64,000 nucleotides of DNA, from contig NC_135259.1 in the NCBI RefSeq assembly GCF_964204865.1, positions 18,362,974-18,426,973 on the forward strand, read 5' to 3'. This stretch comes from Styela clava. Taxonomy: Eukaryota; Chordata; Ascidiacea; Stolidobranchia; Styelidae. Each line of letters starts with the position of its first letter. Position 1 is the stretch's first letter. A program made the translations under genes and the position numbers. This document shows, one piece after another, positions 1 to 64,000 of this stretch. Under the pieces are notes generated by a model. That model was not told the origin of the DNA. It was given only the letters and a program-made list of their open reading frames with translations, and ran no database searches.

Positions 1-88
1 TGGAACTTGCACGGAAATCAATTCAGTGGTGCTAAAATATTTTAACAGTAATTCATTTTTAAAATAGGTATTAGCTTATGAATTCATA

Positions 89-159
89 TCTCAGATGGTG
101 TAAGGGTTAGGATTCCTGGCTTTCACCCACGCGGCCCGGATTCGATTCCCGGTCCAGAA
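89..159 (+). pseudogene. tRNA-Glu-like pseudogene, slot P6, anticodon TTC
   Basis: 71 nt. Acceptor strands TCTCAGA and TCCAGAA do not pair properly and one acceptor base is missing. The anticodon stem is CCTGG/CCACG and T-stem base 53 is A. D arm and loops are recognisable. The T-run follows, so it might still be transcribed. Confidence 0.7.
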
Positions 160-375
160 CCTTTTTATCCAGCAAAGATCCTGTAAGTGTTCGTTTCGAA
201 AAGCCAGAATATAAATGATGGTAGATTCACACTACAGTCTATATACATATAGCAACTTAAGAATAGGGTAGCAGAATAAATAAATTAGCTGCTAACAGAA
301 GGCAGAAATACATAAAGTGTTTTAAATACTGACGTTGGTAACTACATAAATATTAATTCAGTAGTGCTAAAATAA

Positions 376-391
376 GTTAACAATTGTTAAC
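376..391. other. 16-bp perfect palindrome GTTAACAATTGTTAAC
   Basis: Self-complementary sequence followed 10 bp later by a third GTTAAC. It lies about 120 bp past the 3' end of the tRNA-Asn gene and recurs at the same place next to nearly every tRNA-Asn in the window. No function is recognised. Confidence 0.6.
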
Positions 392-450
392 GAAGTGAAG
401 TTAACGAATTATTTCTCAAAAATAGTGGATTTCTCCCAAGGGAACACAAC

Positions 451-463
451 GAGAGAGAGAGAA
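451..463. repeat. (GA)n microsatellite
   Basis: Short GA/A-rich tract between the palindrome and the tRNA-Asn gene, about 50 bp beyond its 3' end. The same tract recurs beside the other tRNA-Asn copies with small length changes. Confidence 0.6.
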
Positions 464-512
464 AAAATTACAATATATTAATTTTGTAAAAATACAGTAT
501 AGAACAAGATAA

Positions 513-604
513 CGTCCCTGGGTGGGCTCGAACCACCAACCTTTCGGTAACCCCGACAATGTGAGATAACAGCGGAACGCGCTGACCAATTGGGCCACAG
601 AGAC
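513..604 (-). tRNA. tRNA-Asn(GTT) with 18-nt intron, probably decayed
   Basis: Reads on the minus strand as a tRNA-Asn body with intron after A37. Two stem-breaking changes: D stem GCGC to GCCC and anticodon stem TTCGG to TTCCG, each giving a C-C mismatch. The intron hairpin is also broken (GTCGG). The same set of changes occurs at 6837, 24201 and 26872. Confidence 0.65.
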
Positions 605-692
605 CGACGGGAGTTAGAACATGTTAAGTTGCAATATAATACAATTGAGCTATCAATTCTATTTGTTAATCTGTAACATAGGTTTGTAGTGA

Positions 693-729
693 CACCCAGA
701 CGGCCCGGGTTCGATTTCCCGTCTGGGAA
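693..729 (+). pseudogene. tRNA-Glu 3'-half fragment, slot P0
   Basis: Starts in the 3' strand of the anticodon stem (CACCCAG) and runs through the T arm to the discriminator. There is no D arm or 5' acceptor strand. T-stem 3' strand altered (TTCCCGTC). Confidence 0.75.
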
Positions 730-979
730 CGTTTTTGTCGAGCAAATTTCTGTCAGTTTTTCTTGCGAAACGCTAGGAAGTGAATGATGGAAGCTTTACA
801 CCACAGTCTATATACATAAAGCGACTATTAAGAATGTGGTAGTGAAATAAATAAATTGGCTGTTTACAGAAGGCAGAAATAAATAAAGAATTTTAAACTA
901 CATGGATATTAATTTAGTGGTGCTAAAATAAGTTAAAACTAACTCATTTTTAAAATATTTATTAGCCTAAGAATTCATA

Positions 980-1048
980 TCCCAGATGGTACTAAAATAA
1001 GTTAACACTAATTCATTTTTAAAATATTCATCAGCGTATTAATTCATA
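980..1048 (+). repeat. 69-bp minirepeat H with tRNA-Glu 5' stub
   Basis: Begins with TCCCAGATGGT, the first 11 nt of tRNA-Glu, then jumps to spacer sequence (ACTAAAATAAG) and ends exactly where the next full tRNA-Glu begins. Confidence 0.75.
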
Positions 1049-1120
1049 TCCCAGATGGTCTAGGGGTTAGGATTCCTGGTTTTCACCCAGGCGGCCCAGG
1101 TTCGATTCCCGGTCTGGGAA
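1049..1120 (+). tRNA. tRNA-Glu: tRNA-Glu(TTC), slot P1
   Basis: 72-nt cloverleaf. Acceptor TCCCAGA/TCTGGGA pairs fully. Anticodon loop TTTTCAC has T instead of C at position 32, and one T-stem change (CCAGG) weakens the arm. A T5 run begins 3 nt after the gene. Confidence 0.85.
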
Positions 1121-1415
1121 CCTTTTTATCCACCAATAGTCTGTTCAGTTTTTGTTGCAAAACTCTAGGAAATGAATAATGGAAGCTTTACACTATAGTC
1201 TATATACATAGAGCGACTATTGAGAATATGGTAGCGAAATAAATGAATTAGCTACTTACAGAAGGCAGAAATACATAAAGCGTTTTAAACTACTAGGATA
1301 TTAATTCAGTGGTGCTAAAATAAGTTAACACCAATTCATTTTAAAAATATTTATGGTAGTAAAATAGGTTAATACTAATTCATTTTTAAAATATTTATCA
1401 GCGTATGAAATCATA

Positions 1416-1487
1416 TCCCAGAAGGTCGAGGGGTTAGAATTCCTGGCTTTCACCCAGGCGGCCCGGATTCGATTCCCGGTCTGGGAA
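1416..1487 (+). tRNA. tRNA-Glu-like(TTC), slot P2, weakened
   Basis: Acceptor and anticodon stems pair. Slot-specific changes are A8 in place of the conserved T8, G13 in the D stem, and A53 facing C61 in the T stem, so both the A and B boxes are altered. A T5 run follows. Expression is doubtful. Confidence 0.6.
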
Positions 1488-1724
1488 CCTTTTTATCCAG
1501 CAAAGACCCTGTCAGTGTTCGTTCCGAAAAGCCAGAAAGTAAATGATGGAAGTTTCACCTTACAGTCTATATGCATAAAGCGACTAAAGAATATGGTAGC
1601 AAAATAAATAAATTAGCTGCTTACAGAAGGCAGAAATACATAAAGCGTTTTAAACTACATGGATATTAATTCAGTGGTGCAAAAATAAGTAAAACGCCAA
1701 TTCATTTTTAAAATATTTATCAAC

Positions 1725-1787
1725 GGTTAGGGGTTAGGATTCCTGGCTTACACCCAGTCGGCCCGGGTTCGATTCCCGGTCTGGGAA
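1725..1787 (+). pseudogene. tRNA-Glu-like pseudogene, slot P3, anticodon TAC
   Basis: The first about ten bases are replaced by spacer (TTTATCAAC), so there is no 5' acceptor strand. The remaining loop CTTACAC would give a Val anticodon, and the anticodon stem ends CCAGT. B box and T-run intact. Confidence 0.75.
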
Positions 1788-2003
1788 CCTTTTTCTACAG
1801 CAAAGATCTGTCAGTGTTTGTTTCGAAACGCCAGGAAGTAAATGATGGAAGAAAGAATATGGTAGCAAAATGAATAAATTAGCTGCTTACAGAAGTCAGA
1901 AATACATAAAGCGTTTTTAAACTACATGGATATTACTTCAGTGGTACTGAAATAAGTTAACACTAATTTATTTTAAAAATACTTATCAGCCTAACATTTC
2001 ATA

Positions 2004-2075
2004 TCCCAGATGGTCTAGGGGTTAGGATTCCTGGCTCTCACCCAGGCGGCCCGGGTTCGATTCCCGGTCTGGGAA
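2004..2075 (+). tRNA. tRNA-Glu: tRNA-Glu(CTC), slot P4, intact
   Basis: Delivers glutamate to GAG codons. All four stems pair: acceptor TCCCAGA/TCTGGGA, anticodon stem CCTGG/CCAGG around loop CTCTCAC, T stem CCGGG/CCCGG. The A box (TGGTCTAGGGG) and B box (GGTTCGATTCC) match the polymerase III consensus. The stop is a T4 run (ATTTTC). It differs from P1 and P5 genes only by C at position 34. Spacers on both sides are of the P4 type, which travels with the CTC anticodon through the array. Confidence 0.95.
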
Positions 2076-2272
2076 CATTTTCATCCAGCAAAGATCTGTC
2101 AATTTTTGTTGCGAAACTCTATTAAATGAATATGGGAGCTTTACACTATAGTCTTTATACAGAAGGCAGAAATACATAAAGCGTTTTAAACTACATTGAT
2201 ATTAATTCAGTGGTGCTAAAATAAGTTAACACCTATTCATTTTTAAAATATTTATCAGCGTATGAATTCGTA

Positions 2273-2344
2273 TCCCAGATGGTCTAGGGGTTAGGATTCC
2301 TGGCTTTCACCCAGGCGGCCCGGTTTTGATTCCCGGTCTGGGAA
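2273..2344 (+). tRNA. tRNA-Glu: tRNA-Glu(TTC), slot P5, B box altered
   Basis: Stems pair, except that the T arm reads GGTTTTGATTCC: the invariant C56 is T and the B box is damaged. Acceptor and anticodon arms are intact. The same change is at 8061 and 28631. Confidence 0.7.
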
Positions 2345-2690
2345 CCTTTTTATCCAGCAAAGATCTGTCAGTTTTTGTTGCGAAACTCTAGGAAATGAAT
2401 GATGGAAGCTTTACATTATAGTCTATATACATAGAGCGACTATTAAGAATATGGTAGCAAAATAAATAACTTATCTGTTTACAGTATGCAGAAATACATA
2501 TGAAAGCTTTACACTACAGGCTATATTCATAAAGCGACTTAAAAATAAGGTAGCAAAACTGGAACGTTTCGATTGGGCCATTAGTGACATTTCATTTGAT
2601 GATGAAACTTGCACGGATATTAATTCAGTGGTGCTAAAATAATTTAACAGTAATTCATTTTTAAAATAGTTATAAGCTTATGAATTCATA

Positions 2691-2761
2691 TCTCAGATGG
2701 TCTAAGGATTAGGATTCCTGGCTTTTACCCGTGCGGCCCGGATTCGATTCCCGGTCCGGAA
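2691..2761 (+). pseudogene. tRNA-Glu-like pseudogene, slot P6, anticodon TTT
   Basis: 71 nt with broken acceptor (TCTCAGA versus TCCGGAA). Loop CTTTTAC would carry a Lys anticodon. The anticodon stem 3' strand CCGTG is mismatched; A53. Confidence 0.7.
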
Positions 2762-3115
2762 CCTTTCTATCTAGCAAAGATCCTGTAGATGTTCGTTTCG
2801 AAAAGCCAGAATATAAATGATGGTAGCTTCACACTACAGTCTATATACATATAGCGACTTAAGAATATGGTAGCAGAATAAATAAATTAGCTGCTTACAG
2901 AAGGCAGAAATACATAAAGTGTTTTAAATACTGACGTTGGCAACTACATAAATATTAATTCAGTAGTGCTAAAATAAGTTAACAATTGTTAACGAAGTGA
3001 AGTTAACGAACTATTTCTCAAAAATAGTGGATTTCTCCCAAGGGAACACAACGAGAGAGAGAGAAAAAAATAACAATCTTTTGATTTTGTAAAAATACAG
3101 TATAGAACAAGATAA

Positions 3116-3207
3116 CGTCCCTGGGTGGGCTCGAACCACCAACCTTTCGGTAACCCTCACAATGTGAGATAACAGCCGAACGCGCTGACCAATTGCGCCA
3201 CAGAGAC
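3116..3207 (-). tRNA. tRNA-Asn: tRNA-Asn(GTT) with 18-nt intron, consensus copy
   Basis: Decodes AAC/AAU as asparagine. On the minus strand all stems pair: acceptor GTCTCTG/CAGGGAC, D stem GCGC/GCGC, anticodon stem TTCGG/CCGAA, T stem GGTGG/CCACC. Anticodon loop CTGTTA-A is split after A37 by an 18-nt intron. Inside the intron CTCAC pairs with GTGAG, and the third-last intron base (G) can pair with C32, the anticodon-intron pair expected for the eukaryotic tRNA splicing endonuclease. A T5 run lies about 30 nt past the 3' end. It is transcribed against its Glu neighbours. Confidence 0.9.
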
Positions 3208-3295
3208 GGACGGGAGTTGGGACATGTTAAGTTGCATTACAATACAATTTAGCTATCAATTCTACTTGTTAATCTGTAACATAGGTTTGTAGTGA

Positions 3296-3332
3296 CACCC
3301 AGACGGCCCGGGTTCGATTCCCGGTCTTGGAA
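3296..3332 (+). pseudogene. tRNA-Glu 3'-half fragment, slot P0
   Basis: Anticodon-stem 3' strand, T arm and 3' acceptor only. The acceptor reads TCTTGGAA. Confidence 0.75.
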
Positions 3333-3625
3333 CGTTTTTGTCGAGCAAATTTCTGTCAGTTTTTCTTGCGAAACGCTAGGAAGTGAATGATGGAAGCTTT
3401 ACACCACAGTCTATATACATAAAGCGACTATTAAGAATATGGTAGCGAAATAAATGAATTAGCTACTTACAGAAGACAGAAATACATAAAGCTTTTTAAA
3501 CTACTAGGATATTAATTCAGTGGTGCTAAAATAAGTTAACACCAATTAATTTTAAAATATTCATGGTAGTAAAATAGGTTAATACTAATTCATTTTTAAA
3601 ATAAATATCAGCGTATGAATTCATA

Positions 3626-3697
3626 TCCCAGAAGGTCGAGGGGTTAGAATTCCTGGCTTTCACCCAGGCGGCCCGAATTCGATTCCCGGTCTGGGAA
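3626..3697 (+). tRNA. tRNA-Glu-like(TTC), slot P2, weakened
   Basis: P2 changes (A8, G13, A53) plus a second A in the T stem (CCGAATTCG). P1 is absent here: P0 passes directly to P2. Confidence 0.5.
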
Positions 3698-4049
3698 CCT
3701 TTTTATCCAGCAAAGATCCTGTCAGTGTTCGTTTCGAAAGCCACACAGTAAATGATGGAAGTTTCACCTTACAGTCTATATGCATAAAGCGACTAAAGAA
3801 TATGGTAGCAAAATAAATAAATTAGCTGCTTACAGAAGGCAGAAATACATAAAGTGTTTTAAATACTGACGTTGGCAACTACATAAATATTAATTCAGTA
3901 GTGCTAAAATAAGTTAACAATTGTTAACGAAGTGAAGTTAACGAACTATTTCTCAAAAATAGTGGATTTCTCCCAAGGGAACACAACGAGAGAGAGAGAA
4001 AAAAATAACAATCTTTTGATTTTGTAAAATACAGTATAGAACAAGATAA

Positions 4050-4141
4050 CGTCCCTGGGTGGGCTCGAACCACCAACCTTTCGGTAACCCTCACAATGTG
4101 AGATAACAGCCGAACGCGCTGACCAATTGCGCCACAGAGAC
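4050..4141 (-). tRNA. tRNA-Asn: tRNA-Asn(GTT) with 18-nt intron, consensus copy
   Basis: Identical over its 92 nt to the copy at 3116, including the intron. It is the second member of the 935-bp duplication. Confidence 0.9.
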
Positions 4142-4229
4142 GGACGGGAGTTGGGACATGTTAAGTTGCATTACAATACAATTTAGCTATCAATTCTATT
4201 TGTTAATCTGTAACATAGGTTTGTAGTGA

Positions 4230-4266
4230 CACCCAGACGGCCCGGGTTCGATTCCCGGTCTTGGAA
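4230..4266 (+). pseudogene. tRNA-Glu 3'-half fragment, slot P0
   Basis: Same as the fragment at 3296, including the TCTTGGAA end. Confidence 0.75.
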
Positions 4267-4559
4267 CGTTTTTGTCGAGCAAATTTCTGTCAGTTTTTCT
4301 TGCGAAACGCTAGGAAGTGAATGATGGAAGCTTTACACCACAGTCTATATACATAAAGCGACTATTAAGAATATGGTAGCGAAATAAATGAATTAGCTAC
4401 TTACAGAAGACAGAAATACATAAAGCTTTTTAAACTACTAGGATAATAATTCAGTGGTGCTAAAATAAGTTAACACCAATTAATTTCAAAATATTCATGG
4501 TAGTAAAATAGGTTAATACTAATTCATTTTTAAAATAAATATCAGCGTATGAATTCATA

Positions 4560-4631
4560 TCCCAGAAGGTCGAGGGGTTAGAATTCCTGGCTTTCACCCA
4601 GGCGGCCCGAATTCGATTCCCGGTCTGGGAA
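4560..4631 (+). tRNA. tRNA-Glu-like(TTC), slot P2, weakened
   Basis: Duplicate of 3626 with the same T-stem change (CCGAATTCG). Confidence 0.5.
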
Positions 4632-4879
4632 CCTTTTTATCCAGCAAAGATCCTGTCAGTGTTCGTTTCGAAAGCCACACAGTAAATGATGGAAGTTTCA
4701 CCTTACAGTCTATATGCATAAAGCGACTAAATAATATGGTAGCAAAATAAATAAATTAGCTGCTTACAGAAGGCAGAAATACATAAAGCGTTTTAAACTA
4801 CATGGATATTAATTCAGCGGTACCGAGATAAGTTAACACTAATTCATTTTTAAAATACTTATCAGCCTAATAATTCATG

Positions 4880-4951
4880 TCCCAGATGGTCTAGGGGTTA
4901 GGATTCCTGGCTCTCACCCAGGCGGCCCGGGTTCGATTCCCGGTCTGGGAA
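4880..4951 (+). tRNA. tRNA-Glu: tRNA-Glu(CTC), slot P4, intact
   Basis: Matches the array consensus at every base. Preceded directly by P2 because P3 is missing in this repeat. The T5 run starts 3 nt downstream. Confidence 0.95.
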
Positions 4952-5148
4952 CATTTTTATCCAGCAAAGATCTGTCAATTTTGGTTGCGAAACTCTATCA
5001 AATGAATAAGGAAGCTTTACACTATAGTCTATATACAGAAGGCAGAAATACATAAAGCGCTTTAAACTACATTGATATTAATTCAGTGGTGCTAAAATAA
5101 GTTGACACCTATTCTTTTTTAAAATATTTATCAGCGTATGAATTCGTG

Positions 5149-5220
5149 CCCCAGATGGTCTAGGGGTTAGGATTCCTGGCTTTCACCCAGGCGGCCCGTG
5201 TTCGATTCCCGGTCTGGGAA
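5149..5220 (+). tRNA. tRNA-Glu(TTC), slot P5, variant
   Basis: First base C instead of T, giving a C-A pair at the top of the acceptor. T stem CCGTG is mismatched against CCCGG. D and anticodon arms are intact. Confidence 0.65.
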
Positions 5221-5533
5221 CCTTTTCATCCAGCAAAGATCTGTCAGTGTTCGTTTCGAAACGCCAGAAAGTAAATGATGGAAGAAAGAATATGCTAGTA
5301 AAATAAATAAATTATCTGCTTACAGAATGCATAAATACATATGAAAGCTTTACACTACAGGCTATATTCATAAAGCGACTATTAAGAATATGGTAGTGAA
5401 ATAAATAAATTAGCTGCTTACAGAAGGCAGAAATACATAAAGAATTTTAAACTACATGGGTATTAATTTAGTGGTGCTAAAATAAGTTAAAATTAAATCA
5501 TTTTTAAAATATTTATCAGCCTAAGAATTCATA

Positions 5534-5671
5534 TCCCATATGGTACTAAAATATGTTAACACTAATTCATTTTAAATATATTTATCAGCCTAAGAATTCA
5601 TATCCCAGATGGTACTAAAATAAGTTAACACTAATTCATTTTTAAAATATTCATCAGCGTATTAATTCATA
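5534..5671 (+). repeat. Two 69-bp minirepeats H with tRNA-Glu 5' stubs
   Basis: Stubs at 5534 (TCCCATATGGT) and 5603 (TCCCAGATGGT), each joined to spacer beginning ACTAAAATA. The second ends at the P1 gene. Confidence 0.75.
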
Positions 5672-5743
5672 TTCCAGATGGTCTAGGGGTTAGGATTCCT
5701 GGCTTTCACCCAGGCGGCCCGGGTTCGATTCTCGGTCTGGGAA
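5672..5743 (+). tRNA. tRNA-Glu: tRNA-Glu(TTC), slot P1, variant
   Basis: C2 is T (TTCCAGA), giving a T-G pair in the acceptor. The T-stem 3' strand CTCGG has one change. Other arms intact, T5 run present. Confidence 0.8.
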
Positions 5744-5994
5744 CCTTTTTATCCAGCAATAATCTGTTCAGTTTTTGTTGCAAAACTCTAGGAAATGAAT
5801 AATGGAAGCTTTACACTATAGTCTATATACATAGAACGACTATTAAGAATATGGAAGCGAAATAAATGAATTAGCTACTTACAAAAGGCAGAAATACATA
5901 AAGCGTTTTGCATTACTAGGATATTAATTCAGTGGTGCTAAAATAAGTTAACACCTATTCATTTTTAAAATATTTATCAGCGTATGAATTCGTA

Positions 5995-6066
5995 TCCCAA
6001 ATGGTCTAGGGGTTAGGATTTCTGGCTTTCACCCAGGCGGCCAGGGTTCGATTCCCGGCCTGGGAA
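5995..6066 (+). tRNA. tRNA-Glu(TTC), slot P5, decaying
   Basis: Acceptor TCCCAAA faces CCTGGGA with mismatches. Anticodon stem TCTGG/CCAGG contains a T-G pair. T stem CAGGG. The downstream stop is lost: TTATT replaces the T5 run. Confidence 0.6.
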
Positions 6067-6412
6067 CCTTATTCTCCAGCAAAGATCTGTCAGTTTTTGT
6101 TGCGAAACTCTAGGAAATGAATGATGGAAGCTTTACATTATAGTCTATATACATAGAGCGACTATTAGGAATATGGTAGTAAAATAAATAAATTATCTGC
6201 GTACAGAATGCAGAAATACATATGAAAGCTTTACACTACAGGCTATATTCATAAAGCGACTTAAAAATAAAGTAGCAAAACTGGAACGTTTCGAGTGGGC
6301 CATTAGTGACATTTTATTTGATGATGGAACTTGCACGGAAATCAATTCAGTGGTGCTAAAATATTTTAACAGTAATTCATTTTTAAAATAGGTATTAGCT
6401 TATGAATTCATA

Positions 6413-6483
6413 TCTCAGATGGTGTAAGGGTTAGGATTCCTGGCTTTCACCCACGCGGCCCGGATTCGATTCCCGGTCCGGAA
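6413..6483 (+). pseudogene. tRNA-Glu-like pseudogene, slot P6, anticodon TTC
   Basis: Near-identical to 89; belongs to the 6324-bp repeat of the window start. D arm GTGTAAGGG, broken acceptor, stem CCTGG/CCACG. Confidence 0.7.
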
Positions 6484-6836
6484 CCTTTTTATCCAGCAAA
6501 GATCCTGTAAGTGTTCGTTTCGAAAAGCCAGAATATAAATGATGGTAGATTCACACTACAGTCTATATACATATAGCAACTTAAGAATAGGGTAGCAGAA
6601 TAAATAAATTAGCTGCTAACAGAAGGCAGAAATACATAAAGTGTTTTAAATACTGACGTTGGTAACTACATAAATATTAATTCAGTAGTGCTAAAATAAG
6701 TTAACAATTGTTAACGAAGTGAAGTTAACGAATTAATTCTCAAAAATAGTGGATTTCTCCCAAGGGAACACAACGAGAGAGAGAGAAAAAATTACAATCT
6801 ATTAATTTTGTAAAAATACAGTATAGAACAAGATAA

Positions 6837-6928
6837 CGTCCCTGGGTGGGCTCGAACCACCAACCTTTCGGTAACCCCGACAATGTGAGATAACAGCGGA
6901 ACGCGCTGACCAATTGGGCCACAGAGAC
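6837..6928 (-). tRNA. tRNA-Asn(GTT) with 18-nt intron, probably decayed
   Basis: Same D-stem, anticodon-stem and intron-stem mismatches as the copy at 513. Confidence 0.65.
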
Positions 6929-7016
6929 CGACGGGAGTTAGAACATGTTAAGTTGCAATATAATACAATTGAGCTATCAATTCTATTTGTTAATCTGTAA
7001 CATAGGTTTGTAGTGA

Positions 7017-7053
7017 CACCCAGACGGCCCGGGTTCGATTTCCCGTCTGGGAA
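7017..7053 (+). pseudogene. tRNA-Glu 3'-half fragment, slot P0
   Basis: Copy of 693 with the same TTCCCGTC change in the T stem. Confidence 0.75.
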
Positions 7054-7303
7054 CGTTTTTGTCGAGCAAATTTCTGTCAGTTTTTCTTGCGAAACGCTAG
7101 GAAGTGAATGATGGAAGCTTTACACCACAGTCTATATACATAAAGCGACTATTAAGAATGTGGTAGTGAAATAAATAAATTGGCTGTTTACAGAAGGCAG
7201 AAATAAATAAAGAATTTTAAACTACATGGATATTAATTTAGTGGTGCTAAAATAAGTTAAAACTAACTCATTTTTAAAATATTTATTAGCCTAAGAATTC
7301 ATA

Positions 7304-7372
7304 TCCCAGATGGTACTAAAATAAGTTAACACTAATTCATTTTTAAAATATTCATCAGCGTATTAATTCATA
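7304..7372 (+). repeat. 69-bp minirepeat H with tRNA-Glu 5' stub
   Basis: Stub TCCCAGATGGT joined to spacer; ends where the P1 gene begins. Confidence 0.75.
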
Positions 7373-7444
7373 TCCCAGATGGTCTAGGGGTTAGGATTCC
7401 TGGTTTTCACCCAGGCGGCCCAGGTTCGATTCCCGGTCTGGGAA
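7373..7444 (+). tRNA. tRNA-Glu: tRNA-Glu(TTC), slot P1
   Basis: Same variant as 1049 (T32 and CCAGG T stem); otherwise a sound cloverleaf with T5 run. Confidence 0.85.
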
Positions 7445-7739
7445 CCTTTTTATCCACCAATAGTCTGTTCAGTTTTTGTTGCAAAACTCTAGGAAATGAA
7501 TAATGGAAGCTTTACACTATAGTCTATATACATAGAGCGACTATTGAGAATATGGTAGCGAAATAAATGAATTAGCTACTTACAGAAGGCAGAAATACAT
7601 AAAGCGTTTTAAACTACTAGGATATTAATTCAGTGGTGCTAAAATAAGTTAACACCAATTCATTTTAAAAATATTTATGGTAGTAAAATAGGTTAATACT
7701 AATTCATTTTTAAAATATTTATCAGCGTATGAAATCATA

Positions 7740-7811
7740 TCCCAGAAGGTCGAGGGGTTAGAATTCCTGGCTTTCACCCAGGCGGCCCGGATTCGATTCC
7801 CGGTCTGGGAA
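7740..7811 (+). tRNA. tRNA-Glu-like(TTC), slot P2, weakened
   Basis: Standard P2 sequence with A8, G13 and A53. After it the repeat jumps straight to P5, so P3 and P4 are deleted relative to the copy at 1416. Confidence 0.6.
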
Positions 7812-8060
7812 CCTTTTTATCCAGCAAAGACCCTGTCAGTGTTCGTTCCGAAAAGCCAGAAAGTAAATGATGGAAGTTTCACCTTACAGTCTATATGCAT
7901 AAAGCGACTAAAGAATATGGTAGCAAAATAAATAAATTAGCTGCTTACAGAAGGCAGAAATACATAAAGCGTTTTAAACTACATGGATATTAATTCAGTG
8001 GTGCTAAAATAAGTTAACACCTATTCATTTTTAAAATATTTATCAGCGTATGAATTCGTA

Positions 8061-8132
8061 TCCCAGATGGTCTAGGGGTTAGGATTCCTGGCTTTCACCC
8101 AGGCGGCCCGGTTTTGATTCCCGGTCTGGGAA
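8061..8132 (+). tRNA. tRNA-Glu: tRNA-Glu(TTC), slot P5, B box altered
   Basis: Carries GGTTTTGATTCC in the T arm like 2273; other arms pair. Confidence 0.7.
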
Positions 8133-8478
8133 CCTTTTTATCCAGCAAAGATCTGTCAGTTTTTGTTGCGAAACTCTAGGAAATGAATGATGGAAGCTTT
8201 ACATTATAGTCTATATACATAGAGCGACTATTAAGAATATGGTAGCAAAATAAATAACTTATCTGTTTACAGTATGCAGAAATACATATGAAAGCTTTAC
8301 ACTACAGGCTATATTCATAAAGCGACTTAAAAATAAGGTAGCAAAACTGGAACGTTTCGATTGGGCCATTAGTGACATTTCATTTGATGATGAAACTTGC
8401 ACGGATATTAATTCAGTGGTGCTAAAATATTTTAACAATAATTCATTTTTAAAATAGGTATTAGTTTATGAATTAATA

Positions 8479-8549
8479 TTTCAGATGGTTTAAGGGTTAG
8501 GATTCCTGGCTGTTGCCCATGCGGCCTGGATTCGATTCTCGGTCCGGAA
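8479..8549 (+). pseudogene. tRNA-Glu-like pseudogene, slot P6, anticodon GTT
   Basis: Begins TTTCAGA; loop CTGTTGC gives an Asn anticodon on a Glu body. Acceptor broken, T-stem changes on both strands (CTGGA and CTCGG). Confidence 0.65.
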
Positions 8550-8903
8550 CCTTTTTATCCAGCAAAGATCCTGTAAGTGATCGTTTCGAAAAGCCAGAAT
8601 ATAAATGATGGTAGCTTCACACTACAGTCTATATACATATAGCGACTTAAGAATATGGTAGCAGAATAAGTAAATTAGCTGCTTACAGAAGGCAGAAATA
8701 CATAAAGTGTTTTAAATACTGACGTTGTAAACTACATAAATATTAATTCAGTAGTGCTAAAATAATTTAACAATTGTTAACGAAGTGAAGTTAACGAACT
8801 ATTTCTCAAAATTAGTGGATTTCTCCCAAGGGAACACAACAAGAGAGAGGGAAAAAAATTACAATCTTTCAATTTTGTAAAAATACAGTATAGAACATGA
8901 TAA

Positions 8904-8995
8904 CGTCCATGGGTGGGCTCGAACCACCAACCTTTCGGTAACCCTCACAATGTGAGATAACAGCCGAACGCGCTGACCAATTGCGCCACAGAGAC
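8904..8995 (-). tRNA. tRNA-Asn: tRNA-Asn(GTT) with 18-nt intron
   Basis: One acceptor change gives CATGGAC, a mismatch opposite C5. The rest, including the intron hairpin, is consensus. Confidence 0.8.
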
Positions 8996-9083
8996 GGACG
9001 GGACTTGGGACATGTTAAGTTGCATTACAATACAATTGAGCTATCAATTCTATTTGTTAATCTGTAACATAGGTTTGTAGTGA

Positions 9084-9120
9084 CACCCAGACGGCCCGGG
9101 TTCGATTCCCGGTTTTGGAA
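9084..9120 (+). pseudogene. tRNA-Glu 3'-half fragment, slot P0
   Basis: Acceptor end reads TTTTGGAA. Confidence 0.75.
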
Positions 9121-9370
9121 CGTTTTTGTCGAGCAAATTTCTGTCAGTTTTTCTTGCGAAACGCTAGGAAGTGAATGATGGAAGCTTTACACCACAGTCT
9201 ATATACATAAAGCGACTATTAAGAATATGGTAGTGAAATAAATAAATTGGCTGCTTACAGAAGGCAGAAATACATAAAGAATTTTAAACTACATGGATAT
9301 TAATTTAGTGGTGCTAAAATAAGTTAACACCAATTCATTTTTAAAATATTTATCAGCCTAAGAATTCATA

Positions 9371-9439
9371 TCCCAGATGGTACTAAAATAAGTTAACACT
9401 AATTCATTTTTAAAATATTCATCAGCGCATGAATTCATA
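9371..9439 (+). repeat. 69-bp minirepeat H with tRNA-Glu 5' stub
   Basis: Single stub copy ending at the next tRNA unit. Confidence 0.7.
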
Positions 9440-9511
9440 TCCCAGATGGTCTAGGGCTAAGGATTCCTGGCTTTCAGCCAGGCGGCCCGGGTTCGATTGC
9501 CGGTCTGGGAA
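9440..9511 (+). tRNA. tRNA-Glu(TTC), slot P1, decaying
   Basis: D loop GGGCTAAGG, loop base 38 is G, and T-stem base 61 is G (GATTGCC). The acceptor is intact. Confidence 0.65.
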
Positions 9512-9806
9512 CCTTTTTATCCAACAATAATCTGTTCAGCTTTTGTTGCAAAACTCTAGGAAATGAATAATGGAAGCTTTACAATATAGTCTACATACAT
9601 AGAGCGACTATTAAGAATATGGTAGCGAAATGAATGAATTAGATACTTACAGAAGGCAGAATTACATAAAGCGTTTTAAACTACTAGGATATTAATTCAG
9701 TGGCGCTAAAATAAGTTAACACCAATTCATTTGAAAAATATTTATGGTAGTAAAATAGATTAATACTAATTCATTTTTAAAATTTTTATCAGCGTATGAA
9801 TTCATA

Positions 9807-9878
9807 TGTCAGAAGGTCGAGGGGTTAGAATTCCTGGCTTTCATCCAGGCGGCCCGGATTCGATTCCCGGTCTGGGAA
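9807..9878 (+). tRNA. tRNA-Glu-like(TTC), slot P2, weakened
   Basis: Acceptor 5' strand TGTCAGA mispairs; loop CTTTCAT; A53 retained. Confidence 0.5.
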
Positions 9879-10128
9879 CCTTTTTATCCAGCAAAGATCC
9901 TGTCAGTGTTCGTTTCGAAAAGCCAGAAAGTAAATGATGGAAGTTTCACCTTACAGTCTATATGCATAAAGCGACTAAAGAATATGGTAGCAAAATAAAT
10001 AAATTAGCTGCTTACAGAAGGCAGAAATACATAAAGCGTTTTTAAACTACATGGATATTAATTCAGTGGTACTGAAATAAGTTAACACGAATTCATTTTT
10101 AAAATATTTATCAACCTATGAATTCATA

Positions 10129-10200
10129 TCCCAGATCATCTAGGGGTTGGGATTCCTGGCTTTTACCCATGCGGCCCGAATTCGATTCCCGGTCTGGGAA
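10129..10200 (+). tRNA. tRNA-Glu-like, anticodon TTT
   Basis: P6-like D and anticodon arms (loop CTTTTAC, stem CCTGG/CCATG) but a full 72-nt body with paired acceptor TCCCAGA/TCTGGGA. This is the only TTT copy in the window with a sound acceptor stem. The T stem has CCGAA. Confidence 0.5.
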
Positions 10201-10554
10201 CCTTTTTATCCAGCAAAGATCCTGTAAGTGTTCGTTTCTAAAAGCCAGAATATAAATGATGGTAGCTTCACACTACAGTCTATATAAATATAGCGACTTA
10301 AGAATATGGTAGCAGAATAAATAAATTAGCTGCTTACAGAAGGCAGAAATACATAAAGTGTTTTAAATACTGACGTTGGCAACTACATAAATATAAATTC
10401 AGTAGTGCTAAAATAACTTAACAATTGTTAACGAAGTGAAGTTAACGAACTATTTCTCAAAAATAGTTGATTTCTCCCAAGGGAACACAACGAGAGAGAG
10501 AGAAAAAAATTACAATCTTTTAATTTTGTAAAAATACAGTATAGAACAAGCCAA

Positions 10555-10646
10555 CGTCCCTGGGTGAGCTCGAACCACCAACCTTTCGGTAACCCTCACA
10601 ATGTGAGATAACAGCCGAACGCGCTGACCAATTGCGCCACAGAGAC
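10555..10646 (-). tRNA. tRNA-Asn: tRNA-Asn(GTT) with 18-nt intron
   Basis: One T-stem change turns the conserved 53-61 pair into G-T. Otherwise consensus. Confidence 0.85.
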
Positions 10647-10734
10647 GGACGAGAGTTAGGACATGTTAAGTTGCAATATAATACAATTGAGCTATCAATT
10701 CTATTCGTTAATCTGTAACATAAGTTTGTAGTGA

Positions 10735-10771
10735 CACCCAGAGGGCACGGGTTCGATTCCCTGTCTTGGAA
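10735..10771 (+). pseudogene. tRNA-Glu 3'-half fragment, slot P0
   Basis: Changes GGGCACGGG and CTGTCTTGG relative to the Glu body. Confidence 0.7.
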
Positions 10772-11065
10772 CGTTTTTGTCGAGCAAATTTCTGTCAGTT
10801 TTTCTTGCGAAACGCTAGGAAGTGAATGATGGAAGCTTTACACCACAGTCTATATACATAAAGCGACTATTAAGAATATGGTAGGGAAATAAATGAATTA
10901 GCTACTCACAGAAAGCAGAAATACATAAAGCGTTTTAAACTACTAGGATATTAATTCAGTGGTGCTAAAATAAGTTAACACCAATTCATTTTAAAAATAT
11001 TTATGGTAGTGAAATAGGTTAATACTAATTCATTTTCAAAATAATTATCAGCGTATGAATTCATA

Positions 11066-11137
11066 TCCCAGAAGGTCGAGGGGTTAGAATTCCTGGCTTT
11101 AACCCAGGCGGCCCGGATTCGATTCCCGGTCTGGGAA
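11066..11137 (+). tRNA. tRNA-Glu-like, slot P2, anticodon TTA
   Basis: Anticodon loop CTTTAAC: 34-36 read TTA, which would pair with the stop codon UAA. Acceptor TCCCAGA/TCTGGGA and anticodon stem CCTGG/CCAGG are sound. A8, G13 and A53 weaken tertiary contacts and promoter boxes. Stop signal T5. Also found at 32223 and 47525. Confidence 0.55.
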
Positions 11138-11334
11138 CATTTTTATCCAGCAAAGATCTGTCAATTATTGTTGCGAAACTCTATTGAATGAATATGGAAG
11201 CTTTACACTATAGTCTATATACAGAAGGCAGAAATACATAAAGCGTTTTAAACTACATTGATATTAATTCAGTGGTGCTAAAATAGGTTCACACCTATTC
11301 ATTTTTAAAATATTTATCAGCGTATGAATTCGTA

Positions 11335-11406
11335 TCCCAGATGGTCTTGGGGTTAGGATTCCTGGCTTTCACCCAGGCGCCCCGTGTTCGATTCCCGGTC
11401 TGGGAA
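11335..11406 (+). tRNA. tRNA-Glu(TTC), slot P5, variant
   Basis: D arm GGTCTTGGGG. Variable loop and T stem GCGCCCCGTG mispair with CCCGG. The anticodon arm is sound. Confidence 0.65.
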
Positions 11407-11717
11407 CCTTTTTATCAAGCTAAGATCTTTCAGTGTTCGTTTCGAAACGCCAGAAAGTAAATGATGGAAGAAAGAATATGGAAGCAAAATAAATAAATTG
11501 TCTGCTTACAGAATGCAGAAATACATATGAAAGCTTTACACTACAGGCTATATTCATAAAGCGACTTAAAAATAAGGTAGCAAAACTTGAACGATTCGAG
11601 TGGGCCATTAGTGACATTTTATTTGATGATGAAACTTGCACGGATATTAATTCAGTGGTGCTAAAATATTTTAACAGTAATTCATTTTTAAAATAGGTAT
11701 TTGCTTATGAATTCATA

Positions 11718-11788
11718 TCTCAGATGGTCTAAGGGTTAGGATTCCTGGCTGTTACCCATGCGGCCCGGATTCGATTCTCGGTCCGGAA
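11718..11788 (+). pseudogene. tRNA-Glu-like pseudogene, slot P6, anticodon GTT
   Basis: Loop CTGTTAC matches the Asn anticodon loop except its last base. Acceptor broken; T-stem 3' strand CTCGG. Confidence 0.65.
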
Positions 11789-12144
11789 CCTTTTTATCCA
11801 GCAAAGATCCTGTAAGTGTTCGTTTCGAAAAGCCAGAATATAAATGATGGTAGCTTCACACTACAGTCTATATACATATAGCGACTTAAGAATATGGTAG
11901 CAGAATAAATAAATTAGCTACTTACAGAAGGCAGAAATACATAAAGTGTTTTAAATACTGACGTTGTAAACTACTTGAATATTAATTCAGTAGTGCTAAA
12001 ATAAGTTAACAATTGTTAACGAAGTGAAGTTAACGAACTATTTCTCAAAAATAGTGGATTTCTCCCAAGGGAACACAACGAGAGAGAGAGAGAAAAAAAT
12101 TACAATCTATTAATTTTGTAAAAATACAGTATAGAACAAGATAA

Positions 12145-12236
12145 CGTCCCTGGGTGGGCTCGAACCACCAACCTTTCGGTAACCCTCACAATGTGAGACA
12201 ACAGCCGAACGCGCTGACCAATTGCGCCACAGAGAC
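12145..12236 (-). tRNA. tRNA-Asn: tRNA-Asn(GTT) with 18-nt intron
   Basis: A37, next to the 5' splice site, is G. Stems and intron hairpin are consensus. Confidence 0.85.
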
Positions 12237-12324
12237 GGACGGGAGTTAGGACATGTTAAGTTGCAATATAATACAATTGAGCTATCAATTCTATTTGTTA
12301 ATCTGTAACATAGGTTTGTAGTGA

Positions 12325-12361
12325 CACCCAGACGGCCCGGGTTCGATTTCCGGTCTGGGAA
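12325..12361 (+). pseudogene. tRNA-Glu 3'-half fragment, slot P0
   Basis: One change in the B box region (GATTTCC); acceptor end TCTGGGAA. Confidence 0.75.
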
Positions 12362-12609
12362 CGTTTTTGTCGAGCAAATTTCTGTCAGTTTTTCTTGCGA
12401 AACGCTAGGAAGTGAATGATGGAAGCTTTACACAACAGTCTATATACATAAAGCGACTATTAAGAATGTGGTAGTGAAATAAAATTTAGCTGCTTACAGA
12501 AGGCAGAAATACATACAGAATTTTAAACTACATGGATATTAATTTAGTGGTGCTAAAATAAGTTAAAACCAATTCATTTTTAAAATATTTATCAGTCTAG
12601 GAATTCATA

Positions 12610-12747
12610 TCCCATATGGTACTAAAATATGTTAACACTAATTCATTTTAAATATATTTATCAGCCTAAGAATTCATATCCCAGATGGTACTAAAATAAG
12701 TTAACACTAATTCATTTTTAAAATATTCATCAGCTTATGAATTCATA
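12610..12747 (+). repeat. Two 69-bp minirepeats H with tRNA-Glu 5' stubs
   Basis: Stubs at 12610 (TCCCATATGGT) and 12679 (TCCCAGATGGT). Confidence 0.75.
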
Positions 12748-12819
12748 TCCCAGATGGTCTAGGGGTTAGGATTCCTGGCTTTCACCCAGGCGGCCCGGGT
12801 TCGATTCCCGGTCTGGGAA
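12748..12819 (+). tRNA. tRNA-Glu: tRNA-Glu(TTC), slot P1, intact
   Basis: Reads GAA (and by wobble GAG). Every stem pairs: acceptor TCCCAGA/TCTGGGA, anticodon stem CCTGG/CCAGG with loop CTTTCAC, T stem CCGGG/CCCGG with loop TTCGATT. T8, the A box TGGTCTAGGGG and B box GGTTCGATTCC are all canonical, and a T5 run begins 3 nt after the discriminator A. Compared with common animal tRNA-Glu, acceptor pair 6-67 is G-C instead of T-A, changed on both strands. It is one of seven TTC copies matching the array consensus exactly. Confidence 0.96.
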
Positions 12820-13114
12820 CCTTTTTATCCAGCAATAATCTGATCAGTTTTTGTTGCAAAACTCTAGGAAATGAATAATGGAAGCTTTACATTATAGTCT
12901 TTATACATAGAGAGACTATTAAGAATATGGTAGCGAAATAAATGAATTAGCTACTTACAGAAGGCAGAAATACATAAAGCGTTTTAAACTACTAGGATAT
13001 TAATTCAGTGGTGCTAAAATAAGTTAACACCAATTCATTTTAAAAATATTTATGGTAGTAAAATAGGTTAATACTAATTCATTTTTGAAATATTTATCAG
13101 CGTATGAATTCATA

Positions 13115-13186
13115 TCCCAGAAGGTCGAGGGGTTAGAATTCCTGGCTTTCACCCAGGCAGCGCGGATTCGATTCCCGGTCTGGGAA
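13115..13186 (+). tRNA. tRNA-Glu-like(TTC), slot P2, weakened
   Basis: P2 changes plus two more in the variable loop and T stem (GGCAGCGCGG). Confidence 0.5.
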
Positions 13187-13423
13187 CCTTTTTATCCAGC
13201 GAAGATCCTGTCAGTGTTCGTTTCGAAAAGCCAGAAAGTAAATGATGGAAGTTTCACCTTACAGTCTATATGCATAAAGCGACTAAAGAATATGGTAGCA
13301 AAATAAATAAATTAGCTGCTTACAGAAGGCAGAATTACATAAAGCGATTTAAACTACATGGATATTAATTCAGTGGTGCAAAAATAAGTATAACACCAAT
13401 TCATTTTTAAAATATTTATCAAC

Positions 13424-13486
13424 GGTTAGGGGTTAGGATTCCTGGCTTACACCCAGTCGGCCCGGGTTCGATTCCCGGTCTGGGAA
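13424..13486 (+). pseudogene. tRNA-Glu-like pseudogene, slot P3, anticodon TAC
   Basis: 5' acceptor strand replaced by spacer; loop CTTACAC; T arm and T5 run intact. Confidence 0.75.
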
Positions 13487-13702
13487 CCTTTTTATCCAGC
13501 AAAGATCTGTCAGTGTTCGTTTCGAAACGCCAGGAAGTAAATGATGGAAGAAAGAATATGGTAGCAAAATGAATAAATTAGCTGCTTACAGAAGGCAGAA
13601 ATACATAAAGCGTTTTTAAACTACATGGATATTAATTCAGTGGTACTGAAATAAGTTAACACTAATTCATTTTTAAAATACTTATCAGCCTAATAATTCA
13701 TA

Positions 13703-13774
13703 TCCCAGATGGTCTAGGGGTTAGGATTCCAGGCTCTCACCCAGGCGGGCCGGGTTCGATTCCCGGTCTGGGAA
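13703..13774 (+). tRNA. tRNA-Glu(CTC), slot P4, damaged anticodon stem
   Basis: Anticodon stem CCAGG/CCAGG has an A-A clash at its centre. Acceptor and T arm pair. The related copy at 32810 keeps the normal stem. Confidence 0.65.
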
Positions 13775-13970
13775 CATTTTTATCCAGAAAAGATCTGTCA
13801 ATTTTTGTTGCGAAACTCTATTAAATGAATATGGGAGCTTTACACTATAGTCTATATACAGAAGGCAGAAATACTTAAAGCGTTTTAAACTACATTGATT
13901 TAATTCAGTGGTGCTAAAATAAGTTAACACCTATTCATTTTTAAAATATTTATCAGCGTATGACTTCGTA

Positions 13971-14009
13971 TCCCAGATGGTCTAGTCTAGGGGTTAGGAT
14001 TCCCGGCTA
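13971..14009 (+). pseudogene. tRNA-Glu 5'-half fragment with TCTAG duplication
   Basis: Acceptor, D arm and 5' anticodon stem, then a jump in the anticodon loop to spacer sequence. A 5-bp TCTAG is duplicated in the D arm. It is followed 76 bp later by the complete unit. Confidence 0.7.
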
Positions 14010-14046
14010 TTCATTTTTAAAATATTTATCAGCGCATGACTTCGTA

Positions 14047-14118
14047 TCCCAGATGGTCTAGGGGTTAGGATTCCCGGCTTTCACCCAGGCGGCCCGGCTT
14101 CGATTCCCGGTCTGGGAA
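14047..14118 (+). tRNA. tRNA-Glu(TTC), slot P5, variant
   Basis: Anticodon stem CCCGG/CCAGG has a C-A mismatch and T-stem base 53 is C (CCGGC). Confidence 0.6.
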
Positions 14119-14369
14119 CCTTTTTCTCCAGCACAGAGGTGTCAGTTTTTGTTTCAAAACTCTAGGAAATGAATGATGGAGGCTTTACATTATAGTCTAT
14201 ATACATAGAGCGACTATTAGGAATATGGTAGCAAATTAAATAAATTAGCTGCTTACAGAAGGCAGAAATACATAAAGCGTTTTTAAACTACATGGATATT
14301 AATTCAGAGGTACTGAAATAAGTTGACACGAATTCATTTTTAAAATATTTATCAACCTATGAATTCATA

Positions 14370-14441
14370 TCCCAGATCGTCTAGGGGTTAGGATTCCTGG
14401 CTTTCACTCAGGCGGCCCGCGTTCGATTCCCGGTCTGGGAA
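14370..14441 (+). tRNA. tRNA-Glu(TTC), extra unit between P5 and P6
   Basis: Leader ends CAACCTATGAATTCATA. Anticodon stem 3' strand TCAGG and T stem CCGCG carry single mismatches; acceptor intact. Counterpart at 33473. Confidence 0.65.
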
Positions 14442-14786
14442 CCTTTTTCTCCAGCAAAGATCTGTCAGTTTTTGTTGCGAAACTCTAGGAAATGAATGCT
14501 GGAATCTTTACATTATAGTCTATATATATAGAACGACTATTAAGAATATGGTAGCAAAATAAATAAATTATCTGTTTACAGAATGCAGAAATACATATGA
14601 AAGCTTTACACTACAGGCTATATTCATAAAGCGACTTAAAAAAAAGGTAGCAAAACTGGAACGTTTCGAGTGGGCCATTAGTGACATTTCATTTGATGAT
14701 GAAACTTGCACGGATATTAATTCAGTGGTGCTAAAATAATTTAACAGTAATTCATTTTAAAATAGTTATTAGCTTATGAATTCATA

Positions 14787-14857
14787 TCTCAGATGGTCTT
14801 GGGGTTAGGATTCCTGGCTTTTACCCATGCGGCCCGGATTCGATTCCCGGTCCGGAA
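14787..14857 (+). pseudogene. tRNA-Glu-like pseudogene, slot P6, anticodon TTT
   Basis: Broken acceptor, stem CCTGG/CCATG, D arm GTCTTGGGG. The next unit follows without a tRNA-Asn. Confidence 0.7.
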
Positions 14858-15031
14858 CCTTTTTATCCAGCAAAGATCCTGTAAGTGTTCGTTTCGAAAA
14901 GCCAGAATCTAAATGATGGTAGCTTCACACTACAGTCTATATACATATAGCGACTTAAGAATATGGTAGCAGAATAAATAAATTAGCTGCTTACAGAAGG
15001 CAGAAATACATAAAGTGTTCAGGAATACATA

Positions 15032-15103
15032 TCCCAGATGGTCTAGGGGTTAGGATTCCTGGCTTTCACCCAGGCGGCCCGGGTTCGATTCCCGGTTTGG
15101 GAA
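15032..15103 (+). tRNA. tRNA-Glu: tRNA-Glu(TTC), slot P1, near-consensus
   Basis: Single difference: acceptor 3' strand TTTGGGA, making a G-T pair. Here P1 is joined directly to a P6 spacer, skipping Asn and P0. Confidence 0.88.
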
Positions 15104-15398
15104 CCTTTTTATCCAGCAATAATCTGTTCAGTTTTTGTTGCAAAACTCTATGAAATGAATAATGGAAGCTTTACACTATAGTCTATATACATAGAGCGAC
15201 TATTAAGAATATGGTAGCGAAATAAATTAATTAGCTACTTACAGAAGGCAGAAATACATAAAGCGTTATAAACTACTAGGATATTAATTCAGTGGTGCTA
15301 AAATAAGTTAACATCAATTCATTTTAAAAATATTTATGGTAGTAAAATAGGTTAATACTAATTCATTTTCAAAATAATTATCAGCGTATGAATTCATA

Positions 15399-15470
15399 TC
15401 CCAGAAGGTCGAGGGGTTAGAATTCCTGGCTTTCACCCAAGCGGCACGGATTCGATTCCCGGTCTGGGAG
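15399..15470 (+). tRNA. tRNA-Glu-like(TTC), slot P2, weakened
   Basis: Anticodon stem 3' strand CCAAG, T stem CACGGA, discriminator G. Confidence 0.45.
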
Positions 15471-15705
15471 CCTTTTTATCCAGCAAAGATCCTGTCAGTG
15501 TTCGTTTCGAAAAGGCAAGAAAGTAAATGATGGAAGTTTCACCTTACAGTCTATATGCATAAAGTGACTAAAGAATATGGTAGCAAAATAAATAAATTAG
15601 CTGCTACAGAAGGCAGAAATACATAAAGCGTTTTAATACATGGATATTAATTCAGTGGTGCAAAAATAAGTAAAACACCAATTCATTTTTAAAATATATA
15701 TCAAC

Positions 15706-15768
15706 GGTTAGGGGTTAGGATTCCTGGCTTTTACCCAGGCGGCCCGGATTCGATTCCCGGTCTGGGAG
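15706..15768 (+). pseudogene. tRNA-Glu-like pseudogene, slot P3, anticodon TTT
   Basis: 5'-truncated like other P3 units, but the body from the anticodon on matches a P2-type unit (GGATTCG and GGGAG end). It looks like a P3/P2 recombinant. Confidence 0.65.
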
Positions 15769-16015
15769 CCTTTTTATCCAGCAAAGATCCTGTCAGTGTT
15801 CGTTTCGAAAAGGCAAGAAAGTAAATGATGGAAGTTTCACCTTACAGTCTATATGCATAAAGCGACTAAAGAATATGGTAGCAAAATAAATAAATTAGCT
15901 GCTACAGAAGGCAGAAATACATAAAGCGTTTTAATACATGGATATTAATTCAGTGGTACTGAAATAAGTTACCACTAATTCATTTTTAAAATACTTATCA
16001 GCCAAATAATTCATA

Positions 16016-16087
16016 TCCCAGATGGCTTAGAGGTTTGGATTCCTGGCTCTCACCCAGGCGGCCCGGGTTCGATTCCCGGTCTGGGAA
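16016..16087 (+). tRNA. tRNA-Glu: tRNA-Glu(CTC), slot P4, D-arm variant
   Basis: D arm GGCTTAGAGGTTTGG differs from consensus at several sites. Acceptor, anticodon and T arms are intact. Confidence 0.75.
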
Positions 16088-16284
16088 CATTTTTATCCAG
16101 CAAAGATCTGTCAATTATTGTTGCGAAACTCTATTAAATGAATATGGAAGCTTTACACTATAGTCTATATACAGAAGGCAGAAATACATAAAGCGTTTTA
16201 AACTACATTGATAATAATTCAGTGGTGCTAAAATAAGTTAACACCTATTCATTTTTGAAATATTTATCAGCGTATGTATTCGTA

Positions 16285-16356
16285 TCCCAGATGGTCTTGG
16301 GGTTAGGATTCCTGGCTTTCACCCAGGCGCCCCGTGTTCGATTCCCGGTCTGGGAA
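16285..16356 (+). tRNA. tRNA-Glu(TTC), slot P5, variant
   Basis: Same GCGCCCCGTG T-stem variant as 11335; D arm GGTCTTGGGG. Confidence 0.65.
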
Positions 16357-16666
16357 CCTTTTTATCCAGCAAAGATCTGTCAGTGTTCGTTTCGAAACGC
16401 CAGAAAGTAAATGATGGAAGAAAGAAAATGGAAGCAAAATAAATAAATTATCTGCTTACAGAATGCAGAAATACATATGAAAGCTTTACACTACAGGCTA
16501 TATTCATAGAGCGACTTAAAAATAAGGTAGCAAATCTGGAACGTTCGAGTGGGCCATTAGTGACATTTTATTTGATGATGAAACTTGCACGGATATTAAT
16601 TCAGTGGTGCTAAAATATTTTAACAGTAATTCATTTTTAAAATAGGTATTTGCTTATGAATTCATA

Positions 16667-16737
16667 TCTCAGATGGTCTAAGGGTTAGGATTCCTGGCTT
16701 TCACCCACGCGGCCCGGATTCGATTCCCGGTCCGGAA
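16667..16737 (+). pseudogene. tRNA-Glu-like pseudogene, slot P6, anticodon TTC
   Basis: Broken acceptor and CCTGG/CCACG stem. Confidence 0.7.
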
Positions 16738-17091
16738 CCTTTTTATCCAGCAAAGATCCTGTAAGTGTTCGTTTCGAAAAGCCAGAATATAAATGATGGT
16801 AGCTTCACACTACAGTCTATATACATATAGGGACTTGAGGATATTGTAGCAGAATAAATAAATTAGCTGCTTACAGAAGGCAGAAATACATAAAGTGTTT
16901 TAAATACTGACGTTGTAAACTACTTAAATATTAATTCAGTAGTGCTAAAATAAGTTAACAATTGTTAACGAAGTGAAGTTAACGAACTATTTCTCAAAAA
17001 TAGTGGATTTCTCCCAAGGGAACACAACGAGAGAGAGAGAAAAAAATTTCAATCTATTAATTTTGTAAAAATACAGTATAGAACAAGATAA

Positions 17092-17183
17092 CGTCCCTGG
17101 GTGGGCTCGAACCACCAACCTTTCGGTAACCCTCACAATGTGAGATAACAGCCGAACGCGCTGAGCAATTGCGCCACAGAGAC
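17092..17183 (-). tRNA. tRNA-Asn: tRNA-Asn(GTT) with 18-nt intron
   Basis: One change in the conserved GG of the D loop (GCTCAG); stems and intron consensus. Confidence 0.83.
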
Positions 17184-17271
17184 GGACGGGAGTTAGGACA
17201 TGTTAAGTTGCAATATAATACAATTGAGCTATCAATTCTATTTTTTAATCTGTAACATAGGTTTGTAGTGA

Positions 17272-17308
17272 CACCCAGACGGCCCGGGTTCGATTTCCGG
17301 TCTGGGAA
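17272..17308 (+). pseudogene. tRNA-Glu 3'-half fragment, slot P0
   Basis: T arm with GATTTCC; acceptor end normal. Confidence 0.75.
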
Positions 17309-17558
17309 CGTTTTTGTCGAGCAAATTTCTGTCAGTTTTTCTTGCGAAACGCTAGGAAGTGAATGATGGAAGCTTTACACAACAGTCTATATACATAAAG
17401 CGACTATTAAGAATGTGGTAGTGAAATAAATAAATTAGCTGCTTACAGAAGGCAGAAATACATAAAGAATTTTGAACTACATGGATATTAATTTAGTGGT
17501 GCTAAAATAAGTTAAAACTAACTCATTTTTAAAATATTTATCAGCCTAAGAATTCATA

Positions 17559-17696
17559 TCCCATATGGTACTAAAATATGTTAACACTAATTCATTTTAA
17601 AAATATTTATCAGCCTAAGAATTCATATCCCAGATGGTACTAAAATAAGTTAACACTAATTCATTTTCAAAATATTCATCAGCACATGAATTCATA
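17559..17696 (+). repeat. Two 69-bp minirepeats H with tRNA-Glu 5' stubs
   Basis: Stubs at 17559 (TCCCATATGGT) and 17628 (TCCCAGATGGT). Confidence 0.75.
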
Positions 17697-17768
17697 TCCC
17701 AGATGATCTAGGGGTTAGGATTCCTGGCTTTCACCCAGGCGGCCCGGGTTCGATTCCCGGTCTGGGAA
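17697..17768 (+). tRNA. tRNA-Glu: tRNA-Glu(TTC), slot P1, near-consensus
   Basis: One change in the D stem (GATGATCT in place of GATGGTCT), which also touches the A box. All other arms perfect. Confidence 0.85.
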
Positions 17769-18063
17769 CCTTTTTATCCAGAAATAATCTGTTCAGTTTT
17801 TGTTGCAAAACTCTATGAAATGAATAATGGAAGCTTTACGCTATAGTCTATATACATAGAGCGACTATTAAGAATATGGTAGCGAAATAACTGAATTAGC
17901 TACTTACAGAAGGCAGAAATACATAAAGCGTTTTAAACTACTAGGATATTAATTCAGTGGTGCTAAAATAAGTTAACACTAATTCATTTTAAAAATATTT
18001 ATGGTAGTAAAATAGGTTAATACTGATTCATTTTTAAAATAATTTTCAGCGTATGAATTCATA

Positions 18064-18135
18064 TTCCAGAAGGTCGAGGGGTTAGAATTCCTGGCTTTCA
18101 CCCAGGCGGCCCGGATTCGATTCCCGATCTGGGAA
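18064..18135 (+). tRNA. tRNA-Glu-like(TTC), slot P2, weakened
   Basis: P2 changes plus TTCCAGA and CCCGATCTGGG. Confidence 0.5.
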
Positions 18136-18371
18136 CCTTTTTATGCAGCAAAGATCCTGTCAGTGTCCGTTTCGAAAAGCCAGAAAGAAAATGATGGATG
18201 TTTCACCTTACAGTCTATATGCATAAAGCGACTAAAGAATATGGTAGCAAAATAAATAATTTAGCTGCTTACAGAAGGCAGAAATACATAAAGCGTTTTA
18301 AATTACAAGGATATTAATTCAGTGGTGCAGAAATAAGTTAACACTAATTCATTTTCAAAATGTTTATCAAC

Positions 18372-18434
18372 GGTTAGGGGTTAGGATTCCTGGCTTTCAC
18401 ACAGGCGGCCCGGGTTCGATTCCCGGTCTGGGAA
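18372..18434 (+). pseudogene. tRNA-Glu-like pseudogene, slot P3, anticodon TTC
   Basis: 5' acceptor strand missing; anticodon stem 3' strand ACAGG; T arm intact. Confidence 0.72.
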
Positions 18435-18650
18435 CCTTTTTCTCCAGCAAAGATCTGCCAGTGTTCGTTTCGAAACGCCAGAAAGTAAATGATAGAAGAA
18501 AGAATAAGGTAGCAAAATGCATAAATTAGCTGCTTACAGAAGGCAGAAATACATAAAGCGTTTTTAAACTACATAGATATTAATTCAGTGGTACTGAAAT
18601 AAGTTAACACTAATTCATTTTTAAAATACTTATCAGCCTAATATTTCATG

Positions 18651-18722
18651 TCCCGGATGGTCTAGGGGTTAGGATTCCTGGCTCTCACCCAGGCGGCCAG
18701 GGTTCGATTCCCGGTCTGGGAA
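18651..18722 (+). tRNA. tRNA-Glu: tRNA-Glu(CTC), slot P4, variant
   Basis: Acceptor TCCCGGA gives a G-T pair with TCTGGGA. One T-stem mismatch (CAGGG). Confidence 0.75.
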
Positions 18723-18919
18723 CATTTTTATCCAGCAAAGATCTGTCAATTTTTGTTGCGAAACTCTATTAAATGAATATGGGAGCTTTACACTATAGTC
18801 TATATACAGAAGGCAGAAATACATAAAGCGTTTTAAACTACATTGATATTAATTCAGTGGTGCTAAAATAAGTTAACACCTATTCATTTTTAAAATATTT
18901 ATCAGCGTATGAATTCGTA

Positions 18920-18991
18920 TCCCAGATGGTCTAGGGGTTAGGATTCCTGGCTTTCACCCAGGCGGCCCGGGTTCGATTCCCGGTCTGGGAA
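18920..18991 (+). tRNA. tRNA-Glu: tRNA-Glu(TTC), slot P5, intact
   Basis: The only P5 copy identical to the array consensus. T5 run 3 nt downstream. Its leader (GAATTCGTA) is the P5 type. Confidence 0.95.
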
Positions 18992-19336
18992 CCTTTTTCT
19001 TCAGCAAAAATCTGTCAGTTTTTGTTGCGAAACTCTAGGAAATGAATGATGGAAGCTTTACATTATAGTTTATATACATAGAGCGACTATTAGGAATATG
19101 GTAGCAAAATAAATAAATTATCTGCGTACAGAATGCAGAAATACATATGAAAGCTTTACACTACAGGTTATATTCATAGAGCGACTTAAAAATAAGGTAG
19201 CAAATCTGGAACGTTCGAGTGGGCCATTAGTGACATTTTATTTGATGATGAAACTTGCACGGATATCAATTCAGTGGTGCTAAAATATTTTAACAGTAAT
19301 TCATTTTTAAAATAGGTATTAGCTTATGAATTCATA

Positions 19337-19407
19337 TCTCAGATGGTGTTAGGGTTAGGATTCCTGGCTTTCACCCACGCGGCCCGGATTCGATTCCCGG
19401 TCCGGAA
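19337..19407 (+). pseudogene. tRNA-Glu-like pseudogene, slot P6, anticodon TTC
   Basis: Broken acceptor, D arm GGTGTTAGGG, stem CCTGG/CCACG. Confidence 0.7.
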
Positions 19408-19761
19408 CCTTTTTATCCAGCAAAGATCCTGTAAGTGTTCGTTTCGAAAAGCCAGAATATAAATGATGGTAGATTCACACTACAGTCTATATACATATAG
19501 CAACTTAAGAATATGGTAGCAGAACAAATAAATTAGCTGCTTACAGAAGGCAGAAATACATAAAGTGTTTTAAATACTGACGTTGGTAACTACATAAATA
19601 TTAATTCAGTAGTGCTAATATAAGTTAACAATTGTTAACGAAGTGAAGTTAACGAGTTATTTCTCAAAAATAGTGGATTTCTCCCAAGGAAACACAACGA
19701 AAGAGAGAGAAAAAAATTACATTCTATCAATTTTGTTAAAATACGGTATAAAACAAGATAA

Positions 19762-19853
19762 CGTCCCTGGGTGGGCTCGAACGACCAACCTTTCGGTAAC
19801 CCTCACAATGTGAGATAAGAGCCGAACGCGCTGACCAATTGCGCCACAGAGAC
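19762..19853 (-). tRNA. tRNA-Asn body with CTT anticodon and 18-nt intron
   Basis: Position 34 is C instead of G, so the anticodon reads CTT (Lys codon AAG) in an otherwise Asn-type body. A T-stem base is also changed (GGTCG). Acceptor, D and anticodon stems and the intron hairpin pair normally. Confidence 0.7.
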
Positions 19854-19941
19854 GGACGGGAGTTAGGACATGTTAAGTTGCAATATAATAAAATTGAGCT
19901 ATAAATTCTATTTGTTAATCTGTAACATAGGTTTGTAGTGA

Positions 19942-19977
19942 CACCCAGACGGCCCGGGTTCGATTTCGGTCTGGGAA
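19942..19977 (+). pseudogene. tRNA-Glu 3'-half fragment, slot P0
   Basis: One base shorter than other P0 copies (GATTTCGG). Confidence 0.72.
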
Positions 19978-20227
19978 CGTTTTTGTCGAGCAAATTTCTG
20001 TCAGTTTTTTTTGCGAAACGCTAGGAAATGAATGATGGAAGCTTTACACCACAGTCTATATACATAAAGCGACTATTAAGAATATGGTAGTGAAATAAAT
20101 AAATTAGCTGCTTACAGAAGGCAGAAATACATAAAGAATTTTAAACTACGTGGAAATTAATTTAGTGGTGCTAAAATAAGTTAAAACTAAATCATTTTTA
20201 AAATATTTATCAGCCTAAGAATTCATA

Positions 20228-20365
20228 TCCCATATGGTACTAAAATATGTTAACACTAATTCATTTTAAATATATTTATCAGCCTAAGAATTCATATCCC
20301 AGATGGTACTAAAATAAGTTAACACTAATTCATTTTTAAAATATTCATCAGCCTAATAATTCATG
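20228..20365 (+). repeat. Two 69-bp minirepeats H with tRNA-Glu 5' stubs
   Basis: Stubs at 20228 and 20297; the second leads into a CTC gene with a P4-type leader. Confidence 0.72.
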
Positions 20366-20437
20366 TCCCAGATGGTCTAGGGGTTAGGATTCCTGGCTCT
20401 CACCCAGGCGGCCCGGGTTCGATTCCCGGTCTGGGAA
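20366..20437 (+). tRNA. tRNA-Glu: tRNA-Glu(CTC) in the P1 position, intact
   Basis: Consensus CTC gene with P4 leader (CCTAATAATTCATG) placed where P1 belongs, then P1-type spacer downstream. This is a recombinant or gene-converted slot. The stop is a T4 run (AATTTTA). Confidence 0.94.
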
Positions 20438-20731
20438 CAATTTTATCCAGCAAAGATCTGTCAATTTTTGTTGCAAAACTCTAGGAAATGAATAATGGAA
20501 GCTGTACACTATAGTCTATATACATAGAGCGACTATTAAGAATATGGTAGCGAAATAAATGAATTAGCTACTTACAAAAGGCAGAAATACATAAAGCGTT
20601 TTGCACTACTAGGATATTAATTCAGTGGTGCTAAAATAAGTTAACACCAATTCATTTTAAAAATATTTATGGAAGTAAAATAGGTTAATACTAATTCATT
20701 TTTAAAATATTTATCAGCGTATGAAATCATA

Positions 20732-20803
20732 TCCCAGAAGGTCGATGGGTTAGAATTCCTGGCTTTCACCCAGGCGGCCCGGATTCGATTCCCGGTCTGG
20801 GAA
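20732..20803 (+). tRNA. tRNA-Glu-like(TTC), slot P2, weakened
   Basis: D loop GTCGATGGG in addition to A8 and A53. Confidence 0.55.
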
Positions 20804-21040
20804 CCTTTTTATTCAGCAAAGATCCTGTCAGTGTTCGTTCCGAAAAGCCAGAAAGTAAATGATGGAAGTTTCACCTTACAGTCTATATGCATAAAGCGAC
20901 TAAAGAATATGGTAGCAAAATAAATAAATTAGCTGCTTACAGAAGGCAGAAATACATAAAGCGTTTTAAATTACATGGATATTAATTCAGTGGTGCAAAA
21001 ATGAGTAAAACACCAATTCATTTTTAAAATATTTATCAAC

Positions 21041-21103
21041 GGTTAGGGGTTAGGATTCCTGGCTTACACCCAGTCGGCCCGGGTTCGAATCCCCGTCTGG
21101 GAA
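21041..21103 (+). pseudogene. tRNA-Glu-like pseudogene, slot P3, anticodon TAC
   Basis: 5'-truncated; T arm TTCGAATCCCCG carries two changes. Confidence 0.72.
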
Positions 21104-21319
21104 CCTTTTTCTACCGCAAAGATCTGTCAGTGTTTGTTTCGAAACGCCAGGAAGTAAATGATGGAAGAAAGAATATGGTAGCAAAATAAATAAATTAGCT
21201 GCTTAAAGAAGCCAGAAATACATAAAGCGTTTTTAAACTACATGGATATTAATTCAGTGGTACTGAAATAAGTTAACACTAAGTCATTTTTAAAATACTT
21301 ATCAGCCTAATAATTCATG

Positions 21320-21391
21320 TCCCAGATGGTCTAGGGGTTAGGATTCCTGGCTCTCACCCAGGCGGCCCGGGTTCGATTCCCGGTCTGGGAA
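21320..21391 (+). tRNA. tRNA-Glu: tRNA-Glu(CTC), slot P4, intact
   Basis: Consensus at every base; T4 stop (AATTTTA). Confidence 0.95.
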
Positions 21392-21588
21392 CAATTTTAT
21401 CCAGCAAAGATCTGTCAATTTTTGTTGCGAAACTCTATTAAATGAATATGGGAGCTTTACACTATAGTCTATATACAGAAGGCAGAAATACATAAAGCGT
21501 TTTAAACTACATTGATATTAATTCAGTGGTGCTAAAATAAGTTAACACCTATTCATTTTTAAAATATTTATCAGCGTATGAATTCGTA

Positions 21589-21660
21589 TCCCAAATGGAC
21601 TAGGGGTTAGGATTTCTGGCTTTCACCCAGGCGGCCAGGGTTCTATTCCCGGTCTGGGAA
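21589..21660 (+). tRNA. tRNA-Glu(TTC), slot P5, decaying
   Basis: TCCCAAA acceptor strand, D arm GGACTAGG, T loop TTCTATT (B box hit), and no T5 run (TTATT). Confidence 0.55.
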
Positions 21661-22006
21661 CCTTATTCTCCAGCAAAGATCTGTCAGTTTTTGTTGCGAA
21701 ACTCTAGGAAATGAATGATGGAAGCTTTACATTATAGTCTATATACATAGAGCGACTATTAGGAATATGGTAGCAAAATAAATAAATTATCTGCGTACAT
21801 AATGCAGAAATACATATGAAAGCTTTACACTACAGGCTATATTCACAAAGCGACTTAAAAATAAGGTAGCAAAACTGGAACGTTTCGAGTGGGCCATTAG
21901 TGACATTTTATTTGATGATGGAACTTGCACGGAAATCAATTCAGTGGTGCTAAAATATTTTAACAGTAATTCATTTTTAAAATAGGTATTAGCTTATGAA
22001 TTCATA

Positions 22007-22077
22007 TCTCAGATGGTGTAAGGGTTAGGATTCCTGGCTTTCACCCATGCGGCCCGGATTCGATTCCCGGTCCGGAA
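22007..22077 (+). pseudogene. tRNA-Glu-like pseudogene, slot P6, anticodon TTC
   Basis: Broken acceptor, stem CCTGG/CCATG. Confidence 0.7.
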
Positions 22078-22430
22078 CCTTTTATCCAGCATAGATCCTG
22101 TAAGTGTTCGTTTTGAAAAGCCAGAATATAAATGATGGTAGATTCACACTACAGTCTATATACATATAGCAACTTAAGAATAGGGTAGCAGAATAAATAA
22201 ATTAGCTGCTAACAGAAGGCAGAAATACATAAAGTGTTTTAAATACTGACGTTGGTAACTACATAAATATTAATTCAGTAGTGCTAAAATAAGTTAACAA
22301 TTGTTAACGAAGTGAAGTTAACGAGTTATTTCTCAAAAATAGTGGATTTCTCCCAAGGGAACACAACGAGAGAGAGAGAAAAAAATTACAATCTATTAAT
22401 TTTGTAAAAATACGGTATAAAACAAGATAA

Positions 22431-22522
22431 CGTCCCTGGGTGGGCTCGAACCACCAACCTTTCTGTAACCCTCACAATGTGAGATAACAGCGGAACGCGC
22501 TGACCAATTGGGCCACAGAGAC
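22431..22522 (-). tRNA. tRNA-Asn(GTT) with 18-nt intron, probably decayed
   Basis: D-stem and anticodon-stem C-C mismatches as at 513, but the intron hairpin is intact; the 3' anticodon stem reads CAGAA. Confidence 0.62.
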
Positions 22523-22610
22523 GGACGGGAGTTAGGACATGTTAAGTTGCAATATAATACAATTGAGCTATAAATTATATTTGTTAATCTGTAACATAGG
22601 TTTGTAGTGA

Positions 22611-22646
22611 CACCCAGACGGCCCGGGTTCGATTTCGGTCTGGGAA
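22611..22646 (+). pseudogene. tRNA-Glu 3'-half fragment, slot P0
   Basis: Shares the 1-base shortening (GATTTCGG) with 19942. Confidence 0.72.
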
Positions 22647-22896
22647 CGATTTTGTCGAGCAAATTTCTGTCAGTTTTTTTTGCGAAACGCTAGGAAATGA
22701 ATGATGGAAGCTTTACACCACAGTCTATATACATAAAGCGACTATTAAGAATATGGTAGTGAAATAAATAAATTAGCTGCTTACAGAAGGCAGAAATACA
22801 TAAAGAATTTTAAACTACATGGGTATTAATTTAGTGGTGCTAAAATAAGTTAAAATTAAATCATTTTTTAAATATTTATCAGCCTAAGAATTCATA

Positions 22897-23034
22897 TCCC
22901 ATATGGTACTAAAATATGTTAACACTAATTCATTTTAAATATATTTATCAGCCTAAGAAGTCATATCCCAGATGGTACTAAAATAAGTTAACACTAATTC
23001 ATTTTTAAAATATTCATCAGCGTATTAATTCATA
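22897..23034 (+). repeat. Two 69-bp minirepeats H with tRNA-Glu 5' stubs
   Basis: Stubs at 22897 and 22966. Confidence 0.75.
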
Positions 23035-23106
23035 TCCCAGATGGTCTAGGGGTTAGGATTCCTGGCTTTCACCCAGGCGGCCCGGGTTCGATTCCCGGTC
23101 TGGGAA
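23035..23106 (+). tRNA. tRNA-Glu: tRNA-Glu(TTC), slot P1, intact
   Basis: Consensus at every base with T5 run. The next unit is P5: slots P2-P4 are deleted in this repeat. Confidence 0.95.
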
Positions 23107-23357
23107 CCTTTTTATCCAGCAATAATCTGTTCAGTTTTTGTTGCAAAACTCTAGGAAATGAATAATGGAAGCTTTACACTATAGTCTATATACATAGAGC
23201 GACTATTAAGAATATGGTAGCGAAATAAATGAATTAGCTACTTACAAAAGGCAGAAATACATAAAGCGTTTTGCATTACTAGGATATTAATTCAGTGGTG
23301 CTAAAATAAGTTAACACCTATTTATTTTTAAAATATTTATCAGCGTATGAATTCGTA

Positions 23358-23429
23358 TCCCAAATGGTCTAGGGGTTAGGATTTCTGGCTTTCACCCAGG
23401 CGGCCAGGGTTCGATTCCCGGCCTGGGAA
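23358..23429 (+). tRNA. tRNA-Glu(TTC), slot P5, decaying
   Basis: TCCCAAA/CCTGGGA acceptor mismatches as at 5995; stop lost (TTATT). Confidence 0.58.
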
Positions 23430-23775
23430 CCTTATTCTCCATCAAAGATCTGTCAGTTTTTGTTGCGAAACTCCAGGAAATGAATGATGGAAGCTTTACA
23501 TTATAGTCTATATACATAGAGCGACTATTAGGAATATGGTAGCAAAATAAATAAATTATCTGCGTACAGAATGCAGAAATACATATGAAAGCTTTACACT
23601 ACAGGCTATATTCATAAAGCGACTTAAAAATAAGGTAGCAAAACTGGAACGTTTCGAGTGGGCCATTAGTGACATTTTATTTGATGATGGAACTTGCACG
23701 GAAATCAATTCAGTGGTGCTAAAATATTTTAACAGTTATTCATTTTTAAAATAGGTATTAGCTTATGAATTCATA

Positions 23776-23846
23776 TCTCAGAAGGTGTAAGGGTTAGGAT
23801 TCCTGGCTTTCACCCACGCGGCCCGGATTCGATTCCCGGTCCGGAA
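23776..23846 (+). pseudogene. tRNA-Glu-like pseudogene, slot P6, anticodon TTC
   Basis: Broken acceptor; D arm AAGGTGTAAGGG. Confidence 0.7.
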
Positions 23847-24200
23847 CCTTTTTATCCAGCAAAGATCCTGTAAGTGTTCGTTTCGAAAAGCCAGAATATA
23901 AATGATGGTAGATTCACACTACAGTCTATATACATATAGCAACTTAAGAATAGGGTAGCAGAATAAATAAATTAGCTGCTAACAGAAGGCAGAAATACAT
24001 AAAGTGTTTTAAATACTGACGTTGGTAACTACATAAACATTAATTCAGTAGTGCTAAAATAAGTTAACAATTGTTAACGAAGTGAAGTTAACGAATTATT
24101 TCTCAAAAATAGTGGATTTCTCCCAAGGGAACACAACGAGAGAGAGAGAAAAAAATTACAATCTATTAATTTTGTAAAAATACAGTATAGAACAAGATAA

Positions 24201-24292
24201 CGTCCCTGGGTGGGCTCGAACCACCAACCTTTCGGTAACCCCGACAATGTGAGATAACAGCGGAACGCGCTGACCAATTGGGCCACAGAGAC
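24201..24292 (-). tRNA. tRNA-Asn(GTT) with 18-nt intron, probably decayed
   Basis: D-stem, anticodon-stem and intron-stem mismatches of the 513 group. Confidence 0.65.
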
Positions 24293-24380
24293 CGACGGGA
24301 GTTAGAACATATTAAGTTGCAATATAATACAATTGAGCTATCAATTCTATTTGTTAATCTGTAACATAGGTTTGTAGTGA

Positions 24381-24417
24381 CACCCAGACGGCCCGGGTTC
24401 GATTTCCGGTCTGGGAA
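24381..24417 (+). pseudogene. tRNA-Glu 3'-half fragment, slot P0
   Basis: T arm with GATTTCC. Confidence 0.75.
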
Positions 24418-24667
24418 CGTTTTTGTCGAGCAAATTTCTGTCAGTTTTTATTGCGAAACGCTAGGAAGTGAATGATAGAAGCTTTACACCACAGTCTATA
24501 TACATAAAGCGACTATTAAGAATGTGGTAGTGAAATAAATAAATTGGCTGTTTACAGAAGGCAGAAATACATAAAGAATTTTAAACTACATGGATATTAA
24601 TTTAGTGGTGCTAAAATAAGTTAAAACTAAATCATTTTTAAAATATTTATCAGCCTAAGAATTCATA

Positions 24668-24805
24668 TCCCATATGGTACTAAAATATGTTAACACTAAT
24701 TCATTTTAAAAATATTTATCAGCCTAAGAATTCATATCCCAGATGGTACTAAAATAAGTTAACACTAATTCATTTTTAAAATATTCATCAGCGTATTAAT
24801 TCATA
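24668..24805 (+). repeat. Two 69-bp minirepeats H with tRNA-Glu 5' stubs
   Basis: Stubs at 24668 (TCCCATATGGT) and 24737 (TCCCAGATGGT). Confidence 0.75.
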
Positions 24806-24877
24806 TCCCAGATGGTCTAGGGGTTAGGATTCCTGGCTTTCACCCAGGCGGCCCGGGTTCGATTCCCGGTCTGGGAA
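24806..24877 (+). tRNA. tRNA-Glu: tRNA-Glu(TTC), slot P1, intact
   Basis: Consensus at every base; it heads a complete P1-P6 series, the best reference HOR in the window (Asn 24201 to Asn 26872, 2671 bp). Confidence 0.95.
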
Positions 24878-25172
24878 CCTTTTTATCCAGCAATAATCTG
24901 TTCAGTTTTTGTTGCAAAACTCTAGGAAATGAATAATGGAAGCTGTACACTATAGTCTATATACATAGAGCGACTATTAAGAATATGGTAGCGAAATAAA
25001 TGAATTAGCTACTTACAAAAGGCAGAAATACATAAAGCGTTTTGCACTACTAGGATATTAATTCAGTGGTGCTAAAATAAGTTAACACCAATTCATTTTA
25101 AAAATATTTATGGAAGTAAAATAGGTTAATACTAATTCATTTTTAAAATATTTATCAGCGTATGAAATCATA

Positions 25173-25244
25173 TCCCAGAAGGTCGATGGGTTAGAATTCC
25201 TGGCTTTCACCCAGGCGGCCCGGATTCGATTCCCGGTCTGGGAA
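25173..25244 (+). tRNA. tRNA-Glu-like(TTC), slot P2, weakened
   Basis: Same GTCGATGGG D loop as 20732, which lies one 4441-bp period upstream. Confidence 0.55.
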
Positions 25245-25481
25245 CCTTTTTATTCAGCAAAGATCCTGTCAGTGTTCGTTCCGAAAAGCCAGAAAGTAAA
25301 TGATGGAAGTTTCACCTTACAGTCTATATGCATAAAGCGACTAAAGAATATGGTAGCAAAATAAATAAATTAGCTGCTTACAGAAGGCAGAAATACATAA
25401 AGCGTTTTAAACTACATGGATATTAATTCAGTGGTGCAAAAATGAGTAAAACACCAATTCATTTTTAAAATATTTATCAAC

Positions 25482-25544
25482 AGTTAGGGGTTAGGATTCC
25501 TGGCTTACACCCAGTCGGCCCGGGTTCGAATCCCGGTCTGGGAA
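25482..25544 (+). pseudogene. tRNA-Glu-like pseudogene, slot P3, anticodon TAC
   Basis: 5'-truncated; junction reads CAACAGTTAG; T loop TTCGAAT. Confidence 0.72.
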
Positions 25545-25760
25545 CCTTTTTCTACCGCAACGATCTGTCAGTGTTTGTTTCGAAACGCCAGGAAGTAAAT
25601 GATGGAAGAAAGAATATGGTAGCAAAATAAATAAATTAGCTGCTTACAGAAGCCAGAAATACATAAAGCGTTTTTAAACTACATGGATATTAATTCAGTG
25701 GTACTGAAATAAGTTAACACTAAGTCATTTTTAAAATACTTATCAGCCTAATAATTCATG

Positions 25761-25832
25761 TCCCAGATGGTCTAGGGGTTAGGATTCCTGGCTCTCACCC
25801 AGGCGGCCCGGGTTCGATTCCCGGTCTGGGAA
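25761..25832 (+). tRNA. tRNA-Glu: tRNA-Glu(CTC), slot P4, intact
   Basis: Consensus at every base; T4 stop. Confidence 0.95.
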
Positions 25833-26029
25833 CAATTTTATCCAGCAAAGATCTGTCAATTTTTGTTGCGAAACTCTATTAAATGAATATGGGAGCTTTA
25901 CACTATAGTCTATATACAGAAGGCAGAAATACATAAAGCGTTTTAAACTACATTGATATTAATTCAGTGGTGCTAAAATAAGTTAACACCTATTCATTTT
26001 TAAAATATTTATCAGCGTATGAATTCGTA

Positions 26030-26101
26030 TCCCAAATGGTCTAGGGGTTAGGATTTCTGGCTTTCACCCAGGCGGCCAGGGTTCGATTCCCGGTCTGGGA
26101 A
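26030..26101 (+). tRNA. tRNA-Glu(TTC), slot P5, decaying
   Basis: TCCCAAA with a mismatch against TCTGGGA, T stem CAGGG, stop lost (TTATT). Confidence 0.58.
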
Positions 26102-26447
26102 CCTTATTCTCCAGCAAAGATCTGTCAGTTTTTGTTGCGAAACTCTAGGAAATGAATGATGGAAGCTTTACATTATAGTCTATATACATAGAGCGACTAT
26201 TAGGAATATGGTAGCAAAATAAATAAATTATCTGCGTACATAATGCAGAAATACATATGAAAGCTTTACACTACAGGCTATATTCAAAAAGCGACTTAAA
26301 AATAAGGTAGCAAAACTGGAACGTTTCGAGTGGGCCATTAGTGACATTTTAGTTGATGATGGAACTTGCACGGAAATCAATTCAGTGGTGCTAAAATATT
26401 TTAACAGTTATTCATTTTTAAAATAGGTATTAGCTTATGAATTCATA

Positions 26448-26518
26448 TCTCAGATGGTGTAAGGGTTAGGATTCCTGGCTTTCACCCACGCGGCCCGGAT
26501 TCGATTCCCGGTCCGGAA
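26448..26518 (+). pseudogene. tRNA-Glu-like pseudogene, slot P6, anticodon TTC
   Basis: Broken acceptor; stem CCTGG/CCACG; only four T's follow (CCTTTTA). Confidence 0.7.
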
Positions 26519-26871
26519 CCTTTTATCCAGCATAGATTCTGTAAGTGTTCGTTTCGAAAAGCCAGAATATAAATGATGGTAGATTCACACTACAGTCTAT
26601 ATACATATAGCAACTTAAGAATAGGGTAGCAGAATAAATAAATTAGCTGCTAACAGAAGGCAGAAATACATAAAGTGTTTTAAATACTGACGTTGGTAAC
26701 TACATAAACATTAATTCAGTAGTGCTAAAATAAGTTAACAATTGTTAACGAAGTGAAGTTAACGAATTATTTCTCAAAAATAGTGGATTTCTCCCAAGGG
26801 AACACAACGAGAGAGAGAGAAAAAAATTACAATCTATTAATTTTGTAAAAATACAGTATAGAACAAGATAA

Positions 26872-26963
26872 CGTCCCTGGGTGGGCTCGAACCACCAACC
26901 TTTCGGTAACCCCGACAATGTGAGATAACAGCGGAACGCGCTGACCAATTGGGCCACAGAGAC
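26872..26963 (-). tRNA. tRNA-Asn(GTT) with 18-nt intron, probably decayed
   Basis: Full set of 513-group mismatches. Confidence 0.65.
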
Positions 26964-27051
26964 CGACGGGAGTTAGAACATGTTAAGTTGCAATATAATA
27001 CAATTGAGCTATCAATTCTATTTGTTAATCTGTAACATAGGTTTGTAGTGA

Positions 27052-27088
27052 CACCCAGACGGCCCGGGTTCGATTTCCGGTCTGGGAA
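27052..27088 (+). pseudogene. tRNA-Glu 3'-half fragment, slot P0
   Basis: T arm with GATTTCC. Confidence 0.75.
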
Positions 27089-27338
27089 CGTTTTTGTCGA
27101 GCAAATTTCTGTCAGTTTTTATTGCGAAACGCTAGGAAGTGAATGATGGAAGCTTTACACCACAGTCTATATACATAAAGCGACTATTAAGAATGTGGTA
27201 GTGAAATAAATAAATTGGCTGTTTACAGAAGGCAGAAATAGATAAAGAATTTTAAACTACATGGATATTAATTTAGTGGTGCTAAAATAAGTTAAAACTA
27301 ACTCATTTTTAAAATATTTATTAGCCTAAGAATTCATA

Positions 27339-27407
27339 TCCCAGATGGTACTAAAATAAGTTAACACTAATTCATTTTTAAAATATTCATCAGCGTATTA
27401 ATTCATA
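27339..27407 (+). repeat. 69-bp minirepeat H with tRNA-Glu 5' stub
   Basis: Single stub copy before P1. Confidence 0.75.
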
Positions 27408-27479
27408 TCCCAGATGGTCTAGGGGTTAGGATTCCTGGCTTTCACCCAGGCGGCCCAGGTTCGATTCCCGGTCTGGGAA
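27408..27479 (+). tRNA. tRNA-Glu: tRNA-Glu(TTC), slot P1
   Basis: Only difference is the T stem CCAGG, shared with 1049 (26359 bp upstream in a long-range duplicate). Confidence 0.88.
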
Positions 27480-27774
27480 CCTTTTTATCCACCAATAGTC
27501 TGTTCAGTTTTTGTTGCAAAACTCTAGGAAATGAATAATGGAAGCTTTACACTATAGTCTATATACATAGAGCGACTATTAAGAATATGGTAGCGAAATA
27601 AATGAATTAGCTACTTACAGAAGGCAGAAATACATAAAGCGTTTTAAACTACTAGAATATTAACTCAGTGGTGCTAAAATAAGTTAACACCAATTCATTT
27701 TAAAAATATTTATGGTAGTAAAATAGGTTAATACTAATTCATTTTTAAAATATTTATTAGCGTATGAAATCATA

Positions 27775-27846
27775 TCCCAGAAGGTCGAGGGGTTAGAATT
27801 CCTGGCTTTCACCCAGGCGGCCCGGATTCGATTCCCGGTCTGGGAA
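27775..27846 (+). tRNA. tRNA-Glu-like(TTC), slot P2, weakened
   Basis: Standard P2 sequence (A8, G13, A53). Confidence 0.6.
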
Positions 27847-28083
27847 CCTTTTTATCCAGCAAAGATCCTGTCAGTGTTCGTTCCGAAAAGCCAGAAAGTA
27901 AATGATGGAAGTTTCACCTTACAGTCTATATGCATAAAGCGACTAAAGAATATGGTAGCAAAATAAATAAATTAGCTGCTTACAGAAGGCAGAAATACAT
28001 AAAGCGTTTTAAACTACATGGATATTAATTCAGTGGTGCAAAAATAAGTAAAACGCCAATTCATTTTTAAAATATTTATCAAC

Positions 28084-28146
28084 GGTTAGGGGTTAGGATT
28101 CCTGGCTTACACCCAGTCGGCCCGGGTTCGATTCCCGGTCTGGGAA
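28084..28146 (+). pseudogene. tRNA-Glu-like pseudogene, slot P3, anticodon TAC
   Basis: 5'-truncated with intact T arm. Confidence 0.75.
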
Positions 28147-28361
28147 CCTTTTTCTACAGCAAAGATCTGTCAGTGTTTGTTTCGAAACGCCAGGAAGTAA
28201 ATGATGGAAGAAAGAATATGGTAGCAAAATGAATAAATTAGCTGCTTACAGAAGGCAGAAATACATAAAGCGTGTTAAACTACATGGATATTAATTCAGT
28301 GGTACTGAAATAAGTTAACACTATTTTATTTTTAAAATACTTATCAGCCTAACATTTCATA

Positions 28362-28433
28362 TCCCAGATGATCTAGGGGTTAGGATTCCTGGCTCTCACC
28401 CAGGCGGCCCGGGTTCGATTCCCGGTCTGGGAA
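28362..28433 (+). tRNA. tRNA-Glu: tRNA-Glu(CTC), slot P4, near-consensus
   Basis: One D-stem change (GATGATCT). T4 stop (ATTTTC). Confidence 0.85.
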
Positions 28434-28630
28434 CATTTTCATCCAGCAAAGATCTGTCAATTTTTGTTGCGAAACTCTATTAAATGAATATGGGAGCTTT
28501 ACACTATAGTCTTTATACAGAAGGCAGAAATACATAAAGCGTTTTAAACTACATTGATATTAATTCAGTGGTGCTAAAATAAGTTAACACCTATTCATTT
28601 TTAAAATATTTATCAGCGTATGAATTCGTA

Positions 28631-28702
28631 TCCCAGATGGTCTAGGGGTTAGGATTCCTGGCTTTCACCCAAGCTGCCCGGTTTTGATTCCCGGTCTGGG
28701 AA
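28631..28702 (+). tRNA. tRNA-Glu(TTC), slot P5, damaged
   Basis: Anticodon stem 3' strand CCAAG and T loop TTTTGAT, so both the anticodon arm and B box are hit. Confidence 0.55.
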
Positions 28703-29048
28703 CCTTTTTATCCAGCAAAGATCTGTCAGTTTTTGTTGCGAAACTCTAGGAAATGAATGATGGAAGCTTTACATTATAGTCTATATACATAGAGCGACTA
28801 TTAAGAATATGGTAGCAAAATAAATAAATTATCTGCTTACAGAATGCATAAATACATATGAAAGCTTTACACTACAGGCTATATTCATAAAGCGACTTAA
28901 AAATAAGGTAGCAAAACTGGAACGTTTCGAGTGGGCCATTATTGACATTTTATTTAATGATGAAACTTGCACGGATATTAATTCAGTGGTGCTAAAATAT
29001 TTTAACAGTAATTCATTTTTAAAATAGGTATTAGTTTATGAATTCATA

Positions 29049-29119
29049 TCTCAGATGGTCTAAGGGTTAGGATTCCTGGCTTTTACCCATGCGGCCCGGA
29101 TGCGATTCCCGGTCCGGAA
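29049..29119 (+). pseudogene. tRNA-Glu-like pseudogene, slot P6, anticodon TTT
   Basis: Broken acceptor; T loop TGCGATT. Confidence 0.7.
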
Positions 29120-29473
29120 CCTTTTTATCCAGCAAAGATCCTGTAAGTGTTCGTTTCGGAAAGCCAGAATATAAATGATGGTAGCTTCACACTACAGTCT
29201 ATATACATAGAGCGACTTAAGAATATGAGTAGCAAAATGAATAAATTAGCTGCTTACAGAAGGCAGAAATAAATAAAGTGTTTTAAATACTGACGTTGTA
29301 AACTACATAAATATTAATTCAGTAGTGCAAAATAATTTAACAATTGTTAACGAAGTGAAGTTAACGAACTATTTCTCAAAAATAGTGGATTTCTCCCCAG
29401 GGAACACAACGAGAGAGAGAGAAAAAAATTACAATCTTATAATTTTGTAAAAACACAGTATAGAACATGATAA

Positions 29474-29565
29474 CGTCCCTGGGTGGGCTCGAACCACCAA
29501 CCTTTCGGTAACCCTCACAACGTGAGATAACAGCCGAACGCGCTGACCAATTGCGCCACAGAGAC
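29474..29565 (-). tRNA. tRNA-Asn: tRNA-Asn(GTT) with 18-nt intron
   Basis: Mature body matches consensus. The intron loop is changed by one base (CTCACGTTGTGAG) without affecting its stem. Confidence 0.88.
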
Positions 29566-29653
29566 GGACGGAAGATAGGACATTTTAAGTTGCAATATAA
29601 TACAATTGAGCTATCAATTCTATTTGTTAATCTCTAACATAGGTTTGTAGTGA

Positions 29654-29690
29654 CACCCAGACGGCCCGGGTTCGATTCCCGGTCTGGGAA
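29654..29690 (+). pseudogene. tRNA-Glu 3'-half fragment, slot P0
   Basis: T arm and 3' acceptor identical to the consensus gene; only the 5' half is missing. Confidence 0.78.
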
Positions 29691-29940
29691 CGTTTTTGTC
29701 GAGAAAATTTTTGTCAGTTTTTCTTGCGAAACGCTAGGAAGTGAATGATGGAAGCTTAACACCACAGTCTATATACATAAAGCGACTATTGAGAATATGG
29801 TAGTGAAATAAAAATATTAGCTGCTTACAGAAGGCAGAAATACATAAAGAATTTTAAACTATATGGATATTAATTTAGTGGTGCTAAAATAAGTTAAAAC
29901 CAATTCATTTTTAAAATATTTATCATCCAAAGAATTCATA

Positions 29941-30078
29941 TCCCATATGTTACCAAAATATGTTAACACTAATTCATTTTAAATATATTTATCAGCCTAA
30001 GAATTCATATCCCAGATGGTACTAAAACAAGTTAACACTAATTCATTTTCAAAATATTCATCAGCGTATGAATTCATA
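29941..30078 (+). repeat. Two 69-bp minirepeats H with tRNA-Glu 5' stubs
   Basis: Stubs at 29941 (TCCCATATGTT) and 30010 (TCCCAGATGGT). Confidence 0.72.
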
Positions 30079-30150
30079 TCCCAGATGGCCTAGGGGTTAG
30101 GATTCCTGGCTTTCACCCATGCGGCCCGGGTTCGATTCCCGGTCTGGGAA
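30079..30150 (+). tRNA. tRNA-Glu: tRNA-Glu(TTC), slot P1, variant
   Basis: D arm GGCCTAGG and anticodon stem 3' strand CCATG (one mismatch). Acceptor and T arm consensus. Confidence 0.75.
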
Positions 30151-30447
30151 CCTTTTTATCCAGAGCAATAATCTGTTCAGTTTTTGTTGCAAAACTCTAG
30201 GAAATGAATAATGAAAGCTTTACACTATAGTCTATAAACATAGAGCGACTATTAAGAATATGGTAGCGAAATAAATGAATTAGCTACTTACAGAAGGCAG
30301 AAATACATAAAGCGTTTTAAACTACTAGGATATTAATTCAGTGGTGCTAAAATAAGTTAACACCAATTCATTTTAAAAATATTTATGGTAGTAAAATAGG
30401 TTAATACTAATTCATTTTTAAAATAATTGGCAGCGTATGAATTCATA

Positions 30448-30519
30448 TCCCAGAAGGTCGAGGGGTTAGAATTCCTGGCTTTCACCCAGGCGGCCCGGAT
30501 TCTATTCCCGGTCTTGGAA
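30448..30519 (+). tRNA. tRNA-Glu-like(TTC), slot P2, weakened
   Basis: T loop TTCTATT and acceptor TCTTGGA in addition to P2 changes. Confidence 0.42.
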
Positions 30520-30709
30520 CCTTTTTATCCAGCAAAGATCCTGTCAGTGTTCGTTTCAAAAAGCCAGAGAGTAAATGATGGAAGTTTCACCTTACAGTCT
30601 ATATGCATAAAGCGACTAAAGAATATGGTAGCAAAATAAATAAATTAGCTGCTTACAGAAGGCAGAAATACATAAAGCGTTTTTAAACTACATGGATATT
30701 AATTCGATT

Positions 30710-30735
30710 CCCGGATTCGATTCCCGGTCTGGGAA
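30710..30735 (+). pseudogene. tRNA-Glu T-arm fragment
   Basis: Only the T arm and 3' acceptor strand remain, joined to spacer at an ATTAATTC/GATTC-like junction. The upstream 7 bases CGATTCC look like a partial duplicate of the T arm. Confidence 0.65.
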
Positions 30736-30971
30736 CCTTTTTATCCAGCAAAGATCCTGTCAGTGTTCGTTTCGAAAGCCAGACAGTAAATGATGGAAGT
30801 TTCAAATTACAGTCTATATGCATAAAGCGACTAAAGAATATGGTAGCAAAATAAATAAATTAGCTGCTTACAGAAGGCAGAAATACATAAAGCGTTTTAA
30901 ACTACATGGATATTAATTGAGTGGTGCAAAAATAGGTAAAACACCAATTCATTTTTAAAATATTTATCAAC

Positions 30972-31034
30972 GGTTAGGGGTTAGGATTCCTGGCTTTCAC
31001 CCAGGCGGCCCGGGTTCGATTCCCGGTCTGGGAA
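30972..31034 (+). pseudogene. tRNA-Glu-like pseudogene, slot P3, anticodon TTC
   Basis: 5' acceptor strand missing; from the anticodon stem on it matches the consensus gene, and the downstream spacer is P1-type. Confidence 0.75.
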
Positions 31035-31286
31035 CCTTTTTATTCAGCAATAATCTGTTCAGTTTTTGTTGCAAAACTCTAGGAAATGAATAATGGAAGC
31101 TTTACACTATAGTCTATATACATAGAGAGACTATTAAGAATATGGTAACGAAATAAATGAATTAGCTACTTACAGAAGGCAGAAATACATAAAGCGTTTT
31201 TAAACTACATGGATATTAATTCAGTGGTACTGAAATAAGTTAACACGAATTCATTTTTAAAATATTTATCAACCTATGAATTCATA

Positions 31287-31357
31287 TCCCAGATCATCTA
31301 GGGGTTAGGATTCCTGGCTTTTACCCATGCGGCCCGAATTCGATTTTCGGTCCGGAA
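31287..31357 (+). pseudogene. tRNA-Glu-like pseudogene, P6-like, anticodon TTT
   Basis: 5' strand TCCCAGA against TCCGGAA; D arm GATCATCTAGG; T arm CCGAATTCGATTTTCGG. Near-identical unit at 46590. Confidence 0.65.
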
Positions 31358-31711
31358 CCTTTTTATCCAGCAAAGATCCTGTAAGTGTTCGTTTGGAAAA
31401 GCCAGAATATAAATGATGGTAGCTTCACACTACAGTCTATATAAATATAGCGACTTAAGAATATGGTAGCAGAATAAATAAATTAGCTGCTTACAGAAGG
31501 CAGAAATACATAAAGTGTTTTAAATACTGACGTTGGCAACTACATAAATATTAATTCAGTAGTGCTAAAATAACTTAACAATTGTTAACGAAGTGAAGTT
31601 AACGAACTATTTCTCAAAAATAGTGGCTTTTTCCCAAGGGAACACAACGAGAGAGAGAGAAAAAAATTACAACCTTTTAATTTTGTAAAAATACAGTATA
31701 GAACAAGCCAA

Positions 31712-31803
31712 CGTCCCTGGGTGAGCTCAAACCACCAACCTTTCGGTAACCCTCACAATGTGAGATAACAGCCGAACGCGCTGACCAATTGCGCCACAGA
31801 GAC
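31712..31803 (-). tRNA. tRNA-Asn(GTT) with 18-nt intron, B box altered
   Basis: T loop TTTGAGC (C56 to T) and a G-T pair at 53-61, so the B box is damaged. Other stems and intron intact. Confidence 0.7.
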
Positions 31804-31891
31804 GGACGGGAGTTAGGACATGTTAAGTTGCAATATAATACAATTGAGCTATCAATTCTATTTGTTAATCTGTAACATAAGTTTGTAGTGA

Positions 31892-31928
31892 CGCCCAGAG
31901 GGCCCGGGTTCGATTCCCTGTCTTGGAA
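31892..31928 (+). pseudogene. tRNA-Glu 3'-half fragment, slot P0
   Basis: Begins CGCCCAGAGG; acceptor CTGTCTTGG. Confidence 0.7.
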
Positions 31929-32222
31929 CGTTTTTGTCGAGCAAATTTCTGTCAGTTTTTCTTGCGAAACGCTAGGAAGTGAATGATGGAAGCTTTACAC
32001 CACAGTCTATATACATAAAGCGACTATTAAGAATATGGTAGGGAAATAAATGAATTAGCTACTCACAGAAAGCAGAAATACATAAAGCGTTTTAAACTAC
32101 TAGGATATTAATTCAGTGGTGCTAAAATAAGTTAACACCAATTCATTTTAAAAATATTTATGGTAGTAAAATAGGTTAATACTAATTCATTTTCAAAATA
32201 ATTATCAGCATATGACTTCATA

Positions 32223-32294
32223 TCCCAGAAGGTCGAGGGGTTAGAATTCCTGGCTTTAACCCAGGCGGCCCGGATTCGATTCCCGGTCTGGGAA
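32223..32294 (+). tRNA. tRNA-Glu-like, slot P2, anticodon TTA
   Basis: Loop CTTTAAC as at 11066; acceptor and anticodon stems pair; A8, G13, A53 present. T5 run follows. Confidence 0.55.
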
Positions 32295-32530
32295 CCTTTT
32301 TATCCAGCAAAGATCCTGTCAGTGTCCGTTTCGAAAGCCAGACAGTAAATGATGGAAGTTTCAAATTACAGTCTATATGCATAAAGCGACTAAAGAATAT
32401 GGTAGCAAAATAAATAAATTAGCTGCTTACAGAAGGCAGAAATACATAAAGCGTTTTAAACTACATGGATATTAATTGAGTGGTGCAAAAATAGGTAAAA
32501 CACCAATTCATTTTTAAAATATTTATCAAC

Positions 32531-32593
32531 GGTTAGGGGTTAGGATTCCTGGCTTTCACCCAGGCGGCCCGGGATCGATTCCCGGTCTGGGAA
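32531..32593 (+). pseudogene. tRNA-Glu-like pseudogene, slot P3, anticodon TTC
   Basis: 5'-truncated; T loop begins ATCGATT (B box first T lost). Confidence 0.72.
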
Positions 32594-32809
32594 CCTTTTT
32601 CTCCAGCAAAGATCTGTCAGTGTTCTTTTCGAAACGCCAGAAAGTAAATGATGGAAGAAAGAATATGGTAGCAAAATGAATAAATTAGCTGCTTACAGAA
32701 GGCAGAAATACATAAAGCGTTTTTAAACTACATGGATATTAATTCAGTGGTACTGAAATAAGTTAACACTAATTCATTTTTAAAATACTTATCAGCCTAA
32801 TCATTCATA

Positions 32810-32881
32810 TCCCAGATGGTCTAGGGGTTAGGATTCCTGGCTCTCACCCAGGCGGGCCGGGTTCGATTCCCGGTCTGGGAA
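32810..32881 (+). tRNA. tRNA-Glu: tRNA-Glu(CTC), slot P4, near-consensus
   Basis: One change at the start of the T stem (GGCGGGCCGGG); other arms consensus. Confidence 0.85.
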
Positions 32882-33078
32882 CATTTTTATCCAGAAAAGA
32901 TCTGTCAATTTTTGTTGCGAAACTCTATTAAATGAATATGGGAGCTTTACACTATAGTCTATATACAGAAGGCAGAAATACATAAAGCGTTTTAAACTAC
33001 ATTGATATTAATTCAGTGGTGCTAAAATAAGTTAACACCTATTCATTTTTAAAATATTTATCAGCGTATGACTTCGTA

Positions 33079-33111
33079 TCCCAGATGGTCTAGGGGTTAG
33101 GATTCCCGGCT
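33079..33111 (+). pseudogene. tRNA-Glu 5'-half fragment
   Basis: Acceptor, D arm and 5' anticodon stem, then a jump to spacer, as at 13971 but without the TCTAG duplication. Confidence 0.7.
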
Positions 33112-33149
33112 ATTCATTTTTAAAATATTTATCAGCGTATGACTTCGTA

Positions 33150-33221
33150 TCCCAGATGGTCTAGGGGTTAGGATACCCGGCTTTCACCCAGGCGGCCCGG
33201 GTTCGATTCCCGGTCTGGGAA
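33150..33221 (+). tRNA. tRNA-Glu(TTC), slot P5, variant
   Basis: Anticodon stem CCCGG/CCAGG (C-A mismatch) and ATA before it; T arm intact. Confidence 0.65.
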
Positions 33222-33472
33222 CCTTTTTCTCCAGCACAGAGGTGTCAGTTTTTGTTGCGAAACTCTAGGAAATGAATGATGGAAGCTTTACATTATAGTC
33301 TATATACATAGAGCGACTATTAGGAATATGGTAGCAAATTAAATAAATTAGCTGCTTACAGAAGGCAGAAATACATAAAGCGTTTTTAAACTACATGGAT
33401 ATTAATTCAGAGGTACTGAAATAAGTTGACACGAATTCATTTTTAAAATATTGATCAACCTATGAATTCATA

Positions 33473-33544
33473 TCTCAGATTGTCTAGGGGTTAGAATTCC
33501 TGGCTTTCACCCAGGCGGCCCGGGTTCGATTCCCGGTCTGGGAA
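33473..33544 (+). tRNA. tRNA-Glu: tRNA-Glu(TTC), extra unit between P5 and P6
   Basis: TCTCAGA gives one T-G pair in the acceptor; D arm GATTGTCTAGG. Anticodon and T arms consensus. Confidence 0.75.
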
Positions 33545-33890
33545 CCTTTTTCTCCAGCAAAGATCTGTCAGTTTTTGTTGCGAAACTCTAGGAAATGAAT
33601 GCTGGAATCTTTACATTATAGTCTATATATATAGAGCGACTATTAAGAATATGGTAGCAAAATAAATAAATTATATGTTTACAGAATGCAGAAATACATA
33701 TGAAAGCTTTACACTAGAGGCTATATTCATAAAGCGACTTCAAAAAAATAAGGTAGCAAAACTGGAACGTTTCGATTGGGCCATTAGTGACATTTCATTT
33801 GATGATGAAACTTGCACGGATAATTCAGTGGTGCTAAAATAATTTAACAGTAATTCATTTTTAAAATAGTTATTAGCTTATGAATTCATA

Positions 33891-33961
33891 TCTCAGATGG
33901 TCTTGGGGTTAGGATTCCTGGCTTTTACCCATGCGGCCCAGATTCGATTCCCGGTCCGGAA
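33891..33961 (+). pseudogene. tRNA-Glu-like pseudogene, slot P6, anticodon TTT
   Basis: Broken acceptor; T stem CCAGA. Confidence 0.7.
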
Positions 33962-34135
33962 CCTTTTTATCCAGCAAAGATCCTGTAAGTGTTCGTTTCG
34001 AAAAGCCAGAATATAAATGATGGTAGCTTCACACTACAGTCTATATACATATAGCGACTTAAGAATATGGTAGCAGAATAAATAAATTAGCTGCTTACAG
34101 AAGGCAGAAATACATAAAGTGTTTAGGAATACATA

Positions 34136-34207
34136 TCCCAGATGGTCTAGGGGTTAGGATTCCTGGCTTTCACCCAGGCGGCCCGGGTTCGATTCCCGGT
34201 CTGGGAA
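34136..34207 (+). tRNA. tRNA-Glu: tRNA-Glu(TTC), slot P1, intact
   Basis: Consensus at every base. Directly follows a P6 spacer (no Asn, no P0), as at 15032, which lies 19104 bp upstream in a long-range duplicate. Confidence 0.95.
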
Positions 34208-34502
34208 CCTTTTTATCCAGCAATAATCTGTTCAGTTTTTGTTGCAAAACTCTAGGAAATGAATAATGGAAGCTTTACACTATAGTCTATATACATAGAG
34301 CGACTATTAAGAATATGGTAGCGAAATAAATGAATTAGCTACTTACAAAAGGCAGAAATACATAAAGCGTTTTGCACTACTAGGATATTAATTCAGTGGT
34401 GTTAAAATAAGTTAACACCAATTCATTTTAAAAATATTTATGGAAGTAAAATAGGTTAATACTAATTCATTTTTAAAATATTTATCAGCGTATGAAATCA
34501 TA

Positions 34503-34574
34503 TCCCAGAAGGTCGAGGGGTTAGAATTCCTGGCTTCCACCCAGGCGGCCCGGATTCGATTCCCGGTCTGGGAG
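34503..34574 (+). tRNA. tRNA-Glu-like, slot P2, anticodon TCC
   Basis: Loop CTTCCAC reads TCC (Gly codon GGA). P2 changes and a G discriminator are present. Confidence 0.5.
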
Positions 34575-34809
34575 CCTTTTTATCCAGCAAAGATCCTGTC
34601 AGTGTTCGTTTCGAGAAGGCAAGAAAGTAAATGATGGAAGTTTCACCTTACAGTCTATATGCATAAAGCGACTAAAGAATATGGTAGCAAAATAAATAAA
34701 TTAGCTGGTATAGAAGGCAGAAATACATAAAGCGTTTTAATACATGGATATTAATTCAGTGGTGCAAAAATAAGTAAAACACCAATTCATTTTTAAAATA
34801 TTTATCAAC

Positions 34810-34872
34810 GGTTAGGGGTTAGGATTCCTGGCTTACACCCAGTCTGCCCGGGTTCGATTCCCGGTCTGGGAA
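34810..34872 (+). pseudogene. tRNA-Glu-like pseudogene, slot P3, anticodon TAC
   Basis: 5'-truncated; CCAGTCTGCCC in the variable region. The next unit is P6, so P4 and P5 are missing. Confidence 0.72.
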
Positions 34873-34993
34873 CCTTTTTCTACAGCAAAGATCTGTCAGT
34901 TTTTGTTGCGAAACTCTAGGAAATGAATGATGGAAGCTTTACATTATAGTCTATATACATAGAGCGACTATTAGGAATATGGTAGCAAAATAA

Positions 34994-35197
34994 ATGAATT
35001 ATTTGCGTACAGAATGCAGAAATACATATGAAAGCTTTACACTACAGGCTATATTCATAAAGCGACTTAAAAATAAGGTAGCAAAACTGGAACGTTTCGA
35101 GTGGGCCATTAGTGACATTTTATTTGATGATGGAACTTGCACGGAAATCAATTCAGTGGTGCTAAAATATTTCAACAGTAATTCATTTTTAAAATAG
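34994..35197 (+). other. Open 67-codon coding-like segment in a P5-P6 type spacer
   Basis: ATG to TAG with no intervening stop. The C-terminal half reads KLERFEWAISDILFDDGT and ends in FNSNSFLK. The matching spacer of every other repeat carries the same segment, but usually with stops upstream. No family is recognised and no splice signals could be fixed. It is more likely a relic of a coding exon caught in the ancestral spacer, or chance, than a gene. Confidence 0.2.
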
Positions 35198-35218
35198 GTA
35201 TTAGCTTATGAATTCATA

Positions 35219-35289
35219 TCTCAGATGGTGTAAGGGTTAGGATTCCTGGCTTTCACCCACGCGGCCCGGATTCGATTCCCGGTCCGGAA
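35219..35289 (+). pseudogene. tRNA-Glu-like pseudogene, slot P6, anticodon TTC
   Basis: Broken acceptor; D arm GGTGTAAGGG; stem CCTGG/CCACG. Confidence 0.7.
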
Positions 35290-35643
35290 CCTTTTTATCC
35301 AGCAAAGATCCTGTAAGTGTTCGTTTCGAAAAGCCAGAATATAAATGATGGTAGATTCACACTACAGTCTATATACATATAGCAACTTAAGAATAGGGTA
35401 GCAGAATAAATAAATTAGCTGCTAACAGAAGGCAGAAATACATAAAGTGTTTTAAATACTGACGTTGGTAACTACATAAATATTTATTCAGTAGTGCTAA
35501 AATAAGTTAACAATTGTTAACGAAGTGAAGTTAACGAATTATTTCTCAAAAATAGTGGATTTCTCCCAAGGGAACACAACGAGAGAGAGAGAAAAAAATT
35601 ACAATCTATTAATTTTGTAAAAATACAGTATAGAACATGATAA

Positions 35644-35735
35644 CGTCCCTGGGTGGGCTCGAACCATCAACCTTTCGGTAACCCCCACAATGTGAGATAA
35701 CAGCGGAACGCGCTGACCAATTGGGCCACAGAGAC
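35644..35735 (-). tRNA. tRNA-Asn(GTT) with 18-nt intron, probably decayed
   Basis: D-stem and anticodon-stem C-C mismatches; T stem GATGG. Intron 3' part altered to GTGGGGG. Confidence 0.62.
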
Positions 35736-35823
35736 CGACGGGAGTTAGAACATGTTAAGTTGCAATATAATACAATTGAGCTATCAATTCTATTTGTTAA
35801 TCTGTAACATAGGTTTGTAGTGA

Positions 35824-35860
35824 CACCCAGACGGCCCGGGTTCGATTTCCGGTCTGGGAA
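35824..35860 (+). pseudogene. tRNA-Glu 3'-half fragment, slot P0
   Basis: T arm with GATTTCC. Confidence 0.75.
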
Positions 35861-36110
35861 CGTTTTTGTCGAGCAAATTTCTGTCAGTTTTTCTTGCGAA
35901 ACGCTAGGAAGTGAATGATGGAAGCTTTACACCACAGTCTATATACATAAAGCGACTATTAAGAATGTGGTAGTGAAATAAATAAATTAGCCGTTTACAG
36001 AAGGAAGAAATACATAAAGAATTTTAAACTACATGGATATTAATTTAGTGGTGCTAAAATAAGTTAAAACTAACTCGTTTTTAAAATATTTATTAGCCTA
36101 AGAATTCATA

Positions 36111-36179
36111 TCCCAGATGGTACTAAAATAAGTTAACACTAATTCATTTTCAAAATATTCATCAGCACATGAATTCATA
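36111..36179 (+). repeat. 69-bp minirepeat H with tRNA-Glu 5' stub
   Basis: Single stub copy before P1. Confidence 0.75.
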
Positions 36180-36251
36180 TCCCAGATGGTCTAGGGGTTA
36201 GGATTCCTGGCTTTCACCCAGGCGGCCCGGGTTCGATTCCCGGTCTGGGAA
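36180..36251 (+). tRNA. tRNA-Glu: tRNA-Glu(TTC), slot P1, intact
   Basis: Consensus at every base, T5 run 3 nt downstream. Confidence 0.95.
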
Positions 36252-36546
36252 CCTTTTTATCCAGCAATAATCTGTTCAGTTTTTGTTGCAAAACTCTATG
36301 AAATGAATAATGGAAGCTTTACACTATAGTCTATATACATAGAGCGACTATTAAGAATATGGTAGCGAAATAAATGAATTAGCTACTTACAGAAGGCAGA
36401 AATACATAAAGCGTTTTAAACTACTACGATATTAATTCAGTGGTGCTAAAATAAGTTAACACCATTTCATTTTAAAAATATTTATGGTAGTAAAATAGGT
36501 TAATACTGATTCATTTTTAAAATATTTATCAGCGTATGAAATCATA

Positions 36547-36618
36547 TCCCAGAAGGTCGAGTGGTTAGAATTCCTGGCTTTCACCCAGGCGGCCCGGATT
36601 CGATTCCCGGTCTGGGAA
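36547..36618 (+). tRNA. tRNA-Glu-like(TTC), slot P2, weakened
   Basis: D loop GTCGAGTGG in addition to P2 changes. Confidence 0.55.
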
Positions 36619-36855
36619 CCTTTTTATCCAGCAAAGATCCTGTCAGTGTTCGTTTCGAAAAGCCAGAAAGTAAATGATGGAAGTTTCACCTTACAGTCTA
36701 TATGCATAAAGCGACTAAAGAATATGGTAGCAAAATAAATAAATTAGCTGCTTACAGAAGGCAAAAATACATAAAGCGTTTTAAACTACATGGATATTAA
36801 TTCAGTGGTGCAAAAATAAGTAAAACACCAATTCATTTTTAAAATATTTATCAAC

Positions 36856-36918
36856 GGTTAGGGGTTAGGATTCCTGGCTTACACCCAGTCGGCCCGGGTT
36901 CGATTCCCGGTCTGGGAA
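36856..36918 (+). pseudogene. tRNA-Glu-like pseudogene, slot P3, anticodon TAC
   Basis: 5'-truncated; T arm consensus. Confidence 0.75.
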
Positions 36919-37134
36919 CCTTTTTCTACAGCAAAGATCTGTCAGTGTTTGTTTCGAAACGCCAGGAAGTAAATGATGGAAGAAAGAATATGGTAGCAAA
37001 ATGAATAAATTAGCTGCTTACAGAAGCCAGAAATACATAAAGCGTTTTTAAACTACATGGATATTAATTCAGTGGTACTGAAATAAGTTAACACTAATTC
37101 ATTTTTAAAATACTTATCAGCCTAATAATTCATG

Positions 37135-37206
37135 TCCCAGATGGTCTAGGGGTTAGGATTCCTGGCTCTCACCCAGGCGGCCCGGGTTCGATTCCCGGTC
37201 TGGGAA
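37135..37206 (+). tRNA. tRNA-Glu: tRNA-Glu(CTC), slot P4, intact
   Basis: Consensus at every base with T5 run. Confidence 0.95.
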
Positions 37207-37403
37207 CATTTTTATCCAGCAAAGATCTGTCAATTTTTGTTGCGAAACTCTATTAAATGAATATGGGAGCTTTACACTATAGTCTATATACAGAAGGCAG
37301 AAATACATAAAGCGTTTTAAACTACATTGATATTAATTCAGTGGTGCTAAAATAAGTTAACACCTATTCAATTTTAAAATATTTATCAGCGTATGAATTC
37401 GTA

Positions 37404-37475
37404 TCCCAAATGGTCTAGGGGTTAGGATTTCTGGCTTTCACCCAGGCGGCCAGGGTTCGATTCCCGGTCTGGGAA
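37404..37475 (+). tRNA. tRNA-Glu(TTC), slot P5, decaying
   Basis: TCCCAAA acceptor, CAGGG T stem, stop lost (TTATT). Confidence 0.58.
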
Positions 37476-37821
37476 CCTTATTCTCCAGCAAAGATCTGTC
37501 AGTTTTTCTTGCGAAACTCTAGGAAATGAATGATGGAAGCTTTACATTATAGTCTATATACATAGAGCGACTATTAGGAATATGGTAGCAAAATAAATAA
37601 ATTATCTGCGTACAGAATGCAGAAATACATATGAAAGCTTTACACTACAGGCTATATTCATAAAGCGACTTAAAAATAAGGTAGCAAAACTGGAACGTTT
37701 CGAGTGGGACATTAGTGACATTTTATTTGATGATGGAACTTGCACGGAAATCAATTCAGTGGTGCTAAAATATTTTAACAGTAATTCATTTTTAAAATAG
37801 GTATTAGCTTATGAATTCATA

Positions 37822-37892
37822 TCTCAGATGGTGTAAGGGTTAGGATTCCTGGCTTTCACCCACGCGGCCCGGATTCGATTCCCGGTCCGGAA
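37822..37892 (+). pseudogene. tRNA-Glu-like pseudogene, slot P6, anticodon TTC
   Basis: Broken acceptor; stem CCTGG/CCACG. Confidence 0.7.
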
Positions 37893-38245
37893 CCTTTTTA
37901 TCCAGCAAAGATCCTGTAAGTGTTCGTTTCGAAAAGCCAGAATATAAATGATGGTAGATTCACACTACAGTCTATATACATATAGCAACTTAAGAATAGG
38001 GTAGCAGAATAAATAAATTAGCTGCTAACAGAAGGCAGAAATACATAAAGTGTTTTAAATACTGACGTTGGTAACTACATAAATATTAATTCACTAGTGC
38101 TAAAATAAGTTAACAATTGTTAACGAAGTGAAGTTAACGAATTATTTCTCAAAAATAGTGGATTTCTCCCAAGGGAACACAACGAGAGAGAGAGAAAAAA
38201 TTACAATCCATTAATTTTGTAAAAATACAGTATAGAACAAGATAA

Positions 38246-38337
38246 CGTCCCTGGGTGGGCTCGAACCACCAACCTTTCGGTAACCCCCACAATGTGAGAT
38301 AACAGCCGAACGCGCTGACCAATTGCGCCACAGAGAC
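38246..38337 (-). tRNA. tRNA-Asn: tRNA-Asn(GTT) with 18-nt intron
   Basis: Mature body consensus; intron 3' part GTGGGGG, so one pair of the intron hairpin becomes C-G-rich mismatch, but C32 can still pair with the third-last intron base. Confidence 0.87.
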
Positions 38338-38425
38338 GGACGGGAGTTAGGACATGTTAAGTTGCAATATAATACAATTGAGCTATCAATTCTATTTGTT
38401 AATCTGTAACATAGGTTTGTAGTGA

Positions 38426-38462
38426 CACCCAGAGGGCCCGGGATCGATTCCCGGTCTTGGAA
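38426..38462 (+). pseudogene. tRNA-Glu 3'-half fragment, slot P0
   Basis: T loop ATCGATT and acceptor TCTTGGAA. Confidence 0.72.
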
Positions 38463-38756
38463 CGTTTTTGTCGAGCACATTTCTGTCAGTTTTTCTTGCG
38501 AAACGCTAGGAAATGAATGACGGAAGCTTTACACCACAGTCTATATACATAAAGCGACTATTAAGAATATGGTAGGGAAATAAATGAATTAGCTACTCAC
38601 AGAAAGCAGAAATACATAAAGCGTGTTAAACTACTAGGAAATTAATTCAGTGGTGCTAAAATAAGTTAACACCAATTCATTTTAAAAATATTTATGGTAG
38701 TAAAATAGGTTAATACTAATTCATTTTTAAAATAATTATCAGCGTATAAATTCATA

Positions 38757-38828
38757 TCCCAGAAGGTCGAGGGGTTAGAATTCCTGGCTTTCACCCAGGC
38801 GGCCCGGATTCGATTCCCGGTCTGGGAA
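38757..38828 (+). tRNA. tRNA-Glu-like(TTC), slot P2, weakened
   Basis: Standard P2 sequence. P1 and the minirepeats are missing between P0 and this unit. Confidence 0.6.
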
Positions 38829-39065
38829 CCTTTTTATCCAGCAAAGATCCTGTCAGTGTTCGTTCCGAAAAGCCAGAAAGTAAATGATGGAAGTTTCACC
38901 TTACAGTCTATATGCATAAAGCGACTAAAGAATATGGTAGCAAAATAAATAAATTAGCTGCTTACAGAAGGCAGAAATACATAAAGCGTTTTAAACTACA
39001 TGGATATTAATTCAGTGGTGCAAAAATAAGTAAAACGCCAATTCATTTTTAAAATATTTATCAAC

Positions 39066-39128
39066 GGTTAGGGGTTAGGATTCCTGGCTTACACCCAGTC
39101 GGCCCGGGTTCGATTCCCGGTCTGGGAA
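39066..39128 (+). pseudogene. tRNA-Glu-like pseudogene, slot P3, anticodon TAC
   Basis: 5'-truncated; only three T's follow (CCTTTCTAC). Confidence 0.74.
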
Positions 39129-39342
39129 CCTTTCTACAGCAAAGATCTGTCAGTGTTTGTTTCGAAACGCCAGAAAGTAAATGATGGAAGAAAGAATAAG
39201 GTAGCAAAATGAATAAATTAGCTGCTTACAGAAGGCAGAAATACATAAAGTGTTTTTAAACTACATGGATATTAATTCAGTGGTACTGAAATAGGTTAAC
39301 ACTAATTTATTTTTAAAATACTTATCAGTCTAATATTTCATA

Positions 39343-39409
39343 TCCCAGATGGTCTGGGGGTTAGGATTCCTGGCTCTCACCCAGGCGGCCCATGTTCCCG
39401 GTCTGGGAA
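39343..39409 (+). pseudogene. tRNA-Glu(CTC) pseudogene, slot P4, T arm deleted
   Basis: Acceptor and anticodon arms intact, but 5 nt are missing from the T arm (CCCATGTTCCCGG), which removes the B box. Confidence 0.78.
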
Positions 39410-39606
39410 CATTTTCATCCAGCAAAGACCTGTCAATTTTTGTTGCGAAACTCTATTAAATGAATATGGGAGCTTTACACTATAGTCTTTATACAGAAGG
39501 CAGAAATACATAAAGCGTTTTAAACTACATTGATATTAATTCAGTGGTGCTAAAATAAGTTAACACCTATTCTTTTTTAAAATATTTATCAGCGTATGAA
39601 TTCCTG

Positions 39607-39678
39607 CCCCAGATGGTCTAGGGGTTAGGATTCCTGGCTTTCACCCAGGCGGCCCGGGTTCGATTCCCGGTCTCGGAA
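39607..39678 (+). tRNA. tRNA-Glu(TTC), slot P5, variant
   Basis: Acceptor CCCCAGA against TCTCGGA has two mismatches. Other arms consensus. Confidence 0.62.
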
Positions 39679-39989
39679 CCTTTTAATCCAGCAAAGATCT
39701 GTCAGTGTTCGTTTCGAAACGCCAGAAAGTAAATGATGGAAGAAAGAATATGCTAGTAAAATAAATAAATTATCTGCTTACAGAATGCATAAATACATAT
39801 GAAAGCTTTACACTACAGGCTATATTCATAAAGCGACTTAAAATTAAGGTAGCAAAACTGGAACGTTTCGAGTGGGCCATTAGTGACATTTTATTTAATG
39901 ATGAAACTTGCACGGATATTAATTCAGTGGTGCTAAAATATTTTAACAGTAATTCATTTTTAAAATAGGTATTAGTTTATGAATTCATA

Positions 39990-40060
39990 TCTCAGATTGT
40001 CTAAGGGTTAGGATTCCTGGCTTTTACCCATGCGGCCCGGATGCGATTCCAGGTCCGGAA
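39990..40060 (+). pseudogene. tRNA-Glu-like pseudogene, slot P6, anticodon TTT
   Basis: Broken acceptor, T loop TGCGATT and T stem CCAGG on the 3' side. Confidence 0.68.
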
Positions 40061-40416
40061 CCTTTTTATCCAGCAAAGATCCTGGAAGTGTTCGTTTCGG
40101 AAAGCCAGAATATAAATGATGGTAGCTTCACACTACAGTCTGTATACATAGAGCGACTTAAGAATATGAGTAGCAAAATAAATAAATTAGCTGCTTACAG
40201 AAGGCAGAAATACATAAAGTGTTTTAAATACTGACGTTGTAAACTACATAAATATTAATTCAGTAGTGCTAAAATAATTTAACAATTGTTAACGAAGTGA
40301 AGTTAACGAACTATTTCTCAAAAATAGTGGATTTCTCCCAAGGGAACACAACGAGAGAGAGAGAAAAAAATTACAATCTCTTAATTTTGTAAAAAATACA
40401 GTATAGAACATGATAA

Positions 40417-40508
40417 CGTCCCTGGGTGGGCTCGAACCACCAACCTTTCGGAAACCCTCACAACGTGAGATAACAGCCGAACGCGCTGACCAATTGCGCC
40501 ACAGAGAC
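40417..40508 (-). tRNA. tRNA-Asn: tRNA-Asn(GTT) with 18-nt intron
   Basis: Base 38, just after the 3' splice site, is T instead of A; intron loop variant CGTTG. Stems consensus. Confidence 0.8.
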
Positions 40509-40596
40509 GGACAGAAGTTAGGACATTTTAAGTTGCAATATAATACAATTGAGCTATCAATTCTATTTGTTAATCTCTAACATAGGTTTGTAGTGA

Positions 40597-40633
40597 CACC
40601 CAGACGGCCCGGGTTCGATTTCCGGTCTGGAAA
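40597..40633 (+). pseudogene. tRNA-Glu 3'-half fragment, slot P0
   Basis: GATTTCC T arm and TCTGGAAA acceptor end. Confidence 0.72.
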
Positions 40634-40927
40634 CGTTTTTGTCGAGCAAATTTCTGTCAGTTTTTCTTGCGAAACGCTAGGAAGTGAATGATGGAAGCTT
40701 TACACCACAGTCTATATACATAAAGCGACTATTAAGAATATGGTAGGGAAATAAATGAATTAGCTACTCACAGAAAGCAGAAATACATAAAGCGTTTTAA
40801 ACTACTAGGATATTAATTCAGTGGTGCTAAAATAAGTTAACACCAATTCATTTTAAAAATATTTATGGTAGTAAAATAGGTTAATACTAATTCATTTTTA
40901 AAATAATTATCAGCGTATGAATTCATA

Positions 40928-40998
40928 TCCCAGAAGGTCAGGGGTTAGAATTCCTGGCTTTCACCCAGGCGGCCCGGATTCTATTCCCGGTCTGGGAA
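40928..40998 (+). pseudogene. tRNA-Glu-like pseudogene, slot P2, 1-nt deletion
   Basis: One base is lost in the D arm (GGTCAGGGG) and the T loop is TTCTATT. Confidence 0.62.
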
Positions 40999-41234
40999 CC
41001 TTTTTATCCAGCAAAAATCCTGTCAGTGTTCGTTTCGAAAGCCAGACAGTAAATGATGGAAGTTTCACCTTACAGTCTATATGCATAAAGCGACTAAAGA
41101 ATATGGTAGCAAAATAAATAAATTAGCTGCTTACAGAAGGCAGAAATACATAAAGCGTTTTAAACTACATGGATATTAATTGAGTGGTGCAAAAATAAGT
41201 AAAACACCAATTCATTTTTAAAATATTTATCAAC

Positions 41235-41297
41235 GGTTAGGGGTTAGGATTCCTGGCTTTCACCCAGGCGGCCCGGGTTCGATTCCCGGTCTGGGAA
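41235..41297 (+). pseudogene. tRNA-Glu-like pseudogene, slot P3, anticodon TTC
   Basis: 5'-truncated; consensus from the D loop on. Confidence 0.75.
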
Positions 41298-41513
41298 CCT
41301 TTTTCTCCAGCAAAGATCAGTCAGTGTTCGTTTTGAAACGCCAGAAAGTAAATGATGGAGGAAAGAATTAGGTAGCAAAATGAATAAATTAGCTGCTTAC
41401 AGAAGGCAGAAATACATAAAGCGTTTTTAAACTACATGGATATTAATTCAGTGGTACTGAGATAAGTTAACACTAATTCATTTTTAAAATACTTATCAGC
41501 CTAATAATTCATA

Positions 41514-41585
41514 TCCCAGATGGTCTAGGGGTTAGGATTCCTGGCTCTCACCCAGGCGGCACGGGTTCGATTCCCGATCTGGGAA
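41514..41585 (+). tRNA. tRNA-Glu: tRNA-Glu(CTC), slot P4, variant
   Basis: T stem ACGGG/CCCGA has an A-A clash at its base; other arms consensus. Confidence 0.75.
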
Positions 41586-41782
41586 CATTTTTATCCAGCA
41601 AAGATCTGTCAATTTTGGTTGCGAAACTCTATTAAATGAATATGGAAGCTTTACACTATAGTCTATATACAGAAGGCAGAAATACATGAAGCGTTTTAAA
41701 CTACATTGATATTAATTCAGTGGTGCTAAAATAAGTTAACACCTATTCTTTTTTAAAATATTTATCAGCGTATGAATTCGTC

Positions 41783-41854
41783 TCCCAGATGGTCTAGGGG
41801 TTAGGATTCCTGGCTTTCACCCAGGCGGCCCGAGTTCGATTCCCGGTCTGGGAA
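41783..41854 (+). tRNA. tRNA-Glu: tRNA-Glu(TTC), slot P5, near-consensus
   Basis: One T-stem change (CCGAG). Leader ends TTCGTC. T5 run present. Confidence 0.82.
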
Positions 41855-42165
41855 CCTTTTTATCCAGCAAAGATCTGTCAGTGTTCCTTTCGAAACGCCA
41901 GAAAGTAAATGATGGAAGAAAGAGTATGGTAGTAAAATAAATAAATTATCTGCTTACAGAAAGCATAAATACATATGAAAGCGTTACACTACAGGCTATA
42001 TTCATAAAGCGACTTAAAAATAAAGTAGCAAAACTGGAACGTTTCGAGTGGGCCATTAGTGACATTTTATTTGATGATGAAACTTGCACAGATATTAATT
42101 CAGTGGTGCTAAAGTATTTTAACAGTAATTCATTTTTATAATAGGTATTAGCTTATGAATTCATA

Positions 42166-42236
42166 TCTCAGATGGTCTAAGGGTTAGGATTCCTGGCTTT
42201 TACCCATGCGGCCCGGATTCGATTCCCGGTCCGGAA
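42166..42236 (+). pseudogene. tRNA-Glu-like pseudogene, slot P6, anticodon TTT
   Basis: Broken acceptor, stem CCTGG/CCATG. Its downstream spacer is replaced by unrelated sequence. Confidence 0.7.
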
Positions 42237-42245
42237 CCTTTTTAT

Positions 42246-42309
42246 TGCTTTAAAATAGGAAAGAAGCTTGCAGTGTAAAAATATCATGCTTGCAATATAA
42301 CACACAACG
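42246..42309. other. Unique spacer replacement
   Basis: About 64 bp unlike any other spacer here replaces about 35 bp of the usual P6 spacer, between CCTTTTTAT and AAAGCCAG. It contains GCTTGCA twice. I recognise no element. Confidence 0.6.
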
Positions 42310-42625
42310 GAAAGCCAGAATATAAATGATGGTAGCTTCACACTACAGTCTATATACATAGAGCGACTTAAGAATATGAGTAGCAAAATAAATAAAATAC
42401 CTGCTTACGGAAGGCAGAAATACATAAAGTGTTTTAAATACTGACGTTGGAAACTACATAAATATTAATTCAGTAGTGCTAAAATAATTTAACAATTGTT
42501 AACGAAGTGAAGTTAACGAACTATTTCTCAAAAATAGTGGATTTCTTCCAAGGGAACACAACGAGAGAAAGAGAAAAAAATTACAATCTATTAATTTTGT
42601 AAAAATACAGTATAGAACATGATAA

Positions 42626-42717
42626 CGTCCCTGGGTGGGCTAGAACCACCAACCTTTCGGTAACCCTCACAATGTGAGATAACAGCCGAAGGCGCTGACC
42701 AATTGCGCCACAGAGAC
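42626..42717 (-). tRNA. tRNA-Asn(GTT) with 18-nt intron, B box altered
   Basis: T loop TTCTAGC and base 26 changed (GCGCCTTCGG). Stems and intron intact. Confidence 0.72.
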
Positions 42718-42805
42718 GGACGGAAGTTAGGACATTTTAAGTTGCAATATAATACAATTGAGCTATCAATTCTATTTGTTGATCTGTAACATAGGTTTGT
42801 AGTGA

Positions 42806-42842
42806 CACCCAGACGGCCCGGGTTCGATTCCCGGTCTGGGAA
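42806..42842 (+). pseudogene. tRNA-Glu 3'-half fragment, slot P0
   Basis: T arm and acceptor strand identical to the consensus gene. Confidence 0.78.
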
Positions 42843-43092
42843 CGTTTTTGTCGAGAAAATTTCTGTCAGTTTTTCTTGCGAAACGCTAGAAAGTGAATGA
42901 TGGAAGCTTTAAACCACAGTCTATATACATAAAGTGACTATTAAGAATATGGTAGCGAAATAAATGAATTAGCTACTTACAGAAAGCAGAAATACATAAA
43001 GCGTTTTAAACTACTAGGATATTAATTCAGTGGTGCTAAAATAAGTTAAAACCAATTCATTTTTAAAATATTTATCAGCCTAAGAATTCATA

Positions 43093-43230
43093 TCCCATAT
43101 GGTACTAAAATATGTTAACACTAATTCATTTTAAATATATTTATCAGCCTAAGAATTCATATCCCAGATGGTACTAAAACAAGTTAACACTAATTCATTT
43201 TTAAAATATCCATCAGCGTATGAGTTCATA
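43093..43230 (+). repeat. Two 69-bp minirepeats H with tRNA-Glu 5' stubs
   Basis: Stubs at 43093 (TCCCATATGGT) and 43162 (TCCCAGATGGT). Confidence 0.75.
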
Positions 43231-43302
43231 TCCCAGATGGTCTAGGGGTTAGGATTCCTGGCTTTCACCCAGGCGGCCCGGGTTCGATTCCCGGTCTGGG
43301 AA
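43231..43302 (+). tRNA. tRNA-Glu: tRNA-Glu(TTC), slot P1, intact
   Basis: Consensus at every base with T5 run; heads a complete P1-P6 series. Confidence 0.95.
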
Positions 43303-43597
43303 CCTTTTTATCCAGCAATAATCTGTTCAGTTTTTGTTGCAAAACTCTAGGAAATGAATAATGGAAGCTTTACACTATAGTCTATATACATAGAGCGACT
43401 ATTAAGAATATGGTAGCGAAATAAATGAATTAGCTACTTACAGAAAGCAGAAATACATAAAGCGTTTTAAACTACTAGGATATTAATTCAGTGGTGCTAA
43501 AATAAGTTAACACCAATTCATTTTAAAAATATTTATGGTAGTAAAATAGGTTAATACTAATTCATTTTTGAAATATTTATCAGCGTATGAATTCATA

Positions 43598-43669
43598 TCC
43601 CAGAAGGTCGAGGGGTTAGAATTCCTGGCTTTCACCCAGGCGGCCCAGATTCGATTCCCGGTCTGGGAA
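43598..43669 (+). tRNA. tRNA-Glu-like(TTC), slot P2, weakened
   Basis: P2 changes plus T stem CCAGA. Confidence 0.52.
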
Positions 43670-43905
43670 CCTTTTTATCCAGCAAAGATCCTGTCAGTGT
43701 TCGTTTCGAAAGCCAGACAGTAAATGATGGAAGTTTCACCTTACAGTCTATATGCATAAAGCGACTAGAGAATATGGTAGCAAAATAAATAAATTAGCTG
43801 CTTACAGAAGGCAGAAATACATAAAGCGTTTTAAACTACATGGATATTAATTGAGTGGTGCAAAAATAAGTAAAACACCAATTCATTTTTAAAATTTTTA
43901 TCAAC

Positions 43906-43968
43906 GGTTAGGGGTTAGGATTCCTGGCTTTCACCCAGGCGGCCCGGGTTCGATTCCCGGTCTGGGAA
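43906..43968 (+). pseudogene. tRNA-Glu-like pseudogene, slot P3, anticodon TTC
   Basis: 5'-truncated; otherwise consensus. Confidence 0.75.
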
Positions 43969-44184
43969 CCTTTTTCTCCAGCAAAGATCAGTCAGTGTTC
44001 GTTTCGAAACGCCAGAAAGTAAATGATGGAGGAAAGAATTAGGTAGCAAAATGAATAAATTAGCTGCTTACAGAATGCAGAAATACATAAAGCGTTTTTA
44101 AACTACATGGATATTAATTCAGTGGTACTGAGATAAGTTAACACTAATTCATTTTTAAAATACTTATCAGCCTAATAATTCATA

Positions 44185-44256
44185 TCCCAGATGGTCTAGG
44201 GGTTAGGATTCCTGGCTCTCACCCAGGCGGCCCGGGTTCGATTCCCGGTCTGGGAA
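44185..44256 (+). tRNA. tRNA-Glu: tRNA-Glu(CTC), slot P4, intact
   Basis: Consensus at every base with T5 run. Confidence 0.95.
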
Positions 44257-44453
44257 CATTTTTATCCAGCAAAGATCTGTCAATTTTGGTTGCGAAACTC
44301 TATTAAATGAATATGGAAGCTTTACACTATAGTCTATATACAGAAGGCAGAAATACATAAAGCGTTTTAAACTACATTGATATTAATTCAGTGGTGCTAA
44401 AATAAGTTAACACCTATTCTTTTTTAAAATATTTATCAGCGTATGAATTCGTC

Positions 44454-44525
44454 TCCCAGATGGTCTAGGGGTTAGGATTCCTGGCTTTCACCCAGGCGGC
44501 CCGGGTTCGATTCCCGGTGTGGGAA
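44454..44525 (+). tRNA. tRNA-Glu: tRNA-Glu(TTC), slot P5, near-consensus
   Basis: One acceptor mismatch (TGTGGGA). Stop T5 after TA. Confidence 0.8.
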
Positions 44526-44871
44526 TATTTTTCTCCAGCAAAGATCTGTCAGTTTTTGTTGCGAAACTCTAGGGAATGAATGATGGAAGCTTTACATTAT
44601 AGTCTATATACATAGAGCGACTATTAGGAATATGGTAGCAAAATAAATAAATTATCTGCGTACAGAATGCAGAAATACATATGAAAGCTTTACACTACAG
44701 GCTATATTCATAAAGCGACTTAAAAATAAGGTAGCAAAACTGGAACGTTTCGAGTGGGTCATTAGTGACATTTTATTTGATGATGAAACTTGCACGGATA
44801 TTAATTCAGTGGTGCTTAAATATTTTAACAGTAATTCATTTTTAAAATAGGTATTTGCTTATTAATTCATA

Positions 44872-44942
44872 TCTCAGATGGTCTAAGGGTTAGGATTCCT
44901 GGCCTTCACCCATGCGGCACGGATTCGATTCCCGGTCCGGAA
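44872..44942 (+). pseudogene. tRNA-Glu-like pseudogene, slot P6, anticodon TTC
   Basis: The invariant T33 is C (loop CCTTCAC); broken acceptor. Confidence 0.7.
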
Positions 44943-45296
44943 CCTTTTTATCCAGCAAAGATCCTGTAAGTGTTCGTTTCGAAAAGCCAGAATATAAATG
45001 ATGGTAGCTTCACACTACAGTCTATATACACATAGCGACTTAAGAATATGGTAGCAGAATAAATAAATTAGCTACTTACAGAAGGCAGAAATACATAAAG
45101 TGTTTTAAATACTGACGTTGGCAACTACATAAATATTAATTCAGTAGTGCTAAAATAAGTCAACAATTGTTAACGAAGTGAAGTTAATGAACTATTTCTC
45201 AAAAATAGTGGATTTCTCCCAAGGGAACACAACGAGAGAGAGAGAAAAAAATAACAATCTTTTGATTTTGTAAAAATACAGTATAGAACAAGATAA

Positions 45297-45388
45297 CGTC
45301 CCTGGGTGGGCTCGAAACACCAACCTTTCGGTAACCCTCACAATGTGAGATAACAGCCGAACGCGCTGACCAATTGCGCCACAGAGAC
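45297..45388 (-). tRNA. tRNA-Asn: tRNA-Asn(GTT) with 18-nt intron
   Basis: T stem GGTGT breaks the conserved 53-61 pair. Other stems and intron consensus. Confidence 0.78.
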
Positions 45389-45476
45389 GGACGGGAGTTG
45401 GCAAATGTTAAGTTGCATTACAATACAATTGAGCTATCAATTCTATTTGTTAATCTGTAACATAGGTTTGTAGTGA

Positions 45477-45513
45477 CACCCAGAGGGCACGGGTTCGATT
45501 CCCGGTCTTGGAA
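45477..45513 (+). pseudogene. tRNA-Glu 3'-half fragment, slot P0
   Basis: Changes GGGCACGGG and TCTTGGAA. Confidence 0.72.
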
Positions 45514-45763
45514 CGTTTTTGTCGAGCAAATTTCTGTCAGTTTTTCTTGCGAAACGCTAGGAAGTGAATGATGGAAGCTTTACACCAAAGTCTATATACA
45601 TAAAGCGACTATTAAGAATGTGGTAGTGAAATAAATAAATTGGCTGCTTACAGAAGGCAGAAATACATAAAGAATTTTAAACTACATGGATATTAATTTA
45701 GTGGTGCTAAAATAAGTTAACACCAATTCATTTTTAAAATATTTATCAGCCTAAGAATTCATA

Positions 45764-45901
45764 TCCCATATGGTACTAAAATATGTTAACACTAATTCAT
45801 TTTAAAAATATTTATCAGCCTAAGAATTCATATCCCAGATGGTACTAAACTAAGTTAACACTAATTCATTTTTAAAATATTCATCAGCGCATGAATTCAT
45901 A
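45764..45901 (+). repeat. Two 69-bp minirepeats H with tRNA-Glu 5' stubs
   Basis: Stubs at 45764 and 45833; here they lead into a P2 unit instead of P1. Confidence 0.73.
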
Positions 45902-45973
45902 TCCCAGAAGGTCGAGGGGTTAGAATTCCTGGCTTTCACCCAGGCGGCCCGGATTCTATTCCCGGTCTTGGAA
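45902..45973 (+). tRNA. tRNA-Glu-like(TTC), P2 type in the P1 position
   Basis: T loop TTCTATT and acceptor TCTTGGA as at 30448; P2 D arm. The slot has been replaced by recombination. Confidence 0.42.
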
Positions 45974-46267
45974 CCTTTTTATCCAGCAAAGATCCTGTCA
46001 GTGTTCGTTTCGAAAAGCCAGAAAGTAAATGATGGAAGTTTCACCTTACAGTCTATATGCATAAAGCGACTAAAGAATATGGTAGCAAAATAAATAAATT
46101 AGCTGCTTACAGAAGGCAGAAATACATAAAAAGTTTTTAAACTACATGGATATTAATTCAGTGGTACTGAAATAAGTTAACACCAATTCATTTCAAAAAT
46201 ATTTATGGTAGTAAAATAGGTTAATATTAATTCATTTTTAAAATTTTTATCAGCGTATGAATTCATA

Positions 46268-46339
46268 TCCCAGAAGTTCGAGGGGTTAGAATTCCTGGCT
46301 TTCACCCAGGCGGCCCGGATTCGATTCCCGGTCTGGGAA
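46268..46339 (+). tRNA. tRNA-Glu-like(TTC), slot P2, weakened
   Basis: D arm GAAGTTCGAGG in addition to A53. Confidence 0.5.
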
Positions 46340-46589
46340 CCTTTTTATCCAGCAAAGATCCTGTCAGTGTTCGTTTCGAAAAGCCAGAAAGTAAATGATG
46401 GAAGTTTCACCTTACAGTCTATATGCATATAGCGACTAAAGAATATGGTAGCAAAATAAATAAATTAGCTGATTACAGAAGGCAGAAATACATAAAGCGT
46501 TTTTAAACTACATGGATATTAATTCAGTGGTACTGAAATAAGTTAACACGAATTCATTTTTAAAATATTTATCAACCTATGAATTCATA

Positions 46590-46660
46590 TCCCAGATCAT
46601 CTAGGGGTTAGGATTCCTGGCTTTTACCCATGCGGCCCGAATTCGATTTTCGGTCCGGAA
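46590..46660 (+). pseudogene. tRNA-Glu-like pseudogene, P6-like, anticodon TTT
   Basis: Same unit as 31287, 15303 bp away, sharing GATTTTCGG. Confidence 0.65.
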
Positions 46661-47013
46661 CCTTTTTATCCAGCAAAGATCCTGTAAGTGTTCGTTTGGA
46701 AAAGCCAGAATATAAATGATGGTAGCTTCACACTACAGTCTATATAAATATAGCGACTTAAGAATATGGTAGCAGAATAAATAAATTAGCTGCTTCAGAA
46801 GGCAGAAATACATAAAGTGTTTTAAATACTGACGTTGGCAACTACATAAATATTAATTCAGTAGTGCTAAAATAACTTAACAATTGTTAACGAAGTGAAG
46901 TTAACGAACTATTTCTCAAAAATAGTGGCTTTTTCCCAAGGGAACACAACGAGAGAGAGAGAAAAAAATTACAACCTTTTAATTTTGTAAAAATACAGTA
47001 TAGAACAAGCCAA

Positions 47014-47105
47014 CGTCCCTGGGTGAGCTCAAACCACCAACCTTTCGGTAACCCTCACAATGTGAGATAACAGCCAAACGCGCTGACCAATTGCGCCACA
47101 GAGAC
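47014..47105 (-). tRNA. tRNA-Asn(GTT) with 18-nt intron, B box altered
   Basis: T loop TTTGAGC as at 31712, plus an anticodon-stem change (TTTGG against CCGAA). Confidence 0.65.
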
Positions 47106-47193
47106 GGACGGGAGTTAGGACATGTTAAGTTGCAATATAATACAATTGAGCTATCAATTCTATTTGTTAATCTGTAACATAAGTTTGTAGTGA

Positions 47194-47230
47194 CACCCAG
47201 AGGGCCCGGGTTCGATTCCCTCTCTTGGAA
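47194..47230 (+). pseudogene. tRNA-Glu 3'-half fragment, slot P0
   Basis: Acceptor end CTCTCTTGGAA. Confidence 0.7.
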
Positions 47231-47524
47231 CGTTTTTGTCGAGCAAATTTCTGTCAGTTTTTCTTGCGAAACGCTAGGAAGTGAATGATGGAAGCTTTAC
47301 ACCACAGTCTATATACATAAAGCGACTATTAAGAATATGGTAGGGAAATAAATGAATTAGCTACTCACAGAAAGCAGAAATACATAAAGCGTTTTAAACT
47401 ACTAGGATATTAATTCAGTGGTGCTAAAATAAGTTAACACCAATTCATTTTAAAAATATTTATGGTAGTAAAATAGGTTAATACTAATTCATTTTCAAAA
47501 TAATTATCAGCATATGACTTCATA

Positions 47525-47596
47525 TCCCAGAAGGTCGAGGGGTTAGAATTCCTGGCTTTAACCCAGGCGGCCCGGATTCGATTCCCGGTCTGGGAA
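47525..47596 (+). tRNA. tRNA-Glu-like, slot P2, anticodon TTA
   Basis: Third copy of the TTA variant (loop CTTTAAC), 15302 bp from 32223; acceptor and anticodon stems pair. Confidence 0.55.
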
Positions 47597-47832
47597 CCTT
47601 TTTATCCAGCAAAGATCCTGTCAGTGTTCGTTTCGAAAGCCAGACAGTAAATGATGGAAGTTTCAAATTACAGTCTATATGCATAAAGCGACTAAAGAAT
47701 ATGGTAGCAAAATAAATAAATTAGCTGCTTACAGAAGGCAGAAATACATAAAGCGTTTTAAACTACATGGATATTAATTGAGTGGTGCAAAAATAGGTAA
47801 AACACCAATTCATTTTTAAAATATTTATCAAC

Positions 47833-47894
47833 GGTTAGGGGTTAGGATTCCTGGCTTTCACCCAGGCGCCCGGGATCGATTCCCGGTCTGGGAA
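47833..47894 (+). pseudogene. tRNA-Glu-like pseudogene, slot P3, anticodon TTC
   Basis: 5'-truncated, one base lost in the variable region (AGGCGCCCGGG), T loop ATCGATT. Confidence 0.72.
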
Positions 47895-48110
47895 CCTTTT
47901 TCTCCAGCAAAGATCTGTCAGTGTTCGTTTCGAAACGCCAGAAAGTAAATGATGAAAGAAAGAATAAGGTAGTAAAATGAATAAATGAGTTGCTTACAGA
48001 AGGCAGAAATAAATAAAGCGTTTTTAAACTACATGGATATTAATTCAGTGGTACTGAAATAAGTTACCACTAATTCATTTTTTAAATACTTATCAGCCTA
48101 ATAATTTATA

Positions 48111-48182
48111 TCCCAAATGGCTTAGGGGTTAGGATTCCTGGCTCTCACCCAGGCGGCCCGGGTTCGATTCCCGGTCTGGGAA
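48111..48182 (+). tRNA. tRNA-Glu: tRNA-Glu(CTC), slot P4, variant
   Basis: TCCCAAA acceptor (one mismatch) and D arm GGCTTAGG; anticodon and T arms consensus. Confidence 0.78.
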
Positions 48183-48379
48183 CATTTTTATCCAGCAAAG
48201 ATCTGTCAATTATTGTTGCAAAACTCTATTAAATGAATATGGAAGCTTTACACTATAGTCTATATACAGAAGGCAGAAATACATAAAGCGTTTTAAACTA
48301 CATTGATATTAATTCAGTGGTACTGAAATAAGTTACCACTAAATCATTTTTAAAATACTTATCAGCCTAATAATTCATA

Positions 48380-48451
48380 TCCCAGATGGCTTAGGGGTTA
48401 GGATTCCTGGCTCTCACCCAGGCGGCCCGGGTTCGATTCCCGGTCTGGGAA
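48380..48451 (+). tRNA. tRNA-Glu: tRNA-Glu(CTC), slot P4, second tandem copy
   Basis: Sound acceptor; D arm GGCTTAGG as in the copy 269 bp upstream, of which it is a tandem duplicate. Confidence 0.85.
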
Positions 48452-48648
48452 CATTTTTATCCAGCAAAGATCTGTCAATTATTGTTGCGAAACTCTATTA
48501 AATGAATATGGAAGCTTTACACTATAGTCTATATACAGAAGGCAGAAATACATGAAGCGTTTTAAACTACATTGATATTAATTCAGTGGTGCTAAAATAA
48601 GTTAACACCTATTCATTTTTAAAATATTTATCAGCGTATGAATTCGTA

Positions 48649-48720
48649 TCCCAGATGGTCTTGGGGTTAGGATTCCTGGCTTTCACCCAGGCGCCCCGTG
48701 TTCGATTCCCGGTCTGGGAA
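48649..48720 (+). tRNA. tRNA-Glu(TTC), slot P5, variant
   Basis: GCGCCCCGTG T-stem variant; D arm GGTCTTGGGG. Confidence 0.65.
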
Positions 48721-49031
48721 CCTTTTTATCCAGCAAAGATCTGTCAGTGTTCGTTTCGAAACGCCAGAAAGTAAATGATGGAAGAAAGAATATGGAAGCA
48801 AAATAAATAAATTATCTGCTTACAGAATGCAGAAATACATATGAAAGCTTTACACTACAGGCTATATTCATAAAGCGACTTAAAAATAAGGTGGCAAAAC
48901 TTGAACGTTTCGAGTGGGCCATTAGTGACATTTTATTTGATGATGAAACTTGCACGGATATTAATTCAGTGGTGCTAAAATATTTTAACAGTAATTCATT
49001 TTTAAAATAGGTATTTGCTTATGAATTCATA

Positions 49032-49102
49032 TCTCAGATGGTCTAAGGGTTAGGATTCCTGGCTTTTACCCATGCGGCCCGGATTCGATTCCCGGTCCGG
49101 AA
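49032..49102 (+). pseudogene. tRNA-Glu-like pseudogene, slot P6, anticodon TTT
   Basis: Broken acceptor; stem CCTGG/CCATG. No Asn or P0 follows in this repeat. Confidence 0.7.
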
Positions 49103-49351
49103 CCTTTTTATCCAGCAAAGATCCTGTAAGTGTTCGTTTCGAAAAGCCAGAATATAAATGATGGTAGCTTCACACTACAGTCTATATACATATAGCGACT
49201 TAAGAATATGGTAGCAGAATAAATAAATTAGCTGCTTACAGAAGGCAGAAATACATAAAGTGTTTTAAACTACATGGATATTAATTTAGTGGTGCTAAAA
49301 TAAGTTAAAACTAACTCATTTTTAAAATATTCATCAGCCTAAGAATTCATA

Positions 49352-49489
49352 TCCCATATGTTACTAAAATATGTTAACACTAATTCATTTTAAATATATT
49401 TATCAGCCTAAGAATTCATATCCCAGATGGTACTAAAACAAGTTAACACTAATTCATTTTCAAAATATTCATCAGCACATGAATTCATA
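49352..49489 (+). repeat. Two 69-bp minirepeats H with tRNA-Glu 5' stubs
   Basis: Stubs at 49352 (TCCCATATGTT) and 49421 (TCCCAGATGGT). Confidence 0.73.
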
Positions 49490-49561
49490 TCCCAGATGGT
49501 CTAGGGGTTAGGATTCCTGGCTTTCACCCAGGCGGCCCGGGTTCGATTCCCGGTCTGGAAA
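49490..49561 (+). tRNA. tRNA-Glu: tRNA-Glu(TTC), slot P1, near-consensus
   Basis: One acceptor mismatch (TCTGGAA); other arms consensus. Confidence 0.85.
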
Positions 49562-49856
49562 CCTTTTTATCCAGCAATAATCTGTTCAGTTTTTGTTGCA
49601 AAACTCAATGAAATGAATAATGGAAGCTTTACACTATAGTCTATATACATAGAGCGACTATTAAGAATATGGTAGCGAAATAAATGAATTAGCTACTTAC
49701 AGAAGGCAGAAATACATAAAGCGTTTTAAACTACTAGGATAATAATTCAGTGGTGCTAAAATAAGTTAACACCAATTCATTTTAAAAATATTTATGGTAG
49801 TAAAATAGGTTAATACTAATTCATTTTTAAAATATTTATCAGCGTATGAATTCATA

Positions 49857-49928
49857 TTCCAGAAGGTCGAGGGGTTAGAATTCCTGGCTTTCACCCAGGC
49901 GGCCCGGATTCGATTCCCGGTCTGGGAA
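49857..49928 (+). tRNA. tRNA-Glu-like(TTC), slot P2, weakened
   Basis: TTCCAGA acceptor strand plus P2 changes. Confidence 0.55.
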
Positions 49929-50165
49929 CCTTTTTATCCAGCAAAGATCCTGTCAGTGTCCGTTTCGAGAAGCCAGAAAGTAAATGATGGAAGTTTCACC
50001 TTACAGTCTATATGCATAAAGCGACTAAAGAATATGGTAGCAAAATAAATAAATTAGCTGCTTACAGAAGGCAGAAATACATAAAGCGTTTTAAACTACA
50101 AGGATATTAATTCAGTGGTGCAAAAATAAGTAAAACACCAATTCATTTTTAAAATGTTTATCAAC

Positions 50166-50228
50166 GGTTAGGGGTTAGGATTCCTGGCTTTCACCCAGGC
50201 GCCCCGTGTTCGATTCCCGGTCTGGGAA
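50166..50228 (+). pseudogene. tRNA-Glu-like pseudogene, P3/P5 hybrid, anticodon TTC
   Basis: P3-type truncated 5' end, but the variable region and T stem (GCGCCCCGTG) and the downstream spacer are P5-type. A recombination product. Confidence 0.72.
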
Positions 50229-50539
50229 CCTTTTTATCTAGCAAAGATCTGTCAGTGTTCGTTTCGAAACGCCAGAAAGTAAATGATGGAAGAAAGAATA
50301 TGGAAGCAAAATAAATAAATTATCTGCTTACAGAATGCAGAAATACATATGAAAGCTTTACACTACAGGCTATATTCATAAAGCGACTTAACAATAAGGT
50401 AGCAAAACTTGAACGTTTCGAGTGGGCCATTAGTGACATTTTATTTGATGATGAAACTTGCACGGATATTAATTCAGTGGTGCTAAAATATTTTAACAGT
50501 AATTCATTTTTAAAATAGGTATTTGCTTATGAATTCATA

Positions 50540-50610
50540 TCTCAGATGGTCTAAGGGTAAAGATTCCTGGCTTTTACCCATGCGGCCCGGATTCGATTCC
50601 CGGTCCGGAA
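50540..50610 (+). pseudogene. tRNA-Glu-like pseudogene, slot P6, anticodon TTT
   Basis: D loop GGGTAAAG differs from the copies at 55081 and 59623; broken acceptor. Confidence 0.7.
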
Positions 50611-50964
50611 CCTTTTTATCCAGCAAAGATCCTGTAAGTGTTCGTTTCGAAAAGCCAGAATATAAATGATGGTATCTTTACACTACAGTCTATATACATA
50701 TAGCGACTTAAGAATATGGTAGCAGAATAAATAAATTAGCTGCTTACAGAAGGCAGCAATACATAAAGTGTTTTAAATACTGACGTTGTAAACTACTTAA
50801 ATATTAATTCAGTAGTGCTAAAATAAGTTAACAATTGTTAACGAAGTGAAGTTAACGAACTATTTCTCAAAAAAAGTGGATTTCTCCCAAGGGAACACAA
50901 CGAGAGAGAGAGAAAAAAATTACAATCTATTAATTTTGTAAAAATACAGTATAGAACAAGATAA

Positions 50965-51056
50965 CGTCCCTGGGTGGGCTCGAACCACCAACCTTTCGGT
51001 AACCCTCACAATGTGAGATAACAGCCGAACGCGCTGACCAATTGCGCCACAGAGAC
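50965..51056 (-). tRNA. tRNA-Asn: tRNA-Asn(GTT) with 18-nt intron, consensus copy
   Basis: Identical to 3116 over all 92 nt, including the intron hairpin. Confidence 0.9.
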
Positions 51057-51144
51057 GGACGGGAGTTAGGACATGTTAAGTTGCAATATAATACAATTGA
51101 GCTATCAATTCTATTTGTTAATCTGTAACATAGGTTTGTAGTGA

Positions 51145-51181
51145 CACCCAGACGGCCCGGGTTCGATTTCCGGTCTGGGAA
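51145..51181 (+). pseudogene. tRNA-Glu 3'-half fragment, slot P0
   Basis: T arm with GATTTCC. Confidence 0.75.
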
Positions 51182-51431
51182 CGTTTTTGTCGAGCAAATT
51201 TCTGTCAGTTTTTCTTGCGAAACGCTAGGAAGTGAATGATGAAAGCTTTACACAACAGTCTATATACATAAAGCGACTATCAAGAATGTGGTAGTGAAAT
51301 AAATAAATTAGCTGCTTACAGAAGGCAGAAATACATAAAGAATTTTAAACTACATGGATATTAATTTAGTGGTGCTAAAATAAGTTAAAACTAACTCATT
51401 TTTAAAATATTTATCAGCCTAAGAATTCATA

Positions 51432-51569
51432 TCCCATATGGTACTAAAATATTTTAACACTAATTCATTTTAAAAATATTTATCAGCCTAAGAATTCATA
51501 TTCCAGATGGTACTAAAATAAGTTAACACTAATTCATTTTCAAAAAATTCATCAGCACATGAATTCATA
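51432..51569 (+). repeat. Two 69-bp minirepeats H with tRNA-Glu 5' stubs
   Basis: Stubs at 51432 (TCCCATATGGT) and 51501 (TTCCAGATGGT). Confidence 0.74.
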
Positions 51570-51641
51570 TCCCAGATGGTCTAAAGGTTAGAATTCCTGG
51601 CTTTCACCCAGGCGGCCCGGGTTCGATTTCCGGTCTGGGAA
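51570..51641 (+). tRNA. tRNA-Glu: tRNA-Glu(TTC), slot P1, variant
   Basis: D loop TCTAAAGGTTAGAATT and B box GATTTCC. The next two copies of the 4.54-kb unit have the normal B box. Confidence 0.78.
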
Positions 51642-51936
51642 CCTTTTTATCCAGCAATAATCTGTTCAATTTTTGTTGCAAAACTCTATGAAATGAATAA
51701 TGGAAGCTTTACACTATAGTCTATATACATAGAGCGACTATTAAGAATATGGTAGCGAAATAAATGAATTAGCTACTTACAGAAGGCAGAAATACATAAA
51801 GCGTTTTAAACTACTAGAATATTAATTCAGTGGTGCTAAAATAAGTTAACACCAATTCATTTTAAAAATATTTATGGTAGTAAAATAGGTTAATACTGAT
51901 TCATTTTTAAAATAATTATCAGCGTGTGAATTCATA

Positions 51937-52008
51937 TTCCAGATAGTCGAGGGGTTAGAATTCCTGGCTTTCACCCAGGCGGCCCGGATTCGATTCCCGG
52001 TCTGGGAA
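51937..52008 (+). tRNA. tRNA-Glu-like(TTC), slot P2, weakened
   Basis: TTCCAGATAGTCGAGG 5' part, A53; anticodon arm sound. Spacer continues to the transposon at 52171. Confidence 0.5.
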
Positions 52009-52186
52009 CCTTTTTATCCAGCAAAGATCCTGTCAGTGTCAGTTTCGAAAAGCCAGAAAGTAAATGATGGAAGTTTCACCTTACAGTCTATATGCATAAA
52101 GCGACTAAAGAATATGGTAGCAAAATAAATAATTTAGCTGCTTACAGAAGGCAGAAATACATAAAGCGTTCACTTTCGATGCCAAG

Positions 52187-52202
52187 GACGTATATATACG
52201 TC
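52187..52202. other. Subterminal palindrome GACGTATATATACGTC
   Basis: Perfect 16-bp palindrome directly inside the left terminal repeat. Possibly a transposase-binding site; inferred only from position. Confidence 0.5.
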
Positions 52203-52238
52203 ATTTGGCGCCAACCGTTCCGTGCCATCAATGCAAAA

Positions 52239-52256
52239 TGACGTATATATACGTCA
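52239..52256. other. Subterminal palindrome TGACGTATATATACGTCA
   Basis: Perfect 18-bp palindrome sharing its core with the one at 52187, absent from the right end. Between them lies a third palindrome, TTGGCGCCAA (52205-52214). Confidence 0.5.
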
Positions 52257-53485
52257 TTCGAAAAGAAAAAAGTTTAATAGATAGAAGAAGGTCAAGTTCA
52301 AATATTTGCCGTCTTTTTCTTCTCTCTCTCTTGTTGTCAAGTTGGGGGGAAAGAATGACGTCGTCAGCCAATCGCGTCATTCAAGAAATACCAAGATGGA
52401 AGGAGGGTCTGCCATGAAGTAAATTATCAACTTATTTAGCATGGCCGAGGTACATATTAGCCGCAAATTATCATCAAAAATTTGTACGAGACCGACTGAC
52501 GCCAACACACGGTTTCAACTTTTTACGGTGAAATGATTGAAAGGTGTGAGGAGAGATGATAATATTATCAATCATGTTACGAAGATGTAGAAAAACATTA
52601 CTAAACCGGGAAATAATTCGAATATTTTTATATGCATGATCGTCGTCTTATTGGCAGGACGATGAAATGATTCAAAATGTTGGTATTTTTGAACGTTTTT
52701 TTAATTTTTTATCATTTTTGGGTAACGGATTGACGGACATCTGCAACGAAAGCAAATTTTATCGTCCTGAGAGGTGAAATGTTACATTTTGAAATAATAA
52801 AGTGAGAAATTGATATTATTCGGAACATATATTTTTCTACTTGTCAGTGAGATATGATCCATGATATAGTAATTTAGTGGGAAATATATTACCAATAACA
52901 CAGAGCCCCTCGTATGCTTTCAGCTCATATTGAATTACTTCCGTAGCTATTGTATAACCATAATTATAGCAAAATATGCAATCCTACGACTTTGTGTCGG
53001 ATGAACAAGTTCAATAAGCAGCCATGGCGTACTGATTACGTAGCTACGCAATAGCGATCACGTGTCTGGCGCCACGAAGACGGGACTACGTGCAGTCGAG
53101 AAGACTTGCGTAGCAAATTGCGTGAGATGACAATTTCGGAAAATCGTGTTCTTGACAGATCAACTGACGAATTTCGATGAAGCTTTAAACCTTTTTATTA
53201 TGTCAACTTAGAGACACCGGATGCGTATAATGAATATTGAAATTGCATTTGGAAATACTTCATTTGCACGCCAATATTAGTTCAAATATCCACACAAATA
53301 AGTATTTGCTCGCTATAAATACCAGATTGAATGAAATGTTTGCCGAGGCAAGTAAAGACTTCGAATTTCAACGTTTACTGACTGAACCCACCAAATCTGG
53401 AAGCGCCCGACGAAAACTCAGGAGCAATACTAAGATACAAACGCACCTGAAATGTATTACGCATGTTTCGGTATTATCCGACACA

Positions 53486-53818
53486 TCAGTCGTAGGTGAA
53501 AGAACTCACCTACACATGCGTATCTTGTCGGAATTGCTCTCTCGTGCTATTATAACATAAGTTGGAGATAACTTGTCTTGATCTCTCATTGCGATAAAGA
53601 TTCAATTCGAACATTTTATTCAGCAATCAGAATCATTTTATTATACGAAAATATCAAATTCGAACAAAGAAAACAAAATCGCTTACTAGCATAAAAATAT
53701 ATCCTTCATTCGCTATATATTCCAATAACATTAATAATGGCCAATTATTGTCACTCACAAGGATAACATATTGCAAAATAAACAAAGTAGTCACATTGCA
53801 TATTCATACAACTGTAAC
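53486..53818 (+). repeat. 333-bp internal inverted repeat, left arm
   Basis: Reverse-complement of 54135-54467 with only scattered differences. The separating loop is 316 bp (53819-54134). A read-through RNA would fold into a long hairpin. Confidence 0.88.
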
Positions 53819-54134
53819 ACATATGTACTTGAAACATACGAACATAGTAAATTTATTATCGAGCTTCCATATCGGAATTCATTATAAAAAATTAATGTGC
53901 AGTATGGTGGTGCATAAAATAATACATCAATCGAGGAATTTGTCAAAAACGCTATGGAATCACAGACGTAGTCAATATGTTGCCTCATTCGAATTATGGT
54001 TTGGTGAAGTTAGCGTCTACCATGCACCAAACTATCAACATATCTAGCTTGGCCGATGAATCGCAAATAGAAATATAAAAAATATGTGCGGAGTCCGATT
54101 GGCGCTAACGCACCTGGATTTTAACTTTGCTACA

Positions 54135-54467
54135 GTTACAGTTGTATGAATATGCAATGTGACTACTTTGTTTATTTTGCAATATGTTATCCTTGTGAGT
54201 GACAATAATTGGCCATTATTAATGTTATTGGAATATATAGCGAATGAAGGATATATTTTTATGCTAGTAAACGATTTTGTTTTCTTTGTTCAAATTTGAT
54301 ATTTTCGTATAATAAAATGATTCTGATTGCTGAATAAAATGTTCGAATTGAATCTTTATCGCAATGAGAGATCAAGACAAGTTATCATCAACTTATGTTA
54401 TAATAGCATGAGAGAGCAATTCCGACAAGATACGCGTGTGTAGGTGAGTTCTTTCACCTACGACTGA
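54135..54467 (-). repeat. 333-bp internal inverted repeat, right arm
   Basis: Partner of 53486-53818. It begins GTTACAGTTGTATG and ends CCTACGACTGA. One difference is CAT here against CGT at the matching site in the left arm. Confidence 0.88.
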
Positions 54468-54706
54468 AGTGCCGGAATGAACGATAACTGATGACACCGC
54501 TGGGTTCGCCGCTTTCCCGATGAATCAAAAACTAAATACGAGAGAGAATGAATAGGAGAGAACTCTCTCGTTTTCACCTCGGCACGGAACGGTAAAATTG
54601 AAAAAACTGATCTTGGCATCGAAAGTGTTAATTAAACTACAAGGATATTAATTCAGTGGTGCAAAAATAAGTAAAACACCAATTAATTTTTAAAATGTTT
54701 ATCAAC

Positions 54707-54769
54707 GGTTAGGGGTTAGGATTCCTGGCTTTCACCCAGGCGCCCCGTGTTCGATTCCCGGTCTGGGAA
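54707..54769 (+). pseudogene. tRNA-Glu-like pseudogene, P3/P5 hybrid, anticodon TTC
   Basis: Copy of 50166; first tRNA remnant after the transposon. Confidence 0.72.
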
Positions 54770-55080
54770 CCTTTTTATCCAGCAAAGATCCGTCAGTGTT
54801 CGTTTCGAAACGCCAGAAAGTAAATGATGGAAGAAAGAATATGGAAGCAAAATAAATAAATTATCTGCTTACAGAATGCAGAAATACATATGAAAGCTTT
54901 ACACTACAGGCTATATTCATAAAGCGACTTAAAAATAAGGTAGCAAAACTGGAACGTTTCGAGTGGGCCATTAGTGACCTTTTATTTGATGATGAAACTT
55001 GCACGGATATTAATTCAGTGGTGCTAAAATATTTTAACATTAATTCATTTTTAAAATAGGTATTTGCTTATGAATTCATA

Positions 55081-55151
55081 TCTCAGATGGTCTAAGGGTT
55101 AGGATTCCTGGCTTTTACCCATGCGGCCCGGATTCGATTCCCGGTCCGGAA
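55081..55151 (+). pseudogene. tRNA-Glu-like pseudogene, slot P6, anticodon TTT
   Basis: Broken acceptor, normal P6 D loop. Confidence 0.7.
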
Positions 55152-55505
55152 CCTTTTTATCCAGCAAAGATCCTGTAAGTGTTCGTTTCGAAAAGCCAGA
55201 ATATAAATGATGGTAGCTTCACACTACAGTCTATATACATATAGCGACTTAAGAATGTGGTAGCAGAATAAATAAATTAGCTGATTACAGAAGGCAGAAA
55301 TACGTAAAGTGTTTTAAATACTGACGTTGTAAACTACTTAAATATTAATTCAGTAGTGCTAAAATAAGTTAACAATTGTTAACGAAGTGAAGTTAACGAA
55401 CTATTTCTCAAAAAAAGTGGATTTCTCCCAAGGGAACACAACGAGAGAGAGAGAAAAAAATTACAATCTATTAATTTTGTAAAAATACAGTATAGAACAA
55501 GATAA

Positions 55506-55597
55506 CGTCCCTGGGTGGGCTCGAACCACCAACCTTTCGGTAACCCTCACAATGTGAGATAACAGCCGAACGCGCTGACCAATTGCGCCACAGAGAC
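55506..55597 (-). tRNA. tRNA-Asn: tRNA-Asn(GTT) with 18-nt intron, consensus copy
   Basis: Identical to 50965. Confidence 0.9.
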
Positions 55598-55685
55598 GGA
55601 CGGGAGTTAGGACATGTTAAGTTGCAATATAATACAATTGAGCTATCAATTCTATTTGTTAATCTGTAACATAGGTTTGTAGTGA

Positions 55686-55722
55686 CACCCAGACGGCCCG
55701 GGTTCGATTTCCGGTCTGGGAA
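55686..55722 (+). pseudogene. tRNA-Glu 3'-half fragment, slot P0
   Basis: T arm with GATTTCC. Confidence 0.75.
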
Positions 55723-55972
55723 CGTTTTTGTCGAGCAAATTTCTGTCAGTTTTTCTTGCGAAACGCTAGGAAGTGAATGATGAAAGCTTTACACAACAGT
55801 CTATATACATAAAGCGACTATCAAGAATGTGGTAGTGAAATAAATAAATTAGCTGCTTACAGAAGGCAGAAATACATAAAGAATTTTAAACTACATGGAT
55901 ATTAATTTAGTGGTGCTAAAATAAGTTAAAACTAACTCATTTTTAAAATATTTATCAGCCTAAGAATTCATA

Positions 55973-56110
55973 TCCCATATGGTACTAAAATATTTTAACA
56001 CTAATTCATTTTAAAAATATTTATCAGCCTAAGAATTCATATTCCAGATGGTACTAAAATAAGTTAACACTAATTCATTTTCAAAAAATTCATCAGCACA
56101 TGAATTCATA
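55973..56110 (+). repeat. Two 69-bp minirepeats H with tRNA-Glu 5' stubs
   Basis: Stubs at 55973 and 56042. Confidence 0.74.
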
Positions 56111-56182
56111 TCCCAGATGGTCTAAAGGTTAGAATTCCTGGCTTTCACCCAGGCGGCCCGGGTTCGATTCCCGGTCTGGGAA
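56111..56182 (+). tRNA. tRNA-Glu: tRNA-Glu(TTC), slot P1
   Basis: D-loop variant TCTAAAGGTTAGAATT; acceptor, anticodon and T arms all consensus, including the B box. Confidence 0.85.
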
Positions 56183-56477
56183 CCTTTTTATCCAGCAATA
56201 ATCTGTTCAATTTTTGTTGCAAAACTCTATGAAATGAATAATGGAAGCTTTACACTATAGTCTATATACATAGAGCGACTATTAAGAATATGGTAGCGAA
56301 ATAAATGAATTAGCTACTTACAGAAGGCAGAAATACATAAAGCGTTTTAAACTACTAGAATATTAATTCAGTGGTGCTAAAATAAGTTAACACCAATTCA
56401 TTTTAAAAATATTTATGGTAGTAAAATAGGTTAATACTGATTCATTTTTAAAATAATTATCAGCGTGTGAATTCATA

Positions 56478-56549
56478 TTCCAGATAGTCGAGGGGTTAGA
56501 ATTCCTGGCTTTCACCCAGGCGGCCCGGATTCGATTCCCGGTCTGGGAA
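56478..56549 (+). tRNA. tRNA-Glu-like(TTC), slot P2, weakened
   Basis: Copy of 51937. Confidence 0.5.
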
Positions 56550-58027
56550 CCTTTTTATCCAGCAAAGATCCTGTCAGTGTCAGTTTCGAAAAGCCAGAAA
56601 GTAAATGATGGAAGTTTCACCTTACAGTCTATATGCATAAAGCGACTAAAGAATATGGTAGCAAAATAAATAATTTAGCTGCTTACAGAAGGCAGAAATA
56701 CATAAAGCGTTCACTTTCGATGCCAAGGACGTATATATACGTCATTTGGCGCCAACCGTTCCGTGCCATCAATGCAAAATGACGTATATATACGTCATTC
56801 GAAAAGAAAAAAGTTTAATAGATAGAAGAAGGTCAAGTTCAAATATTTGCCGTCTTTTTTCTTCTCTCTCTCTTGTTGTCAAGTTGGGGGGAAAGAATGA
56901 CGTCGTCAGCCAATCGCGTCATTCAAGAAATACCAAGATGGAAGGAGGGTCTGCCATGAAGTAAATTATCAACTTATTTAGCATGGCCGAGGTACATATT
57001 AGCCGCAAATTATCATCAAAAATTTGTACGAGACCGACTGACGCCAACACACGGTTTCAACTTTTTACGGTGAAATGATTGAAAGGTGTGAGGAGAGATG
57101 ATAATATTATCAATCATGTTACGAAGATGTAGAAAAACATTACTAAACCGGGAAATAATTCGAATATTTTTATATGCATGATCGTCGTCTTATTGGCAGG
57201 ACGATGAAATGATTCAAAATGTTGGTATTTTTGAACGTTTTTTTAATTTTTTATCATTTTTGGGTAACGGATTGACGGACATCTGCAACGAAAGCAAATT
57301 TTATCGTCCTGAGAGGTGAAATGTTACATTTTGAAATAATAAAGTGAGAAATTGATATTATTCGGAACATATATTTTTCTACTTGTCAGTGAGATATGAT
57401 CCATGATATAGTAATTTAGTGGGAAATATATTACCAATAACACAGAGCCCCTCGTATGCTTTCAGCTCATATTGAATTACTTCCGTAGCTATTGTATAAC
57501 CATAATTATAGCAAAATATGCAATCCTACGACTTTGTGTCGGATGAACAAGTTCAATAAGCAGCCATGGCGTACTGATTACGTAGCTACGCAATAGCGAT
57601 CACGTGTCTGGCGCCACGAAGACGGGACTACGTGCAGTCGAGAAGACTTGCGTAGCAAATTGCGTGAGATGACAATTTCGGAAAATCGTGTTCTTGACAG
57701 ATCAACTGACGAATTTCGATGAAGCTTTAAACCTTTTTATTATGTCAACTTAGAGACACCGGATGCGTATAATGAATATTGAAATTGCATTTGGAAATAC
57801 TTCATTTGCACGCCAATATTAGTTCAAATATCCACACAAATAAGTATTTGCTCGCTATAAATACCAGATTGAATGAAATGTTTGCCGAGGCAAGTAAAGA
57901 CTTCGAATTTCAACGTTTACTGACTGAACCCACCAAATCTGGAAGCGCCCGACGAAAACTCAGGAGCAATACTAAGATACAAACGCACCTGAAATGTATT
58001 ACGCATGTTTCGGTATTATCCGACACA

Positions 58028-58360
58028 TCAGTCGTAGGTGAAAGAACTCACCTACACATGCGTATCTTGTCGGAATTGCTCTCTCGTGCTATTATAACAT
58101 AAGTTGGAGATAACTTGTCTTGATCTCTCATTGCGATAAAGATTCAATTCGAACATTTTATTCAGCAATCAGAATCATTTTATTATACGAAAATATCAAA
58201 TTCGAACAAAGAAAACAAAATCGCTTACTAGCATAAAAATATATCCTTCATTCGCTATATATTCCAATAACATTAATAATGGCCAATTATTGTCACTCAC
58301 AAGGATAACATATTGCAAAATAAACAAAGTAGTCACATTGCATATTCATACAACTGTAAC
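58028..58360 (+). repeat. 333-bp internal inverted repeat, left arm (copy 2)
   Basis: Pairs with 58677-59009. Confidence 0.86.
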
Positions 58361-58676
58361 ACATATGTACTTGAAACATACGAACATAGTAAATTTATTA
58401 TCGAGCTTCCATATCGGAATTCATTATAAAAAATTAATGTGCAGTATGGTGGTGCATAAAATAATACATCAATCGAGGAATTTGTCAAAAACGCTATGGA
58501 ATCACAGACGTAGTCAATATGTTGCCTCATTCGAATTATGGTTTGGTGAAGTTAGCGTCTACCATGCACCAAACTATCAACATATCTAGCTTGGCCGATG
58601 AATCGCAAATAGAAATATAAAAAATATGTGCGGAGTCCGATTGGCGCTAACGCACCTGGATTTTAACTTTGCTACA

Positions 58677-59009
58677 GTTACAGTTGTATGAATATGCAAT
58701 GTGACTACTTTGTTTATTTTGCAATATGTTATCCTTGTGAGTGACAATAATTGGCCATTATTAATGTTATTGGAATATATAGCGAATGAAGGATATATTT
58801 TTATGCTAGTAAACGATTTTGTTTTCTTTGTTCAAATTTGATATTTTCGTATAATAAAATGATTCTGATTGCTGAATAAAATGTTCGAATTGAATCTTTA
58901 TCGCAATGAGAGATCAAGACAAGTTATCATCAACTTATGTTATAATAGCATGAGAGAGCAATTCCGACAAGATACGCGTGTGTAGGTGAGTTCTTTCACC
59001 TACGACTGA
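58677..59009 (-). repeat. 333-bp internal inverted repeat, right arm (copy 2)
   Basis: Pairs with 58028-58360. Confidence 0.86.
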
Positions 59010-59248
59010 AGTGCCGGAATGAACGATAACTGATGACACCGCTGGGTTCGCCCCTTTCCCGATGAATCAAAAACTAAATACGAGAGAGAATGAATAGGAG
59101 AGAACTCTCTCGTTTTCACCTCGGCACGGAACGGTAAAATTGAAAAAACTGATCTTGGCATCGAAAGTGTTAATTAAACTACAAGGATATTAATTCAGTG
59201 GTGCAAAAATAAGTAAAACACCAATTAATTTTTAAAATGTTTATCAAC

Positions 59249-59311
59249 GGTTAGGGGTTAGGATTCCTGGCTTTCACCCAGGCGCCCCGTGTTCGATTCC
59301 CGGTCTGGGAA
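59249..59311 (+). pseudogene. tRNA-Glu-like pseudogene, P3/P5 hybrid, anticodon TTC
   Basis: Copy of 54707. Confidence 0.72.
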
Positions 59312-59622
59312 CCTTTTTATCCAGCAAAGATCCGTCAGTGTTCGTTTCGAAACGCCAGAAAGTAAATGATGGAAGAAAGAATATGGAAGCAAAATAAATA
59401 AATTATCTGCTTACAGAATGCAGAAATACATATGAAAGCTTTACACTACAGGCTATATTCATAAAGCGACTTAAAAATAAGGTAGCAAAACTGGAACGTT
59501 TCGAGTGGGCCATTAGTGACCTTTTATTTGATGATGAAACTTGCACGGATATTAATTCAGTGGTGCTAAAATATTTTAACATTAATTCATTTTTAAAATA
59601 GGTATTTGCTTATGAATTCATA

Positions 59623-59693
59623 TCTCAGATGGTCTAAGGGTTAGGATTCCTGGCTTTTACCCATGCGGCCCGGATTCGATTCCCGGTCCGGAA
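59623..59693 (+). pseudogene. tRNA-Glu-like pseudogene, slot P6, anticodon TTT
   Basis: Copy of 55081. Confidence 0.7.
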
Positions 59694-60047
59694 CCTTTTT
59701 ATCCAGCAAAGATCCTGTAAGTGTTCGTTTCGAAAAGCCAGAATATAAATGATGGTAGCTTCACACTACAGTCTATATACATATAGCGACTTAAGAATGT
59801 GGTAGCAGAATAAATAAATTAGCTGCTTACAGAAGGCAGAAATACATAAAGTGTTTTAAATACTGACGTTGTAAACTACTTAAATATTAATTCAGTAGTG
59901 CTAAAATAAGTTAACAATTGTTAACGAAGTGAAGTTAACGAACTATTTCTCAAAAAAAGTGGATTTCTCCCAAGGGAACACAACGAGAGAGAGAGAAAAA
60001 AATTACAATCTATTAATTTTGTAAAAATACAGTATAGAACAAGATAA

Positions 60048-60139
60048 CGTCCCTGGGTGGGCTCGAACCACCAACCTTTCGGTAACCCTCACAATGTGAG
60101 ATAACAGCCGAACGCGCTGACCAATTGCGCCACAGAGAC
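60048..60139 (-). tRNA. tRNA-Asn: tRNA-Asn(GTT) with 18-nt intron, consensus copy
   Basis: Identical to 50965 and 55506. Confidence 0.9.
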
Positions 60140-60227
60140 GGACGGGAGTTAGGACATGTTAAGTTGCAATATAATACAATTGAGCTATCAATTCTATTTT
60201 TTAATCTGTAACATAGGTTTGTAGTGA

Positions 60228-60264
60228 CACCCAGACGGCCCGGGTTCGATTTCCGGTCTGGGAA
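60228..60264 (+). pseudogene. tRNA-Glu 3'-half fragment, slot P0
   Basis: T arm with GATTTCC. Confidence 0.75.
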
Positions 60265-60514
60265 CGTTTTTGTCGAGCAAATTTCTGTCAGTTTTTCTTG
60301 CGAAACGCTAGGAAGTGAATGATGAAAGCTTTACACAACAGTCTATATACATAAAGCGACTATCAAGAATGTGGTAGTGAAATAAATAAATTAGCTGCTT
60401 ACAGAAGGCAGAAATACATAAAGAATTTTAAACTACATGGATATTAATTTAGTGGTGCTAAAATAAGTTAAAACTAACTCATTTTTAAAATATTTATCAG
60501 CCTAAGAATTCATA

Positions 60515-60652
60515 TCCCATATGGTACTAAAATATTTTAACACTAATTCATTTTAAAAATATTTATCAGCCTAAGAATTCATATTCCAGATGGTACTAAA
60601 ATAAGTTAACACTAATTCATTTTCAAAAAATTCATCAGCACATGAATTCATA
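60515..60652 (+). repeat. Two 69-bp minirepeats H with tRNA-Glu 5' stubs
   Basis: Stubs at 60515 and 60584. Confidence 0.74.
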
Positions 60653-60724
60653 TCCCAGATGGTCTAAAGGTTAGAATTCCTGGCTTTCACCCAGGCGGCC
60701 CGGGTTCGATTCCCGGTCTGGGAA
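60653..60724 (+). tRNA. tRNA-Glu: tRNA-Glu(TTC), slot P1
   Basis: Copy of 56111: D-loop variant, otherwise consensus. Confidence 0.85.
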
Positions 60725-61019
60725 CCTTTTTATCCAGCAATAATCTGTTCAATTTTTGTTGCAAAACTCTATGAAATGAATAATGGAAGCTTTACACTAT
60801 AGTCTATATACATAGAGCGACTATTAAGAATATGGTAGCGAAATAAATGAATTAGCTACTTACAGAAGGCAGAAATACATAAAGCGTTTTAAACTACTAG
60901 AATATTAATTCAGTGGTGCTAAAATAAGTTAACACCAATTCATTTTAAAAATATTTATGGTAGTAAAATAGGTTAATACTGATTCATTTTTAAAATAATT
61001 ATCAGCGTGTGAATTCATA

Positions 61020-61091
61020 TTCCAGATAGTCGAGGGGTTAGAATTCCTGGCTTTCACCCAGGCGGCCCGGATTCGATTCCCGGTCTGGGAA
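61020..61091 (+). tRNA. tRNA-Glu-like(TTC), slot P2, weakened
   Basis: Copy of 51937 and 56478. Confidence 0.5.
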
Positions 61092-62569
61092 CCTTTTTAT
61101 CCAGCAAAGATCCTGTCAGTGTCAGTTTCGAAAAGCCAGAAAGTAAATGATGGAAGTTTCACCTTACAGTCTATATGCATAAAGCGACTAAAGAATATGG
61201 TAGCAAAATAAATAATTTAGCTGCTTACAGAAGGCAGAAATACATAAAGCGTTCACTTTCGATGCCAAGGACGTATATATACGTCATTTGGCGCCAACCG
61301 TTCCGTGCCATCAATGCAAAATGACGTATATATACGTCATTCGAAAAGAAAAAAGTTTAATAGATAGAAGAAGGTCAAGTTCAAATATTTGCCGTCTTTT
61401 TTCTTCTCTCTCTCTTGTTGTCAAGTTGGGGGGAAAGAATGACGTCGTCAGCCAATCGCGTCATTCAAGAAATACCAAGATGGAAGGAGGGTCTGCCATG
61501 AAGTAAATTATCAACTTATTTAGCATGGCCGAGGTACATATTAGCCGCAAATTATCATCAAAAATTTGTACGAGACCGACTGACGCCAACACACGGTTTC
61601 AACTTTTTACGGTGAAATGATTGAAAGGTGTGAGGAGAGATGATAATATTATCAATCATGTTACGAAGATGTAGAAAAACATTACTAAACCGGGAAATAA
61701 TTCGAATATTTTTATATGCATGATCGTCGTCTTATTGGCAGGACGATGAAATGATTCAAAATGTTGGTATTTTTGAACGTTTTTTTAATTTTTTATCATT
61801 TTTGGGTAACGGATTGACGGACATCTGCAACGAAAGCAAATTTTATCGTCCTGAGAGGTGAAATGTTACATTTTGAAATAATAAAGTGAGAAATTGATAT
61901 TATTCGGAACATATATTTTTCTACTTGTCAGTGAGATATGATCCATGATATAGTAATTTAGTGGGAAATATATTACCAATAACACAGAGCCCCTCGTATG
62001 CTTTCAGCTCATATTGAATTACTTCCGTAGCTATTGTATAACCATAATTATAGCAAAATATGCAATCCTACGACTTTGTGTCGGATGAACAAGTTCAATA
62101 AGCAGCCATGGCGTACTGATTACGTAGCTACGCAATAGCGATCACGTGTCTGGCGCCACGAAGACGGGACTACGTGCAGTCGAGAAGACTTGCGTAGCAA
62201 ATTGCGTGAGATGACAATTTCGGAAAATCGTGTTCTTGACAGATCAACTGACGAATTTCGATGAAGCTTTAAACCTTTTTATTATGTCAACTTAGAGACA
62301 CCGGATGCGTATAATGAATATTGAAATTGCATTTGGAAATACTTCATTTGCACGCCAATATTAGTTCAAATATCCACACAAATAAGTATTTGCTCGCTAT
62401 AAATACCAGATTGAATGAAATGTTTGCCGAGGCAAGTAAAGACTTCGAATTTCAACGTTTACTGACTGAACCCACCAAATCTGGAAGCGCCCGACGAAAA
62501 CTCAGGAGCAATACTAAGATACAAACGCACCTGAAATGTATTACGCATGTTTCGGTATTATCCGACACA

Positions 62570-62902
62570 TCAGTCGTAGGTGAAAGAACTCACCTACACA
62601 TGCGTATCTTGTCGGAATTGCTCTCTCATGCTATTATAACATAAGTTGGAGATAACTTGTCTTGATCTCTCATTGCGATAAAGATTCAATTCGAACATTT
62701 TATTCAGCAATCAGAATCATTTTATTATACGAAAATATCAAATTCGAACAAAGAAAACAAAATCGCTTACTAGCATAAAAATATATCCTTCATTCGCTAT
62801 ATATTCCAATAACATTAATAATGGCCAATTATTGTCACTCACAAGGATAACATATTGCAAAATAAACAAAGTAGTCACATTGCATATTCATACAACTGTA
62901 AC
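62570..62902 (+). repeat. 333-bp internal inverted repeat, left arm (copy 3)
   Basis: Pairs with 63219-63551. Confidence 0.86.
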
Positions 62903-63218
62903 ACATATGTACTTGAAACATACGAACATAGTAAATTTATTATCGAGCTTCCATATCGGAATTCATTATAAAAAATTAATGTGCAGTATGGTGGTGCATA
63001 AAATAATACATCAATCGAGGAATTTGTCAAAAACGCTATGGAATCACAGACGTAGTCAATATGTTGCCTCATTCGAATTATGGTTTGGTGAAGTTAGCGT
63101 CTACCATGCACTAAACTATCAACATATCTAGCTTGGCCGATGAATCGCAAATAGAAATATAAAAAATATGTGCGGAGTCCGATTGGCGCTAACGCACCTG
63201 GATTTTAACTTTGCTACA

Positions 63219-63551
63219 GTTACAGTTGTATGAATATGCAATGTGACTACTTTGTTTATTTTGCAATATGTTATCCTTGTGAGTGACAATAATTGGCCAT
63301 TATTAATGTTATTGGAATATATAGCGAATGAAGGATATATTTTTATGCTAGTAAACGATTTTGTTTTCTTTGTTCAAATTTGATATTTTCGTATAATAAA
63401 ATGATTCTGATTGCTGAATAAAATGTTCGAATTGAATCTTTATCGCAATGAGAGATCAAGACAAGTTATCATCAACTTATGTTATAATAGCATGAGAGAG
63501 CAATTCCGACAAGATACGCGTGTGTAGGTGAGTTCTTTCACCTACGACTGA
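63219..63551 (-). repeat. 333-bp internal inverted repeat, right arm (copy 3)
   Basis: Pairs with 62570-62902. Confidence 0.86.
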
Positions 63552-63715
63552 AGTGCCGGAATGAACGATAACTGATGACACCGCTGGGTTCGCCCCTTTC
63601 CCGATGAATCAAAAACTAAATACGAGAGAGAATGAATAGGAGAGAACTCTCTCGTTTTCACCTCGGCACGGAACGGTAAAATTGAAAAAACTGATCTTGG
63701 CATCGAAAGTGTTAA

Positions 63716-64000
63716 TTAAACTACAAGGATATTAATTCAGTGGTGCAAAAATAAGTAAAACACCAATTAATTTTTAAAATGTTTATCAACGGTTAGGGGT
63801 TAGGATTCCTGGCTTTCACCCAGGCGCCCCGTGTTCGATTCCCGGTCTGGGAACCTTTTTATCCAGCAAAGATCCGTCAGTGTTCGTTTCGAAACGCCAG
63901 AAAGTAAATGATGGAAGAAAGAATATGGAAGCAAAATAAATAAATTATCTGCTTACAGAATGCAGAAATACATATGAAAGCTTTACACTACAGGCTATAT
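63716..64000. repeat. 4.54-kb tandem unit, copy 4 (cut by window end)
   Basis: Matches the first 285 bp of the unit; the array evidently continues past the window. Confidence 0.9.
63791..63853 (+). pseudogene. tRNA-Glu-like pseudogene, P3/P5 hybrid, anticodon TTC
   Basis: Copy of 54707 and 59249. Confidence 0.72.

What the first reader, a model, noticed from the sequence alone, without database searches (positions are those of the whole stretch)
1..64000. tRNA genes built into a satellite-like higher-order repeat
Over 100 tRNA-Glu-derived units and 23 tRNA-Asn genes occupy the window with no other gene. Complete repeats are 2602-2671 bp and keep a fixed slot order (P0-H-P1-P2-P3-P4-P5-P6-Asn), like alpha-satellite higher-order repeats but made of polymerase III genes. 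Intact and dead copies alternate in a regular way, so the array may be at once a gene supply and a satellite.
Basis: partly seen in the sequence, partly recalled or inferred. Interest (0 to 1): 0.85.

Follow-up and report, generated by a model that had tools for sequence, protein, structure and literature searches.

The report
tRNA-gene macrosatellite with higher-order repeats
A long stretch of one animal-like chromosome is a tandem array of transfer-RNA genes in which working genes and dead relics keep fixed places in each repeat, so it looks like satellite DNA but may still supply tRNA.

Summary
The window (C13:18,362,974-18,426,973 of a 376.6-Mb eukaryotic genome) has 150 tRNA-Glu-derived units and 23 tRNA-Asn places. 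It lies in a larger array running from about 18.334 Mb to at least 18.692 Mb; the right end was not seen. 117 of 172 slot-to-slot steps in the window follow one order (shuffles 18.2 +/- 4.1), but only 7 of 22 complete Asn-to-Asn intervals are full 2.60-2.67-kb repeats. All 7 keep an intact Glu in slot G (UUC in 6, CUC in 1) and an intact Glu-CUC in slot I among relics. A second, 1.65-kb family with Glu, Asn and Ile genes fills much of the right part. A 2.46-kb insert was copied with its host repeat into four nearly identical 4.54-kb units, which shows the amplification step. Evidence for function is indirect: intact Glu consensus genes are identical between families with 57-71% identical flanks, Asn exons vary less than their flanks, Asn introns keep the metazoan splicing pair. 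Within Glu slots constraint is weak. Expression is untested. Tandem tRNA arrays are known; the fixed live/dead slots make this a new variant.

The parts
1..64000 (.). Part of a tRNA-gene array that begins at C13:18,334,167 (window -28,806) and continues right to at least C13:18,691,970
512..3114 (.). Exemplar complete HOR1 repeat (2603 bp): Asn, F, heads, G, C, E, I, B, H
513..604 (-). tRNA-Asn with 18-nt intron (Rfam 38.5 bits)
693..730 (+). Slot F: 3' fragment of tRNA-Glu (0 of 43 copies intact in the 270 kb read); edges read from the sequence
918..1059 (+). 69-bp head repeats, each ending in the first bases of a tRNA-Glu; 2.1 or about 3.1 copies, which gives the 2.60/2.67-kb size classes
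1049..1122 (+). Slot G: intact tRNA-Glu(UUC); 31 of 41 copies intact
1416..1489 (+). Slot C: degenerate tRNA-Glu (0 of 49 intact)
1724..1788 (+). Slot E: tRNA-Glu lacking a proper 5' end in most copies (11 of 45 intact); edges read from the sequence
2004..2076 (+). Slot I: intact tRNA-Glu(CUC); 25 of 35 intact, 24 of them CUC
2273..2346 (+). Slot B: tRNA-Glu(UUC), degenerate in this copy by my test; 23 of 53 intact
2691..2763 (+). Slot H: relic with anticodon UUU here and broken acceptor stem (0 of 39 intact)
3115..3208 (-). tRNA-Asn(GUU) with 18-nt intron; this exact gene body is the commonest Asn sequence (11 copies among those read)
17091..19760 (.). Complete HOR1 repeat (2670 bp)
19761..22429 (.). 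Complete HOR1 repeat (2669 bp); slot G carries CUC
24200..26870 (.). Complete HOR1 repeat (2671 bp)
26871..29472 (.). Complete HOR1 repeat (2602 bp)
35643..38244 (.). Complete HOR1 repeat (2602 bp)
42625..45295 (.). Complete HOR1 repeat (2671 bp)
3115..4982 (.). Local direct duplication with a 934-bp step (two Asn at 3115 and 4049)
52171..54627 (.). Transposon-like insert, 2457 bp, inverted ends CACTTTCGATGCCAAG, first copy
56712..59169 (.). Same insert, second copy (2458 bp), one 4541-bp step on
61254..63711 (.). Same insert, third copy (2458 bp), one 4542-bp step on; a fourth lies right of the window

Best explanation
A tRNA-gene macrosatellite. A tRNA-Glu gene with its flank was duplicated in tandem; most copies decayed and one changed its anticodon from UUC to CUC. 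A block of seven Glu units plus an intron-bearing tRNA-Asn on the other strand then became the unit of amplification, so each slot's state, live or dead, was inherited with the block (shown by the copy pattern). Unequal exchange between co-oriented repeats keeps expanding, deleting and locally homogenising blocks (mechanism inferred). A sister family with Glu, Asn and Ile genes occupies much of the right part. Selection most likely acts on the number of intact genes in the array rather than on each copy: working slots (Glu-UUC, Glu-CUC, Asn-GUU, and Ile-AAU in the sister family) probably add to the tRNA pool and relic slots hitchhike (inferred; expression not shown).
For: Slot order far above shuffles and a fixed fate per slot. 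Complete HOR1 repeats 95.3-98.3% identical, n=9, and divergence rising with distance in most slots. An insert carried into four units: units 99.9%, inserts 99.8-99.96% identical. Slots G, B (HOR1) and A (HOR2) have the same 72-base consensus although G and A flanks are 57% and 71% identical; the C3 gene has the same 72 bases. 145 of 150 intact Glu units have TTTT within 25 nt downstream. Asn exon/flank diversity 0.60 [0.47-0.79] and 0.58 [0.38-0.86]. G at -3 of the Asn intron in 42 of 43 and 54 of 55, as the metazoan splice rule of PMC6614914 wants (passages). Slot I differs from the UUC consensus by one base at position 34, and its 5' flank is 91% identical to slot B's.
Against: No expression data. 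In slots G, I and A the confidence interval of tRNA/flank diversity reaches or includes 1, and with CpG columns left out slot A is 1.13, above dead slots C (1.03) and D (0.98). Only 39 of 150 window Glu units are intact and 7 of 23 window Asn places fit the strict exon template. Only Glu, Asn and Ile are amplified, which does not fit a general need for tRNA. Gene conversion could also keep intact genes alike.
Confidence: 0.65

Rival explanations
1. Pure satellite: selfish tandem DNA that happened to start from tRNA genes; no copy contributes notably to the tRNA pool, and dispersed genes do the work.
For: Dispersed intronless Asn genes exist (8), as do exact Glu-UUC 44-mers on C3 and C8, a Glu-CUC on C8 and Ile on C4, C8, C10. 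111 of 150 window Glu units are not intact. tRNA diversity in single Glu slots is close to that of flanks.
Against: Identical Glu consensus across families with diverged flanks; reduced diversity of Asn exons; retained splice pair in introns; intact slots stay intact in all 7 complete window repeats.
Confidence: 0.25
2. Assembly artefact: repeats stuttered or mis-joined by the assembler.
For: The 4.54-kb units are 99.9% identical, so their number is uncertain; no reads were available.
Against: Complete HOR1 repeats differ by 1.7-4.7%; the array sits inside a 22.5-Mb contig and its left edge passes into different sequence with other mobile-element genes; two repeat families and dispersed inserts give landmarks.
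Confidence: 0.05
3. Tandem array of a tRNA-Glu-derived SINE rather than of genes.
For: Monomers combine a tRNA-Glu with an AT-rich tail region; most copies are broken.
Against: All 40 scored unit matches are on C13. On C1-C12 the exact or one-mismatch 44-mer occurs only on C3 and C8 (C14 and later not listed), and these two are isolated genes without the array flank. Intact units keep a mature 3' end followed by a T-run in 145 of 150.
Confidence: 0.05

Closest known systems
Human 1q23.3 tRNA tandem repeat and its mouse counterpart (PMC4041453; abstract and passages)
   Same: Tandem repeat of a multi-gene unit with tRNA genes on both strands, Glu among them, at one place on a chromosome
   Different: There 7.3-kb GC-rich units, 98% identical, each with five tRNA genes, 9-43 units per allele; the passages mention no nested monomers and no relic slots
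tRNA arrays of Entamoeba (PMC2652664; abstract and passages)
   Same: Long tandem arrays of units with 1-5 tRNA types, thought to be homogenised by concerted evolution
   Different: 25 arrays that hold almost all tRNA genes, with short tandem repeats between genes; the authors saw no clear evidence of pseudogene copies, whereas most Glu copies here are relics
Zebrafish repetitive tRNA loci (PMC11417395, PMC3706591, PMC2888827; passages)
   Same: Very many clustered tRNA genes and relics, beside dispersed genes; tRNA genes as targets of mobile elements
   Different: Maternal expression from repetitive loci is reported there; expression is unknown here, and a slot-by-slot order is not described in the passages
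Alpha-satellite-type higher-order repeats (recalled)
   Same: Diverged monomers in fixed order; the multi-monomer unit is amplified and homogenised
   Different: Monomers here are Pol III genes or relics; found at one chromosome in the searches made; no evidence of a centromere role

Membership tests
Tandem tRNA gene array | Head-to-tail repeats of a unit that holds tRNA genes | tested here: met
Tandem tRNA gene array | Intact tRNA genes in the unit | tested here: met
   39 of 150 window Glu units intact, in fixed slots
Tandem tRNA gene array | Array genes are transcribed | not testable with these tools
   No RNA data
Higher-order-repeat satellite | Low divergence within a slot, high divergence between slots | tested here: met
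   Flank diversity within slots 4-12%; flank identity between slots 36-93%
Higher-order-repeat satellite | Fixed monomer order in the amplified unit | tested here: met
   117 of 172 steps canonical, shuffles 18.2; but 7 of 22 intervals complete
Higher-order-repeat satellite | Centromeric position or kinetochore role | not testable with these tools
   Internal place on a 22.5-Mb contig; no chromatin data
tRNA-derived SINE | Dispersed copies with target-site duplications | tested here: not met
   All 40 scored unit matches on C13; two isolated genes on C1-C12 without the array flank; 640 candidates of which 40 were scored, so not exhaustive
Metazoan intron-containing tRNA | Intron directly after position 37 | tested here: met
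   87 of 102 Asn places parsed as GTTA, 18 nt, ACCG
Metazoan intron-containing tRNA | C32 paired with G at -3 of the intron | tested here: met
   G at -3 in 42 of 43 and 54 of 55; rule from passages of PMC6614914
Metazoan intron-containing tRNA | Intron is spliced out | not testable with these tools
   No RNA data
Stage-specific (maternal-type) RNA gene array | Stage-limited expression | not testable with these tools
   No RNA data
Stage-specific (maternal-type) RNA gene array | Array and dispersed genes differ in mature sequence | tested here: inconclusive
   Asn: the two array base combinations are absent from the 6 dispersed genes read of 9 known. Glu-UUC: identical to the C3 gene. Glu-CUC: anticodon stem differs from the C8 gene

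The most novel reading that the evidence does not exclude
The array is a Pol III macrosatellite kept as a stage-specific tRNA factory: each block delivers one Glu-UUC, one Glu-CUC born inside the array by an anticodon switch, and one Asn whose newly gained intron marks array transcripts, while the inherited dead slots act as spacers that make expansion and contraction easy.
Probability: 0.15. Interest if true: 0.8.

Novelty: new variant of a known kind. Interest (0 to 1): 0.55.

Why it matters
It joins two things usually studied apart, satellite turnover and tRNA gene supply, in one locus where live and dead copies can be counted slot by slot. Array-specific Asn base combinations and the intron circles they would give make it directly testable whether a tandem tRNA array is expressed, and when. 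It also offers a case of an anticodon switch that became fixed in an amplified block.

Tried and rejected
Organism: not identified. A search for COX1 found nothing; an 18S rRNA search gave no usable answer and then a busy answer. Animal origin is inferred from tRNA sequences (recalled resemblance to human tRNA-Glu and tRNA-Asn) and from the splice rule.

A human-like Glu-CUC gene was sought by a recalled pattern and not found; a wider pattern found 33 places: one on C8, one on C14 (letters not shown) and 31 on C13. A first Asn diversity estimate chose families by exact flank strings and kept 78 of 103 genes; it was redone with 102 of 103 (one lay too near an edge). The canonical-transition count used wrong labels and gave 0; it was redone. 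Slot labels differ from those used here. RNA folding of the tRNAs was not informative (z -0.81 to -1.73 for four sequences).
Full report
Where it is. The window is C13:18,362,974-18,426,973 of a 376,610,584-bp genome in 379 contigs. I read C13:18,320,001-18,590,000. tRNA-like units start at 18,334,167 and go on past the end of what I could read. tRNA-Ile matches of the second family are listed to 18,691,970, so the array is at least 358 kb long, of which about 256 kb was read. The right edge is open: 66 of 166 Ile places, and 24 or so of 124 Asn places, are not listed, and they may lie further right or on C14 and later contigs.

What is in it. In the 270 kb read, BLAST found 468 Glu-like units on the + strand and 103 Asn places. 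In the window there are 150 Glu units: 39 intact, 54 truncated, 33 degenerate, 24 with an indel; and 23 Asn places. My test of intactness asks for full length, at most one unpaired stem position, T-loop TTC and A, U33, and anticodon UUC or CUC; it does not test transcription. For all 468 units: 150 intact, 127 truncated, 142 degenerate, 43 indel, 6 with another anticodon. A strict template of the functional Asn exons fits 7 of 23 window places and 38 of 103 in all; 92 of 103 have anticodon GUU.

Slots. Clustering 290-bp units gave nine main clusters (A-I, labels), with 57 of 468 units outside them. HOR1, which fills the window, has the order F-G-C-E-I-B-H-Asn. In the window 117 of 172 neighbour steps follow it, against 18.2 +/- 4.1 and at most 35 in 5,000 shuffles; 7 of 22 complete intervals are full, and 12 of 22, those 7 included, are order-preserving subsets. 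Each slot has its fate: F 0 of 43 intact, C 0 of 49, H 0 of 39, E 11 of 45, B 23 of 53, I 25 of 35 (24 CUC), G 31 of 41 (29 UUC, 2 CUC). All 7 complete window repeats have G and I intact (G is CUC in one), and 2 of 7 also B; of the two complete repeats left of the window one has G degenerate.

Second family. From about 18.45 Mb rightwards the array turns mostly into a 1.65-kb repeat (HOR2): dead Glu (D, 0 of 49 intact), Glu-UUC (A, 44 of 57 intact, 43 UUC), Asn with a different intron, and tRNA-Ile(AAU) on the - strand. Patches of HOR1 return inside it. Ile places with up to 2 mismatches: 166 in the genome; on C1-C12 six (C4 1, C8 3, C10 2).

How it grows. Complete HOR1 repeats (n=9) are 95.3-98.3% identical, HOR2 repeats (n=24) 84.0-99.8%. 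Within a slot, divergence rises with distance: of 300 permutations, 0 reach the observed value in G, C, D and A, 3 in E, 13 in F, 14 in B, 28 in H and 83 in I, so I and H show little or none. A 2,458-bp insert with inverted ends sits between slot C and the next unit of one kind of repeat; that repeat follows itself in steps of 4,541-4,542 bp, with four inserts 99.8-99.96% identical and units 99.9% identical. This is insertion followed by tandem amplification. A 934-bp direct duplication (Asn at 3115 and 4049) is a smaller case. These patterns fit unequal exchange; break-induced copying would look alike.

Are the genes under selection? Diversity of the tRNA relative to its flanks is 0.73 (B), 0.83 (G), 0.90 (I) and 0.96 (A) in slots with many intact copies, and 0.98 (D), 1.05 (C), 1.15 (E), 1.28 (F) and 1.48 (H) in the others. 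The two groups separate, but the intervals for G, I and A reach or include 1, slot B is a mixed cluster, E has 11 intact copies, and with CpG columns left out A rises to 1.13, above C and D. So evidence for selection within Glu slots is weak. Asn exons have 0.60 [0.47-0.79] and 0.58 [0.38-0.86] of flank diversity; exon/intron is 0.76 [0.61-1.02] and 0.61 [0.43-0.89]. Over longer time the signal is stronger: the G, B and A consensus genes are identical over 72 bases although G and A flanks are 57% (5') and 71% (3') identical, while C, E, H and D consensus differ from it by 6-11%. Gene conversion from intact genes could also give this. The C3 gene has the same 72 bases without a shared flank.

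The Asn intron. 87 of 102 Asn places parse as GTTA, 18 nt, ACCG, an insert directly after position 37. The introns of the two families share 11 of 18 positions, the exons 72 of 74. Genome-wide, 8 intronless Asn places exist (C3, C4, C16, and five on C13 at 19.987-19.996 Mb), and 124 with exact exons around a 10-30-nt insert: one on C3 with another, 16-nt insert, and otherwise C13 in the part listed. PMC6614914 (passages) states that Drosophila introns share a C-G proximal pair, 6 nt from that C to the exon end, and a 3-nt bulge at the 3' cut. C32 to A37 is 6 nt here, and G at -3 is kept in 42 of 43 and 54 of 55 array introns and in the C3 gene. So splicing is plausible but not shown.

The Glu-CUC slot. 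The slot I consensus differs from the UUC gene by one base at position 34, and its 5' flank is 91% identical to slot B's. The C8 Glu-CUC has another anticodon stem (CGTGG/CCACG). The pattern has 33 places: C8 1, C14 1 (letters not shown), C13 31. The simplest reading is an anticodon switch inside the array and fixation in the block; a switch elsewhere and later entry is not excluded.

A marker for expression. HOR1 and HOR2 mature Asn each combine bases that none of the six dispersed Asn genes I read has (5 of 8 intronless and the C3 intron gene).

What is known. Tandem tRNA arrays: human 1q23.3 and mouse (PMC4041453), Entamoeba (PMC2652664); clusters in zebrafish, stickleback and Nematostella (PMC2888827); maternal tRNAs from repetitive loci in zebrafish (PMC11417395). 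I saw abstracts and passages only. Six searches listed no title or abstract start that describes a tRNA-based higher-order repeat with fixed live and dead slots; they cover open-licence papers only. The alpha-satellite comparison is recalled.

Limits. No reads, no expression, no species name, no relatives; right of 18.59 Mb the array was seen only through pattern matches.

Noticed in passing
L023 about 1363-7123 (C13:18,461,363-18,467,123), - strand: A non-LTR retrotransposon (RVT_1, weak endonuclease match) inserted inside a tRNA-Ile gene, with the target GCGTCGTGC repeated on both sides and a poly-A tail.
   Followed up: partly
L033 about 7530 to L034 about 3130 (C13:18,567,530-18,573,130), + strand: A related non-LTR element (endonuclease and RVT_1) inside a tRNA-Glu gene of which the middle is missing; no poly-A tail at its end.
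   Followed up: partly
G000, C2, C4, C13, C16: Possible tRNA targeting by this retrotransposon: of 6 places where its end is followed within 25-55 nt by a box-B-like GGTTCRA, 5 overlap listed element copies (one is the array copy itself); the reversed control pattern gave 0. Flank letters were not seen, and most of the 40-odd listed copies did not match.
   Followed up: partly
G000 C3:2,415,999-2,416,042: A dispersed tRNA-Asn with an unrelated 16-nt insert at the same place that also keeps G at -3: intron gain or turnover in Asn genes of this genome.
   Followed up: partly
G000 C13:19,987,395-19,996,501: Five intronless tRNA-Asn places within 9 kb, more than a megabase right of the window; two were read.
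   Followed up: no
G000 C8:4,908,231-4,925,408: One Glu-UUC and three Ile-AAU places within 17 kb, the same two isotypes as in HOR2; a possible source region.
   Followed up: no
L009 6737-9502: Left of the array: a piggyBac-type transposase fragment (DDE_Tnp_1_7) and Gypsy-like reverse transcriptase, RNase H and integrase fragments.
   Followed up: no
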